A DNA stretch of 64,000 nucleotides from Tannerella serpentiformis. GTDB lineage: Bacteria > Bacteroidota > Bacteroidia > Bacteroidales > Tannerellaceae. The notes under the pieces are model-generated. The model saw only the letters and a list, made by a program, of their open reading frames with translations. It was not told the DNA's origin and did no database searches. Where the stretch lies: NCBI RefSeq assembly GCF_003033925.1, contig NZ_CP028365.1, positions 1,736,001-1,800,000 of the forward strand, given 5' to 3'. Numbering within the stretch: position 1 is the first letter of the stretch; each line of letters starts with the position of its first letter. The translations under genes were made by a program, and so were the position numbers. This document shows, in pieces, positions 1 to 64,000 of the stretch.

Positions 1-134
1 TCGAACGCCGCGGCGGCGTCGAGGTCGATGCGGTCGTTGCGGACCACGGTGACGTCCTGCGCCCCAGCGTCGTGCAAGGCGTGCACCAGGTTGTAGGTGA
101 AGGAGTCGTAGTTGTCTAAAAGGAGGATCTTCAT
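1..134 (-). CDS. trpG: Anthranilate synthase component II (TrpG), N-terminal fragment
   Basis: The reverse complement from 134 opens with MKILLLDNYDSFTYNLVHAL, the typical N-terminus of the glutamine amidotransferase subunit of anthranilate synthase (LLLDNYDSFTYNL). This subunit releases ammonia from glutamine for TrpE in the first committed step of tryptophan synthesis. Only the first 44 codons are inside the window; the catalytic Cys-His-Glu lies beyond base 1. It is the third gene of a minus-strand trpB-trpE-trpG operon and is separated from trpE by an unusually long 450-bp gap holding a tandem array. The family call is firm although the gene is cut by the window edge. Confidence 0.9.
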   Translation of the reverse strand, partial: MKILLLDNYDSFTYNLVHALHDAGAQDVTVVRNDRIDLDAAAAF

Positions 135-287
135 AAAAGGGGGATGGGGAAAACTAAAAACGAAAAACTAAATATGGGGGCCCGTGGACACGATGTTTCG
201 CGACAACGGCCCCAATCACCCTCGGTTGAACGAATTGTCGTACGACAATGGCCCCAATGGAGGGCTGGTGAGGGTGTTTCCTTGAGG

Positions 288-565
288 ATTTTTCACCGAC
301 GACCAGTCAATGGCAAAAATTCTCGAGGAAATTCTTTCAACCGAGGGCCGTTGGTCGAATTTCCTTGAGTATTTTTCACCGACGACTAGTCAACGGCAAA
401 AATTCCTCGAGGAAATTCCTTCAACCGAGGGCCGTTGGCCGAATTTCCTTGAGTAATTTTCACCGACGACCAGTCAACGGTAAAAATTACTCAAAGAAAT
501 TCCTTCAACCGAAGGTCGTTGGCCGAATTTCTTCGAAGAAACACCTTCACCAACCCTCGGGTGGA
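288..565. repeat. Tandem array A1, 83-84 bp period (2 x 42), between trpE and trpG
   Basis: About 3.3 copies of an 83-84 bp unit: TTTCACCGACGA recurs at 291, 374 and 458. Each unit splits into two diverged halves of about 42 bp that start TTCACCGACGA and TTCAACCGAGGG. Each unit also carries a CTCGAG-centred dyad flanked by AATTCCTCGAGGAAATT-like arms. The array fills most of the 452-bp gap inside the trp operon (135-586). Short ORFs crossing it look incidental. Nothing else is visible in the gap. Confidence 0.8.
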
Positions 566-586
566 TGAATTTCCGTGTGGAAAGAG

Positions 587-2005
587 CTATCCGAGTGTGG
601 CGGATTGCTCCTCCGCCTCCTCGATGGCGCGCCGGAGGGCGGCCAACTTGTTGTTCACCTCTTGCAGTTCGCCCTCGTCGCTACTGTCGGACACGACGCC
701 GCATCCGGCCTGATACCAAAGCTCGTTGTTGCGGCTGACAAAGGTGCGGATGGTGATGGCCTGCGTCATGTCGCCATCCAGGCCGATGAAGCCGATCGTG
801 CCTCCATAGGCGCCGCGGTTGTGCGGCTCGATCTGGCTGATGAGCTGCATGGCGCGCACCTTGGGCGCCCCGCTGAGTGTGCCCGCGGGGAAGGTGTCGG
901 CGAAGGCCCGGAGCGGGTCTACCCCGGCGTTGAGGGTGCCCTCCACGCGACTGGCCAGGTGGATGACGTGGCTGTAATACTGCGGCTCTTTGTAGAAGAC
1001 TACGCGCACGTCGTGACAGTTGCGAGAGAGGTCGTTACGGGCCAAATCGACCAGCATGACATGCTCCGCGTTCTCCTTCGGGTCGTTCAGGAGCGCCTCC
1101 GTCAGGTGGCGGTCGGTCGGGGCGTCACCCGTGCGTCGGGTGGTGCCGGCGATGGGATCGATGAAGGCGCGTTGGCCCTCGATCTTGCAGTGCGTCTCGG
1201 GCGATGAGCCGAAGATGCGGTAGCCGCCGAAGTCGAAATAGAAGAGGTAGGGCGAGGGGTTGATGCGGCGCAGGGCACGATAGACGGGGAAGTCGTCGCC
1301 GTCAAAAGGCTGGATGAAGCGGCGCGAGAGGACGATCTGGAAGACGTCGCCCCGCATGCAGTGGGCAATGCCGCGGCGCACATTGGCGCGCAGCTCCTCG
1401 TCGGTGAGGGTGCTCACCGCCGGGCCGCGTCGGGCGAAAGCGTAGGTGGCATAGTTGCGGTTGTCGATGGCCGCCTCCAGCGCCGGCAGCCCGCTCTCCT
1501 CTCCGTCGGCCCTAAGCTCCACGAGTCGCAGCTCGCTGCGGAAGGGGTTGATGACGATGACGTAGCGGTAGAGGATGTAGTAGATGTCCGGGGCGTCGTT
1601 GCGCTCCTCGCGGCTCTCGCGGACGGGGATGCGCTCGAAGTAACGGACGGCGTTGAAGGTGGTGTAGCCATAGAGGCCGCACACCCGGCGGTCGTCGCCC
1701 GAGACATGGAAGCGGTTCATGAAGTCGCGCAAGGCATCGGTCACGGCCTCGGGGCGGTCGGGCAGCGTGTGCTCCTCGCGGGCGCCGTCGGGCAGTGTTA
1801 CGGTAGCCGTGCCGCGGTTGATAGCGATGCTCGCCAGCGGACAGAGCGCAATAAACGAACGCGAGTTCTCGCCCGCGTGATAATCCGAGCTCTCCATCAG
1901 CACCGATTGCGGATAGAGGTCGCGTAACTTGAGGTAAAGGCTCACCGGCGTATGCATATCGCCCGGGATCCGTTTGCTATGAGTAGTGTAGTTATAAGTT
2001 TCCAT
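587..2005 (-). CDS. trpE: Anthranilate synthase component I (TrpE)
   Basis: 472-aa chorismate-binding enzyme that makes anthranilate from chorismate with TrpG ammonia. Seen in order: an N-terminal feedback-site motif LMESSDYH (the 'ESS' element that binds Trp in this family), then the chorismate-binding core with GSSPETHCK, DPIAGTTRR, DLARNDLSR, HLASRVEG and SGAPKVRAM. The frame stays open upstream to 2173. I chose the ATG at 2005 (METYNYTT) because the upstream part is encoded by a dispersed hairpin element and looks non-protein, and 472 aa is normal for the family. It is the second gene of trpB-trpE-trpG, and the leader attenuator upstream of trpB should control it. Confidence 0.95.
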   Translation of the reverse strand: METYNYTTHSKRIPGDMHTPVSLYLKLRDLYPQSVLMESSDYHAGENSRSFIALCPLASIAINRGTATVTLPDGAREEHTLPDRPEAVTDALRDFMNRFHVSGDDRRVCGLYGYTTFNAVRYFERIPVRESREERNDAPDIYYILYRYVIVINPFRSELRLVELRADGEESGLPALEAAIDNRNYATYAFARRGPAVSTLTDEELRANVRRGIAHCMRGDVFQIVLSRRFIQPFDGDDFPVYRALRRINPSPYLFYFDFGGYRIFGSSPETHCKIEGQRAFIDPIAGTTRRTGDAPTDRHLTEALLNDPKENAEHVMLVDLARNDLSRNCHDVRVVFYKEPQYYSHVIHLASRVEGTLNAGVDPLRAFADTFPAGTLSGAPKVRAMQLISQIEPHNRGAYGGTIGFIGLDGDMTQAITIRTFVSRNNELWYQAGCGVVSDSSDEGELQEVNNKLAALRRAIEEAEEQSATLG

Positions 2006-2070
2006 ACGATGTAGATCAATTAATAATGAGTCAAAAATTAGAAGCACCCAGCAAAGACAGCCAAAGTCAG

Positions 2071-2172
2071 CCTCTCCCCACCAAGGTACCCGGCAAGGAT
2101 GGCCGGCGTCCCTGACGCCTTGATTTTCTTTTGCTTCTTTTCTTGCATCAAGGCAAGAAAAGAAGGTCATCA
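2071..2172. repeat. Dispersed multi-hairpin element, copy 1 (trpB/trpE gap)
   Basis: The gap between trpB and trpE carries a compound palindromic element: GGTACC, then GGCGTCCCTGACGCC, then CTTTTCTTGCATCAAGGCAAG with its mirrored AAAAGAAGG tail. The same modules recur at about 15.2-15.4 kb and 22.6-22.9 kb, in the opposite orientation. All three copies sit between consecutive genes of one operon. It probably forms a strong mRNA hairpin. Confidence 0.75.
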
Positions 2173-2182
2173 AGGAAGGCCG

Positions 2183-3376
2183 TTAAGGCTTCGCAGAGAG
2201 ATACGTCTCCATATCCTTATCCCCCCGTCCAGAGACAGTCAGCACCACCAGCTCATCCGGTCCGAAACGCAGTCGACCGAGCGCCCCCAGCGCGTGAGCA
2301 GACTCCAGCGCCGGGATGATCCCCTCCAGCCGAGTCAGCTCGTAAGCCGCCTCCACCGCCTCCCGATCCGTCACGGCCACCACCTCCGCCCGTCCGCGAG
2401 CAAAGAGGTTAGCGTGCATCGGTCCGATGCCCGGATAGTCCAGCCCCGCGGAGATCGAATAGGGCTCCTCGATCTGTCCGTCATTGTCCTGCATGACCAG
2501 CGTCCGTGCTCCGTGGATGATGCCCGGCAGACCCAGGTGAAGCGTCGCCGCACTCCGTCCACTCTCCACGCCGCAGCCCGCCGCCTCGGCCAATACGATC
2601 CGCACCCGCTCATCGTCCACGAACGGATAGATCGTCCCCGCCGCGTTGCTCCCTCCGCCGACGCACGCCATCAGGCAGTCTGGCCTGTCACGACCCTCGT
2701 GCTCCTGTAGTTGCCAGCTGATCTCACGTCCGATCACCGATTGCAGTCGTGCCACCAAGTCCGGGTAGGGGTGCGGTCCGACCGTCGAGCCGATCACGTA
2801 GTACGTGTCCGACGGGTGACGGCACCAGTCGCGGATCGCCTCGTTCGTGGCGTCCTTGAGCGTCATGTTACCCGACTCCACCGGCGTCACCTCCCCGCCC
2901 AGCATACGGATCTTCTCCACGTTCGCCCGCTGACGCTCTGTGTCCGTCCGCCCCATGTAGATCATACATTCCATGCCCATCAGTGCGCAGACGGTGGCCA
3001 CGGCCACGCCGTGCTGTCCCGCGCCCGTCTCAGCGATCACCCTCCGCCGACCCATATGTCGTGCCAGCAGCACCTGTCCCAGTGCATTGTTGATCTTGTG
3101 CGAGCCCGTGTGGTTCAGGTCTTCCCGTTTGAGGTAGAGGCGGCATCCGTAGCGTTCCGACATGCGTGCCGCGTGGTAAAGTGGCGACGGCCGACCCGCA
3201 TAGTCACGCAGCAGTGTGCTGAACTCCTGCATGAACGCTTCACTCTCGATCACGCGCAGGTAACTCTCGCGCAGCTCCTCCACGCATCGGTGCAGGATCT
3301 CTGGCACGTACGCGCCGCCAAACGTTCCGTAGTATCCTTCCGGGCTGACCCGGTAATTGTTGTCTTGTCCTTCCAT
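2183..3376 (-). CDS. trpB: Tryptophan synthase beta chain (TrpB)
   Basis: 397-aa PLP enzyme that condenses indole with L-serine to give tryptophan; it normally works as an alpha2beta2 complex with TrpA, which is not in the window. Visible motifs: YYGTFGGAYVPE at the N-terminus, the PLP lysine in HTGSHKINNALGQ, ETGAGQHGVA, and the phosphate-binding CVGGGSNAAG. Length is standard. It is the first structural gene after the trp leader peptide and attenuator, and trpE follows in the same direction. The order trpB-trpE-trpG is common in Bacteroidota. Confidence 0.97.
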   Translation of the reverse strand: MEGQDNNYRVSPEGYYGTFGGAYVPEILHRCVEELRESYLRVIESEAFMQEFSTLLRDYAGRPSPLYHAARMSERYGCRLYLKREDLNHTGSHKINNALGQVLLARHMGRRRVIAETGAGQHGVAVATVCALMGMECMIYMGRTDTERQRANVEKIRMLGGEVTPVESGNMTLKDATNEAIRDWCRHPSDTYYVIGSTVGPHPYPDLVARLQSVIGREISWQLQEHEGRDRPDCLMACVGGGSNAAGTIYPFVDDERVRIVLAEAAGCGVESGRSAATLHLGLPGIIHGARTLVMQDNDGQIEEPYSISAGLDYPGIGPMHANLFARGRAEVVAVTDREAVEAAYELTRLEGIIPALESAHALGALGRLRFGPDELVVLTVSGRGDKDMETYLSAKP

Positions 3377-3449
3377 TCTTTTGGGGTTTATGTCATCGTT
3401 CTTTTGGGGGGATTACATCCAAGGCACGGATTACTCCCCGAAAACAGCA

Positions 3450-3484
3450 GAGGCCCTGCCGCAAGTCGTGTGCGACAGAGCCTC
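3450..3484 (-). terminator. trp attenuator terminator hairpin
   Basis: The minus-strand RNA forms a 13-bp stem (GAGGCUCUGUCGC pairing with GCGGCAGGGCCUC, allowing G-U pairs) around a 9-nt loop, followed by UGCUGUUUU. It lies between the Trp-rich leader ORF (stop at 3523) and the trpB start (3376), where an attenuator terminator belongs. The U-tract is imperfect. I did not work out a clear antiterminator partner; a weak one (GACAAUAGAG with CUCUGUC) is possible. Confidence 0.7.
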
Positions 3485-3522
3485 CATTCATTGTCTCTAT
3501 TGTCAATCGGATCGTTTGTGAC

Positions 3523-3624
3523 TTATGGACATGCGGGCGTGCTCCCAATCTCACGACAGTATTGGAACATCATCGGGCGCCACCACCACCCACACATCGT
3601 CATTGTATTCACTAAACGGATCAT
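3523..3624 (-). CDS. trpL: trp operon leader peptide (33 aa, three tandem Trp)
   Basis: A 33-codon ORF upstream of trpB reads ...MTMCGWWWRPMMFQYC... with three consecutive TGG codons at 3580-3588, then stops at 3523, 39 nt before the terminator hairpin. Its ATG (3624) is preceded by AAAGGAAAT, a good ribosome-binding site, and lies about 20 nt downstream of a consensus Bacteroidota -7 box. Together these make a ribosome-mediated attenuator: stalling at the Trp codons when Trp-tRNA is scarce would relieve termination. The peptide itself probably has no other role. Confidence 0.85.
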   Translation of the reverse strand: MIRLVNTMTMCGWWWRPMMFQYCREIGSTPACP

Positions 3625-3646
3625 ATTTCCTTTCGTTTCCGGGCCG

Positions 3647-3677
3647 CAAAGATAAACACGCCTGCTAAACACCCAAA
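3647..3677 (-). promoter_or_regulatory. trp operon promoter (TTTG-N19-TATCTTTG)
   Basis: The minus strand shows TTTG at 3674-3677, a 19-nt spacer and TATCTTTG at 3647-3654, an exact match to the Bacteroidota housekeeping promoter (-33 TTTG, -7 TAnnTTTG). It directly precedes the trp leader peptide. Confidence 0.85.
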
Positions 3678-3876
3678 TTCATGCGCATTTATTCCCCGTT
3701 AAGCGGATCTTGCCGAAAATCCATCTGCGTGTGATGGGCGCGAATGACCTTCTATCGCCGCACAGACGTCTGGCAGAGCCATATAGACGTGCCACTTTCC
3801 AAACTCTCTCTACATTCGCGCCCCCAATACAAAGCGTACATCGTATATATGAATCTCCAACAGAAAAGAATGCACA

Positions 3877-4608
3877 ATGGACAACGGGCTTTTTGAGGGA
3901 TACATCGGCCTCCGTCTGGCCGACGGATCCTATTTGAATGACGTCATCCCCGTCATCCTGCTCATTGAAATATCGCTTTTTGCTGCCGTCTTCCATTCCC
4001 ATGCCTTCCTGCTTCGGAAGATGGCCAAGGATCTCCTTTCCGTCAAGGTGCGCGACAACCTTTTCGATCGTCCCGTCAAGAGCGACCTCTTCTTTCGTGG
4101 ATTCATGAAGTTGCAGATGCTCTCCCTCTGCGCACTCTTCTTCTATCTCTTGGCCGGTCACTACTACCCCATGCCCACCGACGATCTCCGCTCGGTGTTG
4201 CTGCCTCTCGGACTCATCTTCGCAGCCGTCTGGCTTTACTACCTCCTCAAGCGCATCATCTACTTCCTTTACGGCCATGCTTTCGACGCTGGCGAACGGT
4301 ACGCCATGTGGGATAATCGTTATCAAGCTCTAACGGGCATTTGGGGATGCACGCTCTACGTGCCTATTCTCTGGCTCTTCTTCGATAGTCGTTATCCTCA
4401 TTATGTCGCTGCCGCTTTCCTTGCGCTTTATGCGCTCTATCGTATCTTGTTGATATATATCACTATCCGCATATTTTACAACAGGCGCACGGGCATATTG
4501 TTTTTATGTTCTTACCTTTGCGCCCAAGAAATCATCCCCTTATTCTTGGCTTACGAGGGGTTGAGATACACACTTCAATTAACGGATATAAGTTCTTTAT
4601 GGCATTGA
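3877..4608 (+). CDS. DUF4271 membrane protein
   Basis: 243-aa integral membrane protein with about six hydrophobic segments (for example residues 22-40, 82-97, 104-122, 155-170, 176-200). It matches what I know of DUF4271, a Bacteroidota-specific family almost always placed just upstream of hemD. Its function is unknown; co-occurrence with heme and YidD-type membrane genes suggests an envelope role. The start is the first ATG of the hydrophobic frame. The 3' end overlaps hemD by 10 nt, so translation is coupled. The upstream region (3655-3876) is shared with the divergent trp promoter. Confidence 0.85.
   Translation: MDNGLFEGYIGLRLADGSYLNDVIPVILLIEISLFAAVFHSHAFLLRKMAKDLLSVKVRDNLFDRPVKSDLFFRGFMKLQMLSLCALFFYLLAGHYYPMPTDDLRSVLLPLGLIFAAVWLYYLLKRIIYFLYGHAFDAGERYAMWDNRYQALTGIWGCTLYVPILWLFFDSRYPHYVAAAFLALYALYRILLIYITIRIFYNRRTGILFLCSYLCAQEIIPLFLAYEGLRYTLQLTDISSLWH
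4513..4520 (+). promoter_or_regulatory. Candidate internal promoter for hemD (-7 box)
   Basis: TACCTTTG, a perfect TAnnTTTG, lies inside the 3' end of the DUF4271 gene 79 nt before the hemD start. No convincing -33 TTTG is at 19-21 nt, so this is tentative. Confidence 0.35.
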
Positions 4609-5375
4609 GTATAAAAAAACTGCTGGTATCGCAACCGAAACCGGAGACCGGGAAATCACCGTATTTCGACATCGCGGAACGATATGGCGTGGATATTGAC
4701 TTTCGCCCCTTCATCAAGGTTGAGGCCTTGACGGCTAAAGAGTTCAGAAAGCAACGCATCGTTATACCAGATTACAGTGCAGTCATCTTTACGGCCCGTA
4801 CGGCTGTTGACCATTTTTTTCACCTGTGCAAAGAATTACGCATCGTTGTTCCCGAAGCGATGAAATACTTCTGCATGACAGAAGCCATTGCCGTCTATCT
4901 GCAGAAATACACCGTCTACCGAAAGCGCAAGATCTTCTTCGGAGCCACTGGCAAAACGGACGATCTGATTAACCTCATCGTGAAGCATCCGAAAGAAAAG
5001 TACTTACTCCCCGCCTCCGATATCCATAAAGACGACATCTCTGAGGCACTTACAGAAAAGAAGATCCCTTGCAAGACAGCCATCATGTATCGCACCGTCT
5101 GCAGCGAGTTCTCGAAAGACGAATCGTTCGACTACGATATGCTTGTCTTCTTTAGCCCATCCGGCATCTCATCGTTGATGAAGAATTTCCCACAATTTAA
5201 GCAGGACGACATCCGTATTGGATGCTTCGGCGCCACCACCGCCAAAGCGGCCCTTGAGGCAGGGCTCCGTCTTGACATCGAAGCCCCTACGCCCGAAGCG
5301 CCCTCCATGACCGCCGCACTGGAGCAATACTTAAGGAAGCAACTGGAAAACGACGGCCCGCAAAACGACGAATGA
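4599..5375 (+). CDS. hemD: Uroporphyrinogen-III synthase (HemD)
   Basis: 258-aa protein of the HemD fold, which cyclises hydroxymethylbilane to uroporphyrinogen III in tetrapyrrole synthesis. The family is poorly conserved. Supporting features are the first-half segment with IFTARTAVDHFF and FCMTEAIAVYL and the second-half VFFSPSGISSL...CFGATTAKAALEAGL, which corresponds to the usual 'SP.gv...iG..TA.a....G' motif. The start is ATG 4599, overlapping the DUF4271 stop; the frame is open further upstream but that lies within DUF4271. It overlaps rnpA by 4 nt (ATGA). The siroheme/heme/B12 precursor link is notable because the window also encodes a B12-dependent mutase. Confidence 0.88.
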   Translation: MALSIKKLLVSQPKPETGKSPYFDIAERYGVDIDFRPFIKVEALTAKEFRKQRIVIPDYSAVIFTARTAVDHFFHLCKELRIVVPEAMKYFCMTEAIAVYLQKYTVYRKRKIFFGATGKTDDLINLIVKHPKEKYLLPASDIHKDDISEALTEKKIPCKTAIMYRTVCSEFSKDESFDYDMLVFFSPSGISSLMKNFPQFKQDDIRIGCFGATTAKAALEAGLRLDIEAPTPEAPSMTAALEQYLRKQLENDGPQNDE

Positions 5376-5770
5376 CAACGGGCGAGACGAAAAATCAACT
5401 CCCCAAAAGGGAGCGACTTTATCTGAAAAGAGATCTTGAACGACTGTTCGCTAGCGGGCAGTCGTTCATTGCATATCCCCTTAGGGTCGTCTACTGCTCG
5501 GAGCCAGCCACGGACCGTGCGCCCGGAGTAGCCATCCTGGCCAGCGCTCCCAAACGACGCGTGCGCCATGCCGTCGATCGGAACCGCATTAAGCGACTCA
5601 TCCGCGAGGCCTATCGCACCCGCAAGACGCCCTTGACCGAACGCTGCGCCCTTCATGGCCGATGCCTGCACATCGGCTTCATGTACGTCGGCAATGACCT
5701 GCCCACGCATGCGGCCATCGAAAAAGCGATGCACAAAGCCGTCAGCCAGATCCTACAAAAAACGACATGA
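5372..5770 (+). CDS. rnpA: Ribonuclease P protein component (RnpA)
   Basis: 132-aa basic protein that binds RNase P RNA and helps process pre-tRNA 5' leaders. Visible are the N-terminal [20 protein letters not shown] and the hallmark arginine-rich RNR helix [21 protein letters not shown] 5372 overlaps the hemD stop by 4 nt, and the gene itself overlaps yidD by 4 nt; rnpA-yidD adjacency is nearly universal. Confidence 0.95.
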
Positions 5771-5991
5771 TCCGCCGTCTCCTCACCGGCCTCCTCCTCC
5801 TGCCCATCTACTTCTACCGCAGCTGCATCTCCCCGCTGACGCCGCCCAGCTGCCGCTACACCCCCACCTGCTCCGAATACGCCATCCAGGCGCTCCGCCG
5901 TCACGGCCCCTTACGCGGATCGTGGCTTGCCATTCGCCGCATTCTGCGCTGCCATCCTTGGGGCGGAAGCGGCTATGACCCCGTACCCTGA
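5767..5991 (+). CDS. yidD: Membrane protein insertion efficiency factor (YidD)
   Basis: 74-aa YidD/Haemolysin-like protein, thought to assist YidC-dependent membrane insertion. The diagnostic pattern is present: [34 protein letters not shown], with the three conserved cysteines, then [12 protein letters not shown] at the C-terminus. Length is standard. It is coupled to rnpA by a 4-nt overlap and followed 11 nt later by the TatD-like gene. Confidence 0.95.
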
Positions 5992-6002
5992 TCCCGCTCC
6001 CC

Positions 6003-6629
6003 ATGCGACTTTACGACGTTCACACCCATCGTCCGCCCGCTGACCTCACCACGCCCGCCGTGGTCAGCATCGACGCCAGTGAGCCCTTCGAGCCACGGCC
6101 CGGGGGACGCTATGCGGTGGGCATTCATCCTTGGCATGCCGCGGCGGATCGCCTTCCGCTGTTGCGCCTCCGGGCCGCCCATCCGCAGGTCGTGATGATC
6201 GGCGAGGCCGGCCTCGATCGGTTGGCTGAGGCGCCGATGTCGCTGCAAATCGAGCTCTTCGAGGCGCAGGTCAGGCTGGCCGATGAGCTGCGTAAACCGC
6301 TGATCATCCATTGCGTACGTGCTTGGGGAGAACTGCTCGAGGTCAGAAAACGCCTTCGCCCGGATAGCCCGTGGATCGTCCACGGCTTTCGGGGCAAGTC
6401 GCCCTTGGCCACGCAACTCCTTGACGCTGGCCTCAGCCTCTCCTTCGGCCTCCTGCACCGCCCCGACGCCTTGCGGACGACTTGGGACCGGCGCCGATTG
6501 TTCGTCGAAACGGACGATAGTCCTACTCCGATCGTCGAAGTTTACGAGCGCATTGCCGGGGAACTACACGTCTCCGTCGAATCGTTGGCGCATGATGTAG
6601 AGAAACGATTCGCGGCGCTCTTCCCTTAA
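6003..6629 (+). CDS. TatD-family metal-dependent hydrolase
   Basis: 208-aa TIM-barrel metallohydrolase of the TatD group (DNase-like; physiological substrate uncertain). Visible are the N-terminal DVHTH metal motif, VGIHPWHA, IGEAGLDRL, the QIELFEAQVRLADELRKPLIIHCVRAW helix-strand pair with the metal histidine, and near the end FVETDDSPTPI, where the catalytic Asp is expected. It is about 50 residues shorter than E. coli TatD, which is normal for the compact Bacteroidota subgroup found downstream of yidD. It is the last gene of the run; a long tandem array follows. Confidence 0.88.
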   Translation: MRLYDVHTHRPPADLTTPAVVSIDASEPFEPRPGGRYAVGIHPWHAAADRLPLLRLRAAHPQVVMIGEAGLDRLAEAPMSLQIELFEAQVRLADELRKPLIIHCVRAWGELLEVRKRLRPDSPWIVHGFRGKSPLATQLLDAGLSLSFGLLHRPDALRTTWDRRRLFVETDDSPTPIVEVYERIAGELHVSVESLAHDVEKRFAALFP

Positions 6630-6654
6630 AATCCACCTTGTTTCCCCATTTCAG

Positions 6655-7345
6655 CGGGAGTAAATCATCGTAAATCACTTGCCTTGCGACAAATTACTCC
6701 GGTAAATCATCGCAAATCACTTGTCTTACAATAAATTACTTCGGTAAGTATTCGCAAATCATTTGCCTTGCAATAAATTACTCCAGTAAGTAGTCGCAAA
6801 GCATCTGCATTGCAATAAATTACTCCGGTAAGTATTCGCAAATCATCTGCCTTGCAATAAATTACTTCAGTAAGTATTCGCAAAGCATTTGAATTGCGAT
6901 AAATTACTCCGGTAAGTATTCGCAAAGCATTTGCATTGCGATGTATTACTCCGGTAAATCATCGCAAATCATTCGCCTTGCGACAAATTGCTCCGGTAAG
7001 TATTCGCAAATCATTTACCTTGCGACAAATTAATCCGGTAAATAGTCGCAAAGCATTTGCATTACGATAAATTACTTCGGTAATTAGTCGTAAATCATTT
7101 GCATTGCAACAAATTACTCCGGTAATTATTCGCAAAGCATTTGCATTGTAATAAATTACTCCAGTAAATAGTCGCAAAGCATTTGCTTTGCAATAAATTA
7201 CTCTGGTAAGTAGTCGTAAATCACTTGCATTGCAAAGAATTACTCTGGTAAGTAGTCGGAAAGCATTTGCATTGCGACAAATTACTCCCGTAATTAGTCG
7301 TAAATCACTTGCATTGCGAGAAATTACTTTGGTAGATGATCTTAC
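6655..7345. repeat. Tandem array A2, 42-bp period, about 16 copies
   Basis: Period is 42 bp with consensus ATTACTCCGGTAAGTATTCG followed by CAAATCATTTGCCTTGCAATAA. Units contain the dyad GCAAATCATTTGC (variant GCAAAGCATTTGC). Because 42 is a multiple of three, two minus-strand frames read through as 14-residue repeats, but variant units create stops (for example at 6926-6958), so coding is unlikely. It fills the gap between the TatD-like gene and the next gene; nothing else is visible in 6630-7550. Confidence 0.95.
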
Positions 7346-7555
7346 GATATATGCTTTGCAATGAATGGCGCAGTCGTTTGTTTCTACGCAGCCTGTTTTG
7401 AAACCTCCGCTCAACGAAGTTTTCCTGCATCATCGCGCAGGGGGATGCGCAAATGAGGACGTTGTGGAACGACAGCGTGAAACAAATGAAAGCCCATGAC
7501 CGGAGGGAGCAAACGGCTTGCAGGGCGCATGACTCCGCGGTTTGGTGAAAAGAGA

Positions 7556-7563
7556 TACTTTTG
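7556..7563 (+). promoter_or_regulatory. -7 promoter box (TACTTTTG)
   Basis: A perfect TAnnTTTG box 43 nt upstream of the ATG at 7606. No good -33 box at the expected distance, so moderate confidence. Confidence 0.45.
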
Positions 7564-7605
7564 CTCTCCCTCCAAGCGGAGGGGGACGAACAGCGGAGAA
7601 ATAGA

Positions 7606-8361
7606 ATGATACAACAAACCGAATACAATCAATTTCAGAAGTTTCTGGCCAAAACGAGCGGAAGTTTTCATGTGCTTGAGCATCAGATTCCGGTGGAGCG
7701 ACAGATGGAGTACTTCCATTTCTCGAACCGGATCAAGCAGGAGAGGATCCCGTGGACAGCGGGCGACCTCGAAGCATTTGAAATAGACCTCTATAACCCC
7801 GAAACGACGGAAGAATACAAGCGGCGCATCCTGGCCATCTTCGCCATCTCGGGCGACGTGACTGCCTACCGACGGTTGGAGCGTTACGCACGGTTGGCCG
7901 AGCCTGACATGCGCGATTGGGCTTACATGGCACTCATGGAAGGGCGCATCATTCTGGAGTCGGAACTCTCTGACGAAAAGCAGATTTATATCTCCACTGG
8001 CCTGGGCGGCAAGGGGCAGAAGTTGCGCTTCTACCTGCTTTTCCCTGCGGCGGAGGGCATGACGATCGAGGGCTATCGGCGAGACGTGGTGGAGCGTGAG
8101 TTCAACTTCGCGCTTCGGCAGGCCGATTGGGACATCGAACGCCTGACGATACATCCGGACTACGCTGAACTGGTGGTGCTGCTGCCTCTTCGTGCGGACC
8201 TGAAGGCGGTGCTCGACGGGGTGCTCTGGGAGTGCAACCAGTATGGCGACTTTCTGGCCAAAACGTACACGATTTCGAATATGAAGGAGATGAACGAGGA
8301 GGAGATCCGTGCCACCATCCGCAGCAGTCGAGGGAAGAACTTTTTAGACGAAGAACAATGA
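7606..8361 (+). CDS. Conserved hypothetical protein coupled to a glycosyltransferase
   Basis: 251-aa soluble protein with no signal peptide or membrane segment; I do not recognise a named domain. It starts MIQQTEYNQFQKFLAKTSG, has a charged middle (residues 55-110) resembling short helical repeats, and a mixed alpha/beta C-terminal half with YRRDVVEREFNFALRQADWDIERLTIHPDY. ATG 7606 is preferred over an upstream in-frame TTG at 7561 because it follows a promoter-like box and an A-rich stretch. The stop overlaps the glycosyltransferase start by 4 nt (ATGA), so the two proteins are likely made together; a partner role in lipid-linked sugar metabolism is inference only. Confidence 0.75.
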   Translation: MIQQTEYNQFQKFLAKTSGSFHVLEHQIPVERQMEYFHFSNRIKQERIPWTAGDLEAFEIDLYNPETTEEYKRRILAIFAISGDVTAYRRLERYARLAEPDMRDWAYMALMEGRIILESELSDEKQIYISTGLGGKGQKLRFYLLFPAAEGMTIEGYRRDVVEREFNFALRQADWDIERLTIHPDYAELVVLLPLRADLKAVLDGVLWECNQYGDFLAKTYTISNMKEMNEEEIRATIRSSRGKNFLDEEQ

Positions 8362-9302
8362 CACGGCGCCTATCAATCATCGTCCCCTGTTATAACGAGG
8401 AGGCAGTGCTGGCCGAGTCGTATCGGCGCACGCGCGCTGTGATCGACCGTCTGCCCTGCGAGGGCGAGATTATTTACATCAATGATGGCAGTCGAGACGG
8501 TACGCGTAACATGCTGAACGAGTTAGCCGACGAAGATCCAAGGGTGAAAGTGCTCCACTTCTCGCGCAACTTTGGCCATCAACCCGCCGTATCGGCCGGC
8601 ATTCACCAGTGTACCGCCGATTGGGCCGTGATTATGGATGCCGATCTGCAAGATCCTCCGGAGTTGATCCCCGACATTCTGGCCCTCAGCGAACGCGAAG
8701 GCGCAAACAGCGTCTACTGCGTCCGCCGATCGCGCGAAAAGGAAACGCTCTTCAAACGCCTCTCCGCACGCCTGTTTTATCGCACCATGAACCGCATGAG
8801 TGAGGTGCAATTCCCGCTCGATACGGGCGATTTCCGCCTCATCGATCGCAAGATCATGGACCAGTTCAAGCGCCTGCCCGAGCATGGGAAGTACATCCGC
8901 GGCCTCATCAGTTGGATCGGCTTCAAGCAGGTGCCCTTCTACTACGAACGTAAGGCACGCGTGGCGGGCGAAACGAAGTACCCCTTGAGTAAAATGCTCC
9001 GCTTCGCCTCCAACGCCTTGTTGTATTTCTCCAAAAAGCCACTGCGACTGGCCTCGAGCCTCGGATTCCTGGCCGTCATCGTGGGGCTGCTGCTGGCCCT
9101 TTGGACCCTCTTGGGCAAGATCTGCGGTTTCAGTCATGCCGAAACCGGATGGAGCTCGATCATGACCGCCATCATCTTTTTCGGAGGTGTGCAACTGCTC
9201 ACGATCGGCGTACTCGGGCAATACATTGGCGTCCTCTTCGACGAGATCAAAAACCGCCCGGAATACATCATCGACGAATGCCGTAACTGCACTGATTCAT
9301 AA
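8358..9302 (+). CDS. GT2 undecaprenyl-phosphate glycosyltransferase (GtrB/DPM-like)
   Basis: 314-aa polyprenol-phosphate glycosyltransferase. Residues 5-230 are a GT-A domain: LSIIVPCYNEE at the N-terminus, EIIYINDGSRDGT, and the metal-binding DADLQDPPE (D94/D96). Two C-terminal transmembrane segments follow (about residues 235-255 and 270-295), ending VLGQYIGVLFDEIKNRPEYI, the standard topology for the ArnC/GtrB group. It transfers a sugar to a lipid carrier at the inner face of the cytoplasmic membrane, for later use in envelope glycan or protein glycosylation. Start ATG 8358 overlaps the preceding stop. The donor sugar cannot be told. Confidence 0.92.
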   Translation: MTRRLSIIVPCYNEEAVLAESYRRTRAVIDRLPCEGEIIYINDGSRDGTRNMLNELADEDPRVKVLHFSRNFGHQPAVSAGIHQCTADWAVIMDADLQDPPELIPDILALSEREGANSVYCVRRSREKETLFKRLSARLFYRTMNRMSEVQFPLDTGDFRLIDRKIMDQFKRLPEHGKYIRGLISWIGFKQVPFYYERKARVAGETKYPLSKMLRFASNALLYFSKKPLRLASSLGFLAVIVGLLLALWTLLGKICGFSHAETGWSSIMTAIIFFGGVQLLTIGVLGQYIGVLFDEIKNRPEYIIDECRNCTDS

Positions 9303-9539
9303 CCTCCAACCGTCGCCACGGACCGTCGTTTTGCCTCGATCTGGGTAGGAACGTCCGACTTGTAATACATACAAAAAACACTAATGTGATCCATTTCGCC
9401 CCTTATGAAGTTGCGTATTCAAAGAATCCTCTCCTTCTTTGCCCCTGCATTCGGAAAGGGTAATGTGTTATACGAACAAAACAATCGGCATTTATCCCCC
9501 CCTCTGCGATGCCATACGTTATAAATGAAGAAAAACTGA

Positions 9540-11783
9540 ATGAAGAAGAAGATTACACGACTATGTGCGGCCGCCCTGATGCTTAGCGCAGGGATCGCGT
9601 TCCCCACTGTCATACAAGCACAGCGCGTGAACACGTTCACGGTTGAACAACAAGCCCGAATCGACTCCCTCAAACAAGAATATATTAAGAAGGGTGTTCC
9701 GGCTCATTGGGCTGAGAAACGCGCCACAATGATCGTTGAGCGGGAGAGTAAAGCGCAACTACGATCCTCTACGCGTCTTGCTACGCCACATGCAGGCTCT
9801 ATTTTGGTGGATCGCGGTACAGCACCAGGCGGATACTCCGCTCAGCATGCATATACCCCCGCCCAGTTAATCACCAATGTACTGTTGAATAATCCAGCAG
9901 CTGCATCTGCCATTTCAAACGTACAATTCACTGGGACATGGACAGCCACGGCGCGTTCTTTGGCTTATTTTGAAGCAGGATCCAGCGGCTTCCCTATCGA
10001 TAAAGGGTTAATCCTCGCAACGGGTGATGTGATTGGCTCTGTTCCAGCCAATAATGCTGAGGGACCAAATGATCTTACTGGAGGTTTGGATGGTGGCGAT
10101 ATTGCGGTTGGATCAGATCCTGATTTAACGCCGTTGACGACAGGTTCGGTGACTTGTGGATCTATTCTCTCTTTTGACTTCAAGCCATTTCAGCCGGATG
10201 TGACGTTTGACTTCATCTTTGCCTCTACAGAGTATCCTGAATATTCGGGATCTACTTTCAATGATGTCTTTGGCTTTTTTGTGAGAGAACTGCCCTCGGG
10301 CCCCAAGCAGAATATTGCTTACTTCTCGGATGGATCGACATCGGTAACGATTAATAATTCAAATTGGGGTAATCCACATTCAGCTAACGTGCCGTCCAGT
10401 TTTCCAGGTAATCATGCTCTGCCTGGTTCTCCTCATCCCGAATGGCATATTCCAGTGTTCAATAATGATGCTAAGATGGAATATGATGGGCACACGGTTA
10501 TGCTTACTGCGAAGGCATTAGGGTTGTCTACATCAAAAACGTATCGTCTGGAACTCAAAATAGCGAATGTGGTCGACCAAATTCTGGGTTCTGCAGTCTT
10601 CCTCTCCAATCTTGATTTGGGTGCACCTCAAGTGGGTTTAGATGCCCCTTATATGGGTGCTTGGAATCGGGAATGGGACGAACAAGGTAAAGATCACCTC
10701 TATACAGATTGTATCCAGACACTAAAACTGGGCTTCCTCCCTGCGGCATTTGATCGTAAACTCGTTCTTTCTTATATGGGTATTGCTTCAAAAGAGAACA
10801 TTAGAAAGGCGGATGGATCTCCGTTGCCCGATACATTAGATTTGAAAGCCAACGAGGAGCTGATCACCTTCCCTGTTAAGATCCTTCCTGTTCCCGCTGC
10901 GGATAACGGAAAAGAAGGTGCGATCAAGGCTTGTATCGTAAGTGGAGATTGTGATACGGTGATGAACAAGACCACCAAACACTTCTTCAAGTTCTTCAAT
11001 GGCATTCAGACGAACATTGACTTTGTGGCACCATCACCGAAATATCCCGGTCGATTCAAACTGAACATTACTGGAGGTTCGAATAAGGTCTATCGAAGCA
11101 TTGATAACGGCTTACATTGGGAGTTCGCTCGTGATACAGCTACGGGTGAGGAACGTCCTTTCACCCACGATCAGATGGAGTACTTCTTGGCCAGCGATCG
11201 TAATATTTGGCTGCGTGAGCCCAATGCGTGTGCACAGGTGCAGTTCTTCCACTTCACAAAGGATTCTTTAGCTGGACCTGTTCAGCCAGGAATATCACGA
11301 CAGGTAATTATGCCCGAAGTGTCAGGTTTGGTTTCGAGCTATGCTCCGGGAATCCACTACGTGAATTCAGGTAGCGATCTTACCTTCCGAGTGATGCCTA
11401 CGGGTGCGAATGCCGGTAAGGTTCCTGTGGTGGAGACAGGCAGAAAGTCTATCCCCGACAAACAAGGTGTACGCGTGGTCAGCAATGGCGATGGCACCTA
11501 TACGGTAACGATTTATATGGTTCGTGAAGCGATCGATCTCAGAATCTCGTTTGCTGCTCCGAATAGCAATGTGGAGGCTGACGGTTCTTCGATCTACACC
11601 GAGCGTGAGACCCTCTATGTGACGAGTCCCACGGCCAACACGGCCAAAGTGTACAATGTGAGTGGTGTGCTCGTACGCACGCTGACCCTCTCAGCCGGCG
11701 AGACAGTTCGCACGGCACTTCCTGCGGGCTTCTATGTGGTGGCTCTGGGGAATGGTAATACGCATAAAGTGATTGTGAAGTAA
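9540..11783 (+). CDS. Secreted choice-of-anchor-L domain protein with C-terminal sorting-like domain
   Basis: 747-aa exported protein. Residues 1-28 form a signal peptide (KKKITRLCAAALML...IQAQ). Residues about 105-355 match the choice-of-anchor L domain: LLNNPAAASAISNVQFTG, a GLILATGDV strand, then DVTFDFIFASTEYPEYSGS and FNDVFGFFV. The last 65 residues (YVTSPTANTAKVYNVSGVLV...GFYVVALGNGNTHKVIVK) have the strand pattern of a T9SS/Por-type C-terminal sorting domain. It is likely secreted or surface-attached. The coding region is visibly richer in A/T than its neighbours, which may indicate transfer or relaxed composition. The 237 bp upstream hold no clear promoter. A bidirectional terminator region follows. 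Confidence 0.85.
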   Translation: MKKKITRLCAAALMLSAGIAFPTVIQAQRVNTFTVEQQARIDSLKQEYIKKGVPAHWAEKRATMIVERESKAQLRSSTRLATPHAGSILVDRGTAPGGYSAQHAYTPAQLITNVLLNNPAAASAISNVQFTGTWTATARSLAYFEAGSSGFPIDKGLILATGDVIGSVPANNAEGPNDLTGGLDGGDIAVGSDPDLTPLTTGSVTCGSILSFDFKPFQPDVTFDFIFASTEYPEYSGSTFNDVFGFFVRELPSGPKQNIAYFSDGSTSVTINNSNWGNPHSANVPSSFPGNHALPGSPHPEWHIPVFNNDAKMEYDGHTVMLTAKALGLSTSKTYRLELKIANVVDQILGSAVFLSNLDLGAPQVGLDAPYMGAWNREWDEQGKDHLYTDCIQTLKLGFLPAAFDRKLVLSYMGIASKENIRKADGSPLPDTLDLKANEELITFPVKILPVPAADNGKEGAIKACIVSGDCDTVMNKTTKHFFKFFNGIQTNIDFVAPSPKYPGRFKLNITGGSNKVYRSIDNGLHWEFARDTATGEERPFTHDQMEYFLASDRNIWLREPNACAQVQFFHFTKDSLAGPVQPGISRQVIMPEVSGLVSSYAPGIHYVNSGSDLTFRVMPTGANAGKVPVVETGRKSIPDKQGVRVVSNGDGTYTVTIYMVREAIDLRISFAAPNSNVEADGSSIYTERETLYVTSPTANTAKVYNVSGVLVRTLTLSAGETVRTALPAGFYVVALGNGNTHKVIVK

Positions 11784-11854
11784 GCGATTCCGCTTACTGA
11801 AAAGAGATAAGAGTTGAGTCTGTAAAGATTTTAGTTTCATAGCTTTTTTTGTGG

Positions 11855-11893
11855 GAGGCCCTGGGGCGTGATGTCTCGGGGCTTCTATTTTTT
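11855..11893 (+). terminator. Terminator after the choice-of-anchor-L gene
   Basis: GAGGCCCT pairs with GGGGCTTC (8 bp with G-U) and is followed by TATTTTTT. Confidence 0.65.
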
Positions 11894-11955
11894 GTACACC
11901 TACCTCAGTACGAAAAGGGAGAGGCGATTGCGACGTGTGACCCCCAAAATGAAAG

Positions 11956-11986
11956 AGGCTCGTAAGACGATGATGCTTACGAGCCT
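11956..11986. terminator. Bidirectional terminator between convergent genes
   Basis: Perfect 11-bp inverted repeat AGGCTCGTAAG/CTTACGAGCCT with a 9-nt loop, followed by T-rich sequence on the minus strand (CTTTCATTTT) after queC and by TCTTGCTATTT on the plus strand. Confidence 0.75.
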
Positions 11987-12015
11987 TCTTGCTATTTGTG
12001 TACGTGGGGAGGAGT

Positions 12016-12681
12016 TTATCGTCGGGCGAGGTAACGCTCCAGTCCTTCATGGCGTAGGCGACAAGCAGGACAATGTCCGCAACCGTCACCAAGGACGCCG
12101 TTGTAACACGTGAGGGTCTCGCGGCGGACCAGATCGAAGACACCGAGGCGGTCGGAGAGGGCCCAGACGTCGGCCTTGTCGAGCCACATGAGTGGCGTAT
12201 GGATGACGAACTGTGCATCCATTGCCAGGTTGAGCGTAACGTTAAGCGAGCGGACAAACGTGTCGCGGCAGTCAGGATAGCCACTGAAATCGGTCTCGGA
12301 GACGCCCGTAACGAGGTGACGGATGCCACGTTCAGCAGCGTAGACAGCGGCCATACTCAAGAAAAAGAGATTGCGACCGGGCACGAACGTGTTTGGTGGG
12401 CCCTCTGCGGGCTTCTCGCTGTCCATGAGTATGCGGGTGTCGGTGAGGGCACTGGTGCCGAGGGAGGCGATGAAAGACGCGTCGAGCACATCCCATGCTA
12501 CATCAGCCGTGCGGGCGATACGTTGCGCCACGTTGACCTCCTCACGGTGCTTTTGCCCGTAGAGGAAGGTCAGCGCACGGACCTCTGCGAAGTGTTCCTT
12601 GGCCCAAAAGAGGCACGTGGTGGAGTCTTGTCCACCACTGAAAACGACGAGCGCAGCGTCGTGACGTGTATCGGTTTTCAT
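12016..12681 (-). CDS. queC: 7-cyano-7-deazaguanine synthase (QueC)
   Basis: 221-aa ATP-dependent enzyme converting 7-carboxy-7-deazaguanine to preQ0 in queuosine synthesis. The PP-loop SGGQDSTTC is near the N-terminus, [19 protein letters not shown] is the conserved central motif, and the zinc site is [16 protein letters not shown] close to the C-terminus. Length is standard. It overlaps the upstream transporter gene by 4 nt, so the two form an operon for making and importing queuosine precursors. Confidence 0.97.
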
Positions 12682-13376
12682 AGCTCCTTAATCTTCCAAA
12701 CGTTGTATGAGATACCCTCGTCGTAGGTGTCGGTCTCGTCGACGCGCTTGATGTAATGCACCACGCGGATGGTGACGGGTAGGATGAGGATCTCGTAGAG
12801 CGTCTTGAGCAGTGCCTGCACCGCGATCATCTTCAGTAGCTCATCGGCCGGGATGATGCCGCCGAAAGCGATGGGGAAGAAGAGGAGCGAGTCTGCACTT
12901 TCGCCCACCAACGTGGAGAGGATGGCGCGCGCTGAGAAGTTGCGGCCTGCAGACCGGATCTTCATGCGGCTCATCACATAGGCGTTGAGGAACGACCCAA
13001 CGAGGAAGGCCAGCAGACTGGCAGCGGCAATGCGTGGAGCGAGTCCGAAGACGAAATTGAAGGCCTCCTCGCCCTCCCAAAACGGTGCGGCGGGTAGCAT
13101 GACGGCTACGCGGCTGAGGATAATAACGAGGAAGTTCATCGCAAAGCCGAGCCAGATGATGAGGCGTGCCTTGCGGTAGCCCCAGACTTCGGCGATGCAG
13201 TCGTTAATGATGTAGGAGATGGGGAAGACGAGCAGTCCGGCAGTGACGGAGAGGATGTGCCCGCCGGGCATTTGCCAAAGCCTCACGACTTTGGTCTCTA
13301 ACAGGTTGGACGCTACGAGGCAGGTGCAGAAGAGCACGCCGAGCATCATGAAGGATACGGATACTTTACTTTTCAT
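12678..13376 (-). CDS. yhhQ: Queuosine precursor transporter (YhhQ/VUT family)
   Basis: 232-aa inner-membrane protein with six predicted hydrophobic helices. It has the VUT/YhhQ pattern: [10 protein letters not shown] in the first helix, [21 protein letters not shown], and the later [22 protein letters not shown]-like segment (here [20 protein letters not shown]). The family imports queuine-pathway bases such as preQ0/preQ1. Coupled to queC by a 4-nt overlap, which supports the substrate assignment. Confidence 0.92.
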
Positions 13377-13486
13377 CTATCTTGTTTTTAACGTGGTGTT
13401 CAAGCACACGGGGGGAGAGGCGTCGTATGGCTGCCTATCTCGGAGATCGCTGCCACTCCCTGCGCCGCAAACCATCGCGGCGGGCG

Positions 13487-13494
13487 CAAAAGTA
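13487..13494 (-). promoter_or_regulatory. -7 box of the yhhQ-queC operon
   Basis: TACTTTTG (TAnnTTTG) on the minus strand, 111 nt before the yhhQ start. The -33 element is not clear. I looked for a preQ1 riboswitch in the leader and could not recognise one. Confidence 0.5.
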
Positions 13495-13530
13495 GGGAAA
13501 CGAGGCTACGGGAGGAATAGAGTGTCTCTC

Positions 13531-13794
13531 TCGGACGGTCGTCGAAGCTCTGAACCCTAAGGGTTTTGCCCTTGGACGGTCGTCGGAGCCCTGAACCCTG
13601 AGGGTTTTGCCCTCGGACGGTCGTCGGAGCTCTGAACCCTGAGGGTTTCGCCCTCGGACGGTCGTCGGAGTTCTAAACCCTGAGGGTTTTGCCCTTGGAC
13701 GGTCGTCGGAGCTCTAAACCCTGAGGGTTTCGCCCTTGGACGGTCGTCGGAGCTCCGAACCCTGAGGGTTTTGCCCTCGGACGGTCGTCGGAGC
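13531..13794. repeat. Tandem array A3, 42-bp period, about 6 copies
   Basis: Exact 42-bp period (TCGGACGGTCGTCGGAGCTC then TGAACCCTGAGGGTTTTGCCC). Each unit has the dyad GAGGGTTTTGCCCTC; some units read AGGGTTTTGCCCTT instead, so the two stem bases vary. It occupies the gap between the yhhQ promoter and tRNA-Ala. Confidence 0.95.
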
Positions 13795-13827
13795 ATCTCA
13801 ACGCCCAGGCGTAGACCCATATGAAAA

Positions 13828-13864
13828 GCGCCCGGCCTTACATCTTGCGTGTAAAGTCGGGCGC
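13828..13864. terminator. Terminator downstream of tRNA-Ala
   Basis: GCGCCCG pairs with CGGGCGC, with an inner TTACA/TGTAA stem. On the minus strand (after the tRNA) it is followed by CTTTTCAT; the plus strand has ACCTTTTTG. Confidence 0.7.
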
Positions 13865-13901
13865 CACCTTTTTGTGTAAGCTGTTATTGGAATAATTCGC
13901 G

Positions 13902-13975
13902 TGGAGCATACGAGACTCGAACTCGTCACCTTTTGATTGCGAACCAAATGCTCTACCAAGATGAGCTAATGCCCC
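13902..13975 (-). tRNA. tRNA-Ala (anticodon CGC)
   Basis: The reverse complement folds as a 74-nt cloverleaf: acceptor GGGGCAT/ATGCTCC, D-arm GCTC/GAGC, anticodon stem TTTGG/TCAAA with loop TTCGCAA, and T-arm ACGAG-TTCGAGT-CTCGT. The anticodon is CGC (reads GCG) and the acceptor carries the G3-U70 pair that identifies alanine tRNA. The 3' CCA is not encoded. Confidence 0.93.
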
Positions 13976-14010
13976 ATGTTTTTGCCCGTTTCCCTCCGGA
14001 AATGACGGGG

Positions 14011-14018
14011 CAAAGATA
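14011..14018 (-). promoter_or_regulatory. -7 box of tRNA-Ala
   Basis: TATCTTTG on the minus strand, 35 nt upstream of the mature tRNA 5' end; -33 not obvious. Confidence 0.5.
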
Positions 14019-14100
14019 GATGGATTTTGAAACCGCATTTTCGCTTGGGTACCGTGCGTTGCTGGGGATGCTCTACGCGCTATCTGTCCCACTGGGGGCA

Positions 14101-14147
14101 GAAAAAGGAAGCGGGCAAGCAGAACGGATTCGTTCTACCTGCCCGCC
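14101..14147 (-). terminator. Terminator after rpmE2
   Basis: On the minus strand GCGGGCAGGTAGAACG pairs imperfectly with CGTTCTGCTTGCCCGC, followed by TTCCTTTTTC. Confidence 0.8.
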
Positions 14148-14174
14148 TCTGTGATCTGTAAAGCCGATTGGCGA

Positions 14175-14429
14175 TTACTTCTTGTAGCGGTTGCCATAGC
14201 GGCTCATGAACTTGTCGACGCGGCCGGCGGTGTCCACCAGTTTTGCCTTGCCCGTGTAGAAGGGGTGCGAGCTGCTGGAGATTTCGAGCTTGACCAAGGG
14301 ATAGGTCACACCTTCGATTTCGATCGTCTCTTTCGTGTTGATCGTGGAGCGGGTGATGAATACCTCTTCGTTCGACATGTCTTTGAAGGCTACCTGACGG
14401 TAGTTTTCCGGATGAAGTCCTTTTTTCAT
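14175..14429 (-). CDS. rpmE2: 50S ribosomal protein L31 type B
   Basis: 84-aa L31, of the C-minus (zinc-free) type [21 protein letters not shown] at the start, [20 protein letters not shown] near the end, no CxxC zinc motif. It is a component of the large subunit bridging to the small subunit. The ATG at 14429 was chosen over an in-frame upstream ATG because of homology and because the promoter lies between the two. Monocistronic, with its own promoter and terminator. Confidence 0.96.
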
Positions 14430-14486
14430 TGCGGTGCTGTTTTTATATGTATAAAATTGATTCGTTTCTTCCTGTGAAACAGTGCG

Positions 14487-14516
14487 CAAAAGTAGGATAA
14501 ATGTCTATTGGCGCAA
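14487..14516 (-). promoter_or_regulatory. rpmE2 promoter (TTG-N19-TACTTTTG)
   Basis: Minus-strand TTG at 14514-14516, a 19-nt spacer, then TACTTTTG at 14487-14494; the gene starts 58 nt downstream. Confidence 0.75.
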
Positions 14517-14540
14517 GAAGTGAGGCACTTGCGCAGCGTG

Positions 14541-15113
14541 TCAGTCCTGTTCGTAAGCAGCGCGGCCCGTCTCGTAGACGTTGCGGCCCTGGCTGTCGAT
14601 GGCTACAATGACGGGCAGCTCTGTGACGGTCAGGCGGCGGATGGCTTCGGGGCCGAGGTCGTCGAAGGCGATCACCTCGGCAGTGTCGACACAGCGGGCC
14701 ATGAGGGCGGCTGCTCCACCGATGGCGGCGAAGAAGACGCCGGTGTATTGCTTTAATGCGTCGACTACTTCGGCGTTGCGGAGGCCTTTGCCGATCATCA
14801 CTTTCAGGCCTTCACGGATGAGGCGGGGCGAATAGGCGTCCATGCGACCGGCCGTGGTGGGGCCGACGGATCCGATGGGTTGCCCGGGCTTGGCGGGGCA
14901 GGGACCGGCGTAGTAGACGACTTGTCCGGTGAAGTCGAAGGGCATGGGTTCGCCGCGGTCGAGCATTTCGTAGAGGCGCTTATGGGCGGCGTCGCGGGCG
15001 GTGTAGATGGTGCCGGAGAGGTAGACGAGGTCGCCGGCTGTGAGTGAGCGGATGACGTCGTCGGTGAAGGGGGCACGCAGGATGCGTTTCTCTATTTGGG
15101 GTGTTGCTTCCAT
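14541..15113 (-). CDS. Class I Fe-S hydratase beta subunit (fumarase/mesaconase C-terminal part)
   Basis: 190-aa protein matching the C-terminal domain of class I fumarases and TtdB: LYEMLDRGEPMPFDFTGQVVYYAGPCP, GSVGPTTAGRMD, and GAAALMARCV. With the alpha subunit just upstream it would form a [4Fe-4S] hydratase. In glutamate fermenters the paralogous enzyme is mesaconase, hydrating mesaconate to (S)-citramalate. Because it ends the cluster carrying glutamate mutase and methylaspartate ammonia-lyase, mesaconase is the likelier role, though a fumarase cannot be excluded. An inserted hairpin element separates it from the alpha gene by 270 nt, unusual for subunits of one enzyme. Confidence 0.9.
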   Translation of the reverse strand: MEATPQIEKRILRAPFTDDVIRSLTAGDLVYLSGTIYTARDAAHKRLYEMLDRGEPMPFDFTGQVVYYAGPCPAKPGQPIGSVGPTTAGRMDAYSPRLIREGLKVMIGKGLRNAEVVDALKQYTGVFFAAIGGAAALMARCVDTAEVIAFDDLGPEAIRRLTVTELPVIVAIDSQGRNVYETGRAAYEQD

Positions 15114-15169
15114 TATGTGTGATAGTCAAATTCAATTTCTATTTGGATGATGGGGAGGGGAGGCCGGAT

Positions 15170-15383
15170 CTATTCTTGTCTTGATGCTTCTTCTTTTTTT
15201 CCCTTGGTGGCTCTTCTTTTCTTGTCTTGATGTCTCTTCTTTTCTTGTCTTGACACAAGAAAAGAAGCAAAAGAAGGTCAAGGCGTTAGGGACGCCGGCC
15301 AAGTTGGCCGGGTACCGGGAGAACTTCCTTGCCTCGGTAGAGGGCCCCACCGGGGCCGGGGAATATGGCCGGGTACTTCAAGA
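15170..15383. repeat. Dispersed multi-hairpin element, copy 2 (between hydratase subunits)
   Basis: Contains tandem CTTCTTTTCTTGTCTTGA blocks, the palindrome CTTTTCTTGTCTTGACACAA with its mirrored tail, GGCGTTAGGGACGCC, GGCCAAGTTGGCC, GGTACC and GGGGCCCC-like modules. It is the same family as 2071-2172 and 22616-22930. It occupies nearly the whole gap between hydratase alpha and beta. Confidence 0.8.
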
Positions 15384-16226
15384 TCAGAGTGACCCTTCGG
15401 CGTGGCGGGTGGCGTGGCAGCCGATGTTGACGGAGACGGGTAGGCCGGCGATGTGGGTGGCGAAGGTGAGGATGTGGACGGCCAGCGCGGTGGTAGATCC
15501 GCCGAAGCCGACGGGACCGATGCCGAGGCGATTGATGTCGTCATACAGCTCTTGCTCAAGGGCGGCCAGGTCGGGGCGCTCGTTGACGGAGCCGACGGGG
15601 CGCAGCAGGGCTTTCTTGCTGAGGTAGGCGGCGCGCTCCATCGTGCCACCAATGCCGACACCGACGATGGTCGGCGGACAGGGGTTGGCGCCGGCGTGCG
15701 AGACGGTATCGATGACGAACTGCTTGATGCCGGGCACACCGTCGCTGGGCATGAGCATTTTCAGGTCGCTCTTGTTTTCGCTGCCGAAGCCTTTGGGCGC
15801 GACAACGATGTGGAAGGCGTCGCCGGGCACCATCTCATAGTGGATGATGGCGGGCGTGTTGTCTTTCGTATTCACGCGGTCGATGGGGTCGCGAACGACA
15901 GACTTGCGGAGGTAGCCCTTCTCGTAGCCCTGGCGGACGCCCTGGTTGATGGCGTCCTCGATGAAGCCGCCGGTGATGCGGACGTCTTGGCCCCAGGTGA
16001 CGAAGATGACGGTCATGCCGGTGTCTTGACAGATGGGGACGCGCTCCTCGCGGGCGATGCGGGCGTTGTCGATGAGGGTGGTGAGCACCTGACGACCCAG
16101 TGGTGAGCGCTCGGTCTGGAGGCAGCTATGAAACTTACGATCGATGTCGTCGGCCAGCACATAGCAGGCTTCGATGCAGAGACGCTCGACGAGGGTGGTG
16201 ATCTTTTCTGCTTGAATTTCTCTCAT
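15384..16226 (-). CDS. Class I Fe-S hydratase alpha subunit (fumarase/mesaconase N-terminal part)
   Basis: 280-aa N-terminal domain of the class I fumarase family. Visible are VPICQDTGMTVIFVTWGQDV (cluster-ligand cysteine in CQDTG), NTKDNTPAIIHYEMVPGD, HAGANPCPPTIVGVGIGG (second cysteine) and VNIGCHATRHAEG (third). It holds the [4Fe-4S] cluster and works with the beta subunit. It overlaps the preceding P-loop gene by 4 nt, tying it to the glutamate-fermentation cluster and favouring mesaconate hydratase as function. Substrate is inferred from context, not from residues. Confidence 0.92.
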   Translation of the reverse strand: MREIQAEKITTLVERLCIEACYVLADDIDRKFHSCLQTERSPLGRQVLTTLIDNARIAREERVPICQDTGMTVIFVTWGQDVRITGGFIEDAINQGVRQGYEKGYLRKSVVRDPIDRVNTKDNTPAIIHYEMVPGDAFHIVVAPKGFGSENKSDLKMLMPSDGVPGIKQFVIDTVSHAGANPCPPTIVGVGIGGTMERAAYLSKKALLRPVGSVNERPDLAALEQELYDDINRLGIGPVGFGGSTTALAVHILTFATHIAGLPVSVNIGCHATRHAEGSL

Positions 16227-17164
16227 TGGTAGTTACGTGCTAAGAAGTAATGGGTATTGCGGTTGCTGACGTCTTCCTGCGGATCGTCGATGAAGCCGAT
16301 GAGGCAGAAGTGGCCTGTCTTGGGGTCTTCGACGAGGGTCTTGTGAAGGGAGAAGTCAATGATTTCAGATGTGTTGCGGACGTGGAAACGAGGGCCATCG
16401 CAGGGGATGACACGGTCGCCGATGCGGACGTGATCCTCGTCGTGGTAGGCGATGTGGAGATGCTCGGCAATGCGCTCGCGGACACGTGCCTCGAGGCGCT
16501 CCAGATCGATCTCGGGGCGCTGGCGAAACTTGAGCATGAAGCCGTTTCGGACGTCGGAGAAGTAGTACTCGTCGTCAGAGATGCCAAACTCGTCGCTGAG
16601 GAGGAGCGTGGTGATGTCTTCGGCCGAGTGGGCCATCTTGCGATACTTGAGCGACTCGTGGACGATGTCGTAGATGCTCTGTGGCAAGGGGCCGAAGACG
16701 CCGGGGCGGGCCACGATGATCTCTTCGCCGATACCCACGAGCAGGTCGGCGTTGCGGCCGAGGGCGTCGTAGAGCAGGTTGAAGTGCTCAACGACGACAC
16801 GGCGCTTGCGCTCCAGCAGCGAGCGGACAAAGTCGGCGATCTCGTACATCTGCATAAAGGCCATCTGGAAGCGGACGTCGAAGTGATAGGTGGTGGCGTC
16901 CTCGATGTCGTTGAGCGGGTTGCGCACCTGCATGATCTTGCGCGGGTTGACGATGTCGTCATCGTTGGAGAGTTGCAGGCCGGGGAACATGCCCTTGATG
17001 AAGGACGATTTGCCAGCGCCGGCGTCGCCGAGGATGCCGATGAGGCGGTCGTTAAAGAAGAGGTGGCGGTGGCTGATCTGTTCGCCGAGGAACATGAGTC
17101 GCTCTTTGCCACGCGGCGCGAAGTACTGCGCCGAGACCATATATTCTTGTGCGTGATTGCGCAT
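16223..17164 (-). CDS. P-loop protein, 'alanine-tRNA synthetase second additional domain' family
   Basis: 313-aa cytosolic protein. Residues 42-56 carry a Walker A loop (GILGDAGAGKSSF), followed by a nucleotide-kinase-like region and a C-terminal region with YHDEDHVRIGDRVIPCDGPRFHVRNTSEI, resembling the extra domain that gives the family its misleading name. No synthetase catalytic or editing motifs are present, so it is not a tRNA ligase. I know this family from gene clusters for glutamate fermentation via methylaspartate. Here it overlaps the hydratase alpha gene by 4 nt. The actual reaction is unknown. Confidence 0.75.
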   Translation of the reverse strand: MRNHAQEYMVSAQYFAPRGKERLMFLGEQISHRHLFFNDRLIGILGDAGAGKSSFIKGMFPGLQLSNDDDIVNPRKIMQVRNPLNDIEDATTYHFDVRFQMAFMQMYEIADFVRSLLERKRRVVVEHFNLLYDALGRNADLLVGIGEEIIVARPGVFGPLPQSIYDIVHESLKYRKMAHSAEDITTLLLSDEFGISDDEYYFSDVRNGFMLKFRQRPEIDLERLEARVRERIAEHLHIAYHDEDHVRIGDRVIPCDGPRFHVRNTSEIIDFSLHKTLVEDPKTGHFCLIGFIDDPQEDVSNRNTHYFLARNYQ

Positions 17165-17233
17165 AGGAGCTGTTGGAACTAAAAACTAAAAACTAAAAGT
17201 GCCGGGGCCAAGGGACATCAGTCCCCCTCCCTC

Positions 17234-17363
17234 CTGCCGGTAGGGTAGGGGCGTATCGCATACGCCCTTTTAGACGGCCCGCAGGGCCGAATACAGATAC
17301 CGAGGTTTGCCCCTGCCGGGGCATTAGTAGGGCGTATGCGATACGCCCCTACCCTACCGGCAG
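17234..17363. repeat. Perfect 35-bp inverted repeat with 60-bp loop
   Basis: Arms at 17234-17268 and 17329-17363 are exact reverse complements over 35 bp. Each arm itself contains the palindrome GGGCGTATCGCATACGCCC. A related palindrome, GTAGGGGCGTATGGCATACG, occurs in the 129-bp array at 53.6-53.95 kb. Just downstream (17391-17462) is a short triplicate based on CTAACCTATAGGGTAG. Together these occupy the 383-bp gap between the DUF4387 and P-loop genes. Confidence 0.9.
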
Positions 17364-17479
17364 AATGAGACGAGGATGTTATGCCGGCACTACCCTATAA
17401 GGTAGTTCCTCGCTAACCTATAGGGTAGGACGATGCTAACCTATAAGGGTAGTCATCACTAACGCATCGGGTTTTGGAA

Positions 17480-17521
17480 CAAAAACGGGGGCAGGAACCG
17501 TTTGTGTCGGTCTTGCCCCCG
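17480..17521 (-). terminator. Strong terminator-like hairpin after DUF4387
   Basis: Minus-strand RNA: CGGGGGCAAGACCG ... CGGTTCCTGCCCCCG followed directly by TTTTTG. It would end or reduce transcription between DUF4387 and the P-loop/hydratase genes, splitting the cluster into two expression units. Confidence 0.8.
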
Positions 17522-17547
17522 CTTCTTCATATAAGGACAATGAACGA

Positions 17548-17865
17548 TTATAAATCAAACTCTAGCTTCATCAGGGGGACGTGCTGTTGGGCGCCGTAGA
17601 CGTCCGTTTCGCCGAGCGCGCCGGAGGGGATCGGACGCACGATGGTGGTCTTGATCGCCTTGGCGGGGTCGAAGTGCACGATGCCGATGATGTCCGTCTC
17701 GGGGATGTGGTAAAGCGAGGCGAACATGGCGTTGTTGAATACGCCGGCGGCCTTGACGCGCTCATACATCTCATAGTCCTTGAAGATGACGTCGAAGGTC
17801 AGCTCGTAGGGGCCCGAGTTCTTGCTTCGGATCACCGAAGCCACGTCTGTCAGTTTGTAATGCAT
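17548..17865 (-). CDS. DUF4387 domain protein
   Basis: 105-aa small protein (MHYKLTDVASVIRSKNSGPYELTFDV...), the DUF4387 family, which is almost always encoded next to an AtuA/DUF1446 protein, as here (18 nt downstream of it). No signal peptide, no membrane segment. It probably forms a complex with the AtuA-type protein. The biochemical role is unknown; context places it in methylaspartate-pathway glutamate fermentation. Confidence 0.88.
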   Translation of the reverse strand: MHYKLTDVASVIRSKNSGPYELTFDVIFKDYEMYERVKAAGVFNNAMFASLYHIPETDIIGIVHFDPAKAIKTTIVRPIPSGALGETDVYGAQQHVPLMKLEFDL

Positions 17866-17883
17866 GATAGATATCCTCCTTTC

Positions 17884-19257
17884 TTATTCCTGTCCCTGAT
17901 TGAAGCTGATGTAGCGCGCGGGGAACAGCTCGGTGGAGTTGTCGACCTGCATCAGGTGGTAGATGTTGAACTCGAAGACCTCGCCCATCTTGGCATCCGA
18001 GGGCGAGAAGGGGAAGGCCAGGTTGCCGGCCGTCGCGATGCGCCCTTCGTAGCCGAAGTGGAGCATGGTGCTGCGGGCGAATCCGCAGATGGTGTTGGCC
18101 TGTTCCTGGGTGGCGGCCACGGCCTCGATGATGATCAGCAGCTCGTCGCTGTGCGACTCTTCGGCGTCCTTGAACATGGCCATGACGCCCTTCTTGCCGT
18201 AGATCTTGAAGTCGAGGTAGAAGTCGGTGATGCCATAGTGCTCGAAGTTGTTCTTCACGCGATCCTTGACGCTGCGGACGATGTCGTCGATCTTCGAGAT
18301 CATGATCGGATCCTTGACGCCGGCGCACGAGATGGTGCGATAGCCTACGCGGCGCACGCCTTCGAGCTTGACGAAGAACTTGTCCGTGGGGACGAACTTC
18401 GATCCGGCCACCTTCACCTTGTTGTCGTCCACCTGCGTGAAGGTACACTCGTGCAAGTCGAGGGCGCCACCGGGGCCAGGCAGTACGTAAGGGTTGGTCT
18501 TTTCGTAGAGCGTATGGGCGGCGATGGAGAGCGTGGTGCACTTGCGCAGGGGCGAGAGGGGCTCGAGCACAAAGTGATCCTTGCGGAGGTAGCCGAACAT
18601 GCAGTCGCTACCGCTGCCGGGCAGGGCGGCGATGGCGGCACACTCGAGGATCTTGCCCATGTGGAGCGCCAAGGCCTTGTCGTAGCCCTGCTTGATGGCG
18701 AGGGCGGCGAAGACGGCGGGGTCGTACGAGCGACCGGCGATGATCACGTTCGCGCCTTCGTCCAAGGCTTTGATGTAGGGCTCTTCGCCGATCTGAGCGA
18801 CGATGTGTACGGCCTCGTCGACGTCCTTTTCGGCGATCTCTTTGGCCGGGTGCAGGGGCGTCACTTGACCCTTGCGGAGCTTCTCCTTAACGAGCTCTTT
18901 GTCCAGCTCGGAGCCGATGATGGCCATCTTGAAGCTGAGCTTCTTCTCGCGGGCGATCTCCTTGACGATGTCCACGGCCCAGTCCAGATGCGGCGTAGCA
19001 CCGCTGCCGCCGGCCGTGCCGACGATGACGGGGATGCCGGCCTCGATGGCGGCGGGGATCATAATCTCTAAGTCGCGCTTCACCGAGTTGCGGTCGGTGA
19101 ACGACTTGCCGGCGCCGAGGTAATAGGGGCCGGGATCGGACGATCCGGCGTCGACAGCAATGACGTGCGGCGCACGTTTCATGCCCTCCACGAACGACTC
19201 CATCGGGAAGCCGTAGCCCAGGATGGCGGTGGGGGATAAGACTCTTAATTCTTCCAT
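17884..19257 (-). CDS. AtuA family protein (DUF1446)
   Basis: 457-aa soluble protein of the 'acyclic terpene utilization AtuA' family. Visible are AVDAGSSDPGPYYLGAG near the N-terminus, VGTAGGSGATPHLDW, VIIAGRSYDPAVFAALAIKQG, and a glycine-rich VLPGPGGALDLHE. AtuA members are linked to CoA-ester or hydroxy-acid metabolism, but the reaction is not defined. It sits between methylaspartate ammonia-lyase and DUF4387 in one strand, so it probably acts on a C5 acid (mesaconate or citramalate) or its thioester; this is inference. Citramalate lyase itself is absent from the window. Confidence 0.85.
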   Translation of the reverse strand: MEELRVLSPTAILGYGFPMESFVEGMKRAPHVIAVDAGSSDPGPYYLGAGKSFTDRNSVKRDLEIMIPAAIEAGIPVIVGTAGGSGATPHLDWAVDIVKEIAREKKLSFKMAIIGSELDKELVKEKLRKGQVTPLHPAKEIAEKDVDEAVHIVAQIGEEPYIKALDEGANVIIAGRSYDPAVFAALAIKQGYDKALALHMGKILECAAIAALPGSGSDCMFGYLRKDHFVLEPLSPLRKCTTLSIAAHTLYEKTNPYVLPGPGGALDLHECTFTQVDDNKVKVAGSKFVPTDKFFVKLEGVRRVGYRTISCAGVKDPIMISKIDDIVRSVKDRVKNNFEHYGITDFYLDFKIYGKKGVMAMFKDAEESHSDELLIIIEAVAATQEQANTICGFARSTMLHFGYEGRIATAGNLAFPFSPSDAKMGEVFEFNIYHLMQVDNSTELFPARYISFNQGQE

Positions 19258-19261
19258 TTCT

Positions 19262-19345
19262 ATTTAGAGGGTAGAGGTTAGAGGGTAGAGGGTAGAGGTT
19301 AGAGATCGGAGGATAGAGATCATCTATCCTCTATCCTCTACCCTC
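19262..19345. repeat. Low-complexity GGTAGAG repeat with self-complementary tail
   Basis: Short GGGTAGAG/GGTTAGAG direct repeats followed by ATCCTCTATCCTCTACCCTCT, which is complementary to them, so the RNA can fold on itself. It occupies the 96-bp gap between methylaspartate ammonia-lyase and the AtuA gene. GTAGAGGGTAGA also occurs at 22950. Confidence 0.6.
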
Positions 19346-19353
19346 TAAAGGTT

Positions 19354-20601
19354 TTACTTCTTCGCTTTCCGGATGGCCAGGATACGGCTCATCTCGTTGA
19401 ATACAATCATATAGCCCTCGTCGACGCCCATGCCCGGCTTAGCCAGATACTGTACGGGCTGAGTGGCCATAGCGATGTGTGCGCAGACTTCGGCCGAGCG
19501 GTTCGTCTCGTTGCAGGTGCCGCCGAGGTAGGCGCCCATGCCGTGCTCCTTGCAGTAGAGGACTGCCTCGATGGCGTTGTTGATGCCGCCGAGGTCGGGC
19601 GTCTTGATCTGGGCCATGTGGCCGGATTTCTCCTTCGAGAAGTCCACGATGTCCTCCAGCGTGTTGCACCATTCGTCGGCTACGATTTCGGCGTTGATGC
19701 CTTCGCGGTCGATCACGGCGCGGATGTCGCGCAGAGCCTTGATCTGTGCCTCGCGCTCGCCCATGTCCACTGGACCCTCGACGCGCAGCTTGAATGGCGC
19801 TGCGATGGCTGCCACCTCACCGATGTAGTGAGCGATGGCCTCGGGGTCGTTGTTGAAGACGATGCCCAGCGTGCCGTAGACGTCGATGTGGATCGTCGGG
19901 TTGTAGCCCTCGAAGGGTTTCAGCTTCTGGATGCGGTTGCGCAGCCACTCCACGTATTCCTTGATCTTCTCGCCCTTGAGGCCCACCTTCGTCTCGACGT
20001 GGTTGAAAAGGGCGTGCGGCAGTACGTCGGCGGCCTTCATGATCATCTTGTCGGCGTTCAGGTAGCGGTCGTCGCCCGACTGGGAGAAGATGGGGATGAT
20101 GGTGTCGGAGATCTTCGTGACGTACTCGTCAGCGATGACTTCGGCCATGAGCAGGCCGCGGCTCTTGGCCACAGCGTCGAGGCAGGCTTGGGTCACGCCG
20201 TAGCGGATGGCGGTGTGATATTTCTGGCCCGTCTTGGGGTCTACATACTTGTCGGTGCGGTCAGCCATCTCGCGGAAGGTGGTGATCTCCTTGCCCACGT
20301 AAAGCGGAGCGATTTCCTTCTCGATAACGGGGATGAAGTCCTTGGCCAGGAAGAGCGGGTCGCGTCCGCCGGCTCCGGAGTACTGCACAGCGGCGCAGTC
20401 GCCGTAAGCCATCGCACCGTTTTCGAGTACGAAGATGACTGAGATCGATTCGCCAGCCTGACGAACGGCCGTGAATCCGGGGGTTACAGGCGTTCCTTCA
20501 TAGAAAGCGCCGTCGTTTTTCGCTCCGTTCTTAATGGCCTTCTGATCGTCGAAGAAGAAGCCCGTCTTGCCGGGAGCGCAGATTACTTGGGTGATTTTCA
20601 T
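19354..20601 (-). CDS. mal: Methylaspartate ammonia-lyase
   Basis: 415-aa enolase-superfamily enzyme that eliminates ammonia from (2S,3S)-3-methylaspartate to give mesaconate. It begins MKITQVICAPGKTGFFFDDQ, typical of the family. Later come PTIHIDVYGTLG (metal-ligand Asp), VEGPVDMGEREAQIKALRDIR (metal-ligand Glu), IVADEWCNTLEDI (third metal ligand Asp/Glu) and the catalytic lysine in MAQIKTPDLGGINN. Length is standard. It follows mutE in the cluster and converts the mutase product, which makes the pathway assignment secure. Confidence 0.97.
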   Translation of the reverse strand: MKITQVICAPGKTGFFFDDQKAIKNGAKNDGAFYEGTPVTPGFTAVRQAGESISVIFVLENGAMAYGDCAAVQYSGAGGRDPLFLAKDFIPVIEKEIAPLYVGKEITTFREMADRTDKYVDPKTGQKYHTAIRYGVTQACLDAVAKSRGLLMAEVIADEYVTKISDTIIPIFSQSGDDRYLNADKMIMKAADVLPHALFNHVETKVGLKGEKIKEYVEWLRNRIQKLKPFEGYNPTIHIDVYGTLGIVFNNDPEAIAHYIGEVAAIAAPFKLRVEGPVDMGEREAQIKALRDIRAVIDREGINAEIVADEWCNTLEDIVDFSKEKSGHMAQIKTPDLGGINNAIEAVLYCKEHGMGAYLGGTCNETNRSAEVCAHIAMATQPVQYLAKPGMGVDEGYMIVFNEMSRILAIRKAKK

Positions 20602-20677
20602 TTCTGTTTCTATTTGATTGTGTGTACTTATTCCTTATGTCTATGTGTGATGCCCTCTGCCGGGGCTGTGGATGGAG

Positions 20678-21027
20678 TCAAACCACCTGGTTTGGCCCCA
20701 ATCGGGGTTGGGTTTTGCATCAAACCACCTGGTTTGGCCCCAATCGGAGTCGGGTTTTGCATCAAACCACCTGGTTTGGCCCCAATCGGGGTCGGGTTTT
20801 GCTTCAAACCATTGGTTTGGCCCCAATCGGGGTCGGGTTTTGCTTCAAACCATTGGTTTGGCCCGAATCGGGGTCAGGTTTTGCTTCAAACCATTGGTTT
20901 GGTCCAAATCGGAGGTGGGTTTCGCTTCAAACCATTGGTTTGACCCGAATCGGGGTCGGGTTTTGCTTCAAACCATTGGTTTGACCCAATCGCGGGCCGG
21001 TTTTGGATCAAACCACCGGGTTTGATC
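20678..21027. repeat. Tandem array A4, 41-42 bp period, about 8 copies, inside the glutamate mutase cluster
   Basis: Units of 42 bp (first three) then 41 bp: TCAAACCACCTGGTTTGGCC followed by CCAATCGGGGTCGGGTTTTGC. Each has a dyad AAACCACCTGGTTT or, in the 41-bp version, AAACCATTGGTTT. It occupies the 456-bp gap between mutE and methylaspartate ammonia-lyase. Confidence 0.95.
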
Positions 21028-21057
21028 CAAACCAAGCCCCTCGGAAGGCAGTCGCCT

Positions 21058-22527
21058 TTAGTGTTCGCTATTCGCTCCGCGCGGGCGTCCGACCAGGAAG
21101 CCCTTGCCGATGGCGTACACGTCGTCGATGACCATTTGGAAGCTCACAGGGCGGTTCTCAAACGCAGCGCGCTCCTCGAGCTTGCGGCGGTGGAAGTCTA
21201 CGATGTCTTTCGAGAGCGGCAGCGCGCCCATGTCGAGCAGGCGGACGGCGCCCACATTGTCGCGCGCCGGCATGGCCTTACCCGCATTGTAGCGGCTGGG
21301 GGCGAAGGGGATATCGAGCACACCGGCCTCGAAGGCGGCCACCGTGCCCACGGCATAGTCGCCGCGGCCCAGCTCCTCGACCTTGCCCAGGATGCAGTGC
21401 ATTTCGGCCGAGATGATCTCGCTCTCCTCTAATACGGCGGGTACGGTGCGGAAGTCCTGGTCGCGCAGCATGGAGGTCACCTGCTTCGTGGCGCGGAGCC
21501 CGGCGGCGTTAGCCTCCTTCGTGGGCACACCCATCGCCTCGTGCGGCGTCTTGACGATCACCTTCGTGGCCTTGGCCAACGCTGCGGCGGCCGCACCCCA
21601 CGAGATCACGCCGAAGGCCTTGGCCTCGTCTTGCGGGAATCCGCCCATCCACTGGTGGAAGACGGTCGTCACACGCACGTCGTGGAAGCCGTACCTATCG
21701 AGGTAATCGCGCGTGAGTACGTTTAGAGTATGCAGCGCGGCCACGTCCTGGATCAGGTTGCCACACTGGCCGTATCCCACGGTGATGTCCTTCACGCCCT
21801 GCGCAGCGGCGAGGAGTGTCTCGAGGACGGCCACCGAGTTCGAGATACAAGGCGGGATCAGTGTGCCCGTCAGCGGCCCGAACGGCTCGCGGTTGATCGA
21901 CACGCCCGCCTCTTCGTAGAGGCCCACCAGGCGGTCGGCGTACTGCCAGTGTGCGATGGTCTTTTCGATCGAGTGGCTCTTGGAGTAGGGGATGTTGTAC
22001 GAGATGCCGCCACCCTCATACGAGGTGAATCCGCCGGCGATGGAGATCTCCGTCAGCAGGCGGGCGTCGGGCGTACCGTGGCGCACCTGCACGGGGCTCT
22101 TGAGCGCCGAGGTCACGTCGCGGCAGATCGTCTTGCCATAGTTCACGATCGGGAATCCGTTCAGCATCGAGCGGTTCGTCTCTTTACTCTTTTCGATACC
22201 CGTCTCGGCCTCGTGGTAGCGGTTCAGACGCGTGTAGCTGTCCACCGTCGTAGGCAGCAGGTCGGCCTCGCCCTCGGTCTCGAGGAATTGGAGCAGCTTC
22301 TTGTGCTCCTCCGGCAGGGCCACACCGGCACGCGGCTGGATCAGAGTCCGCCGTTCCTCGGTAGCCTTTTGCAGCTTAGCGCCGAAACGCTTTTCTGCGG
22401 GGATGGATTTTTGATAGGCCACGGCCTCGTCGAAATCGATGTCTCGCCCCGTGTGCCATTGTCCAAGCACCTCCTTACGCTCGGCGAAGAAGGCGTCTTC
22501 TGAAATCTTCTGATTGCTGATTTCCAT
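21058..22527 (-). CDS. glmE: Methylaspartate (glutamate) mutase epsilon subunit
   Basis: 489-aa catalytic subunit of B12-dependent glutamate mutase, which rearranges L-glutamate to 3-methylaspartate. It starts [21 protein letters not shown]; typical features include [65 protein letters not shown] and [19 protein letters not shown]-like [13 protein letters not shown]. Length is close to the family norm. It pairs with the small sigma subunit (24478-24912), and the ATPase MutL between them reactivates the enzyme. Hairpin elements lie on both sides of the gene. Confidence 0.97.
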
Positions 22528-22615
22528 GTGTCTTATGTCTCTCTGTTTTTGCTGTTTCTATTTTGATGATGCGGTCTTTAACCGCTTTCGGAGTGTATTA
22601 CATACGCCCCAGTTT

Positions 22616-22930
22616 ATATCCGGCCAAGTTTTCCGGGTACCCGGCCAAACTTCCCTGCCCCCGGTGGGGGCCTTTTGCTCCTTTTCTTGTGTCAAGACAA
22701 GAAAAGGAGAAGAACAAGGGCTTCTTTATCCCGTGTCAAGACAAGAAAAGGAGAAGAACAGGGGCTTTGCCCCTTTACCCCCACCTTCTTTTCTTCCATC
22801 AAGGGAAGAAAAGAAGGCAAAAGAAGATCAAGGCGTCAGGGACGCCGGCCAAGTTTTCCGGGTACCCGGCCAAACTTCCCTGCCCCGGCAGGGGACGTCA
22901 GGGACGCTGGCCAAGTTTTCCGGGTATGTT
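22616..22930. repeat. Dispersed multi-hairpin element, copy 3 (mutL/mutE gap)
   Basis: The longest copy. TCCGGCCAAGTTTTCCGGGT appears three times, TTTTCTTGTGTCAAGACAAG twice, plus CTTTTCTTCCATCAAGGGAAG and GGCGTCAGGGACGCCGGCC. It shares modules with 2071-2172 and 15170-15383. It has no coding potential that I trust. Confidence 0.8.
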
Positions 22931-22967
22931 ATGCATCTACGGCGCAGTAGGTAGAGGGTAGAATCAC

Positions 22968-23060
22968 TTCTGACTACCCGGCCTTTAGGCCGTAACTACC
23001 GGGGGCAAAGCCCCCTGACTACCGCGCCCGAATGGGCGCATAACTACCTGCGGCCGACAG
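22968..23060. repeat. Row of four unrelated short hairpins with shared ACTACC spacer
   Basis: Four perfect mini-hairpins follow each other every 22-25 bp: GGCCTTTAGGCC, GGGGGCAAAGCCCCC, GCGCCCGAATGGGCGC and CGGCCGACAGGCCG. Each is preceded by ACTACC (22973, 22995, 23018, 23043). Stem sequences are unrelated, while the spacer and spacing are kept. They lie immediately after the mutL stop codon. Confidence 0.85.
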
Positions 23061-23064
23061 GCCG

Positions 23065-24444
23065 TTAAGTAATCTCTTCTTTCATAATGCGCAGCGCCAG
23101 CTCCGGATTGACGGCGCTCAGCAGCCCCATCGAGGCGAAGATGTAGCGTCGGTCTAACTTGTAGGACGGGTGCTGCGGTTTGGCGTAAGTGAAGTCGCTC
23201 GCGTCGGCCTTCGAACCCTCGAGGATGTAGTCCGGGTGCTCGCTGTGGATGATGGCGCCGCCAATGCCGACCACGTAAGCCACATCGGCGAGGTCTTTCC
23301 CCGTCAGCGCGAACAACTGTCCGCACGGCGTGTAGACCGTCTGGTAGACGCCGCAATGGCGCTCCACCGCGAGGCGTATGGCACCGCGTGCCAGCTCCTC
23401 CTCGATGCGTTGCTCCACGCTGCCCGACTCGGCCAAGGTGTCCGGATGCTCCGTGCAGCGGTGCACCCACGCCTCCACCTGATCGCGTCCGGCAGCAGCC
23501 GCATCGGCCACCGCGTCGAGATCCAGCTCATCGGCCAGCGACGACAGACTGTAACGCATGCCCAGATCGCCCTCCACCGTACGCTTGGCATACGGCTCCG
23601 GCAGACCCTTCGTCACTGCGCCGTCGATCGTCGGCTTACCGTCCGTCATCGAGTAGACGTCCGTCGTGGCTCCGCCAATGTCGATAGCCAGCAGATCGCC
23701 CACGCCGGCCTCCTTGCGGGTGCCTTTGCTGAAGAGTTCGCAACCGTTCATCACCGCCAGTGGCGTAGGGATGATGCGGTGCGGCGTCATTTCCTGCACA
23801 CGGCTCAGCCCTTTGGCCTCGATGATGCGACTGATGAAGAGTTCCTTGATCTTCTCCTTCGCCGGCGCGATGTTGAGCCGATTAAACTCCGGCATCACAT
23901 TGTCCGTGATCACATAGTTCTTGTTCGACGCTGCAAAGACCTCCTCCAGCTCGTACGAGGCCGACTTGTTGCCAGCCACGATGACGGAGAAGTTGCGATC
24001 GATGGCGCAGAGGCGTCGGGCATTGGCCACGATCACCTCCTTGTTGCCGCCGTCCGTACCGCCGCAGAGCAGCACTAAGTCGGGGTCGATACGGTAGATC
24101 TCGTCTTGCTCCTGCTTCGAAATCTCGAAGGCGTACGTCTTCACCACCTTGGCGCCAGCGCTGGAGGCTGCCAGACGGGCTGCCTTGGATGTCAGCTCAG
24201 GCACCAGCCCTAATGCGACCATCTTCAGCCCGCCCGCAGCACTGCTGCAGCAGAGCAGCTCGTCGTACGCAAACGGTTCGCCGAGCGATTCCTCCAGCTG
24301 CGCCAGTGCGTTGCGGAAGCCCACACGCACGTCCGTGTCGATCGTGGTGAAGGCCGCAGCAGTGGCCACCACACAACCGCGATCAGCGTCGATGGCGCTC
24401 AATTTCGTGTACGTAGACCCGAAATCGACAGTTAGGTATTTCAT
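23065..24444 (-). CDS. glmL: Glutamate mutase reactivating/chaperone ATPase MutL
   Basis: 459-aa ASKHA-fold ATPase of the MutL/GlmL family, thought to reload or reactivate B12-dependent glutamate mutase; not the mismatch-repair MutL. Visible are the phosphate-1 motif VDFGSTYTKLSAID at the N-terminus, LLCGGTDGGNKEV, LLAIDIGGATTDVYS (second phosphate motif), and VVGIGGAIIHS (adenosine motif). It lies between mutS and mutE in the same strand, the usual order. A row of four mini-hairpins follows its stop codon. Confidence 0.95.
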   Translation of the reverse strand: MKYLTVDFGSTYTKLSAIDADRGCVVATAAAFTTIDTDVRVGFRNALAQLEESLGEPFAYDELLCCSSAAGGLKMVALGLVPELTSKAARLAASSAGAKVVKTYAFEISKQEQDEIYRIDPDLVLLCGGTDGGNKEVIVANARRLCAIDRNFSVIVAGNKSASYELEEVFAASNKNYVITDNVMPEFNRLNIAPAKEKIKELFISRIIEAKGLSRVQEMTPHRIIPTPLAVMNGCELFSKGTRKEAGVGDLLAIDIGGATTDVYSMTDGKPTIDGAVTKGLPEPYAKRTVEGDLGMRYSLSSLADELDLDAVADAAAAGRDQVEAWVHRCTEHPDTLAESGSVEQRIEEELARGAIRLAVERHCGVYQTVYTPCGQLFALTGKDLADVAYVVGIGGAIIHSEHPDYILEGSKADASDFTYAKPQHPSYKLDRRYIFASMGLLSAVNPELALRIMKEEIT

Positions 24445-24477
24445 CGTTGAATGTGAGAGTGTGTGGGGGAAGAATGC

Positions 24478-24912
24478 TTATTGAGCGGCCGCAGCGGCTT
24501 CGCGTGCTTCGAGGAGTGCTTGCAGGTCTTGGATCGTCGTCTCGATGGCTGTGCCCGGGGGATAAACCTTATTGAAGCCCATCGCCATGAAGCGCTTCTC
24601 AACGTCTTCAAAGTTCTGCTTACCCACCACGAGGTTGCCGCCAGCAAAGAGGGGAATGTCTTTCAGACCGGCCTCGTCACACTTCTCGCGCAGCCCGTTG
24701 CAGTCGATCTCGCCGTGCCCATAGAGCGACGAAACGAGGATGGCGTCTGCGTTAGTCTCCAACGCGGCTTCGATATACTCTTCCTGTGCCACCATCACGC
24801 CCAGGTTGACGACCTTGAAGCCGGCCTGCTGGAGCGCAAAGGCGATGATCTTATTGCCGACAGCATGCGCGTCAGCTCCGATCACTCCTGTTACGATAGT
24901 TTTTTGTTCCAT
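24478..24912 (-). CDS. glmS: Methylaspartate (glutamate) mutase sigma subunit
   Basis: 144-aa B12-binding subunit of glutamate mutase. It carries the base-off cobalamin motif DAHAVG near the N-terminus (D-x-H-x-x-G), then [12 protein letters not shown] and [15 protein letters not shown] 24912 gives the canonical [21 protein letters not shown]; the frame is open another 18 codons upstream without family similarity. It is the first gene of the nine-gene glutamate-fermentation cluster. Tandem alanines end the protein. Confidence 0.97.
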
Positions 24913-24934
24913 TATTATTTGATTGAGGATGGGG

Positions 24935-24966
24935 CAAAGGAAAAGACTTTGCCATGAATAAAACAA
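24935..24966 (-). promoter_or_regulatory. Candidate promoter of the glutamate mutase cluster
   Basis: Minus-strand TTG (24964-24966), 21-nt spacer, TTCCTTTG (24935-24942; one base off TAnnTTTG), just before glmS. This 372-bp gap (24913-25284) is shared with the divergent TPR lipoprotein gene; nothing else stands out in it. Confidence 0.35.
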
Positions 24967-25189
24967 GCCTGATCTGCGGATTTTTTAACGAGCTTACGAT
25001 CTCGTCTAAACAGCATTTCGTGCGGTAACAAACCGACAGCAAAGGCCGCCTTTCAGTTTCGATCCGTTGAGGCCCTGCGAGGAGCCTGATGGGCGCAAGG
25101 TCGCCGCGGAGCTTTCCAGCCTCTCGGCCGACCGTCGCACAGCTGCCTGCGCCCATCCAACTTCCGTTATTAGAATTTAGTTATTCACT

Positions 25190-25197
25190 TAGCTTTG
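25190..25197 (+). promoter_or_regulatory. -7 box of the TPR lipoprotein gene
   Basis: TAGCTTTG (TAnnTTTG), 88 nt before the ATG at 25285; no clear -33 element. Confidence 0.45.
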
Positions 25198-25284
25198 CGC
25201 TCCCAAAATCAGGGGGAAGGGACACTCATAAGAGAGATACACAATAACAATACACACATCAATCACACACTCACAGAGAAAATC

Positions 25285-26979
25285 ATGAGCAAAAAGAACT
25301 TCTTGCCATTCCTTGTAATGGCCGCCATTCTCATGGCACTCGCTTCCTGCTCGGGGAAGCTCAAGCCGCTTTCGGCGCAGTACATTCAGGCCGATCCGCA
25401 GCCCTTAGAGGTCGTCGGCGGACAAGTGCCCGTCACGATTAGTATCGCTTATCCCGCCAAGTGGTTCAAGAAAAACGCTACGCTGACGATCACGCCCGTG
25501 CTCCGCTATCCCGGTGGAGAAACGTGGGGCACGGCTTACACCTTCCAAGGCGAAAAGGTGCGCGCCAACAACCAAGTGATCCCTTACGGTACGGGTGGCA
25601 ACGTCACCATGAAGTCGTCTTTCAAGTATAAACCCGAGATGAAGCGATCGGAGCTTTACCTGACCTTCGACGTGAAGATCGGCAACAAGTCGTCGCGACT
25701 GCCCGACATCAAAATAGCCGACGGCGTCATCGCCACCTCCGCGCTGGCTAACGCCGCCACGGCCAACCCCGCCGTCGGTGCCGACAAGTTCCAACGCATC
25801 ATCAAGGAGGCCTACGACGCCAACATCCTCTTCCTCATCCAGCAGGCCGAACTCCGCTCCAATGAGTTGAGCAAGGGCGAACTGAAGGACTGGAAGGATC
25901 GCGTGAAGAAGGCTAACGATGCCGCCAACCAAAACGTCTCCGTCGAAGTCTCTGCCTACGCCTCACCCGACGGCGGACTCTCGCTCAACGAATCGCTGGC
26001 CGAGCGACGCGAAGCCAACACGACGCGCTACCTGAAAGGCGAACTGAACAAACGCAAAATCGACGTCCCCGTCGGCGCACACTATACGGCTCAGGACTGG
26101 GAGGGCTTCAAGGAGCTCGTCTCGAAGTCGAACTTGCAAGACAAAGACCTCGTCCTGCGCGTCCTCTCCATGTATTCCGACCCTGAGCAGCGCGAGCGTG
26201 AGATCAAGAACATCTCCACCGTCTTCCGCTCCCTGGCCGACGAGATCCTGCCCAAGCTGCGCCGCTCACGCCTGACGGCCAACATCGAAATCATCGGTAA
26301 ATCGGACGAGGAGATCAGCCGTCTGGCACAGTCGAACCCTAAAGCGCTCAACGTCGAGGAGCTGCTCTACGCCGCCACCCTGACCACGAACGACGTCGAC
26401 CGCGAGGCGATCTACACCAAGGCCTCCGAGCTCTTCCCCGGCGACTGCCGCACTTGGAACAACATCGGTATGCAGCGCTACTACGCCGGCGACCTCCGCA
26501 AGGCAGAGGAACTCTTCAACAAGTCCAACAGCGTGCAGCAAAATAGCGCCGCCAACATCAACCTCGGCCTCCTGGCCCTCACCCGTGGCGAGCGCGACAA
26601 GGCGCAGCAGCTCATCGGCGGCGCCTCTGACGTGGCCGAGCTTGGCGAGGCCCTCGGCATGCTCTACCTCGAGCAGGGCGACTACGCCAAGGCCGTCAGC
26701 TCGTTCGGCGCTGCGAAGACGAACAACGCCGCCCTGGCCCAGATCCTCACCAAGGATTACAGCAAGGCCTCGCAGACCCTCAACGCCGTCACCCGCCCGG
26801 ACGCAACGACGGACTACCTCAAGGCCATCGTCTCCGCCCGCACGAACGACGCTGCCGGCGTCATCAGCCACCTCAAGGCGGCCATCAGCAAGAAGAAATC
26901 CCTGGCCCGTGAGGCTGCTAACGACCTGGAGTTCGCTAAGTACGCCAAGGACGCAGCCTTCACGAACCTCGTGCGATAA
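25285..26979 (+). CDS. TPR/OmpA-like outer-membrane lipoprotein
   Basis: 564-aa exported lipoprotein. The signal peptide MSKKNFLPFLVMAAILMALASC ends in a lipobox (cysteine at about residue 22). An N-terminal beta-rich domain follows (about 25-180), then an OmpA-like region around VEVSAYASPDGGLSLNESLAERREANT (about 240-265), then tetratricopeptide-like helical repeats (about 370-560: FPGDCRTWNNIGMQRYYAGDLRKAEELF). Homologues are abundant outer-membrane proteins in Porphyromonas/Tannerella relatives; a peptidoglycan-anchoring or scaffold role is plausible but not proven. The start at 25285 is chosen for the signal peptide; the frame is open 30 codons upstream. It is highly GC-biased at third positions and monocistronic, with a strong terminator. 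Confidence 0.88.
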   Translation: MSKKNFLPFLVMAAILMALASCSGKLKPLSAQYIQADPQPLEVVGGQVPVTISIAYPAKWFKKNATLTITPVLRYPGGETWGTAYTFQGEKVRANNQVIPYGTGGNVTMKSSFKYKPEMKRSELYLTFDVKIGNKSSRLPDIKIADGVIATSALANAATANPAVGADKFQRIIKEAYDANILFLIQQAELRSNELSKGELKDWKDRVKKANDAANQNVSVEVSAYASPDGGLSLNESLAERREANTTRYLKGELNKRKIDVPVGAHYTAQDWEGFKELVSKSNLQDKDLVLRVLSMYSDPEQREREIKNISTVFRSLADEILPKLRRSRLTANIEIIGKSDEEISRLAQSNPKALNVEELLYAATLTTNDVDREAIYTKASELFPGDCRTWNNIGMQRYYAGDLRKAEELFNKSNSVQQNSAANINLGLLALTRGERDKAQQLIGGASDVAELGEALGMLYLEQGDYAKAVSSFGAAKTNNAALAQILTKDYSKASQTLNAVTRPDATTDYLKAIVSARTNDAAGVISHLKAAISKKKSLAREAANDLEFAKYAKDAAFTNLVR

Positions 26980-27033
26980 CTGAAACAATTCATTAGAGAC
27001 GGCCTCGGCCGATCTCGTTTTCTAAAAGAATTA

Positions 27034-27078
27034 GAGGCGGCGCGCACCCGTGAAGGGCCCGGCCGCCTCGCTTTTTTT
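27034..27078 (+). terminator. Terminator after the TPR lipoprotein
   Basis: GAGGCGGC pairs with GCCGCCTC around a GC-rich loop and is followed by GCTTTTTTT. Confidence 0.9.
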
Positions 27079-27094
27079 CACCCCTTTTTTCTTC

Positions 27095-27847
27095 ATGATT
27101 ATGTCTGAAAACCCTCTCCCCAGGCCGTTGCTTGGTCTGTTCACACCCCAAAACGGCGTCCTGGGCGCATTGCTCGGTTGGTTCACACCTAAAAACGGCG
27201 TCTTGGGCGTGTTGCTTGGTCTGTTCACACCCAAAAACGGCGTCCCGGGCGCGTTGCTACATGGGTTTACGCCCAAATTCCGGGTGTTAGCCCCGATACT
27301 GAATGTGGCTGTTCTGGCCATCTGCTTGTCTGCATGCGGCGGACAGGCGCGGATAGATAAAGAGGATCTGGCGGCCCGTGAGGCTGCGCGACAATACGCT
27401 GACTCTGCGGCGTGGCAGACGATCGATCGTGCCGATTTCTCCATCCGGTATCCGAGCGACTGGACGCTGCAGCCCGAGATCGAGAACGCTGTCTTTTATC
27501 TCTATGCCCCGGCAGAGAGCGACGGGGATCGGTTCCGCGAGAATGTGTCGCTCGTCGTGGAGGTACTCCCCAGCGGGAAATACGATGCCGATAGCTACGT
27601 CGAGGAGGCCGTCAAACTCCTGCAAGTTCAGGTGACAAAGAATGAGCGCGTCGAGTGGGCCGGTCACGTGGGGCGCCGATTGGTCTATACGCAGCGACCT
27701 GCGTTGGATATTGTGACTACGAACGAGCTTTACGTGTGGGTCATCAACGGAAAGGCTTACCTGCTTGCGTTCAGTCGCGAGGAGGGAAACGATGGCGAGC
27801 AAGCCATCACGGGGCAGCGCATCCTGCAAACCTTTGAGTTGAAATAA
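27095..27847 (+). CDS. Small lipoprotein with a tandem-repeat N-terminal extension
   Basis: The C-terminal 165 residues look like a normal exported lipoprotein: a hydrophobic segment ending in LAICLSACGG (lipobox), then a PsbP/DUF-type domain beginning FSIRYPSDWTLQPEIENAVFYLY. Upstream of the lipobox the same frame runs through tandem array A5 and encodes four 14-residue repeats of the type GLFTPKNGVLGALL. The export signal is therefore preceded by about 60 unusual residues. No ATG lies between the array and the lipobox; a GTG near 27284 would lack a basic n-region. I give the ATG at 27095 (27101 is equally possible), and earlier starts overlap the preceding terminator. Either the array was captured as coding sequence, or the true start is non-ATG. 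Confidence 0.65.
   Translation: MIMSENPLPRPLLGLFTPQNGVLGALLGWFTPKNGVLGVLLGLFTPKNGVPGALLHGFTPKFRVLAPILNVAVLAICLSACGGQARIDKEDLAAREAARQYADSAAWQTIDRADFSIRYPSDWTLQPEIENAVFYLYAPAESDGDRFRENVSLVVEVLPSGKYDADSYVEEAVKLLQVQVTKNERVEWAGHVGRRLVYTQRPALDIVTTNELYVWVINGKAYLLAFSREEGNDGEQAITGQRILQTFELK
27134..27301. repeat. Tandem array A5, 42-bp period, 4 copies, in frame in a lipoprotein gene
   Basis: Four exact 42-bp steps starting at 27134, 27176, 27218 and 27260 (GGTCTGTTCACACCCAAAAA then CGGCGTCTTGGGCGTGTTGC). The dyad CCCAA...TTGGG spans each unit. An inverted, diverged two-unit relative lies at 28288-28371. Confidence 0.92.
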
Positions 27848-27886
27848 AAGCACCCTATGCGCGATCCTGGATCGACGTATCATTTT

Positions 27887-27922
27887 AGGGCTATCGTCTT
27901 CGGGCGGTAGCCCTATATTTTT
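27887..27922 (+). terminator. Terminator after the small lipoprotein
   Basis: AGGGCTA pairs with TAGCCCT around TCGTCTTCGGGCGG, followed by ATATTTTTA. Confidence 0.85.
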
Positions 27923-27960
27923 ACTGGTTCGGTTCGTTGATCGTGATAAATAGGTCTAAC

Positions 27961-28130
27961 ATGTAACTCGAAAGTGCTTTTGAATAAGATCAAAGGCATA
28001 ATCATGTAACTCGAAATAGCTTTTGATTGCGATCAAAGGCATAAAATGTAAGTGAATAATGGTCTTGATTGCGGCGCGGTGTGTAATTCATAAACAAGTT
28101 TGTGCTTTTGAATGGGATCGGAGGTGTGCC
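27961..28130. repeat. Diverged tandem array, 42-43 bp period, about 4 copies
   Basis: ATGTAACTCGAAAGTGCTTT is repeated at 27961, 28004 and (shortened) 28046, steps of 43 and 42 bp. GTGCTTTTGAAT recurs 128 bp apart. Units are A/T-richer and more diverged than in other arrays. It fills part of the 600-bp gap 27848-28454. Confidence 0.7.
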
Positions 28131-28287
28131 TCAGTAGGTAGTTGGCTGTTTTGAATAAAGCGGAGAGGTGAGCAGCGATACAGGGTATAGATTCGCGAGG
28201 TGGAGGTGTGAATGAGATGGTAGATAGTTGGTGTATTGCTTAATGTATGAGAGATAAGACGCGCAACATGTTAGATATACAGCAAAG

Positions 28288-28371
28288 AAGAAACGCCCCC
28301 ACAGGCCGGATTTTGGCCCCCAACAGCCCGAGAAATGAACCGCAGACGCCGTTTTTGGCCGTGAACAGACC
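28288..28371 (-). repeat. Inverted, diverged 2-unit relative of array A5
   Basis: Read on the minus strand, two 42-bp units begin GGTCTGTTCACGGCCAAAAA and GGGCTGTTGGGGGCCAAAAT, clearly related to A5 1.1 kb away but in the opposite orientation. Confidence 0.75.
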
Positions 28372-28414
28372 CAAAAACACACCTAAAGACACCGCTCGCA
28401 CCCCCGATTCGCCC

Positions 28415-28422
28415 TAACTTTG
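28415..28422 (+). promoter_or_regulatory. -7 box of the antiporter gene
   Basis: TAACTTTG (TAnnTTTG), 33 nt before the ATG at 28455; -33 not evident. Confidence 0.5.
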
Positions 28423-28454
28423 CGCCCGTACATTAGAATTTGACTCCGAACCCT

Positions 28455-30716
28455 ATGCATTTACCTGCGCTTATTGTCGATTTGGTCGTTATTCTCATTG
28501 CTGCGGGCCTGACCACCCTGCTTTTCAAATGGCTCAAACAGCCGCTCGTATTGGGCTACCTGTTGGCGGGCGTGCTGGCGGGGCCGGCCGTCAAGGTACT
28601 GCCGACGGTGCGCGAGGTCTCGAGCATCGACACATGGGGCGAGATCGGCGTCATCTTCCTGCTCTTCAACCTCGGGCTCGACTTCAGCGTCAAGAAGCTG
28701 ATGAAAGTCGGGGGTACGGCCACGGTGGGCGCCGCCACGGTGCTCATCGGCATGATGTTCGTCGGCTACACGGTCGGCTCGGCCCTCGGGCTGGATCGGA
28801 TGAACTGCATCTTCCTCGGCGCCATGCTGTCCATGTCGTCCACGACGATCATCTTCAAAGCCTTCGACGAGATGGGGCTGCGCAGCCGACAGTTTACGGG
28901 CGTCGTGTTCGGTATCCTCATCGTGGAAGACATCTTCGCCGTGCTCATGCTCGTGTTGCTCTCCACGCTGGCCGTCAGCCGCTCGTTCGAGGGCGAGGAG
29001 CTGCTGATGAACATCGGCCGACTGGTGCTTTTCCTGGTAGGCTGCTTCGTGTTTGGCATCTATTTCATCCCCACGATCCTCCGGGCGATACGGAAATACC
29101 TGACCGACGAGATGCTGCTCATCGTCAGCATCGGGCTTTGCTTCGGGCTGGTGTACATCGCCAACGCGATGGGCTTCTCGTCGGCCCTGGGAGCGTTCAT
29201 GATGGGCGCCATCCTGGCCGAAACGGTCGAGGCGGAGCATATCGAGGGGCTGGTCAAGCCGGTGAAAGACCTCTTCGGGGCCATCTTCTTCGTCTCCGTG
29301 GGCATGCTGATCGACCTCGAGGTCTTGTGGGAATATAAATGGTACGTGGCCATCCTCACGGCGGTCGTCATGGTCGGGCAGCTGCTGTTTGGCACGTGCG
29401 GTGTGCTGCTCTCGGGCCGGCCGCTCAAGACGGCCATCCAGAGCGGTTTCTCGTTGACGCAGATCGGTGAGTTCGCCTTCATCCTCGCCTCGCAAGGCAT
29501 AGCGCTGAAGGTGATGCAGCCCTATATGTACCCCATCATCGTGGCCGTTTCCGTGGTCACCACCTTCTTCACGCCCTACATGATCCGCCTGGCCGATCCG
29601 GCTTATGCCCGCCTGGAGCGCGGCCTGCCCGCCAGCTGGATCCGCTTCTTGGACCGCTACGCATCGGGCTCGAACACCATCCGCCAGCAGAGCGAATGGC
29701 GACAGTTCCTGCGCGCCGTCAGTCGGTTTGTGGGCGTTTACTTGGCCGTGACGCTTGTGCTGCTCTTCGTCTGGCTGCAATTCGCCGTGCCGCTCATCTG
29801 CCGCCTGCTCCCGGGGCTCAACGGCCGACTGGTATCGCTTGTGGCGCTGCTCCTGCTCATGGCGCCGCTGCTGCGGGCCATTATGATGAAGAAGAATCGC
29901 TCCGAGGCCTTCCAGCGGCTCTGGAGCGACAACAAATACAACCGTGGCCCGCTCGTTTCGCTCATTGCGCTGCGCATTGTCCTGGCGCTGGCCTTGGTGC
30001 AGGTGCCTACGGCCATGCTGCTGCACATCAATCCGCTGTGGGAGGCCGCGATCACGGTGGGCGTTGTGCTCGTCATCCTGTTTTCGAAGGGCGTCCAGGC
30101 ACGGTCGATCCTCATCGAGCAACATTTCGTCAGCAACCTCTCGGCGCGTGAGGCCGAGAAGGATCGGCGTGCACCCGTGCGGCGTGACTTTGCCAACCAT
30201 CTCCTGGAGCGCGACCTCCACCTGACGGATATTGAGATCCGCCCCGACTCGCCCAGCGTAGGGCTGACGCTGAAAGAGCTGGACTTTCGTCGGAAGTGCA
30301 ACGTGAACGTGGTGACCATCATTCGCGGCGGTCGGCGGATCAATATCCCCGGCGGTGAAGAGCGCCTCTACCCGTCGGACAAGGTGGTCGTGGTCGGTTC
30401 CGACGCCGACATCCAGCGCTTCCTGCAATACGTGACCGACCGCTACAACAAGGCCGCCGAGGCACGCCGTAAACAGAAGCGGAAGGAGATGAACATCGAG
30501 CAGTTCATCGTCGTGGAGGGCTCGCGACTGGTGGGCCGCTCGATCCGTGAGTCCGGCATCCGCGACAAATCGCAGTGCCTCGTGATCGGTATCGAGCGCG
30601 GCGACACGTCGCTCAAGAATCCGCCGCCCTCCACCGTCTTCGAGCCGGGCGACATCGTCTGGATCGTGGGCGAACACGAGAAAGCCATCCAGCTGAGCGA
30701 GGGCAAGACGTTGTGA
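28455..30716 (+). CDS. CPA2-family monovalent cation:proton antiporter with RCK_C domains (KefB/C-like)
   Basis: 753-aa membrane protein. The first 390 residues form the Na+/H+ exchanger fold with about 12 helices: LKQPLVLGYLLAGVLAGP, a GEIGVIFLLFNLGLDFS helix, SMSSTTIIFKAFDEMG and GFSSALGAFMMGAILAET. A second, shorter hydrophobic block spans about 440-560. Two cytoplasmic TrkA_C-like domains end the protein (about 590-670 and 690-750: FRRKCNVNVVTIIRGG...; LVGRSIRESGIRDKSQCLVIGIERG). It should exchange K+ or Na+ for protons under ligand control by the C-terminal domains. ATG 28455 (MHLPALIVDLVV) is preferred over the in-frame TTG 15 nt upstream because it is closer to the promoter spacing seen in other genes here. 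Confidence 0.93.
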   Translation: MHLPALIVDLVVILIAAGLTTLLFKWLKQPLVLGYLLAGVLAGPAVKVLPTVREVSSIDTWGEIGVIFLLFNLGLDFSVKKLMKVGGTATVGAATVLIGMMFVGYTVGSALGLDRMNCIFLGAMLSMSSTTIIFKAFDEMGLRSRQFTGVVFGILIVEDIFAVLMLVLLSTLAVSRSFEGEELLMNIGRLVLFLVGCFVFGIYFIPTILRAIRKYLTDEMLLIVSIGLCFGLVYIANAMGFSSALGAFMMGAILAETVEAEHIEGLVKPVKDLFGAIFFVSVGMLIDLEVLWEYKWYVAILTAVVMVGQLLFGTCGVLLSGRPLKTAIQSGFSLTQIGEFAFILASQGIALKVMQPYMYPIIVAVSVVTTFFTPYMIRLADPAYARLERGLPASWIRFLDRYASGSNTIRQQSEWRQFLRAVSRFVGVYLAVTLVLLFVWLQFAVPLICRLLPGLNGRLVSLVALLLLMAPLLRAIMMKKNRSEAFQRLWSDNKYNRGPLVSLIALRIVLALALVQVPTAMLLHINPLWEAAITVGVVLVILFSKGVQARSILIEQHFVSNLSAREAEKDRRAPVRRDFANHLLERDLHLTDIEIRPDSPSVGLTLKELDFRRKCNVNVVTIIRGGRRINIPGGEERLYPSDKVVVVGSDADIQRFLQYVTDRYNKAAEARRKQKRKEMNIEQFIVVEGSRLVGRSIRESGIRDKSQCLVIGIERGDTSLKNPPPSTVFEPGDIVWIVGEHEKAIQLSEGKTL

Positions 30717-30723
30717 TGGCGAA

Positions 30724-31446
30724 TTGTCTGTGATTAGATCGGCTGCCCGACAGCCCCCTCCTCACTCACCCAGAAGAATCAAACCCATTTTATACTACAC
30801 ACATGATGAAAGAACGAAAACTACTACTCGTCTCGGCCGTCGGCCGACGTGCCTCGTAGGGCTGCTTGTCCTACTGGCCCTCGTCACCCCTTCGGTGGCG
30901 CACGCGCAGCTTGGGCGCCCCACAGAGGCGCATGATCACGACCACGAAGGGCGGATTTTCGCCGGTGGTGCACTGACCTATTGGCGCAACACGAAGGAGC
31001 GAACGACCACCTTCGACTTTAGCCCCGAGATCGGCTATCTCTTCAACGACACCTGGGGCACAGGCCTCCTTCTCGGCTATGAGCACGGGTCGGCAGGCGA
31101 AGGCCCTGCTCGCAGCGTAGAGAATGCCTTCAAGATCTCCCCTTTCGTGCGCTGCTACTACATGCATCGGGGGCCTTTCAACCTGTTCATGGATGGCGGC
31201 GCGGGAGTCAACTTTGCCGAGGAGCGCAAGGGCGGATCGGTGGAGCGTCGCAACGGCTTTGAGGTCGGTATCCGCCCCGGTGGCTGTGTCGATCTGACCG
31301 AGGGACTGTGCCTCTGCCTTCGCTTCGGTTTTCTCGGCTACCGCAGTGGCTACTTCTCCGGTGAAGAACCAGGCCTCGGGCAAGACGGCTTCGGTATACG
31401 CTTCGATCCCGAAGAGCTAATGATCGGGTTGGAGCTGGAGTTCTGA
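30724..31446 (+). CDS. Outer-membrane beta-barrel protein, apparent frameshift in signal peptide
   Basis: The mature part is an OMP-like barrel: HDHDHEGRIFAGGALTYWRN, repeated amphipathic strands, and a C-terminal strand ending GLELEF with terminal Phe. A signal core (CLVGLLVLLALVTPSVAHAQ) is present, but its frame has no ATG; the only starts are TTG 30724 and GTG 30730. In another frame an excellent start, ATG ATG AAA GAA at 30803, runs into a stop after 18 codons. Adding a single A to the AAAA run at 30817-30820 would join that start to the barrel frame and give MMKERKTTTRLGRRPTCLVG, an ideal signal peptide. So this is either a sequencing indel, a phase-variable run or a real 5' frameshift. 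A terminator follows. Ligand unknown. Confidence 0.75.
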   Translation: MSVIRSAARQPPPHSPRRIKPILYYTHDERTKTTTRLGRRPTCLVGLLVLLALVTPSVAHAQLGRPTEAHDHDHEGRIFAGGALTYWRNTKERTTTFDFSPEIGYLFNDTWGTGLLLGYEHGSAGEGPARSVENAFKISPFVRCYYMHRGPFNLFMDGGAGVNFAEERKGGSVERRNGFEVGIRPGGCVDLTEGLCLCLRFGFLGYRSGYFSGEEPGLGQDGFGIRFDPEELMIGLELEF

Positions 31447-31476
31447 CCGTTTCGACCTCAGTCTACAGACGCGAAA

Positions 31477-31507
31477 GGGGGTATGTCCTTCATTGGGACA
31501 TACCCCC
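31477..31507. terminator. Shared terminator between barrel gene (+) and ridA (-)
   Basis: GGGGGTATGTCC / GGACATACCCCC hairpin with CTTCTTCT on the plus side and TTTCGCG on the minus side; it lies between convergent genes. Confidence 0.8.
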
Positions 31508-31541
31508 TTCTTCTGTGCTGTCGGACGCAGCGAGAGCGGGA

Positions 31542-31922
31542 TCAGTGCGCGGCAATGACCTCAATCTCCACGAGACCGCCCTTCGGCAACTTGCACACGT
31601 CGATGGCCGACCGTGCGGGACAATCCATGCCGGCAAACTGCGCGGCGTAGACCTCGTTGACGACGGCGAAGTCGTTCATGTCGACCAGAAAGACGGTGGC
31701 CTTCACCACGTCTGCCAGCGTGTATCCGGCTTCGGTGAGGATGGCGCGGAGGTTACGGAAGGCCTGTTCGGCCTGTTCGCGGACACCGCCCGGTACAAAA
31801 TCGCCCGTAGCCGGGTCGAGGCCCAGCTGACCGGACACAAACAGCAGGTTGCCCGCCTCTACAGCCTGACTGTAGGGCCCAATGGCCGCGGGCGCTTGGT
31901 TGGTTGCAATTACTCTTTTCAT
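31542..31922 (-). CDS. ridA: RidA family enamine/imine deaminase
   Basis: 126-aa RidA/YjgF protein, a trimeric deaminase that hydrolyses reactive 2-aminoacrylate-type imines released by PLP enzymes. It shows the complete signature: NQAPAAIGPYSQAVEAGNLLFVSGQLGLDP, QAFRNLRAIL, and the arginine in CPARSAIDVCKLPKGGLVEIEVIA. Length is standard. It follows a PLP-dependent sugar aminotransferase gene after 24 nt, a sensible pairing. Confidence 0.96.
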   Translation of the reverse strand: MKRVIATNQAPAAIGPYSQAVEAGNLLFVSGQLGLDPATGDFVPGGVREQAEQAFRNLRAILTEAGYTLADVVKATVFLVDMNDFAVVNEVYAAQFAGMDCPARSAIDVCKLPKGGLVEIEVIAAH

Positions 31923-31946
31923 TTCAGTATAGGGTTAGGGATGAAT

Positions 31947-33029
31947 TTATGCCTGGTTGACGGCGCGAATCACAGCGTCCACCTCCTCGTCGGTGAGGGT
32001 AGGATACATCGGTAGGCTGAGGATCGCGTCGGCGAAGTCGTCGGTCGGGGTACGGGGCACGTCCTTGCATGGGCCGTGGTAGGCACGTTGTCGACGGATG
32101 GGAACTGGGTAGTGGATGAGTGTGCCGACACCCTCTTGTGCCAGTCGCTCGGAGAGTGCGGTGCGGTCCTTGGCCCGGACGACAAAGAGGTGGTAGTTCG
32201 GCAGACCGTACGCATGCTCCGTAAGGCATTCCACAGCCGTCAGTCCGGCACGGTAGCGTGCTGCAATGGTGCGCCTACGGACGTTCCAAGTGTCGAGGTG
32301 GCGCAGTTTGACGCGCAGGATGGCCGCCTGCATCTCGTCTAACCGGCTGTTGATGCCTTCGTAGTCGTGATGATAGCGCACCGTCTGCCCGTAGTTACGC
32401 AGCGAGCGGAGGCGTTCGGCCGTGGCGTCGTCGTTGGTTGTGATCGCACCGCCGTCGCCATAGGCGCCGAGGTTCTTGGTGGGGTAAAAGGAGTAGGCGG
32501 CGCAGTCGCCCCAGCCTCCCGCCTTACGGTCGTGATAGGTCGTGCCTGCCGCTTGCGCACAGTCCTCCATCACCTTCAGCCCGTGCGCCCGTGCGATACG
32601 GAGGATGGCGTCCATGTCGCAGCTCTGCCCGTAGAGGTGGACGGGGATGAGGCATTTGGTGCGTGGGGTGATCTGTGCCTCGATGAGGCGTTCGTCCAGG
32701 AGGCCATCTTCCGGACGGATGTCGACGACGACCGGGGTAGCGCCGGCTTGTACGATGCCGGTGACGGTGGCGAAGGCGGTCATGTCGGTGGTGATCACCT
32801 CGTCGCCGGGGCCAATATCCATGCCGCGCAAGGCCAGAGCGATGGCCTCGGTACCGTTGGCCACACCCACACAATGGCGGACGCCGAGGTAGTCGGCAAA
32901 CTCACGTTCGAAGGCCTCGCCTTCTTTCCCGAGGATGTACCAGCCGGAGTCGAGCACACGGCGCAGGGCCGCGTCGATCTCGGTGCGGATAGCCTCGTAT
33001 TCGCGCTTGAATTCGTTGAATAGGATCAT
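31947..33029 (-). CDS. DegT/DnrJ/EryC1/StrS-family sugar aminotransferase
   Basis: 360-aa PLP enzyme acting on nucleotide-linked keto-sugars. Visible are the N-terminal SGWYILGKEGEAFEREFADY, GVANGTEAIALAL (PLP phosphate site), MEDCAQAAGTTY (Asp contacting PLP nitrogen), SFYPTKNLGAYGDGG (Schiff-base lysine) and YEGINSRLDEMQAAIL. It would supply an aminosugar for surface glycans. It precedes ridA by 24 nt; upstream the long array A6 separates it from the glycosyltransferase fusion gene. The exact sugar cannot be assigned. Confidence 0.94.
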   Translation of the reverse strand: MILFNEFKREYEAIRTEIDAALRRVLDSGWYILGKEGEAFEREFADYLGVRHCVGVANGTEAIALALRGMDIGPGDEVITTDMTAFATVTGIVQAGATPVVVDIRPEDGLLDERLIEAQITPRTKCLIPVHLYGQSCDMDAILRIARAHGLKVMEDCAQAAGTTYHDRKAGGWGDCAAYSFYPTKNLGAYGDGGAITTNDDATAERLRSLRNYGQTVRYHHDYEGINSRLDEMQAAILRVKLRHLDTWNVRRRTIAARYRAGLTAVECLTEHAYGLPNYHLFVVRAKDRTALSERLAQEGVGTLIHYPVPIRRQRAYHGPCKDVPRTPTDDFADAILSLPMYPTLTDEEVDAVIRAVNQA

Positions 33030-33150
33030 ATTGTCAGAATCGTTATCGGCCTTTGGCCGGGTAGTAATTAGAGAATTGTTCTATGTCGGGGCGGTTCATA
33101 TGTCCGCCTGTTGTTTGACGAAGAGAGCGCTCCATGTAACCTGAAGCCTT

Positions 33151-33732
33151 GGCAGAATGTCTGCCGGCGTCATCACACCCCATGATAGCCTCGGCAGAAT
33201 GTCTGCCGGCGTCACCACACCCCATGGTAGCCCTGGCGACAGTGTCGCCGGCGTCACCACACCCCATGGTGGCCTCGGCAGAATGTCTGCCGACGTTACC
33301 ACACCCCATGATAGCTTCGGCAGAATGTCTGCGGGCATCATCACACCCCATGATAGCCTCGGCAGAATGTCTGCCGGCGTTACCACACCCCATGGTGGCC
33401 CTGGCGACAGTGTCGCCGGCGTTATCACACCCCATGGTGGTCCTGGCGACAGTGTCGCCGGCGTCACCACACCCCATGGTAGCCCTGGCGACAGTGTCGC
33501 CGACGTTATCACACCCCATGGTAGCCCTGGCGACAGTGTCGCCGGCGTTACCACACCCCATGGTAGCCTCGGCGACAGTGTCGCCGGCGTTATCACACCC
33601 CATGGTAGCCCTGGCGACAGTGTCGCCGGCGTTATCACACCCCATGGTAGCCCTGGCGACAGTGTCGCCGGCGTTATCACACCCCATGGTAGCCCTGGCG
33701 ACAGTGTCGCCGGCGTTATCACACCCCTTCCG
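33151..33732. repeat. Tandem array A6, exact 42-bp period, about 14 copies, with co-varying dyads
   Basis: Every unit steps exactly 42 bp from 33151. Two unit types alternate irregularly: one with the dyad GGCAGAATGTCTGCC, the other with GGCGACAGTGTCGCC, in the same flanks (CGGCGT..ACACCCCATG). Both arms change together, so pairing is preserved. The flank CATGGTAGCC/CATGATAGCC varies at single bases. It fills the 726-bp gap between the aminotransferase and the kinase-glycosyltransferase gene. Long ORFs through it are by-products of the 42-bp period. Confidence 0.97.
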
Positions 33733-33755
33733 ATAGTTGTGCACACGTGCCTCCT

Positions 33756-35375
33756 TCATACTTCTGGCTGTTGTTTCGGCTGCTCCTCCTTGACGATGCC
33801 GAAGGGTGTGCGGGTCAGGCGATGGGTGCGTGTTTCGCGGCGCAGGGCATGGTTGAAGCGGAGGGCGTCGGGTGTGACGTAGCCGCGCGAATGGTCGAGG
33901 TGGAGGCAGATGGCGGAGTAGCGGATCTGTCGGCCACGGATGCCTGCGTTCTCGAGGCGTTCGCCCAGCTCGCGGTCCTCGCCGCCATAGGCCATGCGTT
34001 CGTCGAAACCGTTCGCAGCCAAGATGTCGAGGAGCCAGCCCGAGGCGTTGTGCCCGTTCCATGTCGGGCGCGTGGGGGTGAAGGTGTTCAGCAGAGACTC
34101 CTTGAGGCCGAAGGCGGTGAGCTTGTTGTTCTTGAACGACCGCGGCATGCCGTGCGACTTGAGCCACGGGCTGCGGAAGCACCGGCCGCTGAGGATGTCG
34201 TCTCGGGTAATAGCCTTCGACGTCGCCATCGGCAGCTTGTGGTAGCCGCCACTGAGGAAGCGTCCTGGTGCACGGCGTGCGAGGTGCATGGCCACGAAGT
34301 CGCAGCGCGGGATGCAGTCGCCGTCGCTGAAAAGCAGGTAGCCCGTCGTGGCCTCTGCGATGGCTCGGTTCAGGATCTCGCATTTGCGGAAGCCGTTGTC
34401 CGGGTGCCAGACGTGGCGGATGGGGAAGGTCACCTCGCCCTGCATGCGTTCGATTAGGCTTCGGGTGCGGTCGTCCGACCCGTCGTCGGCAATCACCACC
34501 TCGAAGCGCCGATCCGTCTGCGCCTCGTAACCCCAGAGCACTTTCTCGAGCCACTCGGGCTGGTTGTAGGTGGAAAGGATCACGGACAACTTCTTCCGGT
34601 GGCCCTCCGCCGCCACATCATCCAGGGCGATAGGCAGCGGACGTTTGCGGGCGAAGCGTCGCCAGAAGGCCCGTCGGGCCGAGAGCATCCACGCCGTGCA
34701 TTGCACCTCGTCTGCTCCGCGTGCCTCGGCATACACTTTGGCCAACAGGAAGAACATCCCATCTCCGCCCCACAGTCGGGCGAAGTTCTCGCAGCCACTG
34801 CGCACCGATACGGGGCCAAAGTGCATGCGGTTGATGTCGACCAAACAGAAGTCTATGCCTTGGGCACCTTTCCGGAAGAGGATGTTGCCGGGCGAATAGT
34901 CGGCGTGCAGGAACCCCGCCTCGTGCACCCGCGCTGTGAAGCGGGCGAAGGCGCGGAGGATGTCCTCCCGACCGTCGATGCCGCCGCGCCCGAACTCGTA
35001 GAAGTTGCGGTCGTGGGGCACTTGCTCGCTGACGAAGTAGCTGCGGCGGAGCAGTCCGCCCTGCCGTTCGATGAGGCAGGCCAGCGGTGTGGGCGTCTCG
35101 ATGTCCGCCTGACGTAGGCGCAGTGCATAGTCGTAGGCGCGTCGAGCCTTGGGGGCACGGAAGAACGTGTAGACGAAACGTAAGGGGAGGGGCGGCACGC
35201 GATAACGCTTCACGTTGATCTGGCGGCCGTCCGGGAGGTCAAACACACGGATCTCGTTACGCTGGCGATAGATCACCCGGCCGCCCTGCTCGAAGGTCTC
35301 GGGCAGCGAATGGACGAAGCGGCGCAGCGACTCGTCGGCGTCGGGGGTGAGCGTCACGTCAATGCTTGAGGCCAC
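33756..35375 (-). CDS. Fusion of LPS-kinase (InaA-like) and GT2 glycosyltransferase
   Basis: 539 aa in two domains. Residues 1-250 look like a lipopolysaccharide/Kdo kinase: the ATP lysine in INVKRY (K56), the catalytic HADYSPGN (H157-N164, equivalent to HxDxxxxN) and a metal Asp in LVDINRM (D180). Residues 262-520 are a GT-A glycosyltransferase: LSVILSTYNQPEWLEKVL, IADDGSDDRT (D297/D298), SDGDCIPR (D351-D353), and GGEDRELGERL. It would phosphorylate and glycosylate an LPS core or lipid-linked glycan at the cytoplasmic face. The start is a GTG at 35375, 17 nt inside the upstream protease gene; no in-frame ATG is near. I cannot exclude that the two domains are usually separate genes joined here. 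Confidence 0.85.
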   Translation of the reverse strand: MASSIDVTLTPDADESLRRFVHSLPETFEQGGRVIYRQRNEIRVFDLPDGRQINVKRYRVPPLPLRFVYTFFRAPKARRAYDYALRLRQADIETPTPLACLIERQGGLLRRSYFVSEQVPHDRNFYEFGRGGIDGREDILRAFARFTARVHEAGFLHADYSPGNILFRKGAQGIDFCLVDINRMHFGPVSVRSGCENFARLWGGDGMFFLLAKVYAEARGADEVQCTAWMLSARRAFWRRFARKRPLPIALDDVAAEGHRKKLSVILSTYNQPEWLEKVLWGYEAQTDRRFEVVIADDGSDDRTRSLIERMQGEVTFPIRHVWHPDNGFRKCEILNRAIAEATTGYLLFSDGDCIPRCDFVAMHLARRAPGRFLSGGYHKLPMATSKAITRDDILSGRCFRSPWLKSHGMPRSFKNNKLTAFGLKESLLNTFTPTRPTWNGHNASGWLLDILAANGFDERMAYGGEDRELGERLENAGIRGRQIRYSAICLHLDHSRGYVTPDALRFNHALRRETRTHRLTRTPFGIVKEEQPKQQPEV

Positions 35376-38196
35376 GGAGCGTGCGTTGCGAGTTGTCGTT
35401 CAGCGTGAGGCGAATCAGGCAGGCACCCGTGGGGAGTGTGTGCGTGTCGACCGTCGTGCCCGGGCGATCCTGCTTCAGGAGGAGTCTGCCGTCAGCGCCG
35501 AAGATCTCAATCTGGCTGACGCGCTCGGGGGCACTGAGGGTGAGGTGATCGCCGAAGGGATTTGGGTAGATGGCTGGCTCAGCGGCATCCACCTCGGCGT
35601 TGGCCGTCGGGGTGAAGGACACGACCGCGCTCGGTTCGCTCTCATTGCGGCCATAGATAGCTGCCACCTGATAGTTCACCGTCCGCGTCAGCGTTGAGGG
35701 ATCGGTGTAGCGCGTCGGTGTGGTGCCGACGGTGGCCAGCTTGGCGCGATCGCGATAGATGGTGTAACCCGTCACCTCGGGGAAGGCATAGGGCTGCATA
35801 CTGCGCAGCGCTGCACGTTCGCTGACGTCCTCCACCCGTGCACTGCGCAGGCGAGGCGTAACATCAGACGGGGGGAGCACTTGTGCCCGACGACAGTCTG
35901 CATTCGTGCCGCATTCTTCCTGCACTCCCCTGCGCGAGCTGACCACGGCGGAGAGGAAGAAGTTGTAGTTGAATTTCGCTGCGTCCTTGCCCGTGTGCAG
36001 ACGTTCCCAAGCGTGGCCGTCGAAGGAGTAGAGGTCGCCCTTGCCATCGATGGCGGGGCCCTCGTCACAGACGGCGGGGAAGTTGGTGGCGTCGGCCGTG
36101 AGGTGGGCCACATAGATGGCTACCGTGAGCGCTTCGGCACCGTCGATGGTGAAAGGCGTGGTGAGCGTCACGGTGTTTGTCACGCCGTAGGTGAAGGCTT
36201 GCGTGATAGCCTGTCGGTAGACACGGCGACCTTGTGAGATGTAGACTTCATACGTGTTGCCGCGTGTGGGGGAGAAGCGTACGGCGGTGATGGTGCGGAG
36301 GTTCAGGGGCGCAATGTCCGTAGGCTCCCAGCGTTGGCCGAAATAGAAGGGACGCGCCTCGCCGGTATTGTTCACGTTCACCTGATAGTGTGCCCGCGAG
36401 CCGCCCCAGTAGATGGATTGCTCGTACACGGGAGCCTCCCAGAGGATGGCTGCCCGGCCATTGGTGGTGCGTGTCACCTTCACGTTCGTCGGTGCCTTGA
36501 GGGCGACCTGTTCGAGGAGGGTCGTGCTGCCGTTCGACTCGTTGCCGGACGCATAGACGGCGGTCACGGCGTAGGCGAGCGTCCCCTGTCCCGGTGTCGT
36601 ATCGATGTAGGAGGTCGTGGTCGACTCGCCGATCTTCGTTTGGTTGCGATAGATGTAGTAGGTACGGGGAGCGCCCGAAGTCGGGGCTGTCCACGTCAGG
36701 CGGACGCGTCCGTTATCCATGACAGCCTTCAATCCGCTCGGAGCACTGGCGCTGCGGTGATAACGTCCATCGAGCACCTCCACACCGCTGTTCGTGGGGT
36801 CGAGGAAACGGTCGAAATGCGTGTCTGTGCCCGCCTGTTTGTTCCAGTGATAGCTGAGCTTGCCATAGAGGTTGTCGCCCTCAGGCTTTGTGCACGCCGA
36901 CGTACCGCCCGTCAGCGAACCCACGATGCGGTGGCTGCTGTTGAAGAGCGGTGCACCCGACGAGCCCACCTCGGTCACTCCGTGGCCATTGTCGGTCTGG
37001 GCAAAGACGGCGTTCCAGTGGGCATTCGGTGCGCCTTCCAGGCTACCCTCGCCGTAGAACGTAGCCGAGCTTAGGGGGCGGGTATAGGTTGAGATCTTCA
37101 TGTAGTCGCCTTGCGGATGATGGAGCGAGATGCCCCAGGCCGATGCCTGCTCGCTGCGATCCCAGCCGTTATAGTAGACGTTGTAATCCTCCGGGATGCT
37201 CTGCCGGAGCAACAGCAGGAGTCCGTCCGATCCGCCGTGGGTAGGCGTGGAGGCCAGGCGGGTGCAGCCCACCATGCTGCGCGTGGGCGTCGTTTGCCCG
37301 TCGCTGCGGCAGGTGCTGTACGCCTTATGGAAGATGAACTGCCACTGGCGCAGCTCCTCGTCGGTAGCCTTGACGCCTGTGGCATCTTGTCCGCAATGGG
37401 TGGCGGTGAGGATGTAGGGCTTCAGATCCTGAGCCGTATTGTTCAGCAGGGCGCCGGTACAGACATAGCCACGGTCGTTGATCCGTTGGATCATTTGGCA
37501 GACGCCCCGCTTCTCGTTTTGCCAGGAGTCGCCCTCGGAGCAGTTCACGTTCACCTCGCACGAGGCCGCTGTCCGTCGGAGCTGCGCCCCTTGTCGCCAC
37601 GTACGGTCGCCCTCGGGCAGGTTGTAGCCATACCCTACGGCCTCGATCTCCAGTCGTGGCTGACGGCCGTCCGGGCCCGGAGCGTATTCCAGCGTGATGG
37701 CATCGCCCGAAATGAAACTCGTGGCGAAGCGTCCGCCGTCGGGGTTGGTGGCGTGGGTATAGGCCCCCAACAGCTCCGATTTGTCCTGATTATATAGGTA
37801 GAGGCGCCCACCTTCGGGGATGAGGAAGTCGGCGTAATAGAGCATCAGGGCCTGTGCACCCTCGGCCTCGATCTCCAGCTGCCAGATGGTCTGGCCGTCG
37901 GGGAGGGTGGTCCATGCGCCGGCGTTCTGGGGGGTCATCTTGACGTCGATGAGTCGGGAGACGCATCGCGGCGCCAATCCCTCGCTCTCGCGCCAGCTGC
38001 CGACCAGCTTTTCGTCGGCTATGCTGAAGTTCACGGCCACCTTCTCGGCCGCGGCTCGACTGCGCAGCGTCTGTTCATAGCGGAAGCTGGGAGGTGTGCC
38101 CCCCAGACTTATCTGCGCCTTAGCGCCCCAGGCCATTCCCCAGGCCAGGCACCCCGCCAGTGCGGCGCGCAGGATCGTTGATTGAATAGGAGTCAT
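35359..38196 (-). CDS. Secreted lysyl-endopeptidase-like serine protease with T9SS C-terminal domain
   Basis: 945-aa exported protease. Residues 1-28 are a signal peptide (...GMAWGAKAQ). A propeptide of about 180 residues precedes a trypsin-like domain with H267 (LTATHCG), D324 (GGSDGLLLLL) and S413 (VGSSGAPLF), resembling Achromobacter-type lysyl endopeptidase; cysteines flank it. Two fibronectin-III-like modules follow (about 490-590 and 840-900), and the last 75 residues (AIYPNPFGDHLTLSAP...) form a type A T9SS sorting domain. It is likely surface-displayed and digests host proteins, feeding amino-acid fermentation. Frame is open 83 codons upstream of the ATG at 38196, without meaning. It overlaps the next gene by 17 nt. 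Confidence 0.92.
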   Translation of the reverse strand: MTPIQSTILRAALAGCLAWGMAWGAKAQISLGGTPPSFRYEQTLRSRAAAEKVAVNFSIADEKLVGSWRESEGLAPRCVSRLIDVKMTPQNAGAWTTLPDGQTIWQLEIEAEGAQALMLYYADFLIPEGGRLYLYNQDKSELLGAYTHATNPDGGRFATSFISGDAITLEYAPGPDGRQPRLEIEAVGYGYNLPEGDRTWRQGAQLRRTAASCEVNVNCSEGDSWQNEKRGVCQMIQRINDRGYVCTGALLNNTAQDLKPYILTATHCGQDATGVKATDEELRQWQFIFHKAYSTCRSDGQTTPTRSMVGCTRLASTPTHGGSDGLLLLLRQSIPEDYNVYYNGWDRSEQASAWGISLHHPQGDYMKISTYTRPLSSATFYGEGSLEGAPNAHWNAVFAQTDNGHGVTEVGSSGAPLFNSSHRIVGSLTGGTSACTKPEGDNLYGKLSYHWNKQAGTDTHFDRFLDPTNSGVEVLDGRYHRSASAPSGLKAVMDNGRVRLTWTAPTSGAPRTYYIYRNQTKIGESTTTSYIDTTPGQGTLAYAVTAVYASGNESNGSTTLLEQVALKAPTNVKVTRTTNGRAAILWEAPVYEQSIYWGGSRAHYQVNVNNTGEARPFYFGQRWEPTDIAPLNLRTITAVRFSPTRGNTYEVYISQGRRVYRQAITQAFTYGVTNTVTLTTPFTIDGAEALTVAIYVAHLTADATNFPAVCDEGPAIDGKGDLYSFDGHAWERLHTGKDAAKFNYNFFLSAVVSSRRGVQEECGTNADCRRAQVLPPSDVTPRLRSARVEDVSERAALRSMQPYAFPEVTGYTIYRDRAKLATVGTTPTRYTDPSTLTRTVNYQVAAIYGRNESEPSAVVSFTPTANAEVDAAEPAIYPNPFGDHLTLSAPERVSQIEIFGADGRLLLKQDRPGTTVDTHTLPTGACLIRLTLNDNSQRTLRGLKH

Positions 38197-38236
38197 AATA
38201 GCAATAGTTACGGCTCGCAAGTGGAGGCGAGCGGCG

Positions 38237-38244
38237 CAAAAGTA
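38237..38244 (-). promoter_or_regulatory. -7 box of the protease operon
   Basis: TACTTTTG on the minus strand, 41 nt before the ATG at 38196; -33 not evident. Confidence 0.5.
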
Positions 38245-38404
38245 GGCCGATTTCGACGATCGAGGGGGGCCGTGAACCGACGCTCCGGGGGTGGGCCGTC
38301 CTGCCTCGCGGCCGGTCGGACTTGGGGAGGTGGCCGCAAGGCAGCCCGGAGCGGAATGCAGGCCTTGTCGTATATTGCGCCCACAAAAACAAAAGGTTAT
38401 GTGT

Positions 38405-38788
38405 ATGCAAAAGGAAAAGTTCCATATCGAGTACATCTTCGACAAGGTGTCGAACCACAGCTTGTGGAATCATCTGACTACGCCGCGCGGACTCTCGTCC
38501 TGGTTTGCTGACGACGTCAATATCCATTCACAGACCTACACCTTCACTTGGCGGAAAGTGCAGGAGCAGGCGGTCGTCATCAAGTTAGAGCCCGAGGTCT
38601 GCATCCGTTTCCATTGGGTGGACGACGAGGAGGCGGCGAGCTACTTCGAGTTCATCATACATCACATTGAGCTGACCGGCGCCACGGCGCTCGAGATAAC
38701 CGACTTCGCTACGCCGGACGAAAAGGCGGACGCGATCGAGCTGTGGGACACCCAAGTGGCTGAGCTTCGTCGCACGTTGGGCATCTGA
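38405..38788 (+). CDS. START-like (SRPBCC/AHSA1) domain protein
   Basis: 127-aa single-domain protein of the helix-grip fold typical of Bacteroidota 'START-like' proteins: EYIFDKVSNHSLWNHLTTPRGLSSWFADDV near the N-terminus, FTWRKVQEQAVVIKLEPEVCIRFHW strands, and a C-terminal helix AIELWDTQVAELRRTLGI. It probably binds a hydrophobic ligand or acts as a chaperone-like factor; the ligand is unknown. ATG 38405 is used; an ATG 6 nt upstream is possible. Monocistronic, with its own terminator. Confidence 0.88.
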   Translation: MQKEKFHIEYIFDKVSNHSLWNHLTTPRGLSSWFADDVNIHSQTYTFTWRKVQEQAVVIKLEPEVCIRFHWVDDEEAASYFEFIIHHIELTGATALEITDFATPDEKADAIELWDTQVAELRRTLGI

Positions 38789-38814
38789 CCCCCCGAAGTC
38801 ACCCCATAAAGAAA

Positions 38815-38866
38815 GGAAGGCGCTTCACCCTCGGAACGAACAGAGGGGAGGCGCCTTCCTTTTTTG
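38815..38866 (+). terminator. Terminator after the START-like gene
   Basis: GGAAGGCGC pairs with GCGCCTTCC with an inner CCCTC/GAGGG stem, then TTTTTTG. Confidence 0.9.
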
Positions 38867-38950
38867 CGTGCGACACGTAGCGGGAGCGATAGCAAGCGGC
38901 CAGAACACCCGGTGAGTGGTCTCACCCGTCGGTGCCTGGCCGCCTCTTCG

Positions 38951-39871
38951 TCATTCCTCCGGCAGATGGATGTCGGGGCCACCGTCGTCGCCACCGGGTT
39001 TGGGCTTCTCGCCCGGTTTGCCCGGCTGTTTGGGATCCTTCGGGTCCTTGGGCGTGTCTGGCTGCTTCGGTTCCTTCGGCTCTTTGGGCTGTTTAGGCTC
39101 CTTGGGCGTCTTGGGATCCTTGGGCTGCTTAGCGGCCTTCTTCTGAGCCTGACTTTGGCGATAGACCTCGTTCAGCTCACTGGTGCGTGTGTTCATCTCG
39201 TCGACCATCGTGGCGATGAGGTCTTTCTCCACGGGCGCCTTGCCGAAGCTGTAGGCGTTTTGGAGCACGAAGAAGATTTGGTCGAGCACCTCGTCCGTCT
39301 TGGCGCGTGCCACGCGTGCAGGGGGCAGCTTGGCGGAGGCGGTGCGATCCTGAGTGCGTTTAGCGGCGTAGGCGTCAAACTCCTTGTTGACCGTCTCCAG
39401 CTTGTTTACGGCGTTGGTAAGCCGGAGGGTGGTCACATGCGAAGCGTATTTCTCGCTTCTGAAGTCTGTCACTAAGCCATCGATGTCAGCCGATTCGCGG
39501 TCGTTAGACTTCTGCTGTATACGGTCGTAAGCGCGGATCAGGGTGTAAAGCATTTTGGCTGCTTCTGCTTCGCTTGCTTCGGGCGAGAGGCGATAGTCAC
39601 GGATCAGGCTGAAGATGAACGTGAGCAGGTTGTCACGCTCCACATCTTTCTTGTCCATGAGTTCGGTGTTGACATTCATCAGCGCTTCCTTGTTGATGTT
39701 GCCTTCCACCTTGAGGTCGCCATCCCATTCGTTCATCAGCTCGTTCGGGAGACCGATTTTGGTCAGATCGAACCGATGGACGATGCCATAGAGTTCGCTG
39801 TGGTAACGCACATGGAGCGAGTTATCCAGCTTATCCGTTCCGATTTTTTTGATCTCGATTGTCCTTGCCAT
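38951..39871 (-). CDS. DUF6261-like protein with Lys/Pro-rich tail (paralogue 1)
   Basis: 306-aa protein starting MARTIEIKKIGTDKLDNSLH. Residues 1-225 are mostly helical and I tentatively place them in the Bacteroidota DUF6261 group. Residues about 228-285 are a low-complexity linker of KEPKQPKDPK-type repeats, and the end is GGDDGGPDIHLPEE. The gene at 54231-55211 has the same plan and nearly the same end, so the two are paralogues. No signal peptide is visible. The function is unknown. Codon use resembles neighbours. The upstream frame extends to 39955 without similarity. Confidence 0.75.
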   Translation of the reverse strand: MARTIEIKKIGTDKLDNSLHVRYHSELYGIVHRFDLTKIGLPNELMNEWDGDLKVEGNINKEALMNVNTELMDKKDVERDNLLTFIFSLIRDYRLSPEASEAEAAKMLYTLIRAYDRIQQKSNDRESADIDGLVTDFRSEKYASHVTTLRLTNAVNKLETVNKEFDAYAAKRTQDRTASAKLPPARVARAKTDEVLDQIFFVLQNAYSFGKAPVEKDLIATMVDEMNTRTSELNEVYRQSQAQKKAAKQPKDPKTPKEPKQPKEPKEPKQPDTPKDPKDPKQPGKPGEKPKPGGDDGGPDIHLPEE

Positions 39872-39992
39872 TTTGTTTGAAAAGGGGGGATAGGGTGATT
39901 GTATGTGCTCTTTATCTTCATGGGATGAGGCCGGACGCCGATTGGCCCTCCCCATCGGACGCCAGTAAAGAGTTCCGCCGTCCGACGGGGGA

Positions 39993-40000
39993 CAAATGTA
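39993..40000 (-). promoter_or_regulatory. -7 box upstream of DUF6261-like paralogue 1
   Basis: TACATTTG on the minus strand, 122 nt before the start. A 12-bp inverted repeat (CCCCATCGGACG / CGTCCGACGGGG, 39950-39990) lies between it and the gene. Confidence 0.45.
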
Positions 40001-40036
40001 TAGGCAGAAGTAAAGAAGTCTACAACGGGCAGCACT

Positions 40037-40457
40037 TTTTAGGCCCCGACGGGGTGTTGGCCTGCAAAACAGACCGCCTTTTGGGCTCCGACGGGGTGTT
40101 GGCCTGCAAAACAGACCGCCTTTTAGGCCCCGACGGGGTGTTGGCCTGCAAAACGGGCCACCTTTTGGGCCCCGACGGGGTGTTGGCCTGCAAAACAGAC
40201 CGCCTTTTGGGCCTCGACGGGGTGTTGGCCTACAAAACAGACCGCCTTTTGGACCCCGACGGGGTGTTGGCCTACAAAACAGCCCGCCTTTTGGGCCCCG
40301 ACGGGGTGTTGGCCTACAAAACAGACCGCCTTTTGGACCCCGACGGGGTGTTGGCCTGCAAAACAGCCCGCCTTTTGGGCCTCGACGGGGTGTTGGCCTG
40401 CAAAACAGACCGCCTTTTGGGCCTCGACGGGGTGTTGGCCTGCAAAACGGGCCGCCA
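40037..40457. repeat. Tandem array A7, exact 42-bp period, 10 copies
   Basis: Unit TTTTGGGCCCCGACGGGGTG then TTGGCCTGCAAAACAGACCGCC, stepping exactly 42 bp. Dyad CCCCGACGGGG; several units carry CCTCGACGGGG or CTCCGACGGGG, so the dyad is decaying in places. It lies between the DUF6261-like promoter and the 3' end of the metallopeptidase gene. Confidence 0.96.
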
Positions 40458-40474
40458 ATTGGGGGCGCGTTCGG

Positions 40475-41758
40475 TCACTTCCTCTCTACGGCGTAATCCT
40501 TCGCGCGGCGGACGATCTGGTAGCCCGGAGCAAGCGTCAGCCGCCAGCCGGAGCCGACGGCGCCGGTGGGGCTCGTGGTGTGTGGGGCACGGACGGTGAT
40601 GGTCGTCCAGCTGGGCGAGATCAGCGCGCCGCCGTCCGTTACGTCGAGGGTGCCCCAGAGATCGGTGAGCTGGAGCTGCGGATAGACGGTGCCCAAGGTG
40701 CTGCCGAGCGAGATGAGGGTGTTCGGGTTGAAGGAGAACTGCATGGCGCGGAGGGGCAGGGTCAGGTGTGGGCCGTCCACGAGGCTGGCGCGGAGGCTGT
40801 CGGTGAGCGACTTCCGGTCGGCTTCGCGAGCGGATTCTTGGCGGATGATGATGTCGCCATGATAGGCCGCGACCCATGACGCGGGGAGGCTGTCGGGCAG
40901 GGTGAGGCCAAAGAGCCGGGCGAGATGGTCCGTGATGGGCGTCTCGTCCGTGATGGTGCGATGCCAATCGGGCGCAGCGTCGGCGGCGAGCCGACCGTAA
41001 GCGGGCAGGGTGGCGTAAGCAAACGAGCGGACGAAGGTGGGATTGCCGAGCAGGGCGTCGATGCGCGCGATGAGATAGGCTTGGGCAAGGTCGGCTGGCA
41101 TGCTGGCCACGGTCTGGCCGGTGTATTCCGCCAGCCCCTCGTTGCGCTCGAGGGCATGTTCGGACTCGGCGGCGCCGGGGAAACGTCGGTGGCGCTCCGT
41201 GCGGAAGGCGAGGGCATGGGTGAGGTGCGAGCGACGCTCGTCGGGCGTGGTGGCGCGGAGGGCATCTCGGAGCGCCTCCAGCTCGAGTCGCATCAGTACG
41301 CGCCCCTTCTCCGTGTCGAGGTGCCCGTTGTCGCCCCCATGACCCGTGAAGTGCAGTCGGGGTTGGGCGCAGTGGAAGAGCTCGTGGGCCAACAGGACGG
41401 TGCGATCTGTCGAATCCTTGGGCAGAGGCAAGAGGATCATCGCCCACGTCCGTCCGCCCCACTTCGTGGCGGTGTTGGCGGTGAGGACATCCTCCGGCAG
41501 GCGACCCGCATAGAGGGAGCCGCAGGGCCGAAGCAAGCCCGCGCTGTCCGGCTCGTTGGCGTAGGCCACGCGTGTCTCGGGGTCAATGAATAGGAGTGGG
41601 CCATAGAGGTCGAAGCCCCAGAGGGCCGTGTGTCGTGCAGTGGCTTGACGGATCATGCGGAGATCGGCTGCGAGGCTGTCGGCCAGGCCTTCGGATTGTG
41701 CATGGGCGATGGTTGTAGCCAGGCTCAGCAGCAGGAGGGGGAGCAGTTTGTTGCGCAT
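40475..41758 (-). CDS. Secreted zinc metallopeptidase-like protein (HELFH)
   Basis: 427-aa exported protein: signal peptide MRNKLLPLLLLSLATTIAHA, then a catalytic region with the zinc motif LLAHELFHCAQ (H125, E126, H129) and a downstream ERNEGLAEYTG (E207 or E211) as likely third ligand, giving a gluzincin-type site. I do not recognise the exact peptidase family. The last 110 residues are beta-rich. The gene follows two metallophosphoesterases in the same strand (45-nt gap), so it is probably in their operon. Confidence 0.72.
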   Translation of the reverse strand: MRNKLLPLLLLSLATTIAHAQSEGLADSLAADLRMIRQATARHTALWGFDLYGPLLFIDPETRVAYANEPDSAGLLRPCGSLYAGRLPEDVLTANTATKWGGRTWAMILLPLPKDSTDRTVLLAHELFHCAQPRLHFTGHGGDNGHLDTEKGRVLMRLELEALRDALRATTPDERRSHLTHALAFRTERHRRFPGAAESEHALERNEGLAEYTGQTVASMPADLAQAYLIARIDALLGNPTFVRSFAYATLPAYGRLAADAAPDWHRTITDETPITDHLARLFGLTLPDSLPASWVAAYHGDIIIRQESAREADRKSLTDSLRASLVDGPHLTLPLRAMQFSFNPNTLISLGSTLGTVYPQLQLTDLWGTLDVTDGGALISPSWTTITVRAPHTTSPTGAVGSGWRLTLAPGYQIVRRAKDYAVERK

Positions 41759-41803
41759 CGTGGGGGAGGCGTTTAAGGGGCACTCATCATCGTGCCTCCC
41801 GAC

Positions 41804-42949
41804 TCATTGGCCGGGGCTGGCAGGCTTCTCAAAGCGGATATGCAGCACCACCAGTTCGGAGCGGGTGCCGATGCGATAGGGCGGACCGGCGCAGCCGATG
41901 CCGGACGAGATGTAGAACTGCGCAGGCCCCTCGCGGAAGTATCCGTAGGTGTGTTTGTAGGCCAGCTTAATGATCCACGAGAAGGGCCAGATCTGCCCCG
42001 CGTGGGTGTGGCCAAAGAGGCCGAGGTCGGCGCCGTTCATCACCACCTCGCGAAACTTAGGCTGATGGTCGGCCACGATCACGGGGCGGCTCGTGTCTAC
42101 CCCGCGCATGAGTTGGCTCAGGGCGGCGCGATGGCGATTGGTGTAGTCGTCGCGGCCGATGAGGGTGAAGGTGCTGTCGGGCTGCACGACGGAGTCGATC
42201 AGTAGCGTCCCCCCCGTGCGTCGGAGCCACCGCTGCTTGGCGATGCGGTTGGCGCGATATTCATGGTTGCCAAGCGTGATGTAGACGCCCAAGGGGGCGC
42301 GGAGCCGACGCAGATCCTCTTCGATGTGTTCGCGGGCGGCGATGCGCAGCTCGTAGTCGATCACGTCGCCAGCGATGACGACCATGTCCGGCTGCTCGGC
42401 ATTGCTGAGGGTCACGAACCGTTGGGCGTTGCGCTTACCGATCGACTCGCCGAAGTGGGTGTCCGTCATCAGCACCACCTTCAGGCTGTCGCGCCCGGGC
42501 GTGGACTTGGGGATGGTGATCCGGACGTGTTTCACTCTGGGGTCTTCGACGTTGTGATAACCTTGAATCATCAGCCCAACCGTGAAAAGGGCCAGCAGCA
42601 GGTAGGCGCCACGCCTCAGCTGGAGGGCGTTCGCCGTGATCCATGCGGGGAACCAGCCCGGCCGACGGCGGTAGATCCAACGGCAGAGATCGAAGAAGAG
42701 TAGCCCGGTGACGAGATAAATGGAGGCGATGTACCACGTGCCACAGATCATAAGGATCGGCACCATGACGCTGTCCGGCAGTTCCGAGTGCGTGAAGTAG
42801 CCGAAGAAGTACAGGGCCCATTCGGCAGCAAAGAAGAGCGTGTAGAGGAGGCGCCATCGGCGTCGCCTCGGCAAGACAGCGCGCCCCCGGAGGTAGATGT
42901 AGAGGGTGAAGAGCAGCTGCCCGAAGATCGCTTGCAGGAAGACCCTCAT
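41804..42949 (-). CDS. Membrane-anchored metallophosphoesterase (YkuE-like), paralogue B
   Basis: 381 aa: four N-terminal transmembrane segments (about 1-130), then a calcineurin-like phosphoesterase domain with MTDTHFG, VIAGDVID, LGNHEYR, GHTHAGQIWPF and a C-terminal YISSGIGCAGPPYRIGTRSELVVL typical of the YkuE group. It would act at the membrane on a phosphoester, in related proteins on lipid or nucleotide substrates. It overlaps the paralogous upstream gene by 4 nt; the pair arose by tandem duplication. Confidence 0.9.
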   Translation of the reverse strand: MRVFLQAIFGQLLFTLYIYLRGRAVLPRRRRWRLLYTLFFAAEWALYFFGYFTHSELPDSVMVPILMICGTWYIASIYLVTGLLFFDLCRWIYRRRPGWFPAWITANALQLRRGAYLLLALFTVGLMIQGYHNVEDPRVKHVRITIPKSTPGRDSLKVVLMTDTHFGESIGKRNAQRFVTLSNAEQPDMVVIAGDVIDYELRIAAREHIEEDLRRLRAPLGVYITLGNHEYRANRIAKQRWLRRTGGTLLIDSVVQPDSTFTLIGRDDYTNRHRAALSQLMRGVDTSRPVIVADHQPKFREVVMNGADLGLFGHTHAGQIWPFSWIIKLAYKHTYGYFREGPAQFYISSGIGCAGPPYRIGTRSELVVLHIRFEKPASPGQ

Positions 42950-44046
42950 AACTCAGCGGGGATGAGTCGGAAGACAACCAGCTCCGAGCGTGTGCCGATG
43001 CGGAAGGGCGGCCCCCAGAGCGAGAGGCCCGAGGAGACATAGATGTTCGTCCGGCCGCGGCGTGTGTAGCCATAGGCCACATCGAAGAGTCGATCGGTGG
43101 CGAGGTTCAGCGGCCAAACCTGCCCGTGATGCGTATGTCCGCAGAAGATCAGGTCTACCCCGGCGCGTTCAGCCTGCGTCAAGTCGGTCGGCTGATGGTC
43201 GAGCACGATGATGGGCACCACCGTGTCGATGCGGCTCATCAGCTCCGGCAGTGTCTTTCGCGCCGTGTTCGTGCGGTCGTCTCGCCCCACGATCCGTATG
43301 CCGTCGGGCAGGGTAGCCACGGAGTCCATGAGCAGATGAATGTTTGTGCGTCCGCGGATGAAGCGCTTGCAGGCATCGATTCCGCTGAGGTATTCGTGGT
43401 TGCCCGGCACCATGTAGATGCCATACGTGGCATGTAGACGGTTGAGCTCCTCGTCCATGGCCGCCTCGTCCACCGGTCGGACGTCGTTATCGATCAGATC
43501 GCCACTGATCAGAATGATGTCCGGATGCTGGGCGTTGATCAGATCCACATAGCGACTGAGATCGTCGCGGGTCGTACCGAGCCCCAAGTGGACGTCGCTC
43601 ACGCCGACGATCTTCAGGCCCAGCGATCCCGCGGGCAGTCGGTCTGTGATGATGTCTACTTCGCGCAGTTGAGGATGCTTATAGGTGTAGTATCCGTAGG
43701 CGAGCACCCCAGTCGTAACGAGCAGGGCGCACGCGAAACCGTGTCGGAAGCTGGGGACAAGCAGTCGGAAGAGGTCGAAGCAGACGAGCGCCAGCACCAT
43801 ATAGAGCGTAAAGACGAGCCAGCCCGTGCTGACCTGAAAGAAGAAGTGCCCCCAAGGATCGGCGCTCTCCCGTGCACGGAAGATGAAGACCAAAAAGATA
43901 GACAGCGCATAGCCCCAGTAGGCCAGCCCGAAGAGCCACTTAAAGATGGCGGGCATCGGCGGTAAGGCTTGGAGGGCACGCGTGAAGATGTAGGCGTTGC
44001 CGCCGATGTAGGCGGCCAGCATAAGGATGAGGAAAAAAGGCATCAT
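42946..44046 (-). CDS. Membrane-anchored metallophosphoesterase (YkuE-like), paralogue A
   Basis: 366 aa with the same architecture as the downstream paralogue: four N-terminal hydrophobic segments, then VSDVHLGLG, LISGDLIDND, VPGNHEYLSG, FCGHTHHGQVWPL and the C-terminal SSGLSLWGPPFRIGTRSELVVF. All metal ligands are visible. ATG 44046 (MMPFFLILMLAAYIG) fits the promoter at 44089-44096; an in-frame upstream ATG would fall inside that promoter. It heads the three-gene operon with its paralogue and the HELFH protein. Confidence 0.9.
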   Translation of the reverse strand: MMPFFLILMLAAYIGGNAYIFTRALQALPPMPAIFKWLFGLAYWGYALSIFLVFIFRARESADPWGHFFFQVSTGWLVFTLYMVLALVCFDLFRLLVPSFRHGFACALLVTTGVLAYGYYTYKHPQLREVDIITDRLPAGSLGLKIVGVSDVHLGLGTTRDDLSRYVDLINAQHPDIILISGDLIDNDVRPVDEAAMDEELNRLHATYGIYMVPGNHEYLSGIDACKRFIRGRTNIHLLMDSVATLPDGIRIVGRDDRTNTARKTLPELMSRIDTVVPIIVLDHQPTDLTQAERAGVDLIFCGHTHHGQVWPLNLATDRLFDVAYGYTRRGRTNIYVSSGLSLWGPPFRIGTRSELVVFRLIPAEL

Positions 44047-44088
44047 GTATTTTCTGTTATGTGTTTGATGTTGTTTGGAATGACGGGC

Positions 44089-44096
44089 CAAAGGTA
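44089..44096 (-). promoter_or_regulatory. -7 box of the metallophosphoesterase operon
   Basis: TACCTTTG on the minus strand, 43 nt before ATG 44046. Confidence 0.5.
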
Positions 44097-44138
44097 GGGC
44101 GCGAAACGAGAAGCCGTTTTATGAATCGGCTGTGGCTC

Positions 44139-44146
44139 TACCTTTG
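44139..44146 (+). promoter_or_regulatory. -7 box of the FecCD gene
   Basis: TACCTTTG on the plus strand, 77 nt before ATG 44223; a TTTT stretch lies 18 nt upstream. It is divergent from the preceding box. Confidence 0.5.
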
Positions 44147-44222
44147 GCGCCGCTTCGCCTAAGCCGATGCGCAGCGTCAGGCGCCCCTCGCACGAGGCCG
44201 CCCTAACAAAATCGTTACACGT

Positions 44223-45242
44223 ATGAAATCATCCCTACTCTTCGCCCTGCTCGGGCTACTCGTAGCCGTCTTGTGGATAGCCAGCCTGGCCTACGGCACT
44301 GTGCCCATCCCGCCCATTGACGTCGTCCGGATTCTGCTTGGTCAGCCCTCAGACCCGGTGGCATGGAGCACCATCGTCCTCGAGTCACGCCTGCCACAAG
44401 CCACGACGGCCCTTCTCGTGGGCGCCTCTCTGGCCGCCGCCGGACTGCTCCTACAGACGCTCTTCCGCAACCCTCTGGCCGGCCCCTCGATCCTGGGCAT
44501 CAGCGACGGCGCCAACCTCGGTGTGGCTGTCGTGATGCTATTCTTCGGCGGAACCATCGGCCTGACGACGGGCGGGGCGGCCATCGGTGGTTCTTTGGCG
44601 CTCATTCTGGCAGCCTTTGCCGGTGCTTGCTGCGTGTTGGCGCTGATCATCTATTTCTCTACGCGGGTGAGCGGCAACGTGATGCTCCTCATCCTCGGCA
44701 TCATGGTGGGCTACCTCGCTTCCTCGCTGATCTCGCTCCTGAACTTCTACGCCTCGGCCGATCGCATCCGCGGTTACGTCATGTGGGGCATGGGCGATTT
44801 CGGTTCCGTCTCCAATACCCGCCTGCCCTTCTTTGCGCTTTGCACCTTGGGTGGGTTGATTGCCGCGCTGCTCCTTGTGAAGCCCCTGAACGCCCTGCTG
44901 CTTGGCGAACGTTACGCCACGAACTTGGGCGTTAAGATCCGTCGGACGCGCGTTCTTATCCTGCTTTGCACAGGGTTGCTGACGGCCACTGCCACCGCTT
45001 TTTGTGGCCCCGTATCGTTTATCGGCTTGGCTGTGCCACACGTGGCGCGTCTTACGCTCGGCCGCGCTGACCATCGCATGCTCCTGCCCGTTACGATGCT
45101 GCTCGGATCCGCAATGGCACTGCTCTGCAACCTCTTGACCGTCATCCCCGGCACCGGCACAGTCTTCCCTCTGAATGCCGTGACGCCCATCTTCGGTGCC
45201 CCGGTGATTATCTACGTCATCCTGCGCCGCCGTGGAATATGA
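44223..45242 (+). CDS. FecCD-type iron/cobalamin ABC transporter permease
   Basis: 339-aa polytopic permease of the BtuC/FhuB/FecCD family with about ten helices. Conserved landmarks: RLPQATTALLVGASLAAAGLLLQTLFRNPLAGPSILGIS near the N-terminus, WGMGDFGSV, LGVKIRRTRV, FCGPVSFIGLAVPHVARL (cytoplasmic coupling region) and PVTMLLGSAMALLCN. It imports a metal chelate or corrinoid with an ATPase and binding protein. No partner gene lies within the window on either side, so it is an orphan permease here. A B12 substrate would suit the glutamate mutase, but this is speculation. Confidence 0.93.
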   Translation: MKSSLLFALLGLLVAVLWIASLAYGTVPIPPIDVVRILLGQPSDPVAWSTIVLESRLPQATTALLVGASLAAAGLLLQTLFRNPLAGPSILGISDGANLGVAVVMLFFGGTIGLTTGGAAIGGSLALILAAFAGACCVLALIIYFSTRVSGNVMLLILGIMVGYLASSLISLLNFYASADRIRGYVMWGMGDFGSVSNTRLPFFALCTLGGLIAALLLVKPLNALLLGERYATNLGVKIRRTRVLILLCTGLLTATATAFCGPVSFIGLAVPHVARLTLGRADHRMLLPVTMLLGSAMALLCNLLTVIPGTGTVFPLNAVTPIFGAPVIIYVILRRRGI

Positions 45243-45463
45243 CCCTAAGCGCGTCGAGACCATTTCCGGCCTGCACATGTTGGCGGGCTATCGTCAGAGC
45301 TCTGGGGGCTATCTCGGGCAGTGTGGAATGCGTCTTCGCAGTCTATGAAACGTGAGTTCGGTGTAAGAATAAAACCAGCAGAGAGTTTCTACGGAAGCCT
45401 GGCCAAAACGTTTTTGGAAATGCCTACAACACTGCGACAAATGCTTCGGAGAACTTTTTGGTG

Positions 45464-45562
45464 TTTGCGGGTACTCCCGCAAGTCTCGCGGCGTTTGCCT
45501 TGGCGTTTGCGGGTACTCCCGCAAGTCTCACGGCGTTTGCCTTGGCGTTTGCGGGAGTCCCG
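45464..45562. repeat. Tandem array A8, 42-bp period, 2.4 copies
   Basis: TTTGCGGG recurs at 45464, 45506 and 45548 (exact 42 bp). Dyad GCGGGTACTCCCGC, in the last copy GCGGGAGTCCCGC. The 575-bp gap 45243-45817 otherwise shows only the promoter at 45717. Confidence 0.85.
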
Positions 45563-45716
45563 CAAGAGCGCTTTTCTCCATTTTGGCGCTTACAAGACTG
45601 TTGCAAGCATTTCCAAAGGCACTTTGGCCATTACAACATGCTATCAGAGACATTCTCTATGAATAAGGGAGTCTCATTCTTTTGTCGAACTCACATTATG
45701 GACAGTATCGGAACGC

Positions 45717-45746
45717 TTGCCTGATAGGACGTCAGACTTATTTTTG
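45717..45746 (+). promoter_or_regulatory. Promoter of the AraC-type gene (TTG-N19-TATTTTTG)
   Basis: TTG at 45717-45719, 19-nt spacer, TATTTTTG at 45739-45746; the ATG is 72 nt downstream. Confidence 0.7.
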
Positions 45747-45817
45747 GCACCCAATGAAGCCCGAGCTTCAGAGAGACAATCATTATTCATATCCACTATA
45801 CGTAAACGCAACCCATT

Positions 45818-46360
45818 ATGGAATACGAGAACGATACGCTGGACGACTACAGTTCATCGTCGGAGAGGTATAGGACACGCCATGTGAACATCCGAACGCT
45901 GAGAGTCGAACCGCAATTCAACTTCGATGAGACCTACATTACCATTTTCTCCGAACGTCGGATATACGATCCTGACGGGGATATACATTACGATCCCATA
46001 AAGCCTCGCCGGACGTCCACACAGGTGGAGATGTTCGATGCTTTTCGCTATTACTTGGACGAGGGGAAGTCTAGCCTGCGTAACTTTTGCAGATCCTACG
46101 GACTCACCGTTCCCTATTTGCATGGCCTGATCTTCTGCCTCACCGGTATGGACGCCACCGACTATCGTCTCTCTTGGCAAATGAAGCGTGCCGACGAATT
46201 GCTTCGGTACACCAATCTGTCTATCCCTGAGGTTGCCCGAATGAGCGGTGTAGGTACGCCGCCCAACCTCTTTTATGCTTACCAGCGCGACTATGATTGC
46301 TCGCCCTCAGAGCGGCGCCGCGCCATTCGCCAACCGAATGATGTGGGGCGTTTCCGTTAA
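45818..46360 (+). CDS. AraC-family HTH transcriptional regulator
   Basis: 180-aa protein. The N-terminal 70 residues are unassigned. The C-terminal about 100 residues carry an AraC-type double helix-turn-helix: LRNFCRSYGLTVPYLHGLIFCLTGMDATDYRLSWQMKRADELL followed by SIPEVARMSGVGTPPNLFYAYQRDYDCSPSERR. It probably binds DNA as a regulator; the target is unknown. It has a clear promoter of its own. The next gene, tag, begins 39 nt downstream and may be co-transcribed, so a link to alkylation damage is possible. Confidence 0.85.
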   Translation: MEYENDTLDDYSSSSERYRTRHVNIRTLRVEPQFNFDETYITIFSERRIYDPDGDIHYDPIKPRRTSTQVEMFDAFRYYLDEGKSSLRNFCRSYGLTVPYLHGLIFCLTGMDATDYRLSWQMKRADELLRYTNLSIPEVARMSGVGTPPNLFYAYQRDYDCSPSERRRAIRQPNDVGRFR

Positions 46361-46399
46361 GCGGGATGAAACCGAAACGAAACAATTAGATGCAATCAG

Positions 46400-46966
46400 A
46401 TGATGACAGCGAAACGATGTAGTTGGTGCGAACGGGATGCCCTTTATCGCGCCTATCACGACGAGGAATGGGGGAGGCCTATCCATGACGATCGGCGATT
46501 GTTCGAGTTGCTTGTTTTGGAGAGTTTCCAAGCCGGGTTGAGTTGGTACACGATTCTGGCCAAGCGTGAGGGATTCCGCGCGGCTTTCGACGGATTCGAC
46601 TATCGGCTTATCGCCACTTACGACGATGTGAAAGTGGAGGCGCTCATGCAAGACACACGGATCGTCCGCAACCGGCAGAAGATCTTGGCGACCATTCAGA
46701 ATGCCGCCCGATTTATGGAAATACAACAGGAATTCGGATCATTCTCCGAGTTTATTTGGGCTTTTGTCGGCGGGAGCCCTTGCGTGAACCATCCCCGCAA
46801 GCTGGAGGATGTCCCGGCTAGCAATCAGACTTCCGACGCGATAGCCTCCGAGCTCAAACGTCGCGGATTCAAGTTCTTCGGCACAACCGTGGCCTACGCC
46901 TTTATGCAATCCGCGGGCTTGGTGAACGACCATATCGAGGATTGTGCCTTCAAGTATCCGGGCTGA
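46400..46966 (+). CDS. tag: DNA-3-methyladenine glycosylase I (Tag)
   Basis: 188-aa base-excision enzyme removing 3-methyladenine from DNA. Visible are RCSWCERDALYRAYHDEEWG with the zinc-ligand Cys and His, LFELLVLESFQAGLSWYTIL, the catalytic region KREGFRAAFDGFDYRLIA, FVGGSP, and a zinc-binding HIEDCAFKY at the end. ATG 46400 or 46403 are equivalent. The final codons and the TGA are the first part of tandem array A9, so the C-terminus has been set by the repeat. Confidence 0.95.
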   Translation: MMTAKRCSWCERDALYRAYHDEEWGRPIHDDRRLFELLVLESFQAGLSWYTILAKREGFRAAFDGFDYRLIATYDDVKVEALMQDTRIVRNRQKILATIQNAARFMEIQQEFGSFSEFIWAFVGGSPCVNHPRKLEDVPASNQTSDAIASELKRRGFKFFGTTVAYAFMQSAGLVNDHIEDCAFKYPG

Positions 46967-47112
46967 CTGAATCTTCATGGATGATGCTTTTCCCAAGCAT
47001 CCGGGCTGACCGAATCCCCATAGACGATGCTTTTCTCAAGCACTTAGGCTGGCTGAAGCCTCGCAGACGGTATTTTCTCCAAGCGTTTGGGCTGACTGAA
47101 GCCCAACAGCGA
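46955..47112. repeat. Tandem array A9, 43-bp period, about 3.7 copies, overlapping the tag stop codon
   Basis: GGGCTGACTGA-type units start at 46961, 47004, 47047 and 47090, exact 43-bp steps. Dyad GGGCT...AGCCC in the last unit. The first unit supplies the last residues (KYPG) and TGA of tag. Confidence 0.88.
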
Positions 47113-47178
47113 TCTTTGCGGGCATGTAGACGCACTCAGCGAATACGAATCATTATTCATTTTATCTATCACTGAACA

Positions 47179-47871
47179 ATGGAGTATATTGCAATTGCAG
47201 CGAAATTGGTTGTCGGCATGGTCGGCATATTGGTGTTTTTACGTGTGGCGGGTAAGGCACAGATGGCGCAATTGACGCCATTAGATACGGTGAGCGCATT
47301 CGTGATCGGCGCGCTTGTCGGCGGCGTTCTCTATAACCCTGACATGAGTGTCTGGCATATCCTATTTGCATTAGCGGTGTGGACTGTCTTCAACCTGTTC
47401 ATACGCTTCTGTATGCGTTCTTCCCTATTGCGGAGACTCATCAAAGGGGACAGCGTCTATCTGGTGAAGAATGGCGTACTGAACTTCAAAGTCTTCAAGA
47501 GAAACAGTTTGGAAATGGAGCAATTCCGGCTAATGCTTCGGCAGAAAGGAATCTTTAGCATGTTCGACGTGGAGGACGTACGCTTTGAAACGAATGGCGC
47601 AGTCACGGTGCCCGGGATTGGCGATACAACTACCTCGTACCTATTGGTGAATAACGGCGCAATCGTACAGAGTTCGCTGGTGCATTGCGATCGCACGGAG
47701 GAGTGGGTGTTACAAGTTATTCACGCCTATGGCTACAAGCGGCCGTCTGAGCTTTTCTATTTGGAGTGGACTCCGGGTCGCGGTTTTTACTTGGTCGCTA
47801 AAAGTGGGGACGTGAAGCGTGGGGAAGAGGAGTTTGGCGTCGAGAAGATCGGTTCCGAAGTGCTGAACTAA
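47179..47871 (+). CDS. DUF421/YetF-type membrane protein
   Basis: 230-aa protein with three N-terminal transmembrane helices (about 5-22, 32-52, 58-78) and a cytoplasmic DUF421/YetF domain (LIKGDSVYLVKNGVLNFKVFKRNSLEMEQFRLMLRQKGIFSMFDVEDVRFE...). The VAGKAQMAQLTPLDTVSAFVIG first loop is characteristic. The family contributes to stress and spore-related phenotypes in other phyla; its biochemical role is unknown. It is monocistronic with a good terminator. Confidence 0.9.
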   Translation: MEYIAIAAKLVVGMVGILVFLRVAGKAQMAQLTPLDTVSAFVIGALVGGVLYNPDMSVWHILFALAVWTVFNLFIRFCMRSSLLRRLIKGDSVYLVKNGVLNFKVFKRNSLEMEQFRLMLRQKGIFSMFDVEDVRFETNGAVTVPGIGDTTTSYLLVNNGAIVQSSLVHCDRTEEWVLQVIHAYGYKRPSELFYLEWTPGRGFYLVAKSGDVKRGEEEFGVEKIGSEVLN

Positions 47872-47931
47872 ACCGTAGGGACGTATCGAAAGCTATGTGC
47901 ATCCCCCTTCAGTCTGGGGTTGCCAAAAACG

Positions 47932-47984
47932 AATGCCGAGCGCATGCGCGGGAAATATCCGCAAGCATGTGCTCGGCATTTTTC
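47932..47984 (+). terminator. Terminator after the DUF421 gene
   Basis: AATGCCGAGCGCATG pairs with CATGTGCTCGGCATT with an inner GCGG/TCCGC stem, followed by TTTCG. Confidence 0.85.
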
Positions 47985-48027
47985 GTTATCCGCCGGTCGA
48001 TCCGAAAACCCTCAGCGATTCCGTTAG

Positions 48028-48285
48028 CCTATCCACCGCACTAGACGAAAACCCTCCACCATTTCAGCGACCTATCCACTACACCAGACGAAAGCCCTCC
48101 GCCATTTCAGCGACCTATCCACTACACCAGACGAAAGTCCTCCGAACCACGGAATGCCTATCCGCCGCTCCAGACGAAAGCCCTCCGAACCACGGAACGT
48201 CTATCCGCTGCACCAGACGAAAGCCATCCGAACCAGAGAAGGCCTATCCGCCGCATCGGATGATAGCCCGCAGCAATTTCTGCGG
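48028..48285. repeat. Tandem array A10, 43-bp period, about 6 copies
   Basis: CCTATCCACTACACCAGACG starts at 48028, 48071, 48114, 48157, 48200 and 48243, exact 43-bp steps. Dyad TCCGAACCACGGA in later units; earlier ones have CGCCATTTCAGCG. It fills the gap before the convergent murF-alr gene. Confidence 0.95.
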
Positions 48286-48302
48286 CCTATCGGGCGGTCT
48301 GG

Positions 48303-50777
48303 CTACTCCTTATAATAGATGCGTTTTACGCGGGGCGAGATGGAGGTGAGTACCTCGTAGGGGATCGTTCCGAGGCGTTCGGCCATCTCCGATACGGGTA
48401 AGCCGGGCCCGAAGATAGTCACCGAGTCTCCCTCTTTGGCGTCCGTATCGGTGACGTCGATCATGCAGAGGTCCATGCAGATGTTCCCGACCGTCGGACA
48501 GCGATGTCCGCCTATCAGCACTTGCCCAACGCCATTGCCGAGGTGTCGGTCCATGCCGTCGGCATAGCCAATCGGAATGATGGCGATGCGTGACGGGCGC
48601 TGGAGGTAGGTGCGCCGACCGTATCCGACCGAGTCGCCGGCGGGGACGATTTGTATTTGGAGGATCGTTGTGCGTAGCGAGCTGACCGGCTGTAGGCGAC
48701 GGCTGTCGCGATCGGTTGCGCTGATGCCGTAGAGTGAGATCCCGAGACGCACCATGTCCATCTGCTGCTCTCCGAAACGCTCAATACCGGCTGAGTTTAG
48801 GATGTGGCGGAGGATGGAGTAACCCAATCCGTGTTCCAATTGGCTTGCGGCGTCGGTAAACAGTTGGAATTGGCGACGCGTGAAGTCATCATGCTCGGCG
48901 CTGTCACTGCCCACAAGATGTGAGAAGGTCGATCGCACGGCCAATTCGCTTTGCGAAGAGAGGCGCTGACAGATTGCGGGCACATCCTCCGGTTGGAAAC
49001 CGAGACGATGCATGCCTGTGTCGAACTTAATATGAATGGGGTAAGAAGTTATGCCGCGCCTTCCCGCTTCGTGGATGAGTGCCTCCAGCAGTCTAAAACT
49101 GTAAACCTCGGGCTCGAGCCTATACTCAAAGAGGGTGTTGAAGCTACTAAATTCCGGATCCATAACCATAATGGGAATCGTGATGCCTTCCTTCCGCAGT
49201 GCCTCTCCCTCGTCAGCAACGGCTACGGCCAAGTAATCGCACCGGTGCTCTTGCAAAGTGCGCGCCACTTCGTATGCTCCGGCACCATAGCCAAAGGCTT
49301 TGACCATGCAAACCATTTTGGTTTCTCTCCGGAGTCGGGAACGGAAATAGTTGAAGTTATGCACCACGGCGTCGAGGTTGACCTCAAGAACAGTTTCGTG
49401 AACCTTTTTCTCCAGGAGCTCGGTAATCCGTTCGAAGTGGAACACTCGCGAACCCTTGAGCAATACCAATTCGTGATCAAATGAGCGTATGGAGGGTGAA
49501 TGGATAAACTCATCGGTAGTTAAGTAGAACTCCTTCTCGGGTATTTCAAAGGCCGCAGCATATTCTTTTAGGTCGCGTCCGATGCCAATGATACGCTCCA
49601 CGTGTTTCCGACGCAGTAGCTCGGCCACCTTCCGATAGAGCGTCTTAGGTAGCATGCCCGACTGGAGAATGTCGGAGATAACGATCGTCGTTTTAAGTGG
49701 CTTACCGGCGCGACGACTTAGTTGGAAATCGAGAGCTATATCGAGAGAGTTGATGTCCGAGTTATAGGTGTCATTGATGAGCTGACACCCATTGATGCCT
49801 TCCTTTACTTCCAAACGCATAGCCACGGGCTCAAGCTCGGAGAAAATTTGCTTGTTCTCCAGCGATGTGGGCTTCAAGTAGAGCATGAGGGCGATACAGT
49901 GAATAACATCCTCGATGGATGCGTCGTCAGTAAACGGTATCTCATAGACATGCTCGCGGTCTAGCATCTCGCAACGGAGCTCGGTCGTCGATTCCTTTTT
50001 TTGGATAGACTTAATGTAGAGCGGAGCCTCCGAGTCTCTCCGAGACCAACCGACGGCTTTATGGGATAGGTAAGCCTTATCCAGCGAGGATGCGATGAAG
50101 TCGTCGTCAGCGTTGTAGATTACCACGTCGCTATCGGTGAACAAGGATAGTTTCTCTAAGCACTTCTGTGTGGCAGACGCGAAGTTCTCCTGATGGGCCT
50201 CACCGATGTTGGTGATGATTCCTATGGTGGGGAGGATAATGCGCTGCAGTTTTTCCATCTCGTCCGGCTGCGAGATGCCTGCCTCAAAAATTCCTAAGGT
50301 GTGTCGTTCGTCCATTTGCCAAACCGAAAGCGGCGCCCCGATCTGTGAGTTGTAACTCCGGGGAGAGCGAACGATATTAAAGTCGGCATGCAGCAGCTGA
50401 TAGAGCAACTCCTTCACAATTGTTTTTCCGTTGCTCCCGGTGATGCCGATTACCGGTATTTGAAATCTTTTGCGATGGTAGGCAGCCAGCGATTGCATCG
50501 CCGCGAGCACGTCGGTAACCACCAGGAAGTTGGCATCGGGCATCATGCGCGCTTCGGCAGGCTCATGGTTGACGACAAAGCTGCGCACGCCCAGGCGGTA
50601 AAGCTCGAAGAGATAGCGATGGCCGTCATTCGTTCGGGTTTTCAATGCAAAGAAGAGGGTAGTCTCCGGAAAGGAGAGCATACGGCTATCGATGAGCAAG
50701 CGCTCAATGACGCCGTCGTTCAGTGTGCGATGGGTGGCACGAATGATCTTAGCGATCTCTTGAATGGAGTACTTCAT
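48303..50777 (-). CDS. Bifunctional MurF / alanine racemase
   Basis: 824 aa in two enzymes. Residues 1-455 are UDP-N-acetylmuramoyl-tripeptide:D-Ala-D-Ala ligase, with the ATP loop GITGSNGKTIVKEL, FEAGISQPDEM and DTYNSDINSLDIAL. Residues 456-824 are alanine racemase, with the PLP lysine in MVCMVKAFGYGAG, KFDTGMHRLGF, RLGISLYGI (catalytic Tyr) and PIGYADG. The fusion makes D-alanine and attaches the dipeptide to peptidoglycan precursor; it is well known in Bacteroidota. The upstream 248 bp (50778-51025) hold no gene I trust; a -7 box lies within the neighbouring gene's end. Confidence 0.97.
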   Translation of the reverse strand: MKYSIQEIAKIIRATHRTLNDGVIERLLIDSRMLSFPETTLFFALKTRTNDGHRYLFELYRLGVRSFVVNHEPAEARMMPDANFLVVTDVLAAMQSLAAYHRKRFQIPVIGITGSNGKTIVKELLYQLLHADFNIVRSPRSYNSQIGAPLSVWQMDERHTLGIFEAGISQPDEMEKLQRIILPTIGIITNIGEAHQENFASATQKCLEKLSLFTDSDVVIYNADDDFIASSLDKAYLSHKAVGWSRRDSEAPLYIKSIQKKESTTELRCEMLDREHVYEIPFTDDASIEDVIHCIALMLYLKPTSLENKQIFSELEPVAMRLEVKEGINGCQLINDTYNSDINSLDIALDFQLSRRAGKPLKTTIVISDILQSGMLPKTLYRKVAELLRRKHVERIIGIGRDLKEYAAAFEIPEKEFYLTTDEFIHSPSIRSFDHELVLLKGSRVFHFERITELLEKKVHETVLEVNLDAVVHNFNYFRSRLRRETKMVCMVKAFGYGAGAYEVARTLQEHRCDYLAVAVADEGEALRKEGITIPIMVMDPEFSSFNTLFEYRLEPEVYSFRLLEALIHEAGRRGITSYPIHIKFDTGMHRLGFQPEDVPAICQRLSSQSELAVRSTFSHLVGSDSAEHDDFTRRQFQLFTDAASQLEHGLGYSILRHILNSAGIERFGEQQMDMVRLGISLYGISATDRDSRRLQPVSSLRTTILQIQIVPAGDSVGYGRRTYLQRPSRIAIIPIGYADGMDRHLGNGVGQVLIGGHRCPTVGNICMDLCMIDVTDTDAKEGDSVTIFGPGLPVSEMAERLGTIPYEVLTSISPRVKRIYYKE

Positions 50778-51025
50778 TATAAGCAGGTAGTTGCGGCCAG
50801 AAGCCGCTGATTTATAGGGGCCAGTTCCCCCGATTCATAGATGTACTTACGGCGGGATATCCCCCGGGGCCAGCGATAGCCGTCAGGCATTCCGATGCCC
50901 TATCCCAGAGGGACGGCAGTCCGTCTTGGCGCCTCGTTTCCTCGATCACTGAGGCACACCGATAGGCCGCAGAAGGTTCGGAGCGCATCTGACCGACGGG
51001 GGTGAAGACCACATAAGCACGTTTT

Positions 51026-51985
51026 CTATCGAGCAAAAGTAGGCGGGGTTGGCAATTCGGCCCGTAGCTGCTTCAGCTTTAACTTAGTTTGCACCAAAAA
51101 GCGACGGTGCGCCTCACTGTCCGGGTGGATGGGTCGGTGTTGCAGATCGCGGTGCAGAGCCTCGGCGCGTCGGAGCCAGGCGATTGTCTTCGCGTCCATA
51201 TACGTCGACTCGAATCGATCACTAATATAATGTATAGCGGCGGGTGACGGATGGCACATGTCTTCCGCATAGAATCGGTAATCCCTTAGCTCGTCCATCA
51301 TCAGTTCGTAAGCCGGGAAGTAGTTGGCTATCGTAGGGTAAAGGGAGATGAGCTTCTCGATGATGAGATGAAGCACGGACTTGCTGAGGTTGTTCTCATG
51401 GGCGCCGTCGCGCAAGTGGCGGACGGGGCTGACTGTGAAAATCCATTTCACTTCGGGTCGCCGGCGCACCATGCTATCCAAAAGCAAGTTCCACCGGTGT
51501 ACCACCTTATCCACCGATAGCCGTTCACGACGAAAATAGCTATCCGGCATCTTGTGGCAGTTGCCCACCACGGCGCCTGTGCCCTTCCACCGATAGACGT
51601 AGGATGTGCCAAAGGTGACGATGATGCGATCGGCCGCAGCCAGGAATTCGGCTCCGGCGCTCAGGCGGGCATTGATTCGCTCAAGACACTCGTCCGCCGT
51701 AGGTGCGGAGAAGGATCCATGATGCAGCAGGCTATGGTACAGATCATCGTATCGGGTAAGCTCGTCGGCCGTGAATAGGTTGCCGTCCATCAGGCGACGT
51801 ATCGCCGCGGCGATGGAGTCGGGATTATAAAGTATGCCGAAGGGATTCAGGTCAACGGGGAATAGCAGATCGGAAAGCCGCTGACCTATCGCCTCGGCAA
51901 AGCAGGAGCCAAAAATCATCGTGCGATGCTCATAGCCGATGCGGATGGTAGACGGCGGAATCTGAATCGGGGTAATGAAATTCAT
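51026..51985 (-). CDS. GSCFA-domain protein
   Basis: 319-aa protein with the family-defining FGSCFAEAIG close to the N-terminus, ITFGTSYVYRW-like IVTFGTSYVYRWKGTG, VNCHKMP-like GNCHKMP, and a catalytic-type VSPVRHLRDG with H. The family belongs to the SGNH/GDSL-like esterases and is typically next to murF-alr or bglX-type genes in Bacteroidota. A role as a cell-wall or glycan esterase is inference. Start ATG 51985. Its stop lies 248 bp before murF-alr in the same direction. Confidence 0.92.
   Translation of the reverse strand: MNFITPIQIPPSTIRIGYEHRTMIFGSCFAEAIGQRLSDLLFPVDLNPFGILYNPDSIAAAIRRLMDGNLFTADELTRYDDLYHSLLHHGSFSAPTADECLERINARLSAGAEFLAAADRIIVTFGTSYVYRWKGTGAVVGNCHKMPDSYFRRERLSVDKVVHRWNLLLDSMVRRRPEVKWIFTVSPVRHLRDGAHENNLSKSVLHLIIEKLISLYPTIANYFPAYELMMDELRDYRFYAEDMCHPSPAAIHYISDRFESTYMDAKTIAWLRRAEALHRDLQHRPIHPDSEAHRRFLVQTKLKLKQLRAELPTPPTFAR
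51034..51041 (-). promoter_or_regulatory. -7 box for murF-alr, inside the GSCFA coding end
   Basis: TACTTTTG on the minus strand covers codons for the last residues (PTFAR) of the GSCFA gene. It would give a leader of about 250 nt. -33 is unclear. Confidence 0.4.
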
Positions 51986-52135
51986 AGGGGATAAGCGATA
52001 GGAAAGAGTTTGGGGTTGCGAATGATCCGAATGAATGCCGATAGAGGTGGCGAAGGCCTTTCCCCTACCGGCATCAGTTATCGACTAAAGCGCCGCGTGG
52101 CAATCATCTGGTGCGGGCGATTGCCCACACGAAGT

Positions 52136-53539
52136 TCAGCGCTTCATGATCCACTCACCGACGAATTGCAACACTTCTGGCGAGACCGTCTCGCGGATCT
52201 CTCCGTATTCATCTGGCAGACACGTTTGGCAATGCTGGAGCATATGGTTAAGCCCGGGGAACTCCTTGACGGTAACTGCCTTATTCCCGTGAAGGGTCAA
52301 AGCCTTCTCGACGATGGGGAGATTTGCCGCGGCGGGTACCTGCACATCTTCACTTCCCTGTACGGCGAGCACGGGACATTGCACGCGGGAAAGCATGGGG
52401 GCTGGGTCATAGCGCAGGAAGTCACGCATCCAAGGTGCAGTTAGCATTTCCATCTCCTGATTGATAGCCAACTCGACTTGCTCGTGTGGCATGGGCGGAG
52501 CCAGCGGTCCGTCAAAGAAAGCGCCACGGAGCACCTCGGCCAGCGATTGACGGAGCGCCTCCTCGTCCGTGGTCGGTGGCACGAGCAGCGCGAAGAGCGA
52601 ACGGTTCAGCTGCACGGTTGCTTCGCGTATGCTGTCAGGCGTATGGGAAAGTCGGGAGATCACCTCGCTCTGCATGAGCAAGATGCTATCACCTCGCAGT
52701 CCAGGAGCCGCGAGGAGGACGATAAACGACACGTCTTTCGGTCGGCTTACGGCTACGATCGGCGCAATCATTCCGCCTTCGCTGTGGCCAATCAGACCGA
52801 TCCGCTGATTGTCAATTTCTTTTCGTGAGCGGAGGTAATCGACTGCAGCTTCGACGTCGCGAGCAAGGTCGGTAGTCCTCGCCTCGTTGAAATTGCCCGT
52901 AGAAGCGCCTACGCCCCTGTCGTCGTAGCGGAGGACAGCTATTCCGAGCCGCGTAAGGGCATCAGCCCAGACCAGGAAAGGTCGATGGTTCATAATGGGC
53001 TCATCCCTGCTCTGCGGACCACTACCGGTAATCATAACGACGGCCCTGTGCGGACCCGGCGTGGTAGGCATCGTGAGTGTCCCGGCCAAAGTGTCTCCAT
53101 CGGTTGAATTGACAAAGCGAACCTCTTCGACCTGGTACGGATACGGCGGTTTAGGCTCCTGAGGGTGGAGCGCCGATCGATCTTCCTCGGCGGAAGGCGT
53201 AAGAACAAGCGGAGAGGATGCTCCGCCCTGAATGAATTGGCCTCGGAGACTATTGTCCTCAAGTGTCGCCTCATAGCGAGCGCCAATGGAGGAGATGATG
53301 ACCTTCAAATGGGGCGCGGAGTAGACGACCGAATCGCAGGGGATATCATAGGCTCCCTGATCGGGACTATCCATGAAGGCCGATAGCTTACCGCCTTCGA
53401 CTTCTTGTATACGAAGAACAAGCGTGAGCTGTCCCCCGGAGACTTGCAACTTGCCGACCCATCGGCCGGTCACGCTTTGTGCAGCGGCTGTGCAGGTCAT
53501 GCATAGCGCGATGATACATACGTAGAGATATTTTGCCAT
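52136..53539 (-). CDS. Secreted alpha/beta hydrolase
   Basis: 467-aa exported protein. The signal peptide is MAKYLYVCIIALCMTCTAAAQ. A beta-rich N-terminal domain (22-120; VTGRWVGKLQVSGGQLTLVLRI) precedes an alpha/beta hydrolase domain with the oxyanion region ITGSGPQSRDE, nucleophile elbow GHSEGG (S253), and a late catalytic His in FPGLNHMLQ. It resembles the family annotated as serine aminopeptidase-type hydrolases of Bacteroidota; likely a periplasmic esterase or peptidase. ATG 53539 is preferred over one 12 nt upstream for the signal peptide. The 129-bp array A11 lies upstream. Confidence 0.92.
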   Translation of the reverse strand: MAKYLYVCIIALCMTCTAAAQSVTGRWVGKLQVSGGQLTLVLRIQEVEGGKLSAFMDSPDQGAYDIPCDSVVYSAPHLKVIISSIGARYEATLEDNSLRGQFIQGGASSPLVLTPSAEEDRSALHPQEPKPPYPYQVEEVRFVNSTDGDTLAGTLTMPTTPGPHRAVVMITGSGPQSRDEPIMNHRPFLVWADALTRLGIAVLRYDDRGVGASTGNFNEARTTDLARDVEAAVDYLRSRKEIDNQRIGLIGHSEGGMIAPIVAVSRPKDVSFIVLLAAPGLRGDSILLMQSEVISRLSHTPDSIREATVQLNRSLFALLVPPTTDEEALRQSLAEVLRGAFFDGPLAPPMPHEQVELAINQEMEMLTAPWMRDFLRYDPAPMLSRVQCPVLAVQGSEDVQVPAAANLPIVEKALTLHGNKAVTVKEFPGLNHMLQHCQTCLPDEYGEIRETVSPEVLQFVGEWIMKR

Positions 53540-53559
53540 GATGTATAACAATTAATAAG

Positions 53560-54165
53560 TGATCGCTGATAGAATGGGATTGCCGATCGATCCTCCGGCG
53601 TCCCTTCGTTAGGAAAATGGGATTACTAATCGAATCTCCGGCCCCCCTTCATCCGTTAGGGTAGGGGCGTATGGCATACGCCCCACAAATATTCCCTAAA
53701 GAGGATGAATGAAGAATGAACCTCCGGAATCCCTTCGTTAGGAAAATGGGATTACCAATCGATCCTCTGGCATCCATTCGTCCGTCAGGGTAGGGGCGTA
53801 TGGCATACTCCCCGCAACTATCCTCTAAAGAGAATGAATGAAGAATGAACCTCCGGCATCCCTTCGTTAGGAAAATGGTATTACCAATCGATCCTCCGGT
53901 ATCCATTCATCCGTCAAGGTAGGGGCGTATTGCATACGCCCTCCAAGCACCCCCGGATGGGGATGAAAGACCGCAGCTTTAGGCGGGATTTTTCCAACGC
54001 TCGCGCCGGTATCTATTATATACGCTCGCCAAATATCCCCAAATAGAAATGAATAACGAAAGAATCTCCGGCTGCCCTTCATCTAATGAATGGGAAACGC
54101 GCGGCAAATACCGACGGCCCTTCATCTAATGAATGGGGAACGCGCAGTAAACCCCGATTGCCCTT
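53560..54165. repeat. Higher-order tandem array A11, 129-bp period (3 x 43)
   Basis: GGGTAGGGGCGTAT recurs at 53659 and 53788 and, with one change, at 53917: exact 129-bp steps. Each 129-bp unit consists of three recognisable 43-bp subunits (for example CCTCCGGAATCCC at 53721 and CCTCTGGCATCCA 43 bp later). At the distal end the period is 43 bp (TTCATCTAATGAATG at 54078 and 54121). The GGCGTATGGCATACGCC palindrome is shared with 17234-17363. It fills the gap between the hydrolase and DUF6261-like paralogue 2. Confidence 0.92.
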
Positions 54166-54230
54166 CCAATGGCGCCGGGGAATACCCATAAGAACGCCTG
54201 ATGGCTATCCCCCGTGCTCCGCGATAGGTC

Positions 54231-55211
54231 TCACTCTTCCGGAAGATGAATCTCGGGGCCTCCGCCACTGCCCGCACCACCTCCTGTGCCGCCGCCCGGA
54301 CTGCCCGGGGTAGGCTTTTTGCCATCGTCAGGCTTTTTGCCTTCACCCTCACCACCGGGTTTCTTAGGCCCATTCTCAGGCAAACGGATGTCGGGATCGC
54401 TCTCCTTTCTCTTTTTCTTGGGTTCCTTAGGCTGCTTCGGAGCCTTCGGATCTTTCGGTTTCTTTTTCCGGTCGGCCGATGCTTTCTTCTGGGCTAAGCT
54501 GCGGCGATACGATGTCTTCGTGTACTGGAGCGCCTTGTTGATGCGGTCAATCAATTCGCCAATGGCTTTGCGGTCATCATCTGATGTGGTCGATAGGTAA
54601 GCGGCTTCGATATGCCGAAAGACTTCGTTTGCCGTTTCATCGTTCCTCGTGCGAAGGACAGAGCCCTTTGTGACGCCAATCGACGCCTCCGACTTTAAGC
54701 GCTCATCTCTTAATGTGATGAACTCCGAGTTGATGGTGCGAAGCATCTGAACCAGTGGCGCCATTCCAATAGTGGCCAGATCTGCCGCCGCGTCCGTCTT
54801 TTCCAAATCAATGAGCAAGCCGGATATGTGTCCGGTGGCATCATTCATATTCTCGTTCTGCAAACCTTTGTACGCATCTGTTGCGATACGCAATCGATGA
54901 CCGGCCGTGCTACGCGCCTCGATCGGAGACTTCGATGCCAGGCGGATCTCCTGAAACAAAAGCGAAATGATTTCACTACGCTTCTTATTCTTCTCAGACA
55001 AATACTTGGTTACTTTGGAAGCCGTCGGCTCTCGAACTGACTCCTTCTCGAGATCGATGTCCGACTTCCACTTCGGGATGTCTGTCGCATCCAAAAGGAT
55101 TTTCTCTGCGCCGAAAGGATGGACAAGGTCATAGATTTGCTGTTGCAAATCGACGTGCATACCCAAAGGGTACTGGCTGGTTATGCCAACAATGATCTTT
55201 GATTTTCTCAT
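54231..55211 (-). CDS. DUF6261-like protein with Lys/Pro-rich tail (paralogue 2)
   Basis: 326 aa, MRKSKIIVGITSQYPLG at the N-terminus, helical to about residue 235, then a low-complexity tail of KDPKAPKQPKEPKK and GPKKPGGEGEGKKP type, with LPE motifs at DPDIRLPE and at the end GGGPEIHLPEE. Architecture and C-terminal ending match paralogue 1 (38951-39871), although the N-terminal halves are only weakly similar. Two conserved endings in otherwise diverged proteins suggest selection on the tail. No signal peptide. Function unknown. Confidence 0.72.
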   Translation of the reverse strand: MRKSKIIVGITSQYPLGMHVDLQQQIYDLVHPFGAEKILLDATDIPKWKSDIDLEKESVREPTASKVTKYLSEKNKKRSEIISLLFQEIRLASKSPIEARSTAGHRLRIATDAYKGLQNENMNDATGHISGLLIDLEKTDAAADLATIGMAPLVQMLRTINSEFITLRDERLKSEASIGVTKGSVLRTRNDETANEVFRHIEAAYLSTTSDDDRKAIGELIDRINKALQYTKTSYRRSLAQKKASADRKKKPKDPKAPKQPKEPKKKRKESDPDIRLPENGPKKPGGEGEGKKPDDGKKPTPGSPGGGTGGGAGSGGGPEIHLPEE

Positions 55212-55341
55212 GTCTTACAATCTTTGATTAGTGAATGAAGAGGTCTAACTGGATGAATATATGTGTTACAAATGTGTTGCGCTGATGAGCGATGCTATAG
55301 AATAGGTAAGTGTATTTTCAATGCCTGACTCTATGGAGTCG

Positions 55342-55349
55342 CAAATATA
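55342..55349 (-). promoter_or_regulatory. -7 box upstream of DUF6261-like paralogue 2
   Basis: TATATTTG on the minus strand, 131 nt before the start; a second match, TACATTTG, lies at 55428-55435. The remainder of 55212-55720 shows nothing I recognise. Confidence 0.4.
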
Positions 55350-55724
55350 AACAGGTATTTGGAACTTCCTCATGCCCCGGATCGCTCACACAATTTTTTG
55401 CGGGCAACCTCGGAGCCTTCGGCGCTGCAAATGTAAACAACTCTTGGTTATCACCTCGCCTCATAGTATCTAAATCGAAATTTTTTTCTGGCTTCATCCG
55501 TATCGGGCGATAGGCCTAAGAAACACCTGTGGAGCTTCGCGGAGTACCGCTGAAGCGAGTCCGTACCTACTTCTGCGAATCACCCAGCCTCGGTGAATGG
55601 GTAAAGCAACCCCTGTTCCCTATCATCGGAAGTAGATGCAGCCAAAAATGGCTTCTGATCAGTCTTCTGAGGGCATTTGAGCATGCTTATCGAAAATCAT
55701 TTTTGCCTTCACCGACACTCAGTG

Positions 55725-56227
55725 AAGCAAAATCGAGATTCATTTTGGGCTTTCGGAGTGTCCGGGAAGCAAAATCGAGATTCATTTTGGGCTTTCGGAG
55801 TGTCCGGGAAGCAAAATCGAGATTCATTTTTGGCTTCCTGAGTGCCCGGAGAGCCAAATCGTAATTCATTTTTCGCTTCACTGAGTCTCCGGGAAGCCAA
55901 AATGAATCTCGATTTTGCTTCACTGAGTACCCAGGAAGCCAAATTGCAATTCATTTTTGCCTCGCCAAGTACCCGGAGATCAAAATCGGGATTCATTTTT
56001 GGCTTCGCATAGTGTCCGTGGATCAAAAACGAGATTCATTTTCGGCTTCATGGAGTGTCCGGGAATCAAAAACGAGATTCGTTTTCGGCTTCATGGAGTG
56101 GCCGAGGATTGAAATCTGGATTTGTTTTTCGCTTCATAGAATAGCCGAGAATCAGAATCGATATTTGTTTTCAGCTTCGTGGAAAGACAGGGAATCAGAA
56201 TCAAGATTTGTCTCCGGATTCATCGGG
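55725..56227. repeat. Tandem array A12, 42-43 bp period, about 12 copies, with one inverted core
   Basis: Units AAGCAAAATCGAGATTCATT then TTGGGCTTTCGGAGTGTCCGGG step 42 bp at 55725, 55767, 55809 and 55851; later steps are 42-43 bp. Dyad CGGAGTGTCCG. The 18-bp core AAAATCGAGATTCATTTT (55729-55746) is present exactly reverse-complemented at 55899-55916. It fills a 1.27-kb gap with no convincing gene. Confidence 0.95.
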
Positions 56228-56483
56228 TATTGGCGAAGGGAAATAAGGATCTGTGGAGGCTATGACTGATGTCCTACGTAGCTAAACAAGAAGTGCGGGC
56301 GTGATACCCCTAAGCATAGAGATAGATGAAAGGAGTTCAGACGGATAACTGCCGAATGCGGACAATAGTATGAACTACATGCGGAGGTCAAGTGGCGAGA
56401 AAAAGAAAATCCCACCAGACGTCAGGGTGATCTACCCCAATCGTCCGGCAGGACTGTTCAGAAATAGCTTTCGTCGTTTCTGT

Positions 56484-57500
56484 TTACTCGTCCTTAGTCC
56501 GCCCGCGGATGTTACGGATAGCGGCCTCGATCATCGTATCCTTACCGCAATCCATGTCGGCCTTCGTCATATCCACGCGAATATCCGGATCGATTCCGCT
56601 CTCTATGCTCCGTTTGTCAGCGTCAAGCAACGGCGACGCCGAAAAGCGAACCTGCCACCCGTTCGGTAGCTCCGAGCTAAACGGCATGCCTCCCCCGCCG
56701 CCCGTGCGATCGCCAAGAATAACGACGCGATCGATTCGCCGCATGACGTTGATAAAGTCATTCGTTGCGCTGTAGCTATGTCGGTTAGTCAGGACAACCG
56801 TCGGCCGACGCCAGCGCGTATGCGTCGAGGGTCGGAGGTCGACGGGATAAGGTTCGGAGAAGTCGGAATGACCCGGGCCAGTCTTGTGCACAATGTATCC
56901 CGTCCTTATCGGCTCACTCAGGAATCGTGACGCGATACGCTCGACGTTAGTCAATGCGCCCCCGCCATTGCCACGCACATCGATGATCAGCCCTCGGCAA
57001 GTGCGGAAGAAATAGAAAATCTCATCCAAATTTGTTTCGCTGACTGCGGATGAAAAGCTACCGTAATAGATGTAGCCTATCTCCGTGCCCGGCAGCTTGA
57101 CGTAACGCATGCCGCCGGCTATCCCATAGCGCGTGCCTAAGTAATTTCGCTGGATGTCGGCATTGAAATTGCGCGGATAGTCCTCAAACCACGCCCAGTA
57201 GCGAGCCGTATTGAACGGAGATACAAGATTCGTGTGACCGTCTTTCAACTCCGCCAACATATCGGAAAGCAAATCGAAGAGCTCATAGCGACTCATCGTA
57301 TCCGAGAGTTGCCGTTCGTACTTTCTGCGGACAACCTCCCAGTCGACGCCCTTCTCCTCAAAGAAACAATAATGCTCGTCGATGATGTGCCAGAGCGCTT
57401 CAAAGTTCTCGCGAGGGCTTGCGCTGTAACGGTCCGCTTTGTCGCAGCCCGGCAAAAGCAGAATCAAAAAGATCAGGAAATAGGGAACACGTATTTTCAT
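56484..57500 (-). CDS. S41-family peptidase lipoprotein
   Basis: 338-aa lipoprotein with signal peptide MKIRVPYFLIFLILLLPGC (lipobox Cys at 19). It carries a short tail-specific-protease-like N-terminal helical domain and a C-terminal S41 core: GLIIDVRGNGGG (about 170-181), a TNRHSYSATNDF region with the predicted nucleophile Ser around 244, and ILGDRTGGGGGMPFS. No PDZ domain is evident. It probably degrades peptides in the periplasm or outside the outer membrane. ATG 57500 is preferred over TTG 57506. The start codon itself lies at the edge of array A13, whose units repeat an ATGAAAGCACGT sequence similar to the gene's ATGAAAATACGT. Confidence 0.88.
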   Translation of the reverse strand: MKIRVPYFLIFLILLLPGCDKADRYSASPRENFEALWHIIDEHYCFFEEKGVDWEVVRRKYERQLSDTMSRYELFDLLSDMLAELKDGHTNLVSPFNTARYWAWFEDYPRNFNADIQRNYLGTRYGIAGGMRYVKLPGTEIGYIYYGSFSSAVSETNLDEIFYFFRTCRGLIIDVRGNGGGALTNVERIASRFLSEPIRTGYIVHKTGPGHSDFSEPYPVDLRPSTHTRWRRPTVVLTNRHSYSATNDFINVMRRIDRVVILGDRTGGGGGMPFSSELPNGWQVRFSASPLLDADKRSIESGIDPDIRVDMTKADMDCGKDTMIEAAIRNIRGRTKDE

Positions 57501-58630
57501 AAGCAATCAATGAGTAACAGCGAATAGCCGCCTACCCTCCGGAACGCAATCACTGACACACCCCGATAGACAAACGACCCTAATTCGCTTTTCGTTTTTC
57601 ATTTTCGGGTCAATGATACGCACTTTTATAAGCAATCAATGAGTAACAGTGAATGGTTTCCGATCCTTCGGAGCGCAATCGCTAGCACTATACGATAGAT
57701 AAACGGCAATGATTCGCCTTTCATTTTTCATTTTCGGGTCAACAATATGTGCTTTCATAAATATTCAATGAGTAATGGCGAATAGCCGCCGACACTTCGA
57801 GTGCAAATGCAGGCACTCACCGATAGATAAATGGAGATGATTTGCCTTTAGTTTTTCATTTTCGGATCAGCAATACGTACTTCCATAGGTGTTTAATGAA
57901 TGACGGCGAATAGCCGCCGATACTTCGAGGTGCAATTGCTGATACTCTACGATAGGCAAACGGAAATAATCCGCCTTTAGTCCTTCGTTATCGGGTTAGC
58001 GATACGTGCTTTCATAGGTGTTCAATGAATGACGGCGAATAGCTGCCGATCCTTCGGATCGTAATCGCCAGCACTTCAGGATAGGAAAACGGGAACGATG
58101 CGCTTTTACTCCTTCGCTTTTAGATCAGCGACACGTAACTACACAAGCATTCAATGAGAGACAGCGAATAGCCGCCAACCATCCGGAGTGCAATCGCCAG
58201 TACTTCACGATAGACGAACGGAAATGATTCGCCTTTCGTTTTTCATTTTCGGGTCAGCAATACGTGCTTTCATAGGTATTCAATGAGAGACAGCGAATAG
58301 CCGTCGATCCTTCGGAGCGCAATCGCCAGCACTTCACGATAGGCAAACGGCAATGATTCGCTTTTAGTCCTTCGTTATCGGGTTAGCGATACGTGCTTTC
58401 AAAAGCATTCAATGAGAGACAGCGAATAGCCGACGACCATTCGGAGTGCAATCGCTGGCACTCTCTGATAGGAAAACAGGAATGATCCGCCTTTAGTCCT
58501 TCGTTATCGAGTTAGCGATACGTGCTTTCATAGGTGTTCAATGAATGACGGCGAATAGCTGCCGACACTTCGGAATACAATCGCTGGCACTCTCTGATAG
58601 GAAAACAGGAATGATTCGCCATTAGTCTTT
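57501..58630. repeat. Higher-order tandem array A13, about 129-bp period, nearly 9 copies
   Basis: AGCAATCAATGAGTAACAG-type starts at 57501, 57630, 57759, 57887 and 58016 (steps 128-129 bp). Each unit again divides into 43-bp thirds; the first two are visibly related (AAGCAATCAATGAG and ACGCAATCACTGAC, 43 bp apart). It fills the 1.14-kb gap between the S41 gene and DUF3316 and runs directly into the S41 start codon. Confidence 0.93.
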
Positions 58631-58640
58631 TATTTTCGGA

Positions 58641-59498
58641 TCAGTAATATGCACTCCGGAAGGCCTTGTTATGGCGCACGCGCTTGCCGGAAAAGGGTAT
58701 GAATTCCTTGGCCACACCGAGGAGGATACTGCTACCGAAATAATGCGTGCGAATGCCGTTGGTGTGCGATTGGTAAACGTCGGCCTCATACCCAATCCGC
58801 ATGGTCCATGGACCCACGGGCACATCGGCGGTGAGCAGGCTCCGCAAGGCGAACCTATTGTGCAGCGATCCCAATCGGACTATACCGGCACGATGGCCAA
58901 GAGTAAAGATCTCGTAGTACGATTGCCCGTAGTGCGGGGAGAAGAAGACACCAACGAGTGGGAGGTTGGCCTGCCAGCGGACAGTCACCGGATAGCGCCG
59001 GCGACCCAAGTCGAAACCGTAGAGGATAGCCGCAGAGAGCCCCAGATCGCCTTCCACGTGCAGCACCGCAGGGTTATTGCCGCCCTGCGAGCGATAGGCC
59101 GTGCCCAAGAGATAGCGCCCCGTACCGCCGACGAGCAATCGCAGACCGTCCACACTGGTCTCCAGACGTCGGTGCAGGCTGTAGCTGTAGTCAATGAAGG
59201 CCGCGTAACCACTCGATGTGCCTGCTGGATTGCGGATCGAAGCGAGATCGATGCGAAAGGTGCGTTGCCGCGACCAACGGTCATTGATGATCCGCATACG
59301 TTCGTTGATAACGCCGATGCCCAGGCCATCATAACCGACGTCGGAGAGGTATGTGTTCTTAACGTAGCGACTGCCCAGGCTGACCATCGTGCCTTCATTC
59401 ACCGACCGCGGTGCTTGAACGACGCTATCCGTCTGTGCACGCAGGGTGAGAGGAAGGAGAATGAAGAGAGTGAGCAGAAAGAGGAAGCTGCGGATCAT
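58641..59498 (-). CDS. DUF3316 outer-membrane protein
   Basis: 285-aa exported protein: signal peptide MIRSFLFLLTLFILLPLTLRAQ, then antiparallel strand-like segments (GSRYVKNTYLSDVGYDGLGIGVINERMRII..., YAAFIDYSYSLHRRLETSVDGLRLLVGG) that fit the DUF3316 barrel family of Bacteroidota. No catalytic motif is seen. Likely an outer-membrane protein of unknown function. It lies 3 nt after the topoisomerase gene in the same direction, so it is co-transcribed. Array A13 follows its stop. Confidence 0.82.
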   Translation of the reverse strand: MIRSFLFLLTLFILLPLTLRAQTDSVVQAPRSVNEGTMVSLGSRYVKNTYLSDVGYDGLGIGVINERMRIINDRWSRQRTFRIDLASIRNPAGTSSGYAAFIDYSYSLHRRLETSVDGLRLLVGGTGRYLLGTAYRSQGGNNPAVLHVEGDLGLSAAILYGFDLGRRRYPVTVRWQANLPLVGVFFSPHYGQSYYEIFTLGHRAGIVRLGSLHNRFALRSLLTADVPVGPWTMRIGYEADVYQSHTNGIRTHYFGSSILLGVAKEFIPFSGKRVRHNKAFRSAYY

Positions 59499-59501
59499 GG
59501 C

Positions 59502-62159
59502 TTATTCCTCAAACAGCGACATCTGCCCATCCTCATCCTCTTCCGACGGCACATCGGTAGCGGATGGCTCTCCGTCGGATGAGGGTGATGGGGCGTGGCG
59601 CGTCGGTTCCAGTTCGTCAACCGAGGCGACGGTGAATGTCGTCACCCGTTTGCCGCGCGCTTTGACGCTCTTCACGCCCACAAACTCCGCCGCCTCGATG
59701 GTCAAGGGATCGCGATAGCTGTCGTGTCCGCCAAAGGTCACCTCGATGCGCGGATAAGCCTCGTCGGTCAGCAGGAAGAGGCGGTGACGAGGGTTGTCGC
59801 CCATCAGGTTCTGCCGCTTCTCGGAGTCTTCGGACGGGAAGCGCTTGAGATAGACATAGCCCTGATCGGCGTCGAAGTAGACGGCCGTCCATGTTTTGCG
59901 CGCGTCGTAACGCTCGATGAGCAGGATGTTCTCTTCGTAATGGTTGCTCAGGTCGAAGCCCGTGGTGTAGAACTCGCCCGTCTGCAACACGACGAGGATG
60001 CGGTCGTCGCTGCGGAACTCGCCGAGGGCTTCGCCGCGGCCGTCGTAGTTCAGGCGGAGCACGTCGCGGTCGAACCACACCTCGCGCCCGCCGAGCGTCG
60101 ACGAACCACGCTGCTTGAGCGAGATCTTGTGGATCTCTGCCCGGGTGAGGATGTTGCCGAGCGAGGTGCGACCCTTGATCAATATCTCGCTGAAGTCTTT
60201 CTCGAAGACGAGCGTCTTCTGCCGTAGCTTCGGCTTGAGGATCACCTTCACTGTCTCTGCCTCACCGTTTGGATTGGCGCTGAAATAAAGGATGCGTGAG
60301 CCTTCTGTGCCACGCGTCACGTTGTATTCCTTGTCGCGCGTCGAGCCGGTGACGGCGAACCGCTTGATGTAGTTGCAGCCTGCGCGGCCGTCGCGATAGA
60401 TCACGTTGTAGATCGTCCGTGTGTCGTTGCGGTTGAAGACGTTGACGTAGATCACGTCTTGCCCGACGAAGATCTTTTCGCTCACTCGCATCACTTTGTA
60501 CACGCCGCTGCGATAGAAGAGGATGATGTCGTCAATGTCCGAGCAATTGCAGACGAACTCGGCCTTCTTTAGCCCTGTGCCCACGAAACCCTCCTCGCGG
60601 TCGATGTAGAGCTTTTCGTTGGCCTCGGCCACCTTGGTGGCTTCCACGCGGTCGAAGCTGCGGATCTCCGTGCGCCGCGGCTTGTCGGCGCCGTACTTCT
60701 TCTTCAGCCCCTCGAACCACGTCACGGCGTAATCCGTGAGGTGCGACAGGTGATGCTCCACGCGCTCGATCTCGGTCTTCAGCCGCGCGATCTGCTCGTC
60801 GTTGCGGTCGGCGTTGAACTTTAGGATGCGCCCCATTTTGATCTCCATCAGCTTCAGGATGTCCTCCCGGGTGACCTCCCGGATGAGCCGCGGTTTGAAC
60901 GGCTCCAGCCGGCGGTCAATGTGCACCACGGCCGCGTCCATGTCCGGCGCCTGTTCGAACTCCTTATCCTTATAGATCCGCTCCTCGATGAAGATCCGCT
61001 CGAGCGAGGCGTAGAAGAGTTCCTCGCGCAGCTCGCTGCGTTCGATCTCCAGCTCCGTGCGCAGCAGCCCGAGCGTCTGTTCGGTGGAGTGTCGCAAGAC
61101 CTCGCTGACCGACATGAATCGCGGCTTGTTGTCCTCGATCACGCAGCAATTCATGTACACGCTCTTCTCGCAGTCGGTGAAGGCGTAGAGCGCGTCGATT
61201 GTCTTGTCCGACGATACGCCCGGGGCCAGATGGATCAGGATCTCCACCTCGCGCGCCGTGTTGTCGTCCACCTTGCGGATCTTGATTTTCCCCTTCTCGT
61301 TGGCCTTGATGATGGAGTCGATCAGGGTGCCCGTCGTGTAGCCATAGGGGATCTCGGTGATGGCCAGCGTGCGGTTATCCACCTTCGTGATCCGCGCCCG
61401 AACCTTCACCATGCCGCCGCGGTTGCCGTCGTTGTACTTCGCCACGTCCACCAAACCGCCCGTCTGAAAGTCGGGGTAGAGCGTGAACTCCTCGCCGCGC
61501 AGACAGGCCACGGAGGCGTCGATCAGCTCGTTGAAATTGTGCGGCAGGATCTTCGACGACAGTCCCACGGCGATGCCCTCCGCCCCTTGCGCCAGCAGCA
61601 GGGGGAACTTGATCGGTAGGCTGACCGGCTCGCGGTTGCGCCCGTCGTACGACTGCTTCCAGACGGTCGTCTTGGGGTTAAACACCGTCTCGAGCGCGAA
61701 CCGCGAGAGGCGCGCCTCGATGTATCGCGGTGCCGCCGCGCTGTCGCCCGTGAGGATGTTGCCCCAGTTACCCTGGCAGTCGATCAGCAGATCCTTCTGC
61801 CCGAGCTGCACCAGCGCGTCGCCGATCGAGGCGTCGCCGTGCGGGTGAAACTGCATCGTCTGGCCCACCACGTTGGCCACCTTATTATATCGTCCGTCGT
61901 CGATCCGCCGCATGGCGTGCAGGATGCGCCGCTGCACTGGCTTCAGCCCGTCGTTGATGTGTGGCACGGCCCGCTCCAGGATCACGTACGAGGCATAATC
62001 CAAGAACCAGCTCTGATACATGCCCGGCAGATGGCGCACGCTGTCCGCACCGATCGCCCCCCCAGGCACCACATAGCCTCCGCCCGTGCCCTCGGTCGTG
62101 TTCGCCTCCATCGCCTCGTCCGGCAGCCTTTCCTCTTCGCGTTCGTCTTCTTCTTTCAT
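59502..62159 (-). CDS. parC: DNA topoisomerase IV subunit A (Bacteroidota ParC type)
   Basis: 885-aa type II topoisomerase A subunit that unlinks daughter chromosomes with ParE (not in the window). Seen: YASYVILERAVPHINDGLKPVQRRILHAM, the catalytic tyrosine in SAAAPRYIEARLS, a FHPHGDASIGDALV segment preceding it, then GLSSKILPHNFNELIDA, and a beta-propeller-like C-terminal region (about 540-830). An acidic N-terminal extension (about 40 residues) and acidic C-terminus (ending EDEDGQMSLFEE) are lineage features. Length is standard for the Bacteroidota version. DUF3316 follows after 3 nt. Confidence 0.95.
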   Translation of the reverse strand: MKEEDEREEERLPDEAMEANTTEGTGGGYVVPGGAIGADSVRHLPGMYQSWFLDYASYVILERAVPHINDGLKPVQRRILHAMRRIDDGRYNKVANVVGQTMQFHPHGDASIGDALVQLGQKDLLIDCQGNWGNILTGDSAAAPRYIEARLSRFALETVFNPKTTVWKQSYDGRNREPVSLPIKFPLLLAQGAEGIAVGLSSKILPHNFNELIDASVACLRGEEFTLYPDFQTGGLVDVAKYNDGNRGGMVKVRARITKVDNRTLAITEIPYGYTTGTLIDSIIKANEKGKIKIRKVDDNTAREVEILIHLAPGVSSDKTIDALYAFTDCEKSVYMNCCVIEDNKPRFMSVSEVLRHSTEQTLGLLRTELEIERSELREELFYASLERIFIEERIYKDKEFEQAPDMDAAVVHIDRRLEPFKPRLIREVTREDILKLMEIKMGRILKFNADRNDEQIARLKTEIERVEHHLSHLTDYAVTWFEGLKKKYGADKPRRTEIRSFDRVEATKVAEANEKLYIDREEGFVGTGLKKAEFVCNCSDIDDIILFYRSGVYKVMRVSEKIFVGQDVIYVNVFNRNDTRTIYNVIYRDGRAGCNYIKRFAVTGSTRDKEYNVTRGTEGSRILYFSANPNGEAETVKVILKPKLRQKTLVFEKDFSEILIKGRTSLGNILTRAEIHKISLKQRGSSTLGGREVWFDRDVLRLNYDGRGEALGEFRSDDRILVVLQTGEFYTTGFDLSNHYEENILLIERYDARKTWTAVYFDADQGYVYLKRFPSEDSEKRQNLMGDNPRHRLFLLTDEAYPRIEVTFGGHDSYRDPLTIEAAEFVGVKSVKARGKRVTTFTVASVDELEPTRHAPSPSSDGEPSATDVPSEEDEDGQMSLFEE

Positions 62160-62212
62160 ATTGATGGGGATTCTATCTGTCTAACCTACGCGCCGTTTCC
62201 ATCGGCGGCGGG

Positions 62213-62220
62213 CAAAAGTA
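62213..62220 (-). promoter_or_regulatory. -7 box of the parC operon
   Basis: TACTTTTG on the minus strand, 54 nt before the parC start; -33 not evident. Confidence 0.5.
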
Positions 62221-62326
62221 GGCGAATTTGCCCACCCCTTTGGCGCGAAATGGCGGCCATCCGCGTCGGGGCGGAAATACTGCGCAAATCCGTCTGCCGC
62301 TCCCGGTTTACCCTCGAAAGTCTCCA

Positions 62327-62460
62327 ACGACGCGATGCCCCCAATCCGTAAAACCCTCATCGTGCCGAACGACGCGACGGTCTCAACCCATAAAACTCCC
62401 GCCGTGCTGAATGATGTGATGGTCTCAATTCATAAAAGCCCCATTATGCCGAACGAGGGC
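62327..62460. repeat. Tandem array A14, 42-bp period, 3 copies
   Basis: ACGACGCGATGCCCCCAATC and two further units (ACGACGCGACGGTCTC..., ATGATGTGATGGTCTC...) of exactly 42 bp each. It is the first of three abutting arrays between parC and rseC. Confidence 0.8.
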
Positions 62461-62481
62461 ATGGCCTTGTGTCTGTTGGTT

Positions 62482-62756
62482 TTTGGCGAGCGACTTTTTA
62501 TATCTGTGGAAAATATCTCGATAATAAAATGGTGACCATTTATAAGTAGAGAGATTTTGTTGAGAATAAATCGTCCACTTTTTTATTCCCGATAAAGTCG
62601 ATTGCCTATAAAAAAGTCACTCGCTTATTCCTGATAAAGTCTATTGGGTATAAACGGGTGACTTTTTATTTCCGATGGAGACTTGCTCACAATAAAAAAG
62701 TCGCTGTTTTATTTCTGAGAGAGTTTGTTCAGTAATAAAAAGTGACCCGCTAAAAA
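62482..62756. repeat. Tandem array A15, 42-bp period, about 6 copies, with flipped cores
   Basis: A/T-rich units starting ATAAA step 42 bp from 62524 (62566, 62608, 62650, 62692, 62734). Some units read AAAAAAGTCACTCG, others GGGTGACTTTTTAT at the same place, i.e. the core is inverted between units. Sequence is unrelated to A14 and A16 on either side. Confidence 0.85.
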
Positions 62757-63136
62757 CCGAAGCAACCGAGACCATGCCCTCGTTCGACATGATGGGGCCT
62801 TCATGTACCGAGACCATGCCCTCGTGCGGCATGATGGGGTCTTCATGCACCGAGACCATGCCCTCGTGCGACATGATGGGGCCTTCACACACCCGGACCA
62901 TGCCTTCGTGCGACATGATAAACCCTTCACGCACCGAGACCGTGCCTTCGTGCGACATGATGGGGCTTTCACGCACCCGGACCATGCCTTCGCGCGACAT
63001 GATGGGGTCTTCACACACCCGAGCCGTGGCGTCGTTCGGCACGATGAAACCTTCACGAATCCAGCCCGTAGGGTCGTTGGACAGAATGAGGAATTTGCGA
63101 ATCGGCGCGGTCGTGTCGCGGGGCATGACAGGGGCG
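62757..63136. repeat. Tandem array A16, 42-bp period, 9 copies
   Basis: Units CATGCCCTCGTGCGACATGA then TGGGGCCTTCATGTACCGAGAC step 42 bp from 62773. Dyad CATGCCCTCGTGCGGCATG in the second unit, weaker in others. It precedes the rseC promoter. Confidence 0.93.
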
Positions 63137-63183
63137 GATGAATTTGAGCGGTATAGCTGCATTCAGGAATTGAAACTGCTGCT

Positions 63184-63191
63184 TACATTTG
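63184..63191 (+). promoter_or_regulatory. -7 box of the rseC-rnf operon
   Basis: TACATTTG, 40 nt before the rseC ATG at 63231; -33 not clear. Confidence 0.5.
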
Positions 63192-63230
63192 CCGCCGTAT
63201 TGCAAACTCGATATAGCAATTGGGTTTATT

Positions 63231-63680
63231 ATGAAGAAATTTATTCAGCATCGTGGTATTGTAAGACATACCGGAGGAGGCCGTATTGTGGTCTGTATCG
63301 AACAGCAAAGCGCGTGCTCTGCGTGCCATGCCCGTTCGGCCTGCCTCGCATCGGACAAAAAGGAGAAACTCATTGAGGTGAAGGGCGAGAGCCGTCAGTT
63401 TGCTCCCGGGGAGGAGGTCATGGTCGTGGCCCAATCCTCGAGCGGCATGCAGGCCGTAGCCCTTGCGTTCGCCGTGCCCTTTGTGCTGGTGGTGGCTGCC
63501 GTATTTATCGGCGCCCGCCTGAGCGGAGGCGACGACGGCATCGGTGGACTCGCGGGGCTGGCCGTCCTGGCCGTCTATTACGCCCTGCTGTACGCCTTTC
63601 GGGAGAAGATCGGGCGACGGTTTTCATTCTCCGTCGCTAAGCTCGAAGCTGGCTCTCAGCTCGACACAGCTGCTTATTAA
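63231..63680 (+). CDS. rseC: RseC/MucC family protein
   Basis: 149-aa membrane protein with an N-terminal cysteine-rich cytosolic region (IEQQSACSACHARSACLASD, four cysteines in the RseC pattern) and two transmembrane helices (about 71-91 and 102-120). The family associates with Rnf or SoxR-reducing complexes and commonly precedes rnfB in Bacteroidota, as here (24 nt gap). It may help assemble or reduce Fe-S parts of Rnf. ATG 63231 is chosen over an ATG-less extension to 63189. Confidence 0.93.
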   Translation: MKKFIQHRGIVRHTGGGRIVVCIEQQSACSACHARSACLASDKKEKLIEVKGESRQFAPGEEVMVVAQSSSGMQAVALAFAVPFVLVVAAVFIGARLSGGDDGIGGLAGLAVLAVYYALLYAFREKIGRRFSFSVAKLEAGSQLDTAAY

Positions 63681-63703
63681 CCGCCAAATCAATCTTACAC
63701 GAA

Positions 63704-64000
63704 ATGTATATAGCGATCATTTTATTAGGAACGGTGGGGGCCATTGCGGCGCTCATCCTATTTGCGGTATCGAAGAAATTCGAGGTGCATGAAGATCCGC
63801 GCATCGGGCAGATACAGGAAGCCCTGCCGGGCGCCAACTGCGGCGGCTGCGGATTCCCGGGCTGCGGCGGCTTTGCCAACGCGTGCTTTAAGGCTGAGGC
63901 GCTCGACGGGCTGTATTGCCCCGTGGGCGGTCAGGACGTGATGAAGAAAGTGGCCGAGATCAAGGGCGTGGCCATGGTGGCTGCGGCACCGAAGATCGCC
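63704..64000 (+). CDS. rnfB: Rnf electron transport complex subunit RnfB, N-terminal part
   Basis: The first 99 codons of RnfB: an N-terminal membrane anchor (MYIAIILLGTVGAIAALILFAV), then FEVHEDPRIGQIQEALPGANCGGCGFPGCGGFANAC, the [4Fe-4S] cysteine motif of the Fe-S (FeS_5) domain, and C in LYCPVGG. The gene runs off the window. Rnf couples ferredoxin oxidation to NAD reduction with Na+ or H+ export, which suits a glutamate-fermenting anaerobe. Confidence 0.96.
   Translation, partial: MYIAIILLGTVGAIAALILFAVSKKFEVHEDPRIGQIQEALPGANCGGCGFPGCGGFANACFKAEALDGLYCPVGGQDVMKKVAEIKGVAMVAAAPKIA

Follow-up and report, generated by a model that had tools for sequence, protein, structure and literature searches.

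Tandem repeats whose unit length is kept constant while the unit sequence varies freely have been described in bacteria by Subirana and Messeguer, with sizes of 20–21 nt, which they equate with two helical turns, and 52 nt (PMC8161180). In the available portion of that report, a protein that polymerizes on DNA and needs constant spacing, or small RNAs, are suggested as explanations (PMC8161180). The reason why the length is kept and the sequence is not has been raised as an open question in print. In this study, we analyzed a window (the whole stretch of DNA examined, 64 kb) from Tannerella serpentiformis (Bacteroidales), together with a genome sample of 864 kb, which is 29% of the 3.01 Mb chromosome. 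The arrays found here are like the repeats in that report (PMC8161180) in that the length is constant and the sequence free, several families are present in one genome, and they are non-coding, with periods that are not bound to multiples of three. Species specificity, a further trait in that report, is seen for the 33158–33727 family, the only one tested against relatives, which was found in 0 of 40. In contrast, the size is 41–42 bp and not 20–21 or 52 nt, and the short conserved sequences that the available portion describes as common to repeats of many genomes have no counterpart across the 94 families of this genome (PMC8161180). Dyads, a 10.4-bp phase in base composition and longer units near n × 42 further distinguish this genome from the repeats as presented there, and the available portion names no Bacteroidales (PMC8161180). 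Because of their size, the arrays form a further size class rather than belonging to either described class; no 41–42 bp class was found in the literature searched, the reach of which ended at subscription papers and supplements. A sequence-only reading of the window had known of no described family with constant length and free sequence. This view is not supported, since the kind is already known; what is new is the 41–42 bp size, together with dyads and indications of a helical phase.

REP/BIME elements and GTAG-tagged palindromes are also short intergenic palindromes that occur many times per genome (PMC3733652, PMC2817692), and the GTAG type is present here as well. However, according to the available portions of these papers, REPs fall into families defined by sequence, each with a constant tag (PMC3733652, PMC2817692), whereas no sequence is common to the 42-bp arrays. 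Because of this difference, and because no Y1 match was found in the array-bearing relatives G004, G014 and G016 (assemblies 93%, 99% and 99% complete), an identity with REP/BIME was rejected. A Y1-type transposase as the driver was also rejected: one copy is present here and none in those three genomes. In eukaryotic alpha satellite, the monomer length is kept while the sequence drifts, and each higher-order unit contains an integral number of monomers. The arrays share the kept length and the whole multiples; in contrast, their monomer is 42 bp and not nucleosome-sized, and they are short, are located in many places and are bacterial. Like the arrays studied here, CRISPR arrays are regularly spaced palindromic repeats. 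The window arrays lack spacers and consist of direct head-to-tail copies at many loci, and therefore an identity with CRISPR was rejected.

Tandem arrays in the window and in the sampled genome

Seventeen places in the window had been listed as arrays from the sequence alone. All of them are tandem arrays, and TRF detects 16 of the 17; none is assigned a strand. Periods of 42 bp were obtained at 6668–7328 (15.7 copies; four related places in the same genome), 27126–27277 (3.2–3.6 copies; within a script gene call, 27050–27847), 33158–33727 (13.5 copies; a three-member family in the sample and eight more places in the genome), 40037–40463 (10.2 copies; hairpin GCCCCGACGGGGT; a seven-member family), 45458–45566 (2.6 copies; hairpin TTGCGGGTACTCCCGCAA; in the largest family, with 15 members) and 62326–62456 (3.1 copies). 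Periods of 43 bp were obtained at 27957–28073 (2.2–2.7 copies), 46960–47117 (3.7 copies), 48003–48269 (about 6 copies) and 54074–54166 (2.2 copies), the last of which was absent from the first list. The array at 55689–56223 has a period of 42–43 bp and was also scored at 85 and 127. Some of the step sizes given previously are corrected here: the steps at 13530–13802 are 41 bp (6.6 copies; hairpin AACCCT-GA-GGGTT; a four-member family), and those at 20678–21015 are mostly 41 bp, with 42 bp in the first three units (8.2 copies; two hairpins per unit; a four-member family). The 84-bp step at 277–531 (three copies) stands as a period, but it is composed of two 42-bp halves, which are about 50% alike at a shift of 42. 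Units of 129 bp correspond to 3 × 43: one such array, 53592–53941, has no clear internal 43-bp repeat (self-identity 0.36) and contains the GTAG-type palindrome GTAGGGGCGTATGGCATACGCC, and the other, 57489–58649, has periods of 129 and 387 (3 × 43 and 9 × 43). The array without a TRF row, 62451–62770, is strongly diverged. A script applied to it gave 42-bp steps, with a lag-42 identity of mostly 0.4–0.6 in sliding windows and 0.47 overall, and several units have, by eye, pairing arms at both unit ends. The adjacent array, 62765–63057 (period 42, 6.1–6.9 copies), lies inside an open frame of 173 aa.

In the 864 kb, 191 TRF arrays have a period of at least 12 and a score of at least 100. A period of 40–43 is seen in 117 of these (8 of 40, 42 of 41, 60 of 42 and 7 of 43), and for 52 of the remaining 74 the period differs by at most 2 bp from a multiple of 41 or 42, which is a loose criterion. 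The mean base period is 41.60 (sd 0.77, n = 151). Nearest identical 11-mers that are 40–43 bp apart occur at 13,392 per Mb here. In a comparison set of 100 other loci of Bacteroidales, a few of which are of the same genus, the value is 123 per Mb; the density here is approximately 100-fold higher. Because this distance measure is independent of TRF, the peak does not come from that program. Absence of a peak in the period distribution would have refuted the sequence-only reading; in the sampled genome the distribution does peak, at 41–42 bp and multiples. The reading had also denied coding constraint as the cause, and our results agree: 41 and 43 are not divisible by three, and changes in the 62765–63057 array, the only open-frame array tested, are distributed 7, 8 and 7 over the codon positions. 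A coding minisatellite was therefore rejected for that array. Of 173 arrays, 10 fall within script gene calls, counted after removal of 20 low-scoring calls, mostly within arrays, and some short weak calls. Intergenic gaps of all orientations contain arrays, and the array share of gap length is alike, at 27–30%, in convergent, divergent and same-direction gaps of the sampled genome; no association with gene ends was seen in this comparison. Many of the tests in this study are exploratory, and the p values are given without multiplicity correction.

Dyads and helical phase

Four helical turns of 10.4 bp correspond to 41.6 bp. In 87 family consensuses, the purine share at 10.4 bp was 0.083 versus 0.057 in shuffles, and the A/T share was 0.071 versus 0.054 (0 of 300 shuffles in both cases); in non-array intergenic 42-mers, the purine share was 0.052. 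These values suggest a modest 10.4-bp signal in base composition. A purine test on 31 arrays of relatives looked positive; it was not counted because internal 21-bp repeats biased the result, and in the fair subset of nine arrays free of 21-bp repeats the signal was absent (159 of 300 shuffles reached the value). A phase of A-tract bending was rejected: the autocorrelation of A-tract trinucleotides lacks a 10-bp peak, although a small component at 10.4 bp is present in A/T content.

The units tend to hold one or two imperfect palindromes. Perfect stems of at least 7 were found in 54 of 151 consensuses versus 7 of 755 letter shuffles, and a dyad with a score of at least 4.5 was found in 70 of 94 families versus 44.4 in dinucleotide shuffles. 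Paired dyads tend to be one or two helical turns apart (10–11 or about 20–21 bp). When a spacing of 9.5–11.5 bp or of at least 18.5 bp is counted as phased, 17 of 25 families qualify; among shuffles, 54 of 173 do so (Fisher's test, p 0.0006). Because a fully palindromic unit gives 20.5–21 bp automatically, only the peak at 10–11 bp, seen in 8 of the 25 families, is independent of this effect. Stems change more slowly (0.062) than loops (0.104) and the rest of the unit (0.100). Covariation within arrays is weak, with 40 compensatory cells versus 27 by shuffling.

Nineteen arrays have a period of at least 60 without an internal repeat. For 15 of these, the period deviates from n × 42 by no more than 3 bp (no more than 5 bp when n = 5); the other four periods are 60, 63, 72 and 78. 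In a Rayleigh scan of the 19 periods, the peak was at 21.3 (R 0.75) and 42 gave an R of 0.69; therefore, 21 fits as well as 42. The sequence-only reading had proposed helically phased sites as one of two possibilities. The 10.4-bp purine component and the dyad spacing favor this idea, but a 10.5-bp phasing rule alone is too weak, because 15 of the 19 long periods cluster about multiples of 42, and a single period (63) is at an odd multiple of 21. In the 15 units near n × 42, the purine power at 42 bp was 3.77 versus 1.19 in shuffles (0 of 300), and under a stricter self-identity bar (n = 11) it was 2.43 versus 1.19 (2 of 300), which hints that some long non-repeating units may be old, diverged arrays. 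For A/T content, the long non-repeating units showed no excess at 42 bp and an excess at 14 bp. Their excess of purines at 10.5 bp was weak (6 of 300 shuffles, and 89 of 300 when the stricter bar was applied).

Sequence families, relatives and SbcCD

At the threshold used, the units form 94 families, which are mutually unrelated at the sensitivity used. Because multiple members were found for 26 of the 94 families, 23 of which extend over more than one stretch, and because some families have only half a unit in common, we consider that units have been copied about and shuffled. The earlier claim that units share essentially nothing between loci is valid within the window but not genome-wide: the arrays at 13.5, 20.7, 33.2, 40.0 and 45.5 kb have family members at other sampled loci. 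Blocks of units, sometimes including both hairpin arms, are swapped between copies and families while the unit length is kept. The junction palindrome in 33158–33727 is recoded on both arms between copies. Length-restoring pairs of indels numbered 47 versus 23 expected (maximum 30 in 20 trials). Unpaired indels versus substitutions were 74/2258 here and 23/541 in control arrays. Because unpaired indels are not much rarer than in controls, a low indel rate and inherited length could contribute. No 5–8-mer is common to the 94 families above the shuffle maximum; the top 6-mer is in 12 of 94 (shuffles: mean maximum 9.8, highest 14). A shared ancestral pattern was rejected on this ground and because circular two-letter comparisons between families (R/Y, W/S, K/M) gave z of at most 2.4.

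The array at 57489–58649 occupies the entire 1134-bp gap between two genes. In relatives, matches to the same gene pair were compared at 46 loci and are separated by 6–200 bp. The array has no match elsewhere in its own genome. It seems, as judged from these comparisons, to have been born in place. Relatives of the same genus, the nearest of which is G014 (GyrA 80% identical), bear arrays of 41–42 bp, or of 21 bp and its multiples including 63 bp, and 41–42 bp also appears in relatives with different sequences. In a search for plasmid carriers, one sampled array (L108:6272-6576) was unmatched in 72,556 plasmid records.

Neither SbcC nor SbcD was found in this genome. Within the genus, eight genomes that lack SbcCD had more arrays per Mb than six that possess it (Mann-Whitney p 0.021, kinship ignored), and array density was also correlated with GC among genus genomes (Spearman 0.65, p 0.013, kinship ignored). 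Array density in the genus thus follows the loss of SbcCD, although confounders are present. G003 lacks SbcCD, yet no array was seen in 115 kb of this genome, and none was seen in four genomes from other families in which no SbcD exceeded the cut-off. HU genes are not expanded (five here and 3–11 in same-genus relatives).

Possible explanations of the arrays

Our best explanation, which we put forward tentatively and at somewhat less than an even chance, is that the arrays are constant-size, variable-sequence satellites of a further size class of 41–42 bp (four turns), and are phased DNA sites read by structure. They may function as helically phased, structure-recognized sites, in which the geometry of the DNA would be the conserved property. 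Dyads or hairpin-forming sites would recur on the same helix face, and a structure-reading protein indifferent to sequence would bind side by side; a nucleoid-associated or HU-like protein, or a hairpin or cruciform binder, is a candidate. Arrays would arise in situ in gaps and then grow and spread via recombination or slippage at palindromes. Absence of the hairpin nuclease SbcCD, as here, may allow arrays to be tolerated or favored, and arrays out of phase would be lost. To the question left open in print, this genome adds a length that fits whole helical turns, helical-phase signs at the sequence level and dyads, as well as length-keeping exchange of blocks, an array that was apparently born in a known gap, and SbcCD loss as a candidate genetic condition; together, these make the question testable by ordinary comparative genomics.

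A less probable, although serious, alternative is inherited length: one ancestral 41–42 bp satellite spread, its sequence was replaced blockwise by recombination and array-wide indels were rarely fixed, with neither ruler nor function. The multi-member families and shared half-units are consistent with it, and by a rough reckoning an sd of 0.77 is approximately what the low rate of unpaired indels would give after about one substitution per site. However, it is opposed by the lack of a common 5–8-mer and of a purine pattern between families beyond weak traces, by the apparent birth of the 57.5-kb array, by the non-repeating units of 82–252 bp that are mostly near n × 42, although some of these may be old diverged arrays, and by the presence of 41–42 bp in relatives with other sequences.

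Turning again to phased sites, a wider form of the explanation, which we regard as somewhat unlikely, is that bacterial satellites are generally whole helical turns, namely 20–21 (two turns), 41–42 (four, here) and 52 (five, Bacillus), kept only if their dyads share one face. In this view, they would be tracks recognized by their shape, the bacterial equivalent of satellite chromatin, and free to grow where SbcCD has been lost.

More doubtful is length-specific amplification, in which an enzyme of replication, repair or transposition that measures out 42 bp, or slippage at hairpins, would copy any sequence in tandem, and the arrays would be mutational by-products. The apparent birth in situ, the free sequence, the near-n × 42 periods without internal repeats and the enriched hairpins with SbcCD missing would all fit. 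In contrast, no candidate enzyme was found, the Y1-type transposase being the enzyme type searched, and a pure ruler predicts neither the dyads, nor the slower change of stems, nor the 10.4-bp purine component.

It is improbable that the arrays work as RNA, as transcribed rows of hairpins (terminators, mRNA stabilizers or small RNAs). Hairpins change on both arms between families, and constant-size satellites are reported, in the available portions of the sources, to be transcribed in Bacillus coagulans (PMC8161180; PMC8625621). However, the similar array share in every gap orientation shows no preference for 3′ ends, and Rfam at the gathering score gave only one tRNA in the window. G-T mismatches in stems exceed A-C mismatches on the reference plus strand (212 versus 142, p 0.0002); on the transcript strand, the numbers are 114 and 118, and this lack of a G-T excess speaks for DNA over RNA. 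Finally, chance or an artefact of assembly or algorithm can practically be dismissed, since, although short near-threshold TRF arrays do accumulate at 21–24 bp in other Bacteroidales loci, it is contradicted by TRF scores that reach hundreds, the k-mer distance excess, 7% substitutions between array copies and the recurrence of this size in further genomes of the genus.

Two tetranucleotides are only a little above shuffles: GTAG is in 15 of 94 families (11.9 shuffled) and CGTC in 35 of 94 (26.7). GTAG-type palindromes gave 66 pattern hits in the sample, and 31 of these are within 50 bp of an array.

A recurrent unit length of 41-42 bp

The genome of T. serpentiformis is a single contig of 3,013,500 bases (99.84% complete), in which the window occupies positions 1736001-1800000. 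The first three matches of its GyrA to named records were 'Tannerella sp.' MAGs, with 72-75% identity. We sampled 40 evenly spaced 20-kb stretches together with the window (864 kb; GC 0.574), and searches for comparison covered 24 congeneric genomes. TRF gave 191 arrays with a period of at least 12 at a score of at least 100. The period was 40-43 in 117 of them, and 169 deviated by at most 2 bp from a multiple of 41 or 42; this criterion is loose at long periods. From 173 arrays in 864 kb, about 600 can be extrapolated for the whole genome. Distances between nearest identical 11-mers peaked at 42 (5835) and 41 (4704), followed by 84, 82, 126, 40, 123, 168, 210 and 252. 11-mers spaced 40-43 bp apart numbered 13,392 per Mb, as compared with 123 per Mb in 100 loci from other Bacteroidales, a few of which are from the same genus. 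Because this measure uses no repeat finder, an artefact of the algorithm is ruled out. The sequence-only reading had listed 17 places in the window with a common period of 42-43 bp. TRF detected arrays at 16 of these. The 62.5-kb array is real though diverged: at lag 42 its identity is 0.47 over the whole array and mostly 0.4-0.6 in sliding windows. An additional array was found at 54.07 kb. The period histogram of the sampled genome has the 41-42 peak and its multiples. The initial observation is confirmed and extended.

The base period has a mean of 41.60 (sd 0.77). In 94 arrays, 47 length-restoring indel pairs were observed versus 23 expected at random, with no more than 30 in any of 20 trials; some of the pairs are block replacements written as gaps by the aligner. 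The same arrays contain 74 unpaired indels and 2258 substitutions, a ratio not much lower than that in 39 control arrays (23/541; one control is a 41-bp array of a relative). Therefore, the keeping of length is not a simple absence of indels. Among 19 periods of at least 60 without internal repeat, 15 were at 82-85, 124-129, 168, 210-215 or 252, and the others were 60, 63, 72 and 78. The Rayleigh test gave p of about 1e-4 at 42 (R 0.69), but the peak of the scan was at 21.3 (R 0.75), and some of these loci neighbour each other. In 15 units near a multiple of 42 with self-identity below 0.40, purine power at 42 bp was 3.77 versus 1.19 (0/300 shuffles); under a stricter limit of 0.36, which leaves 11 units, it was 2.43 (2/300 shuffles). 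This residual power suggests that at least some of these units are very old 42-bp arrays that were re-amplified. A/T content in these units had no excess at 42 bp and some excess at 14 bp (4 and 14 of 300 shuffles).

Sequence freedom and gene context of the arrays

A threshold score of 36 divides the 151 arrays with a base period of 40-44 into 94 families; the number is 84 at score 30 and 112 at score 44. At score 36, 68 families are single and 26 have several members, three of these being confined to one stretch. A score of at least 30 was reached by 120 of 11,325 array pairs and by 0 of 6000 null pairs. The proposal that units share essentially nothing between loci suits the window but not the whole genome, since five of the window arrays have family members at other sampled loci: unit sequences are free, yet not wholly unrelated. 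In the largest family (15 members), both arms of the hairpin TTGCGGGACTCCCGCAA are recoded between loci (TTGCAGCATTCCTGCAA, TTGCGGAACTTCCGCAA). Unit halves are swapped between families at constant length, and in the array at L101:7644 one palindromic block, AAATGA-CCC-TCATTT, has given way to another of equal length, AAACCC-GCC-GGGTTT. Between families, no common purine pattern exceeded z 2.4, and no common 5-8-mer across the 94 families rose above the shuffle range. No other place in the genome matches the 57.5-kb array, and the 33.2-kb family was found in none of the 40 relatives searched.

Genes were called with a home-made caller; we then dropped 20 low-scoring calls, which lay for the most part in arrays, together with some that were short and weak. 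The 173 arrays were located in same-direction gaps (90), divergent gaps (33), convergent gaps (27), gene calls (10) and at stretch edges (13), and they make up 27-30% of gap length in each orientation class. The gap on the far side of the gene next after gyrA measures 1134 bp and is filled by the 57.5-kb array; measured between protein matches, the corresponding gap in relatives spans 6-200 bp over 46 loci (at least two genomes being counted twice), with 6 bp in the nearest, G014. Two further gaps, each compared with one relative locus, are 308 bp versus 23 bp (the array in this one has a period of 57 bp rather than 42 bp) and 615 bp versus 15 bp. Therefore, arrays seem to have been gained in place, inside formerly short gaps. 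At window 62641-63162 (- strand), a 173-aa open frame with a 14-residue repeat and without codon-position bias crosses a 42-bp array. This frame is probably a by-product of 42 being divisible by three.

Signs of helical phase and of constraint on stems

Perfect stems of at least 7 were present in 54 of 151 consensuses and in 7 of 755 letter shuffles. In the 87 family consensuses without a 21-bp repeat, the fourth (10.4-bp) harmonic was raised for purines (share 0.083 versus 0.057) and for A/T (0.071 versus 0.054), each with 0/300 shuffles. Harmonics 2 and 5 were not raised, and harmonic 3 was weakly raised for purines (9/300 shuffles). Among 25 families with two dyads (palindrome centres) at threshold 4.5, the spacing was 9.5-11.5 bp in eight and at least 18.5 bp in nine. 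These 17 of 25 phased families compare with 54 of 173 shuffles (p 0.0006); at threshold 5, the count was 14 of 19 (p 0.00015). Whole-unit palindromes explain the 20-21 bp class but not the 10-11 bp class. Helical phasing, as had been proposed, thus gains indirect support from the harmonic and the dyad spacing, but the 10.4-bp component was not seen in nine relatives' arrays without a 21-bp repeat. The units may be helically phased DNA sites recognized by their structure by a sequence-indifferent protein, a mechanism that we favour tentatively.

Substitution rates were 0.062 in stems, 0.104 in loops and 0.100 elsewhere, and on the transcript strand G-T was no more frequent than A-C (114 versus 118). 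Therefore, any constraint on the stems looks to be at the level of DNA rather than RNA. In contrast, one-sided stem changes read on the reference + strand in the own-genome sample gave 212 G-T versus 142 A-C (p 0.0002), for which we have no explanation. Compensatory changes within arrays were few (40 versus 27 by shuffling).

Relatives, known satellites and other repeats

In the parts sampled, 41-42 bp arrays occur in seven genomes of the genus (G004, G010, G013, G014, G015, G016 and G024; 1 to 5 arrays each, 7-80 arrays of the n x 42 type per Mb, irrespective of coding status), and G021 has one 44-bp array. None were found in 80-117 kb each of G003, G009, G017, G018 and G023, or in 361 kb from four genomes of other families. 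Several relatives of the genus have 21-bp or 63-bp (3 x 21) arrays, irrespective of coding status (for example, L218:5070-5352, L219:417-760 and L090:984-1177). Thus, one genus holds the published two-turn size (21 bp) beside the four-turn size. The claim that no family with constant length and free sequence had been described is wrong: the constant-size repeats of Subirana and Messeguer, of 20-21 and 52 nt, are of the same kind, and the present genome adds another size class to these satellites. These authors remark that 20-21 nt corresponds to two helical turns (PMC8161180; PMC6749651). In our own synthesis, the sizes 20.8, 41.6 and 52 correspond to 2, 4 and 5 helical turns at 10.4 bp per turn. 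Searches of the freely readable literature gave no report of the 41-42 class.

Of the 24 same-genus relatives, 13 give matches to both parts of the hairpin nuclease SbcCD, with SbcD scoring above the cut-off and SbcC matching strongly (E 1e-44 or better; fragmented in G012 and G019); the SbcC model cut-off was reached by 0 of 41 genomes. Neither was found in the near-complete T. serpentiformis genome, searched whole, or in 11 relatives, several of them incomplete (G001, G003, G004, G005, G010, G011, G013, G015, G016, G022 and G024). Array density was higher in eight SbcCD-lacking than in six SbcCD-bearing genomes (p 0.021, kinship ignored), where contigs were partly picked by earlier matches, draft MAGs may break at repeats and several genomes are incomplete. 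Density also correlates with GC (p 0.013). A link between SbcCD loss and array density is a lead.

One Y1 transposase match is present (G000:C1:1380004-1380351). REP-like palindromes starting with GTAG (GTAGGGGCGTAT..ATACGCC) lie at window 17245, 17331, 53661 and 53919; there are 66 matches in the own-genome sample. Of these, about half are no more than 50 bp from an array, and the palindromes also form part of some long n x 42 units. Separate 22-bp repeats such as GTGGTTGTGATACGTTCGGAAC (L092:17655-17970, L114:13464-13796, L122:17993-18120 and L095:4705-4869) have periods of 22, 44, 64-66 and 88. Heptamer arrays of TAGAGGG and its complement are located at L092:18790-18894, L123:5923-6137 and window 19265-19347.
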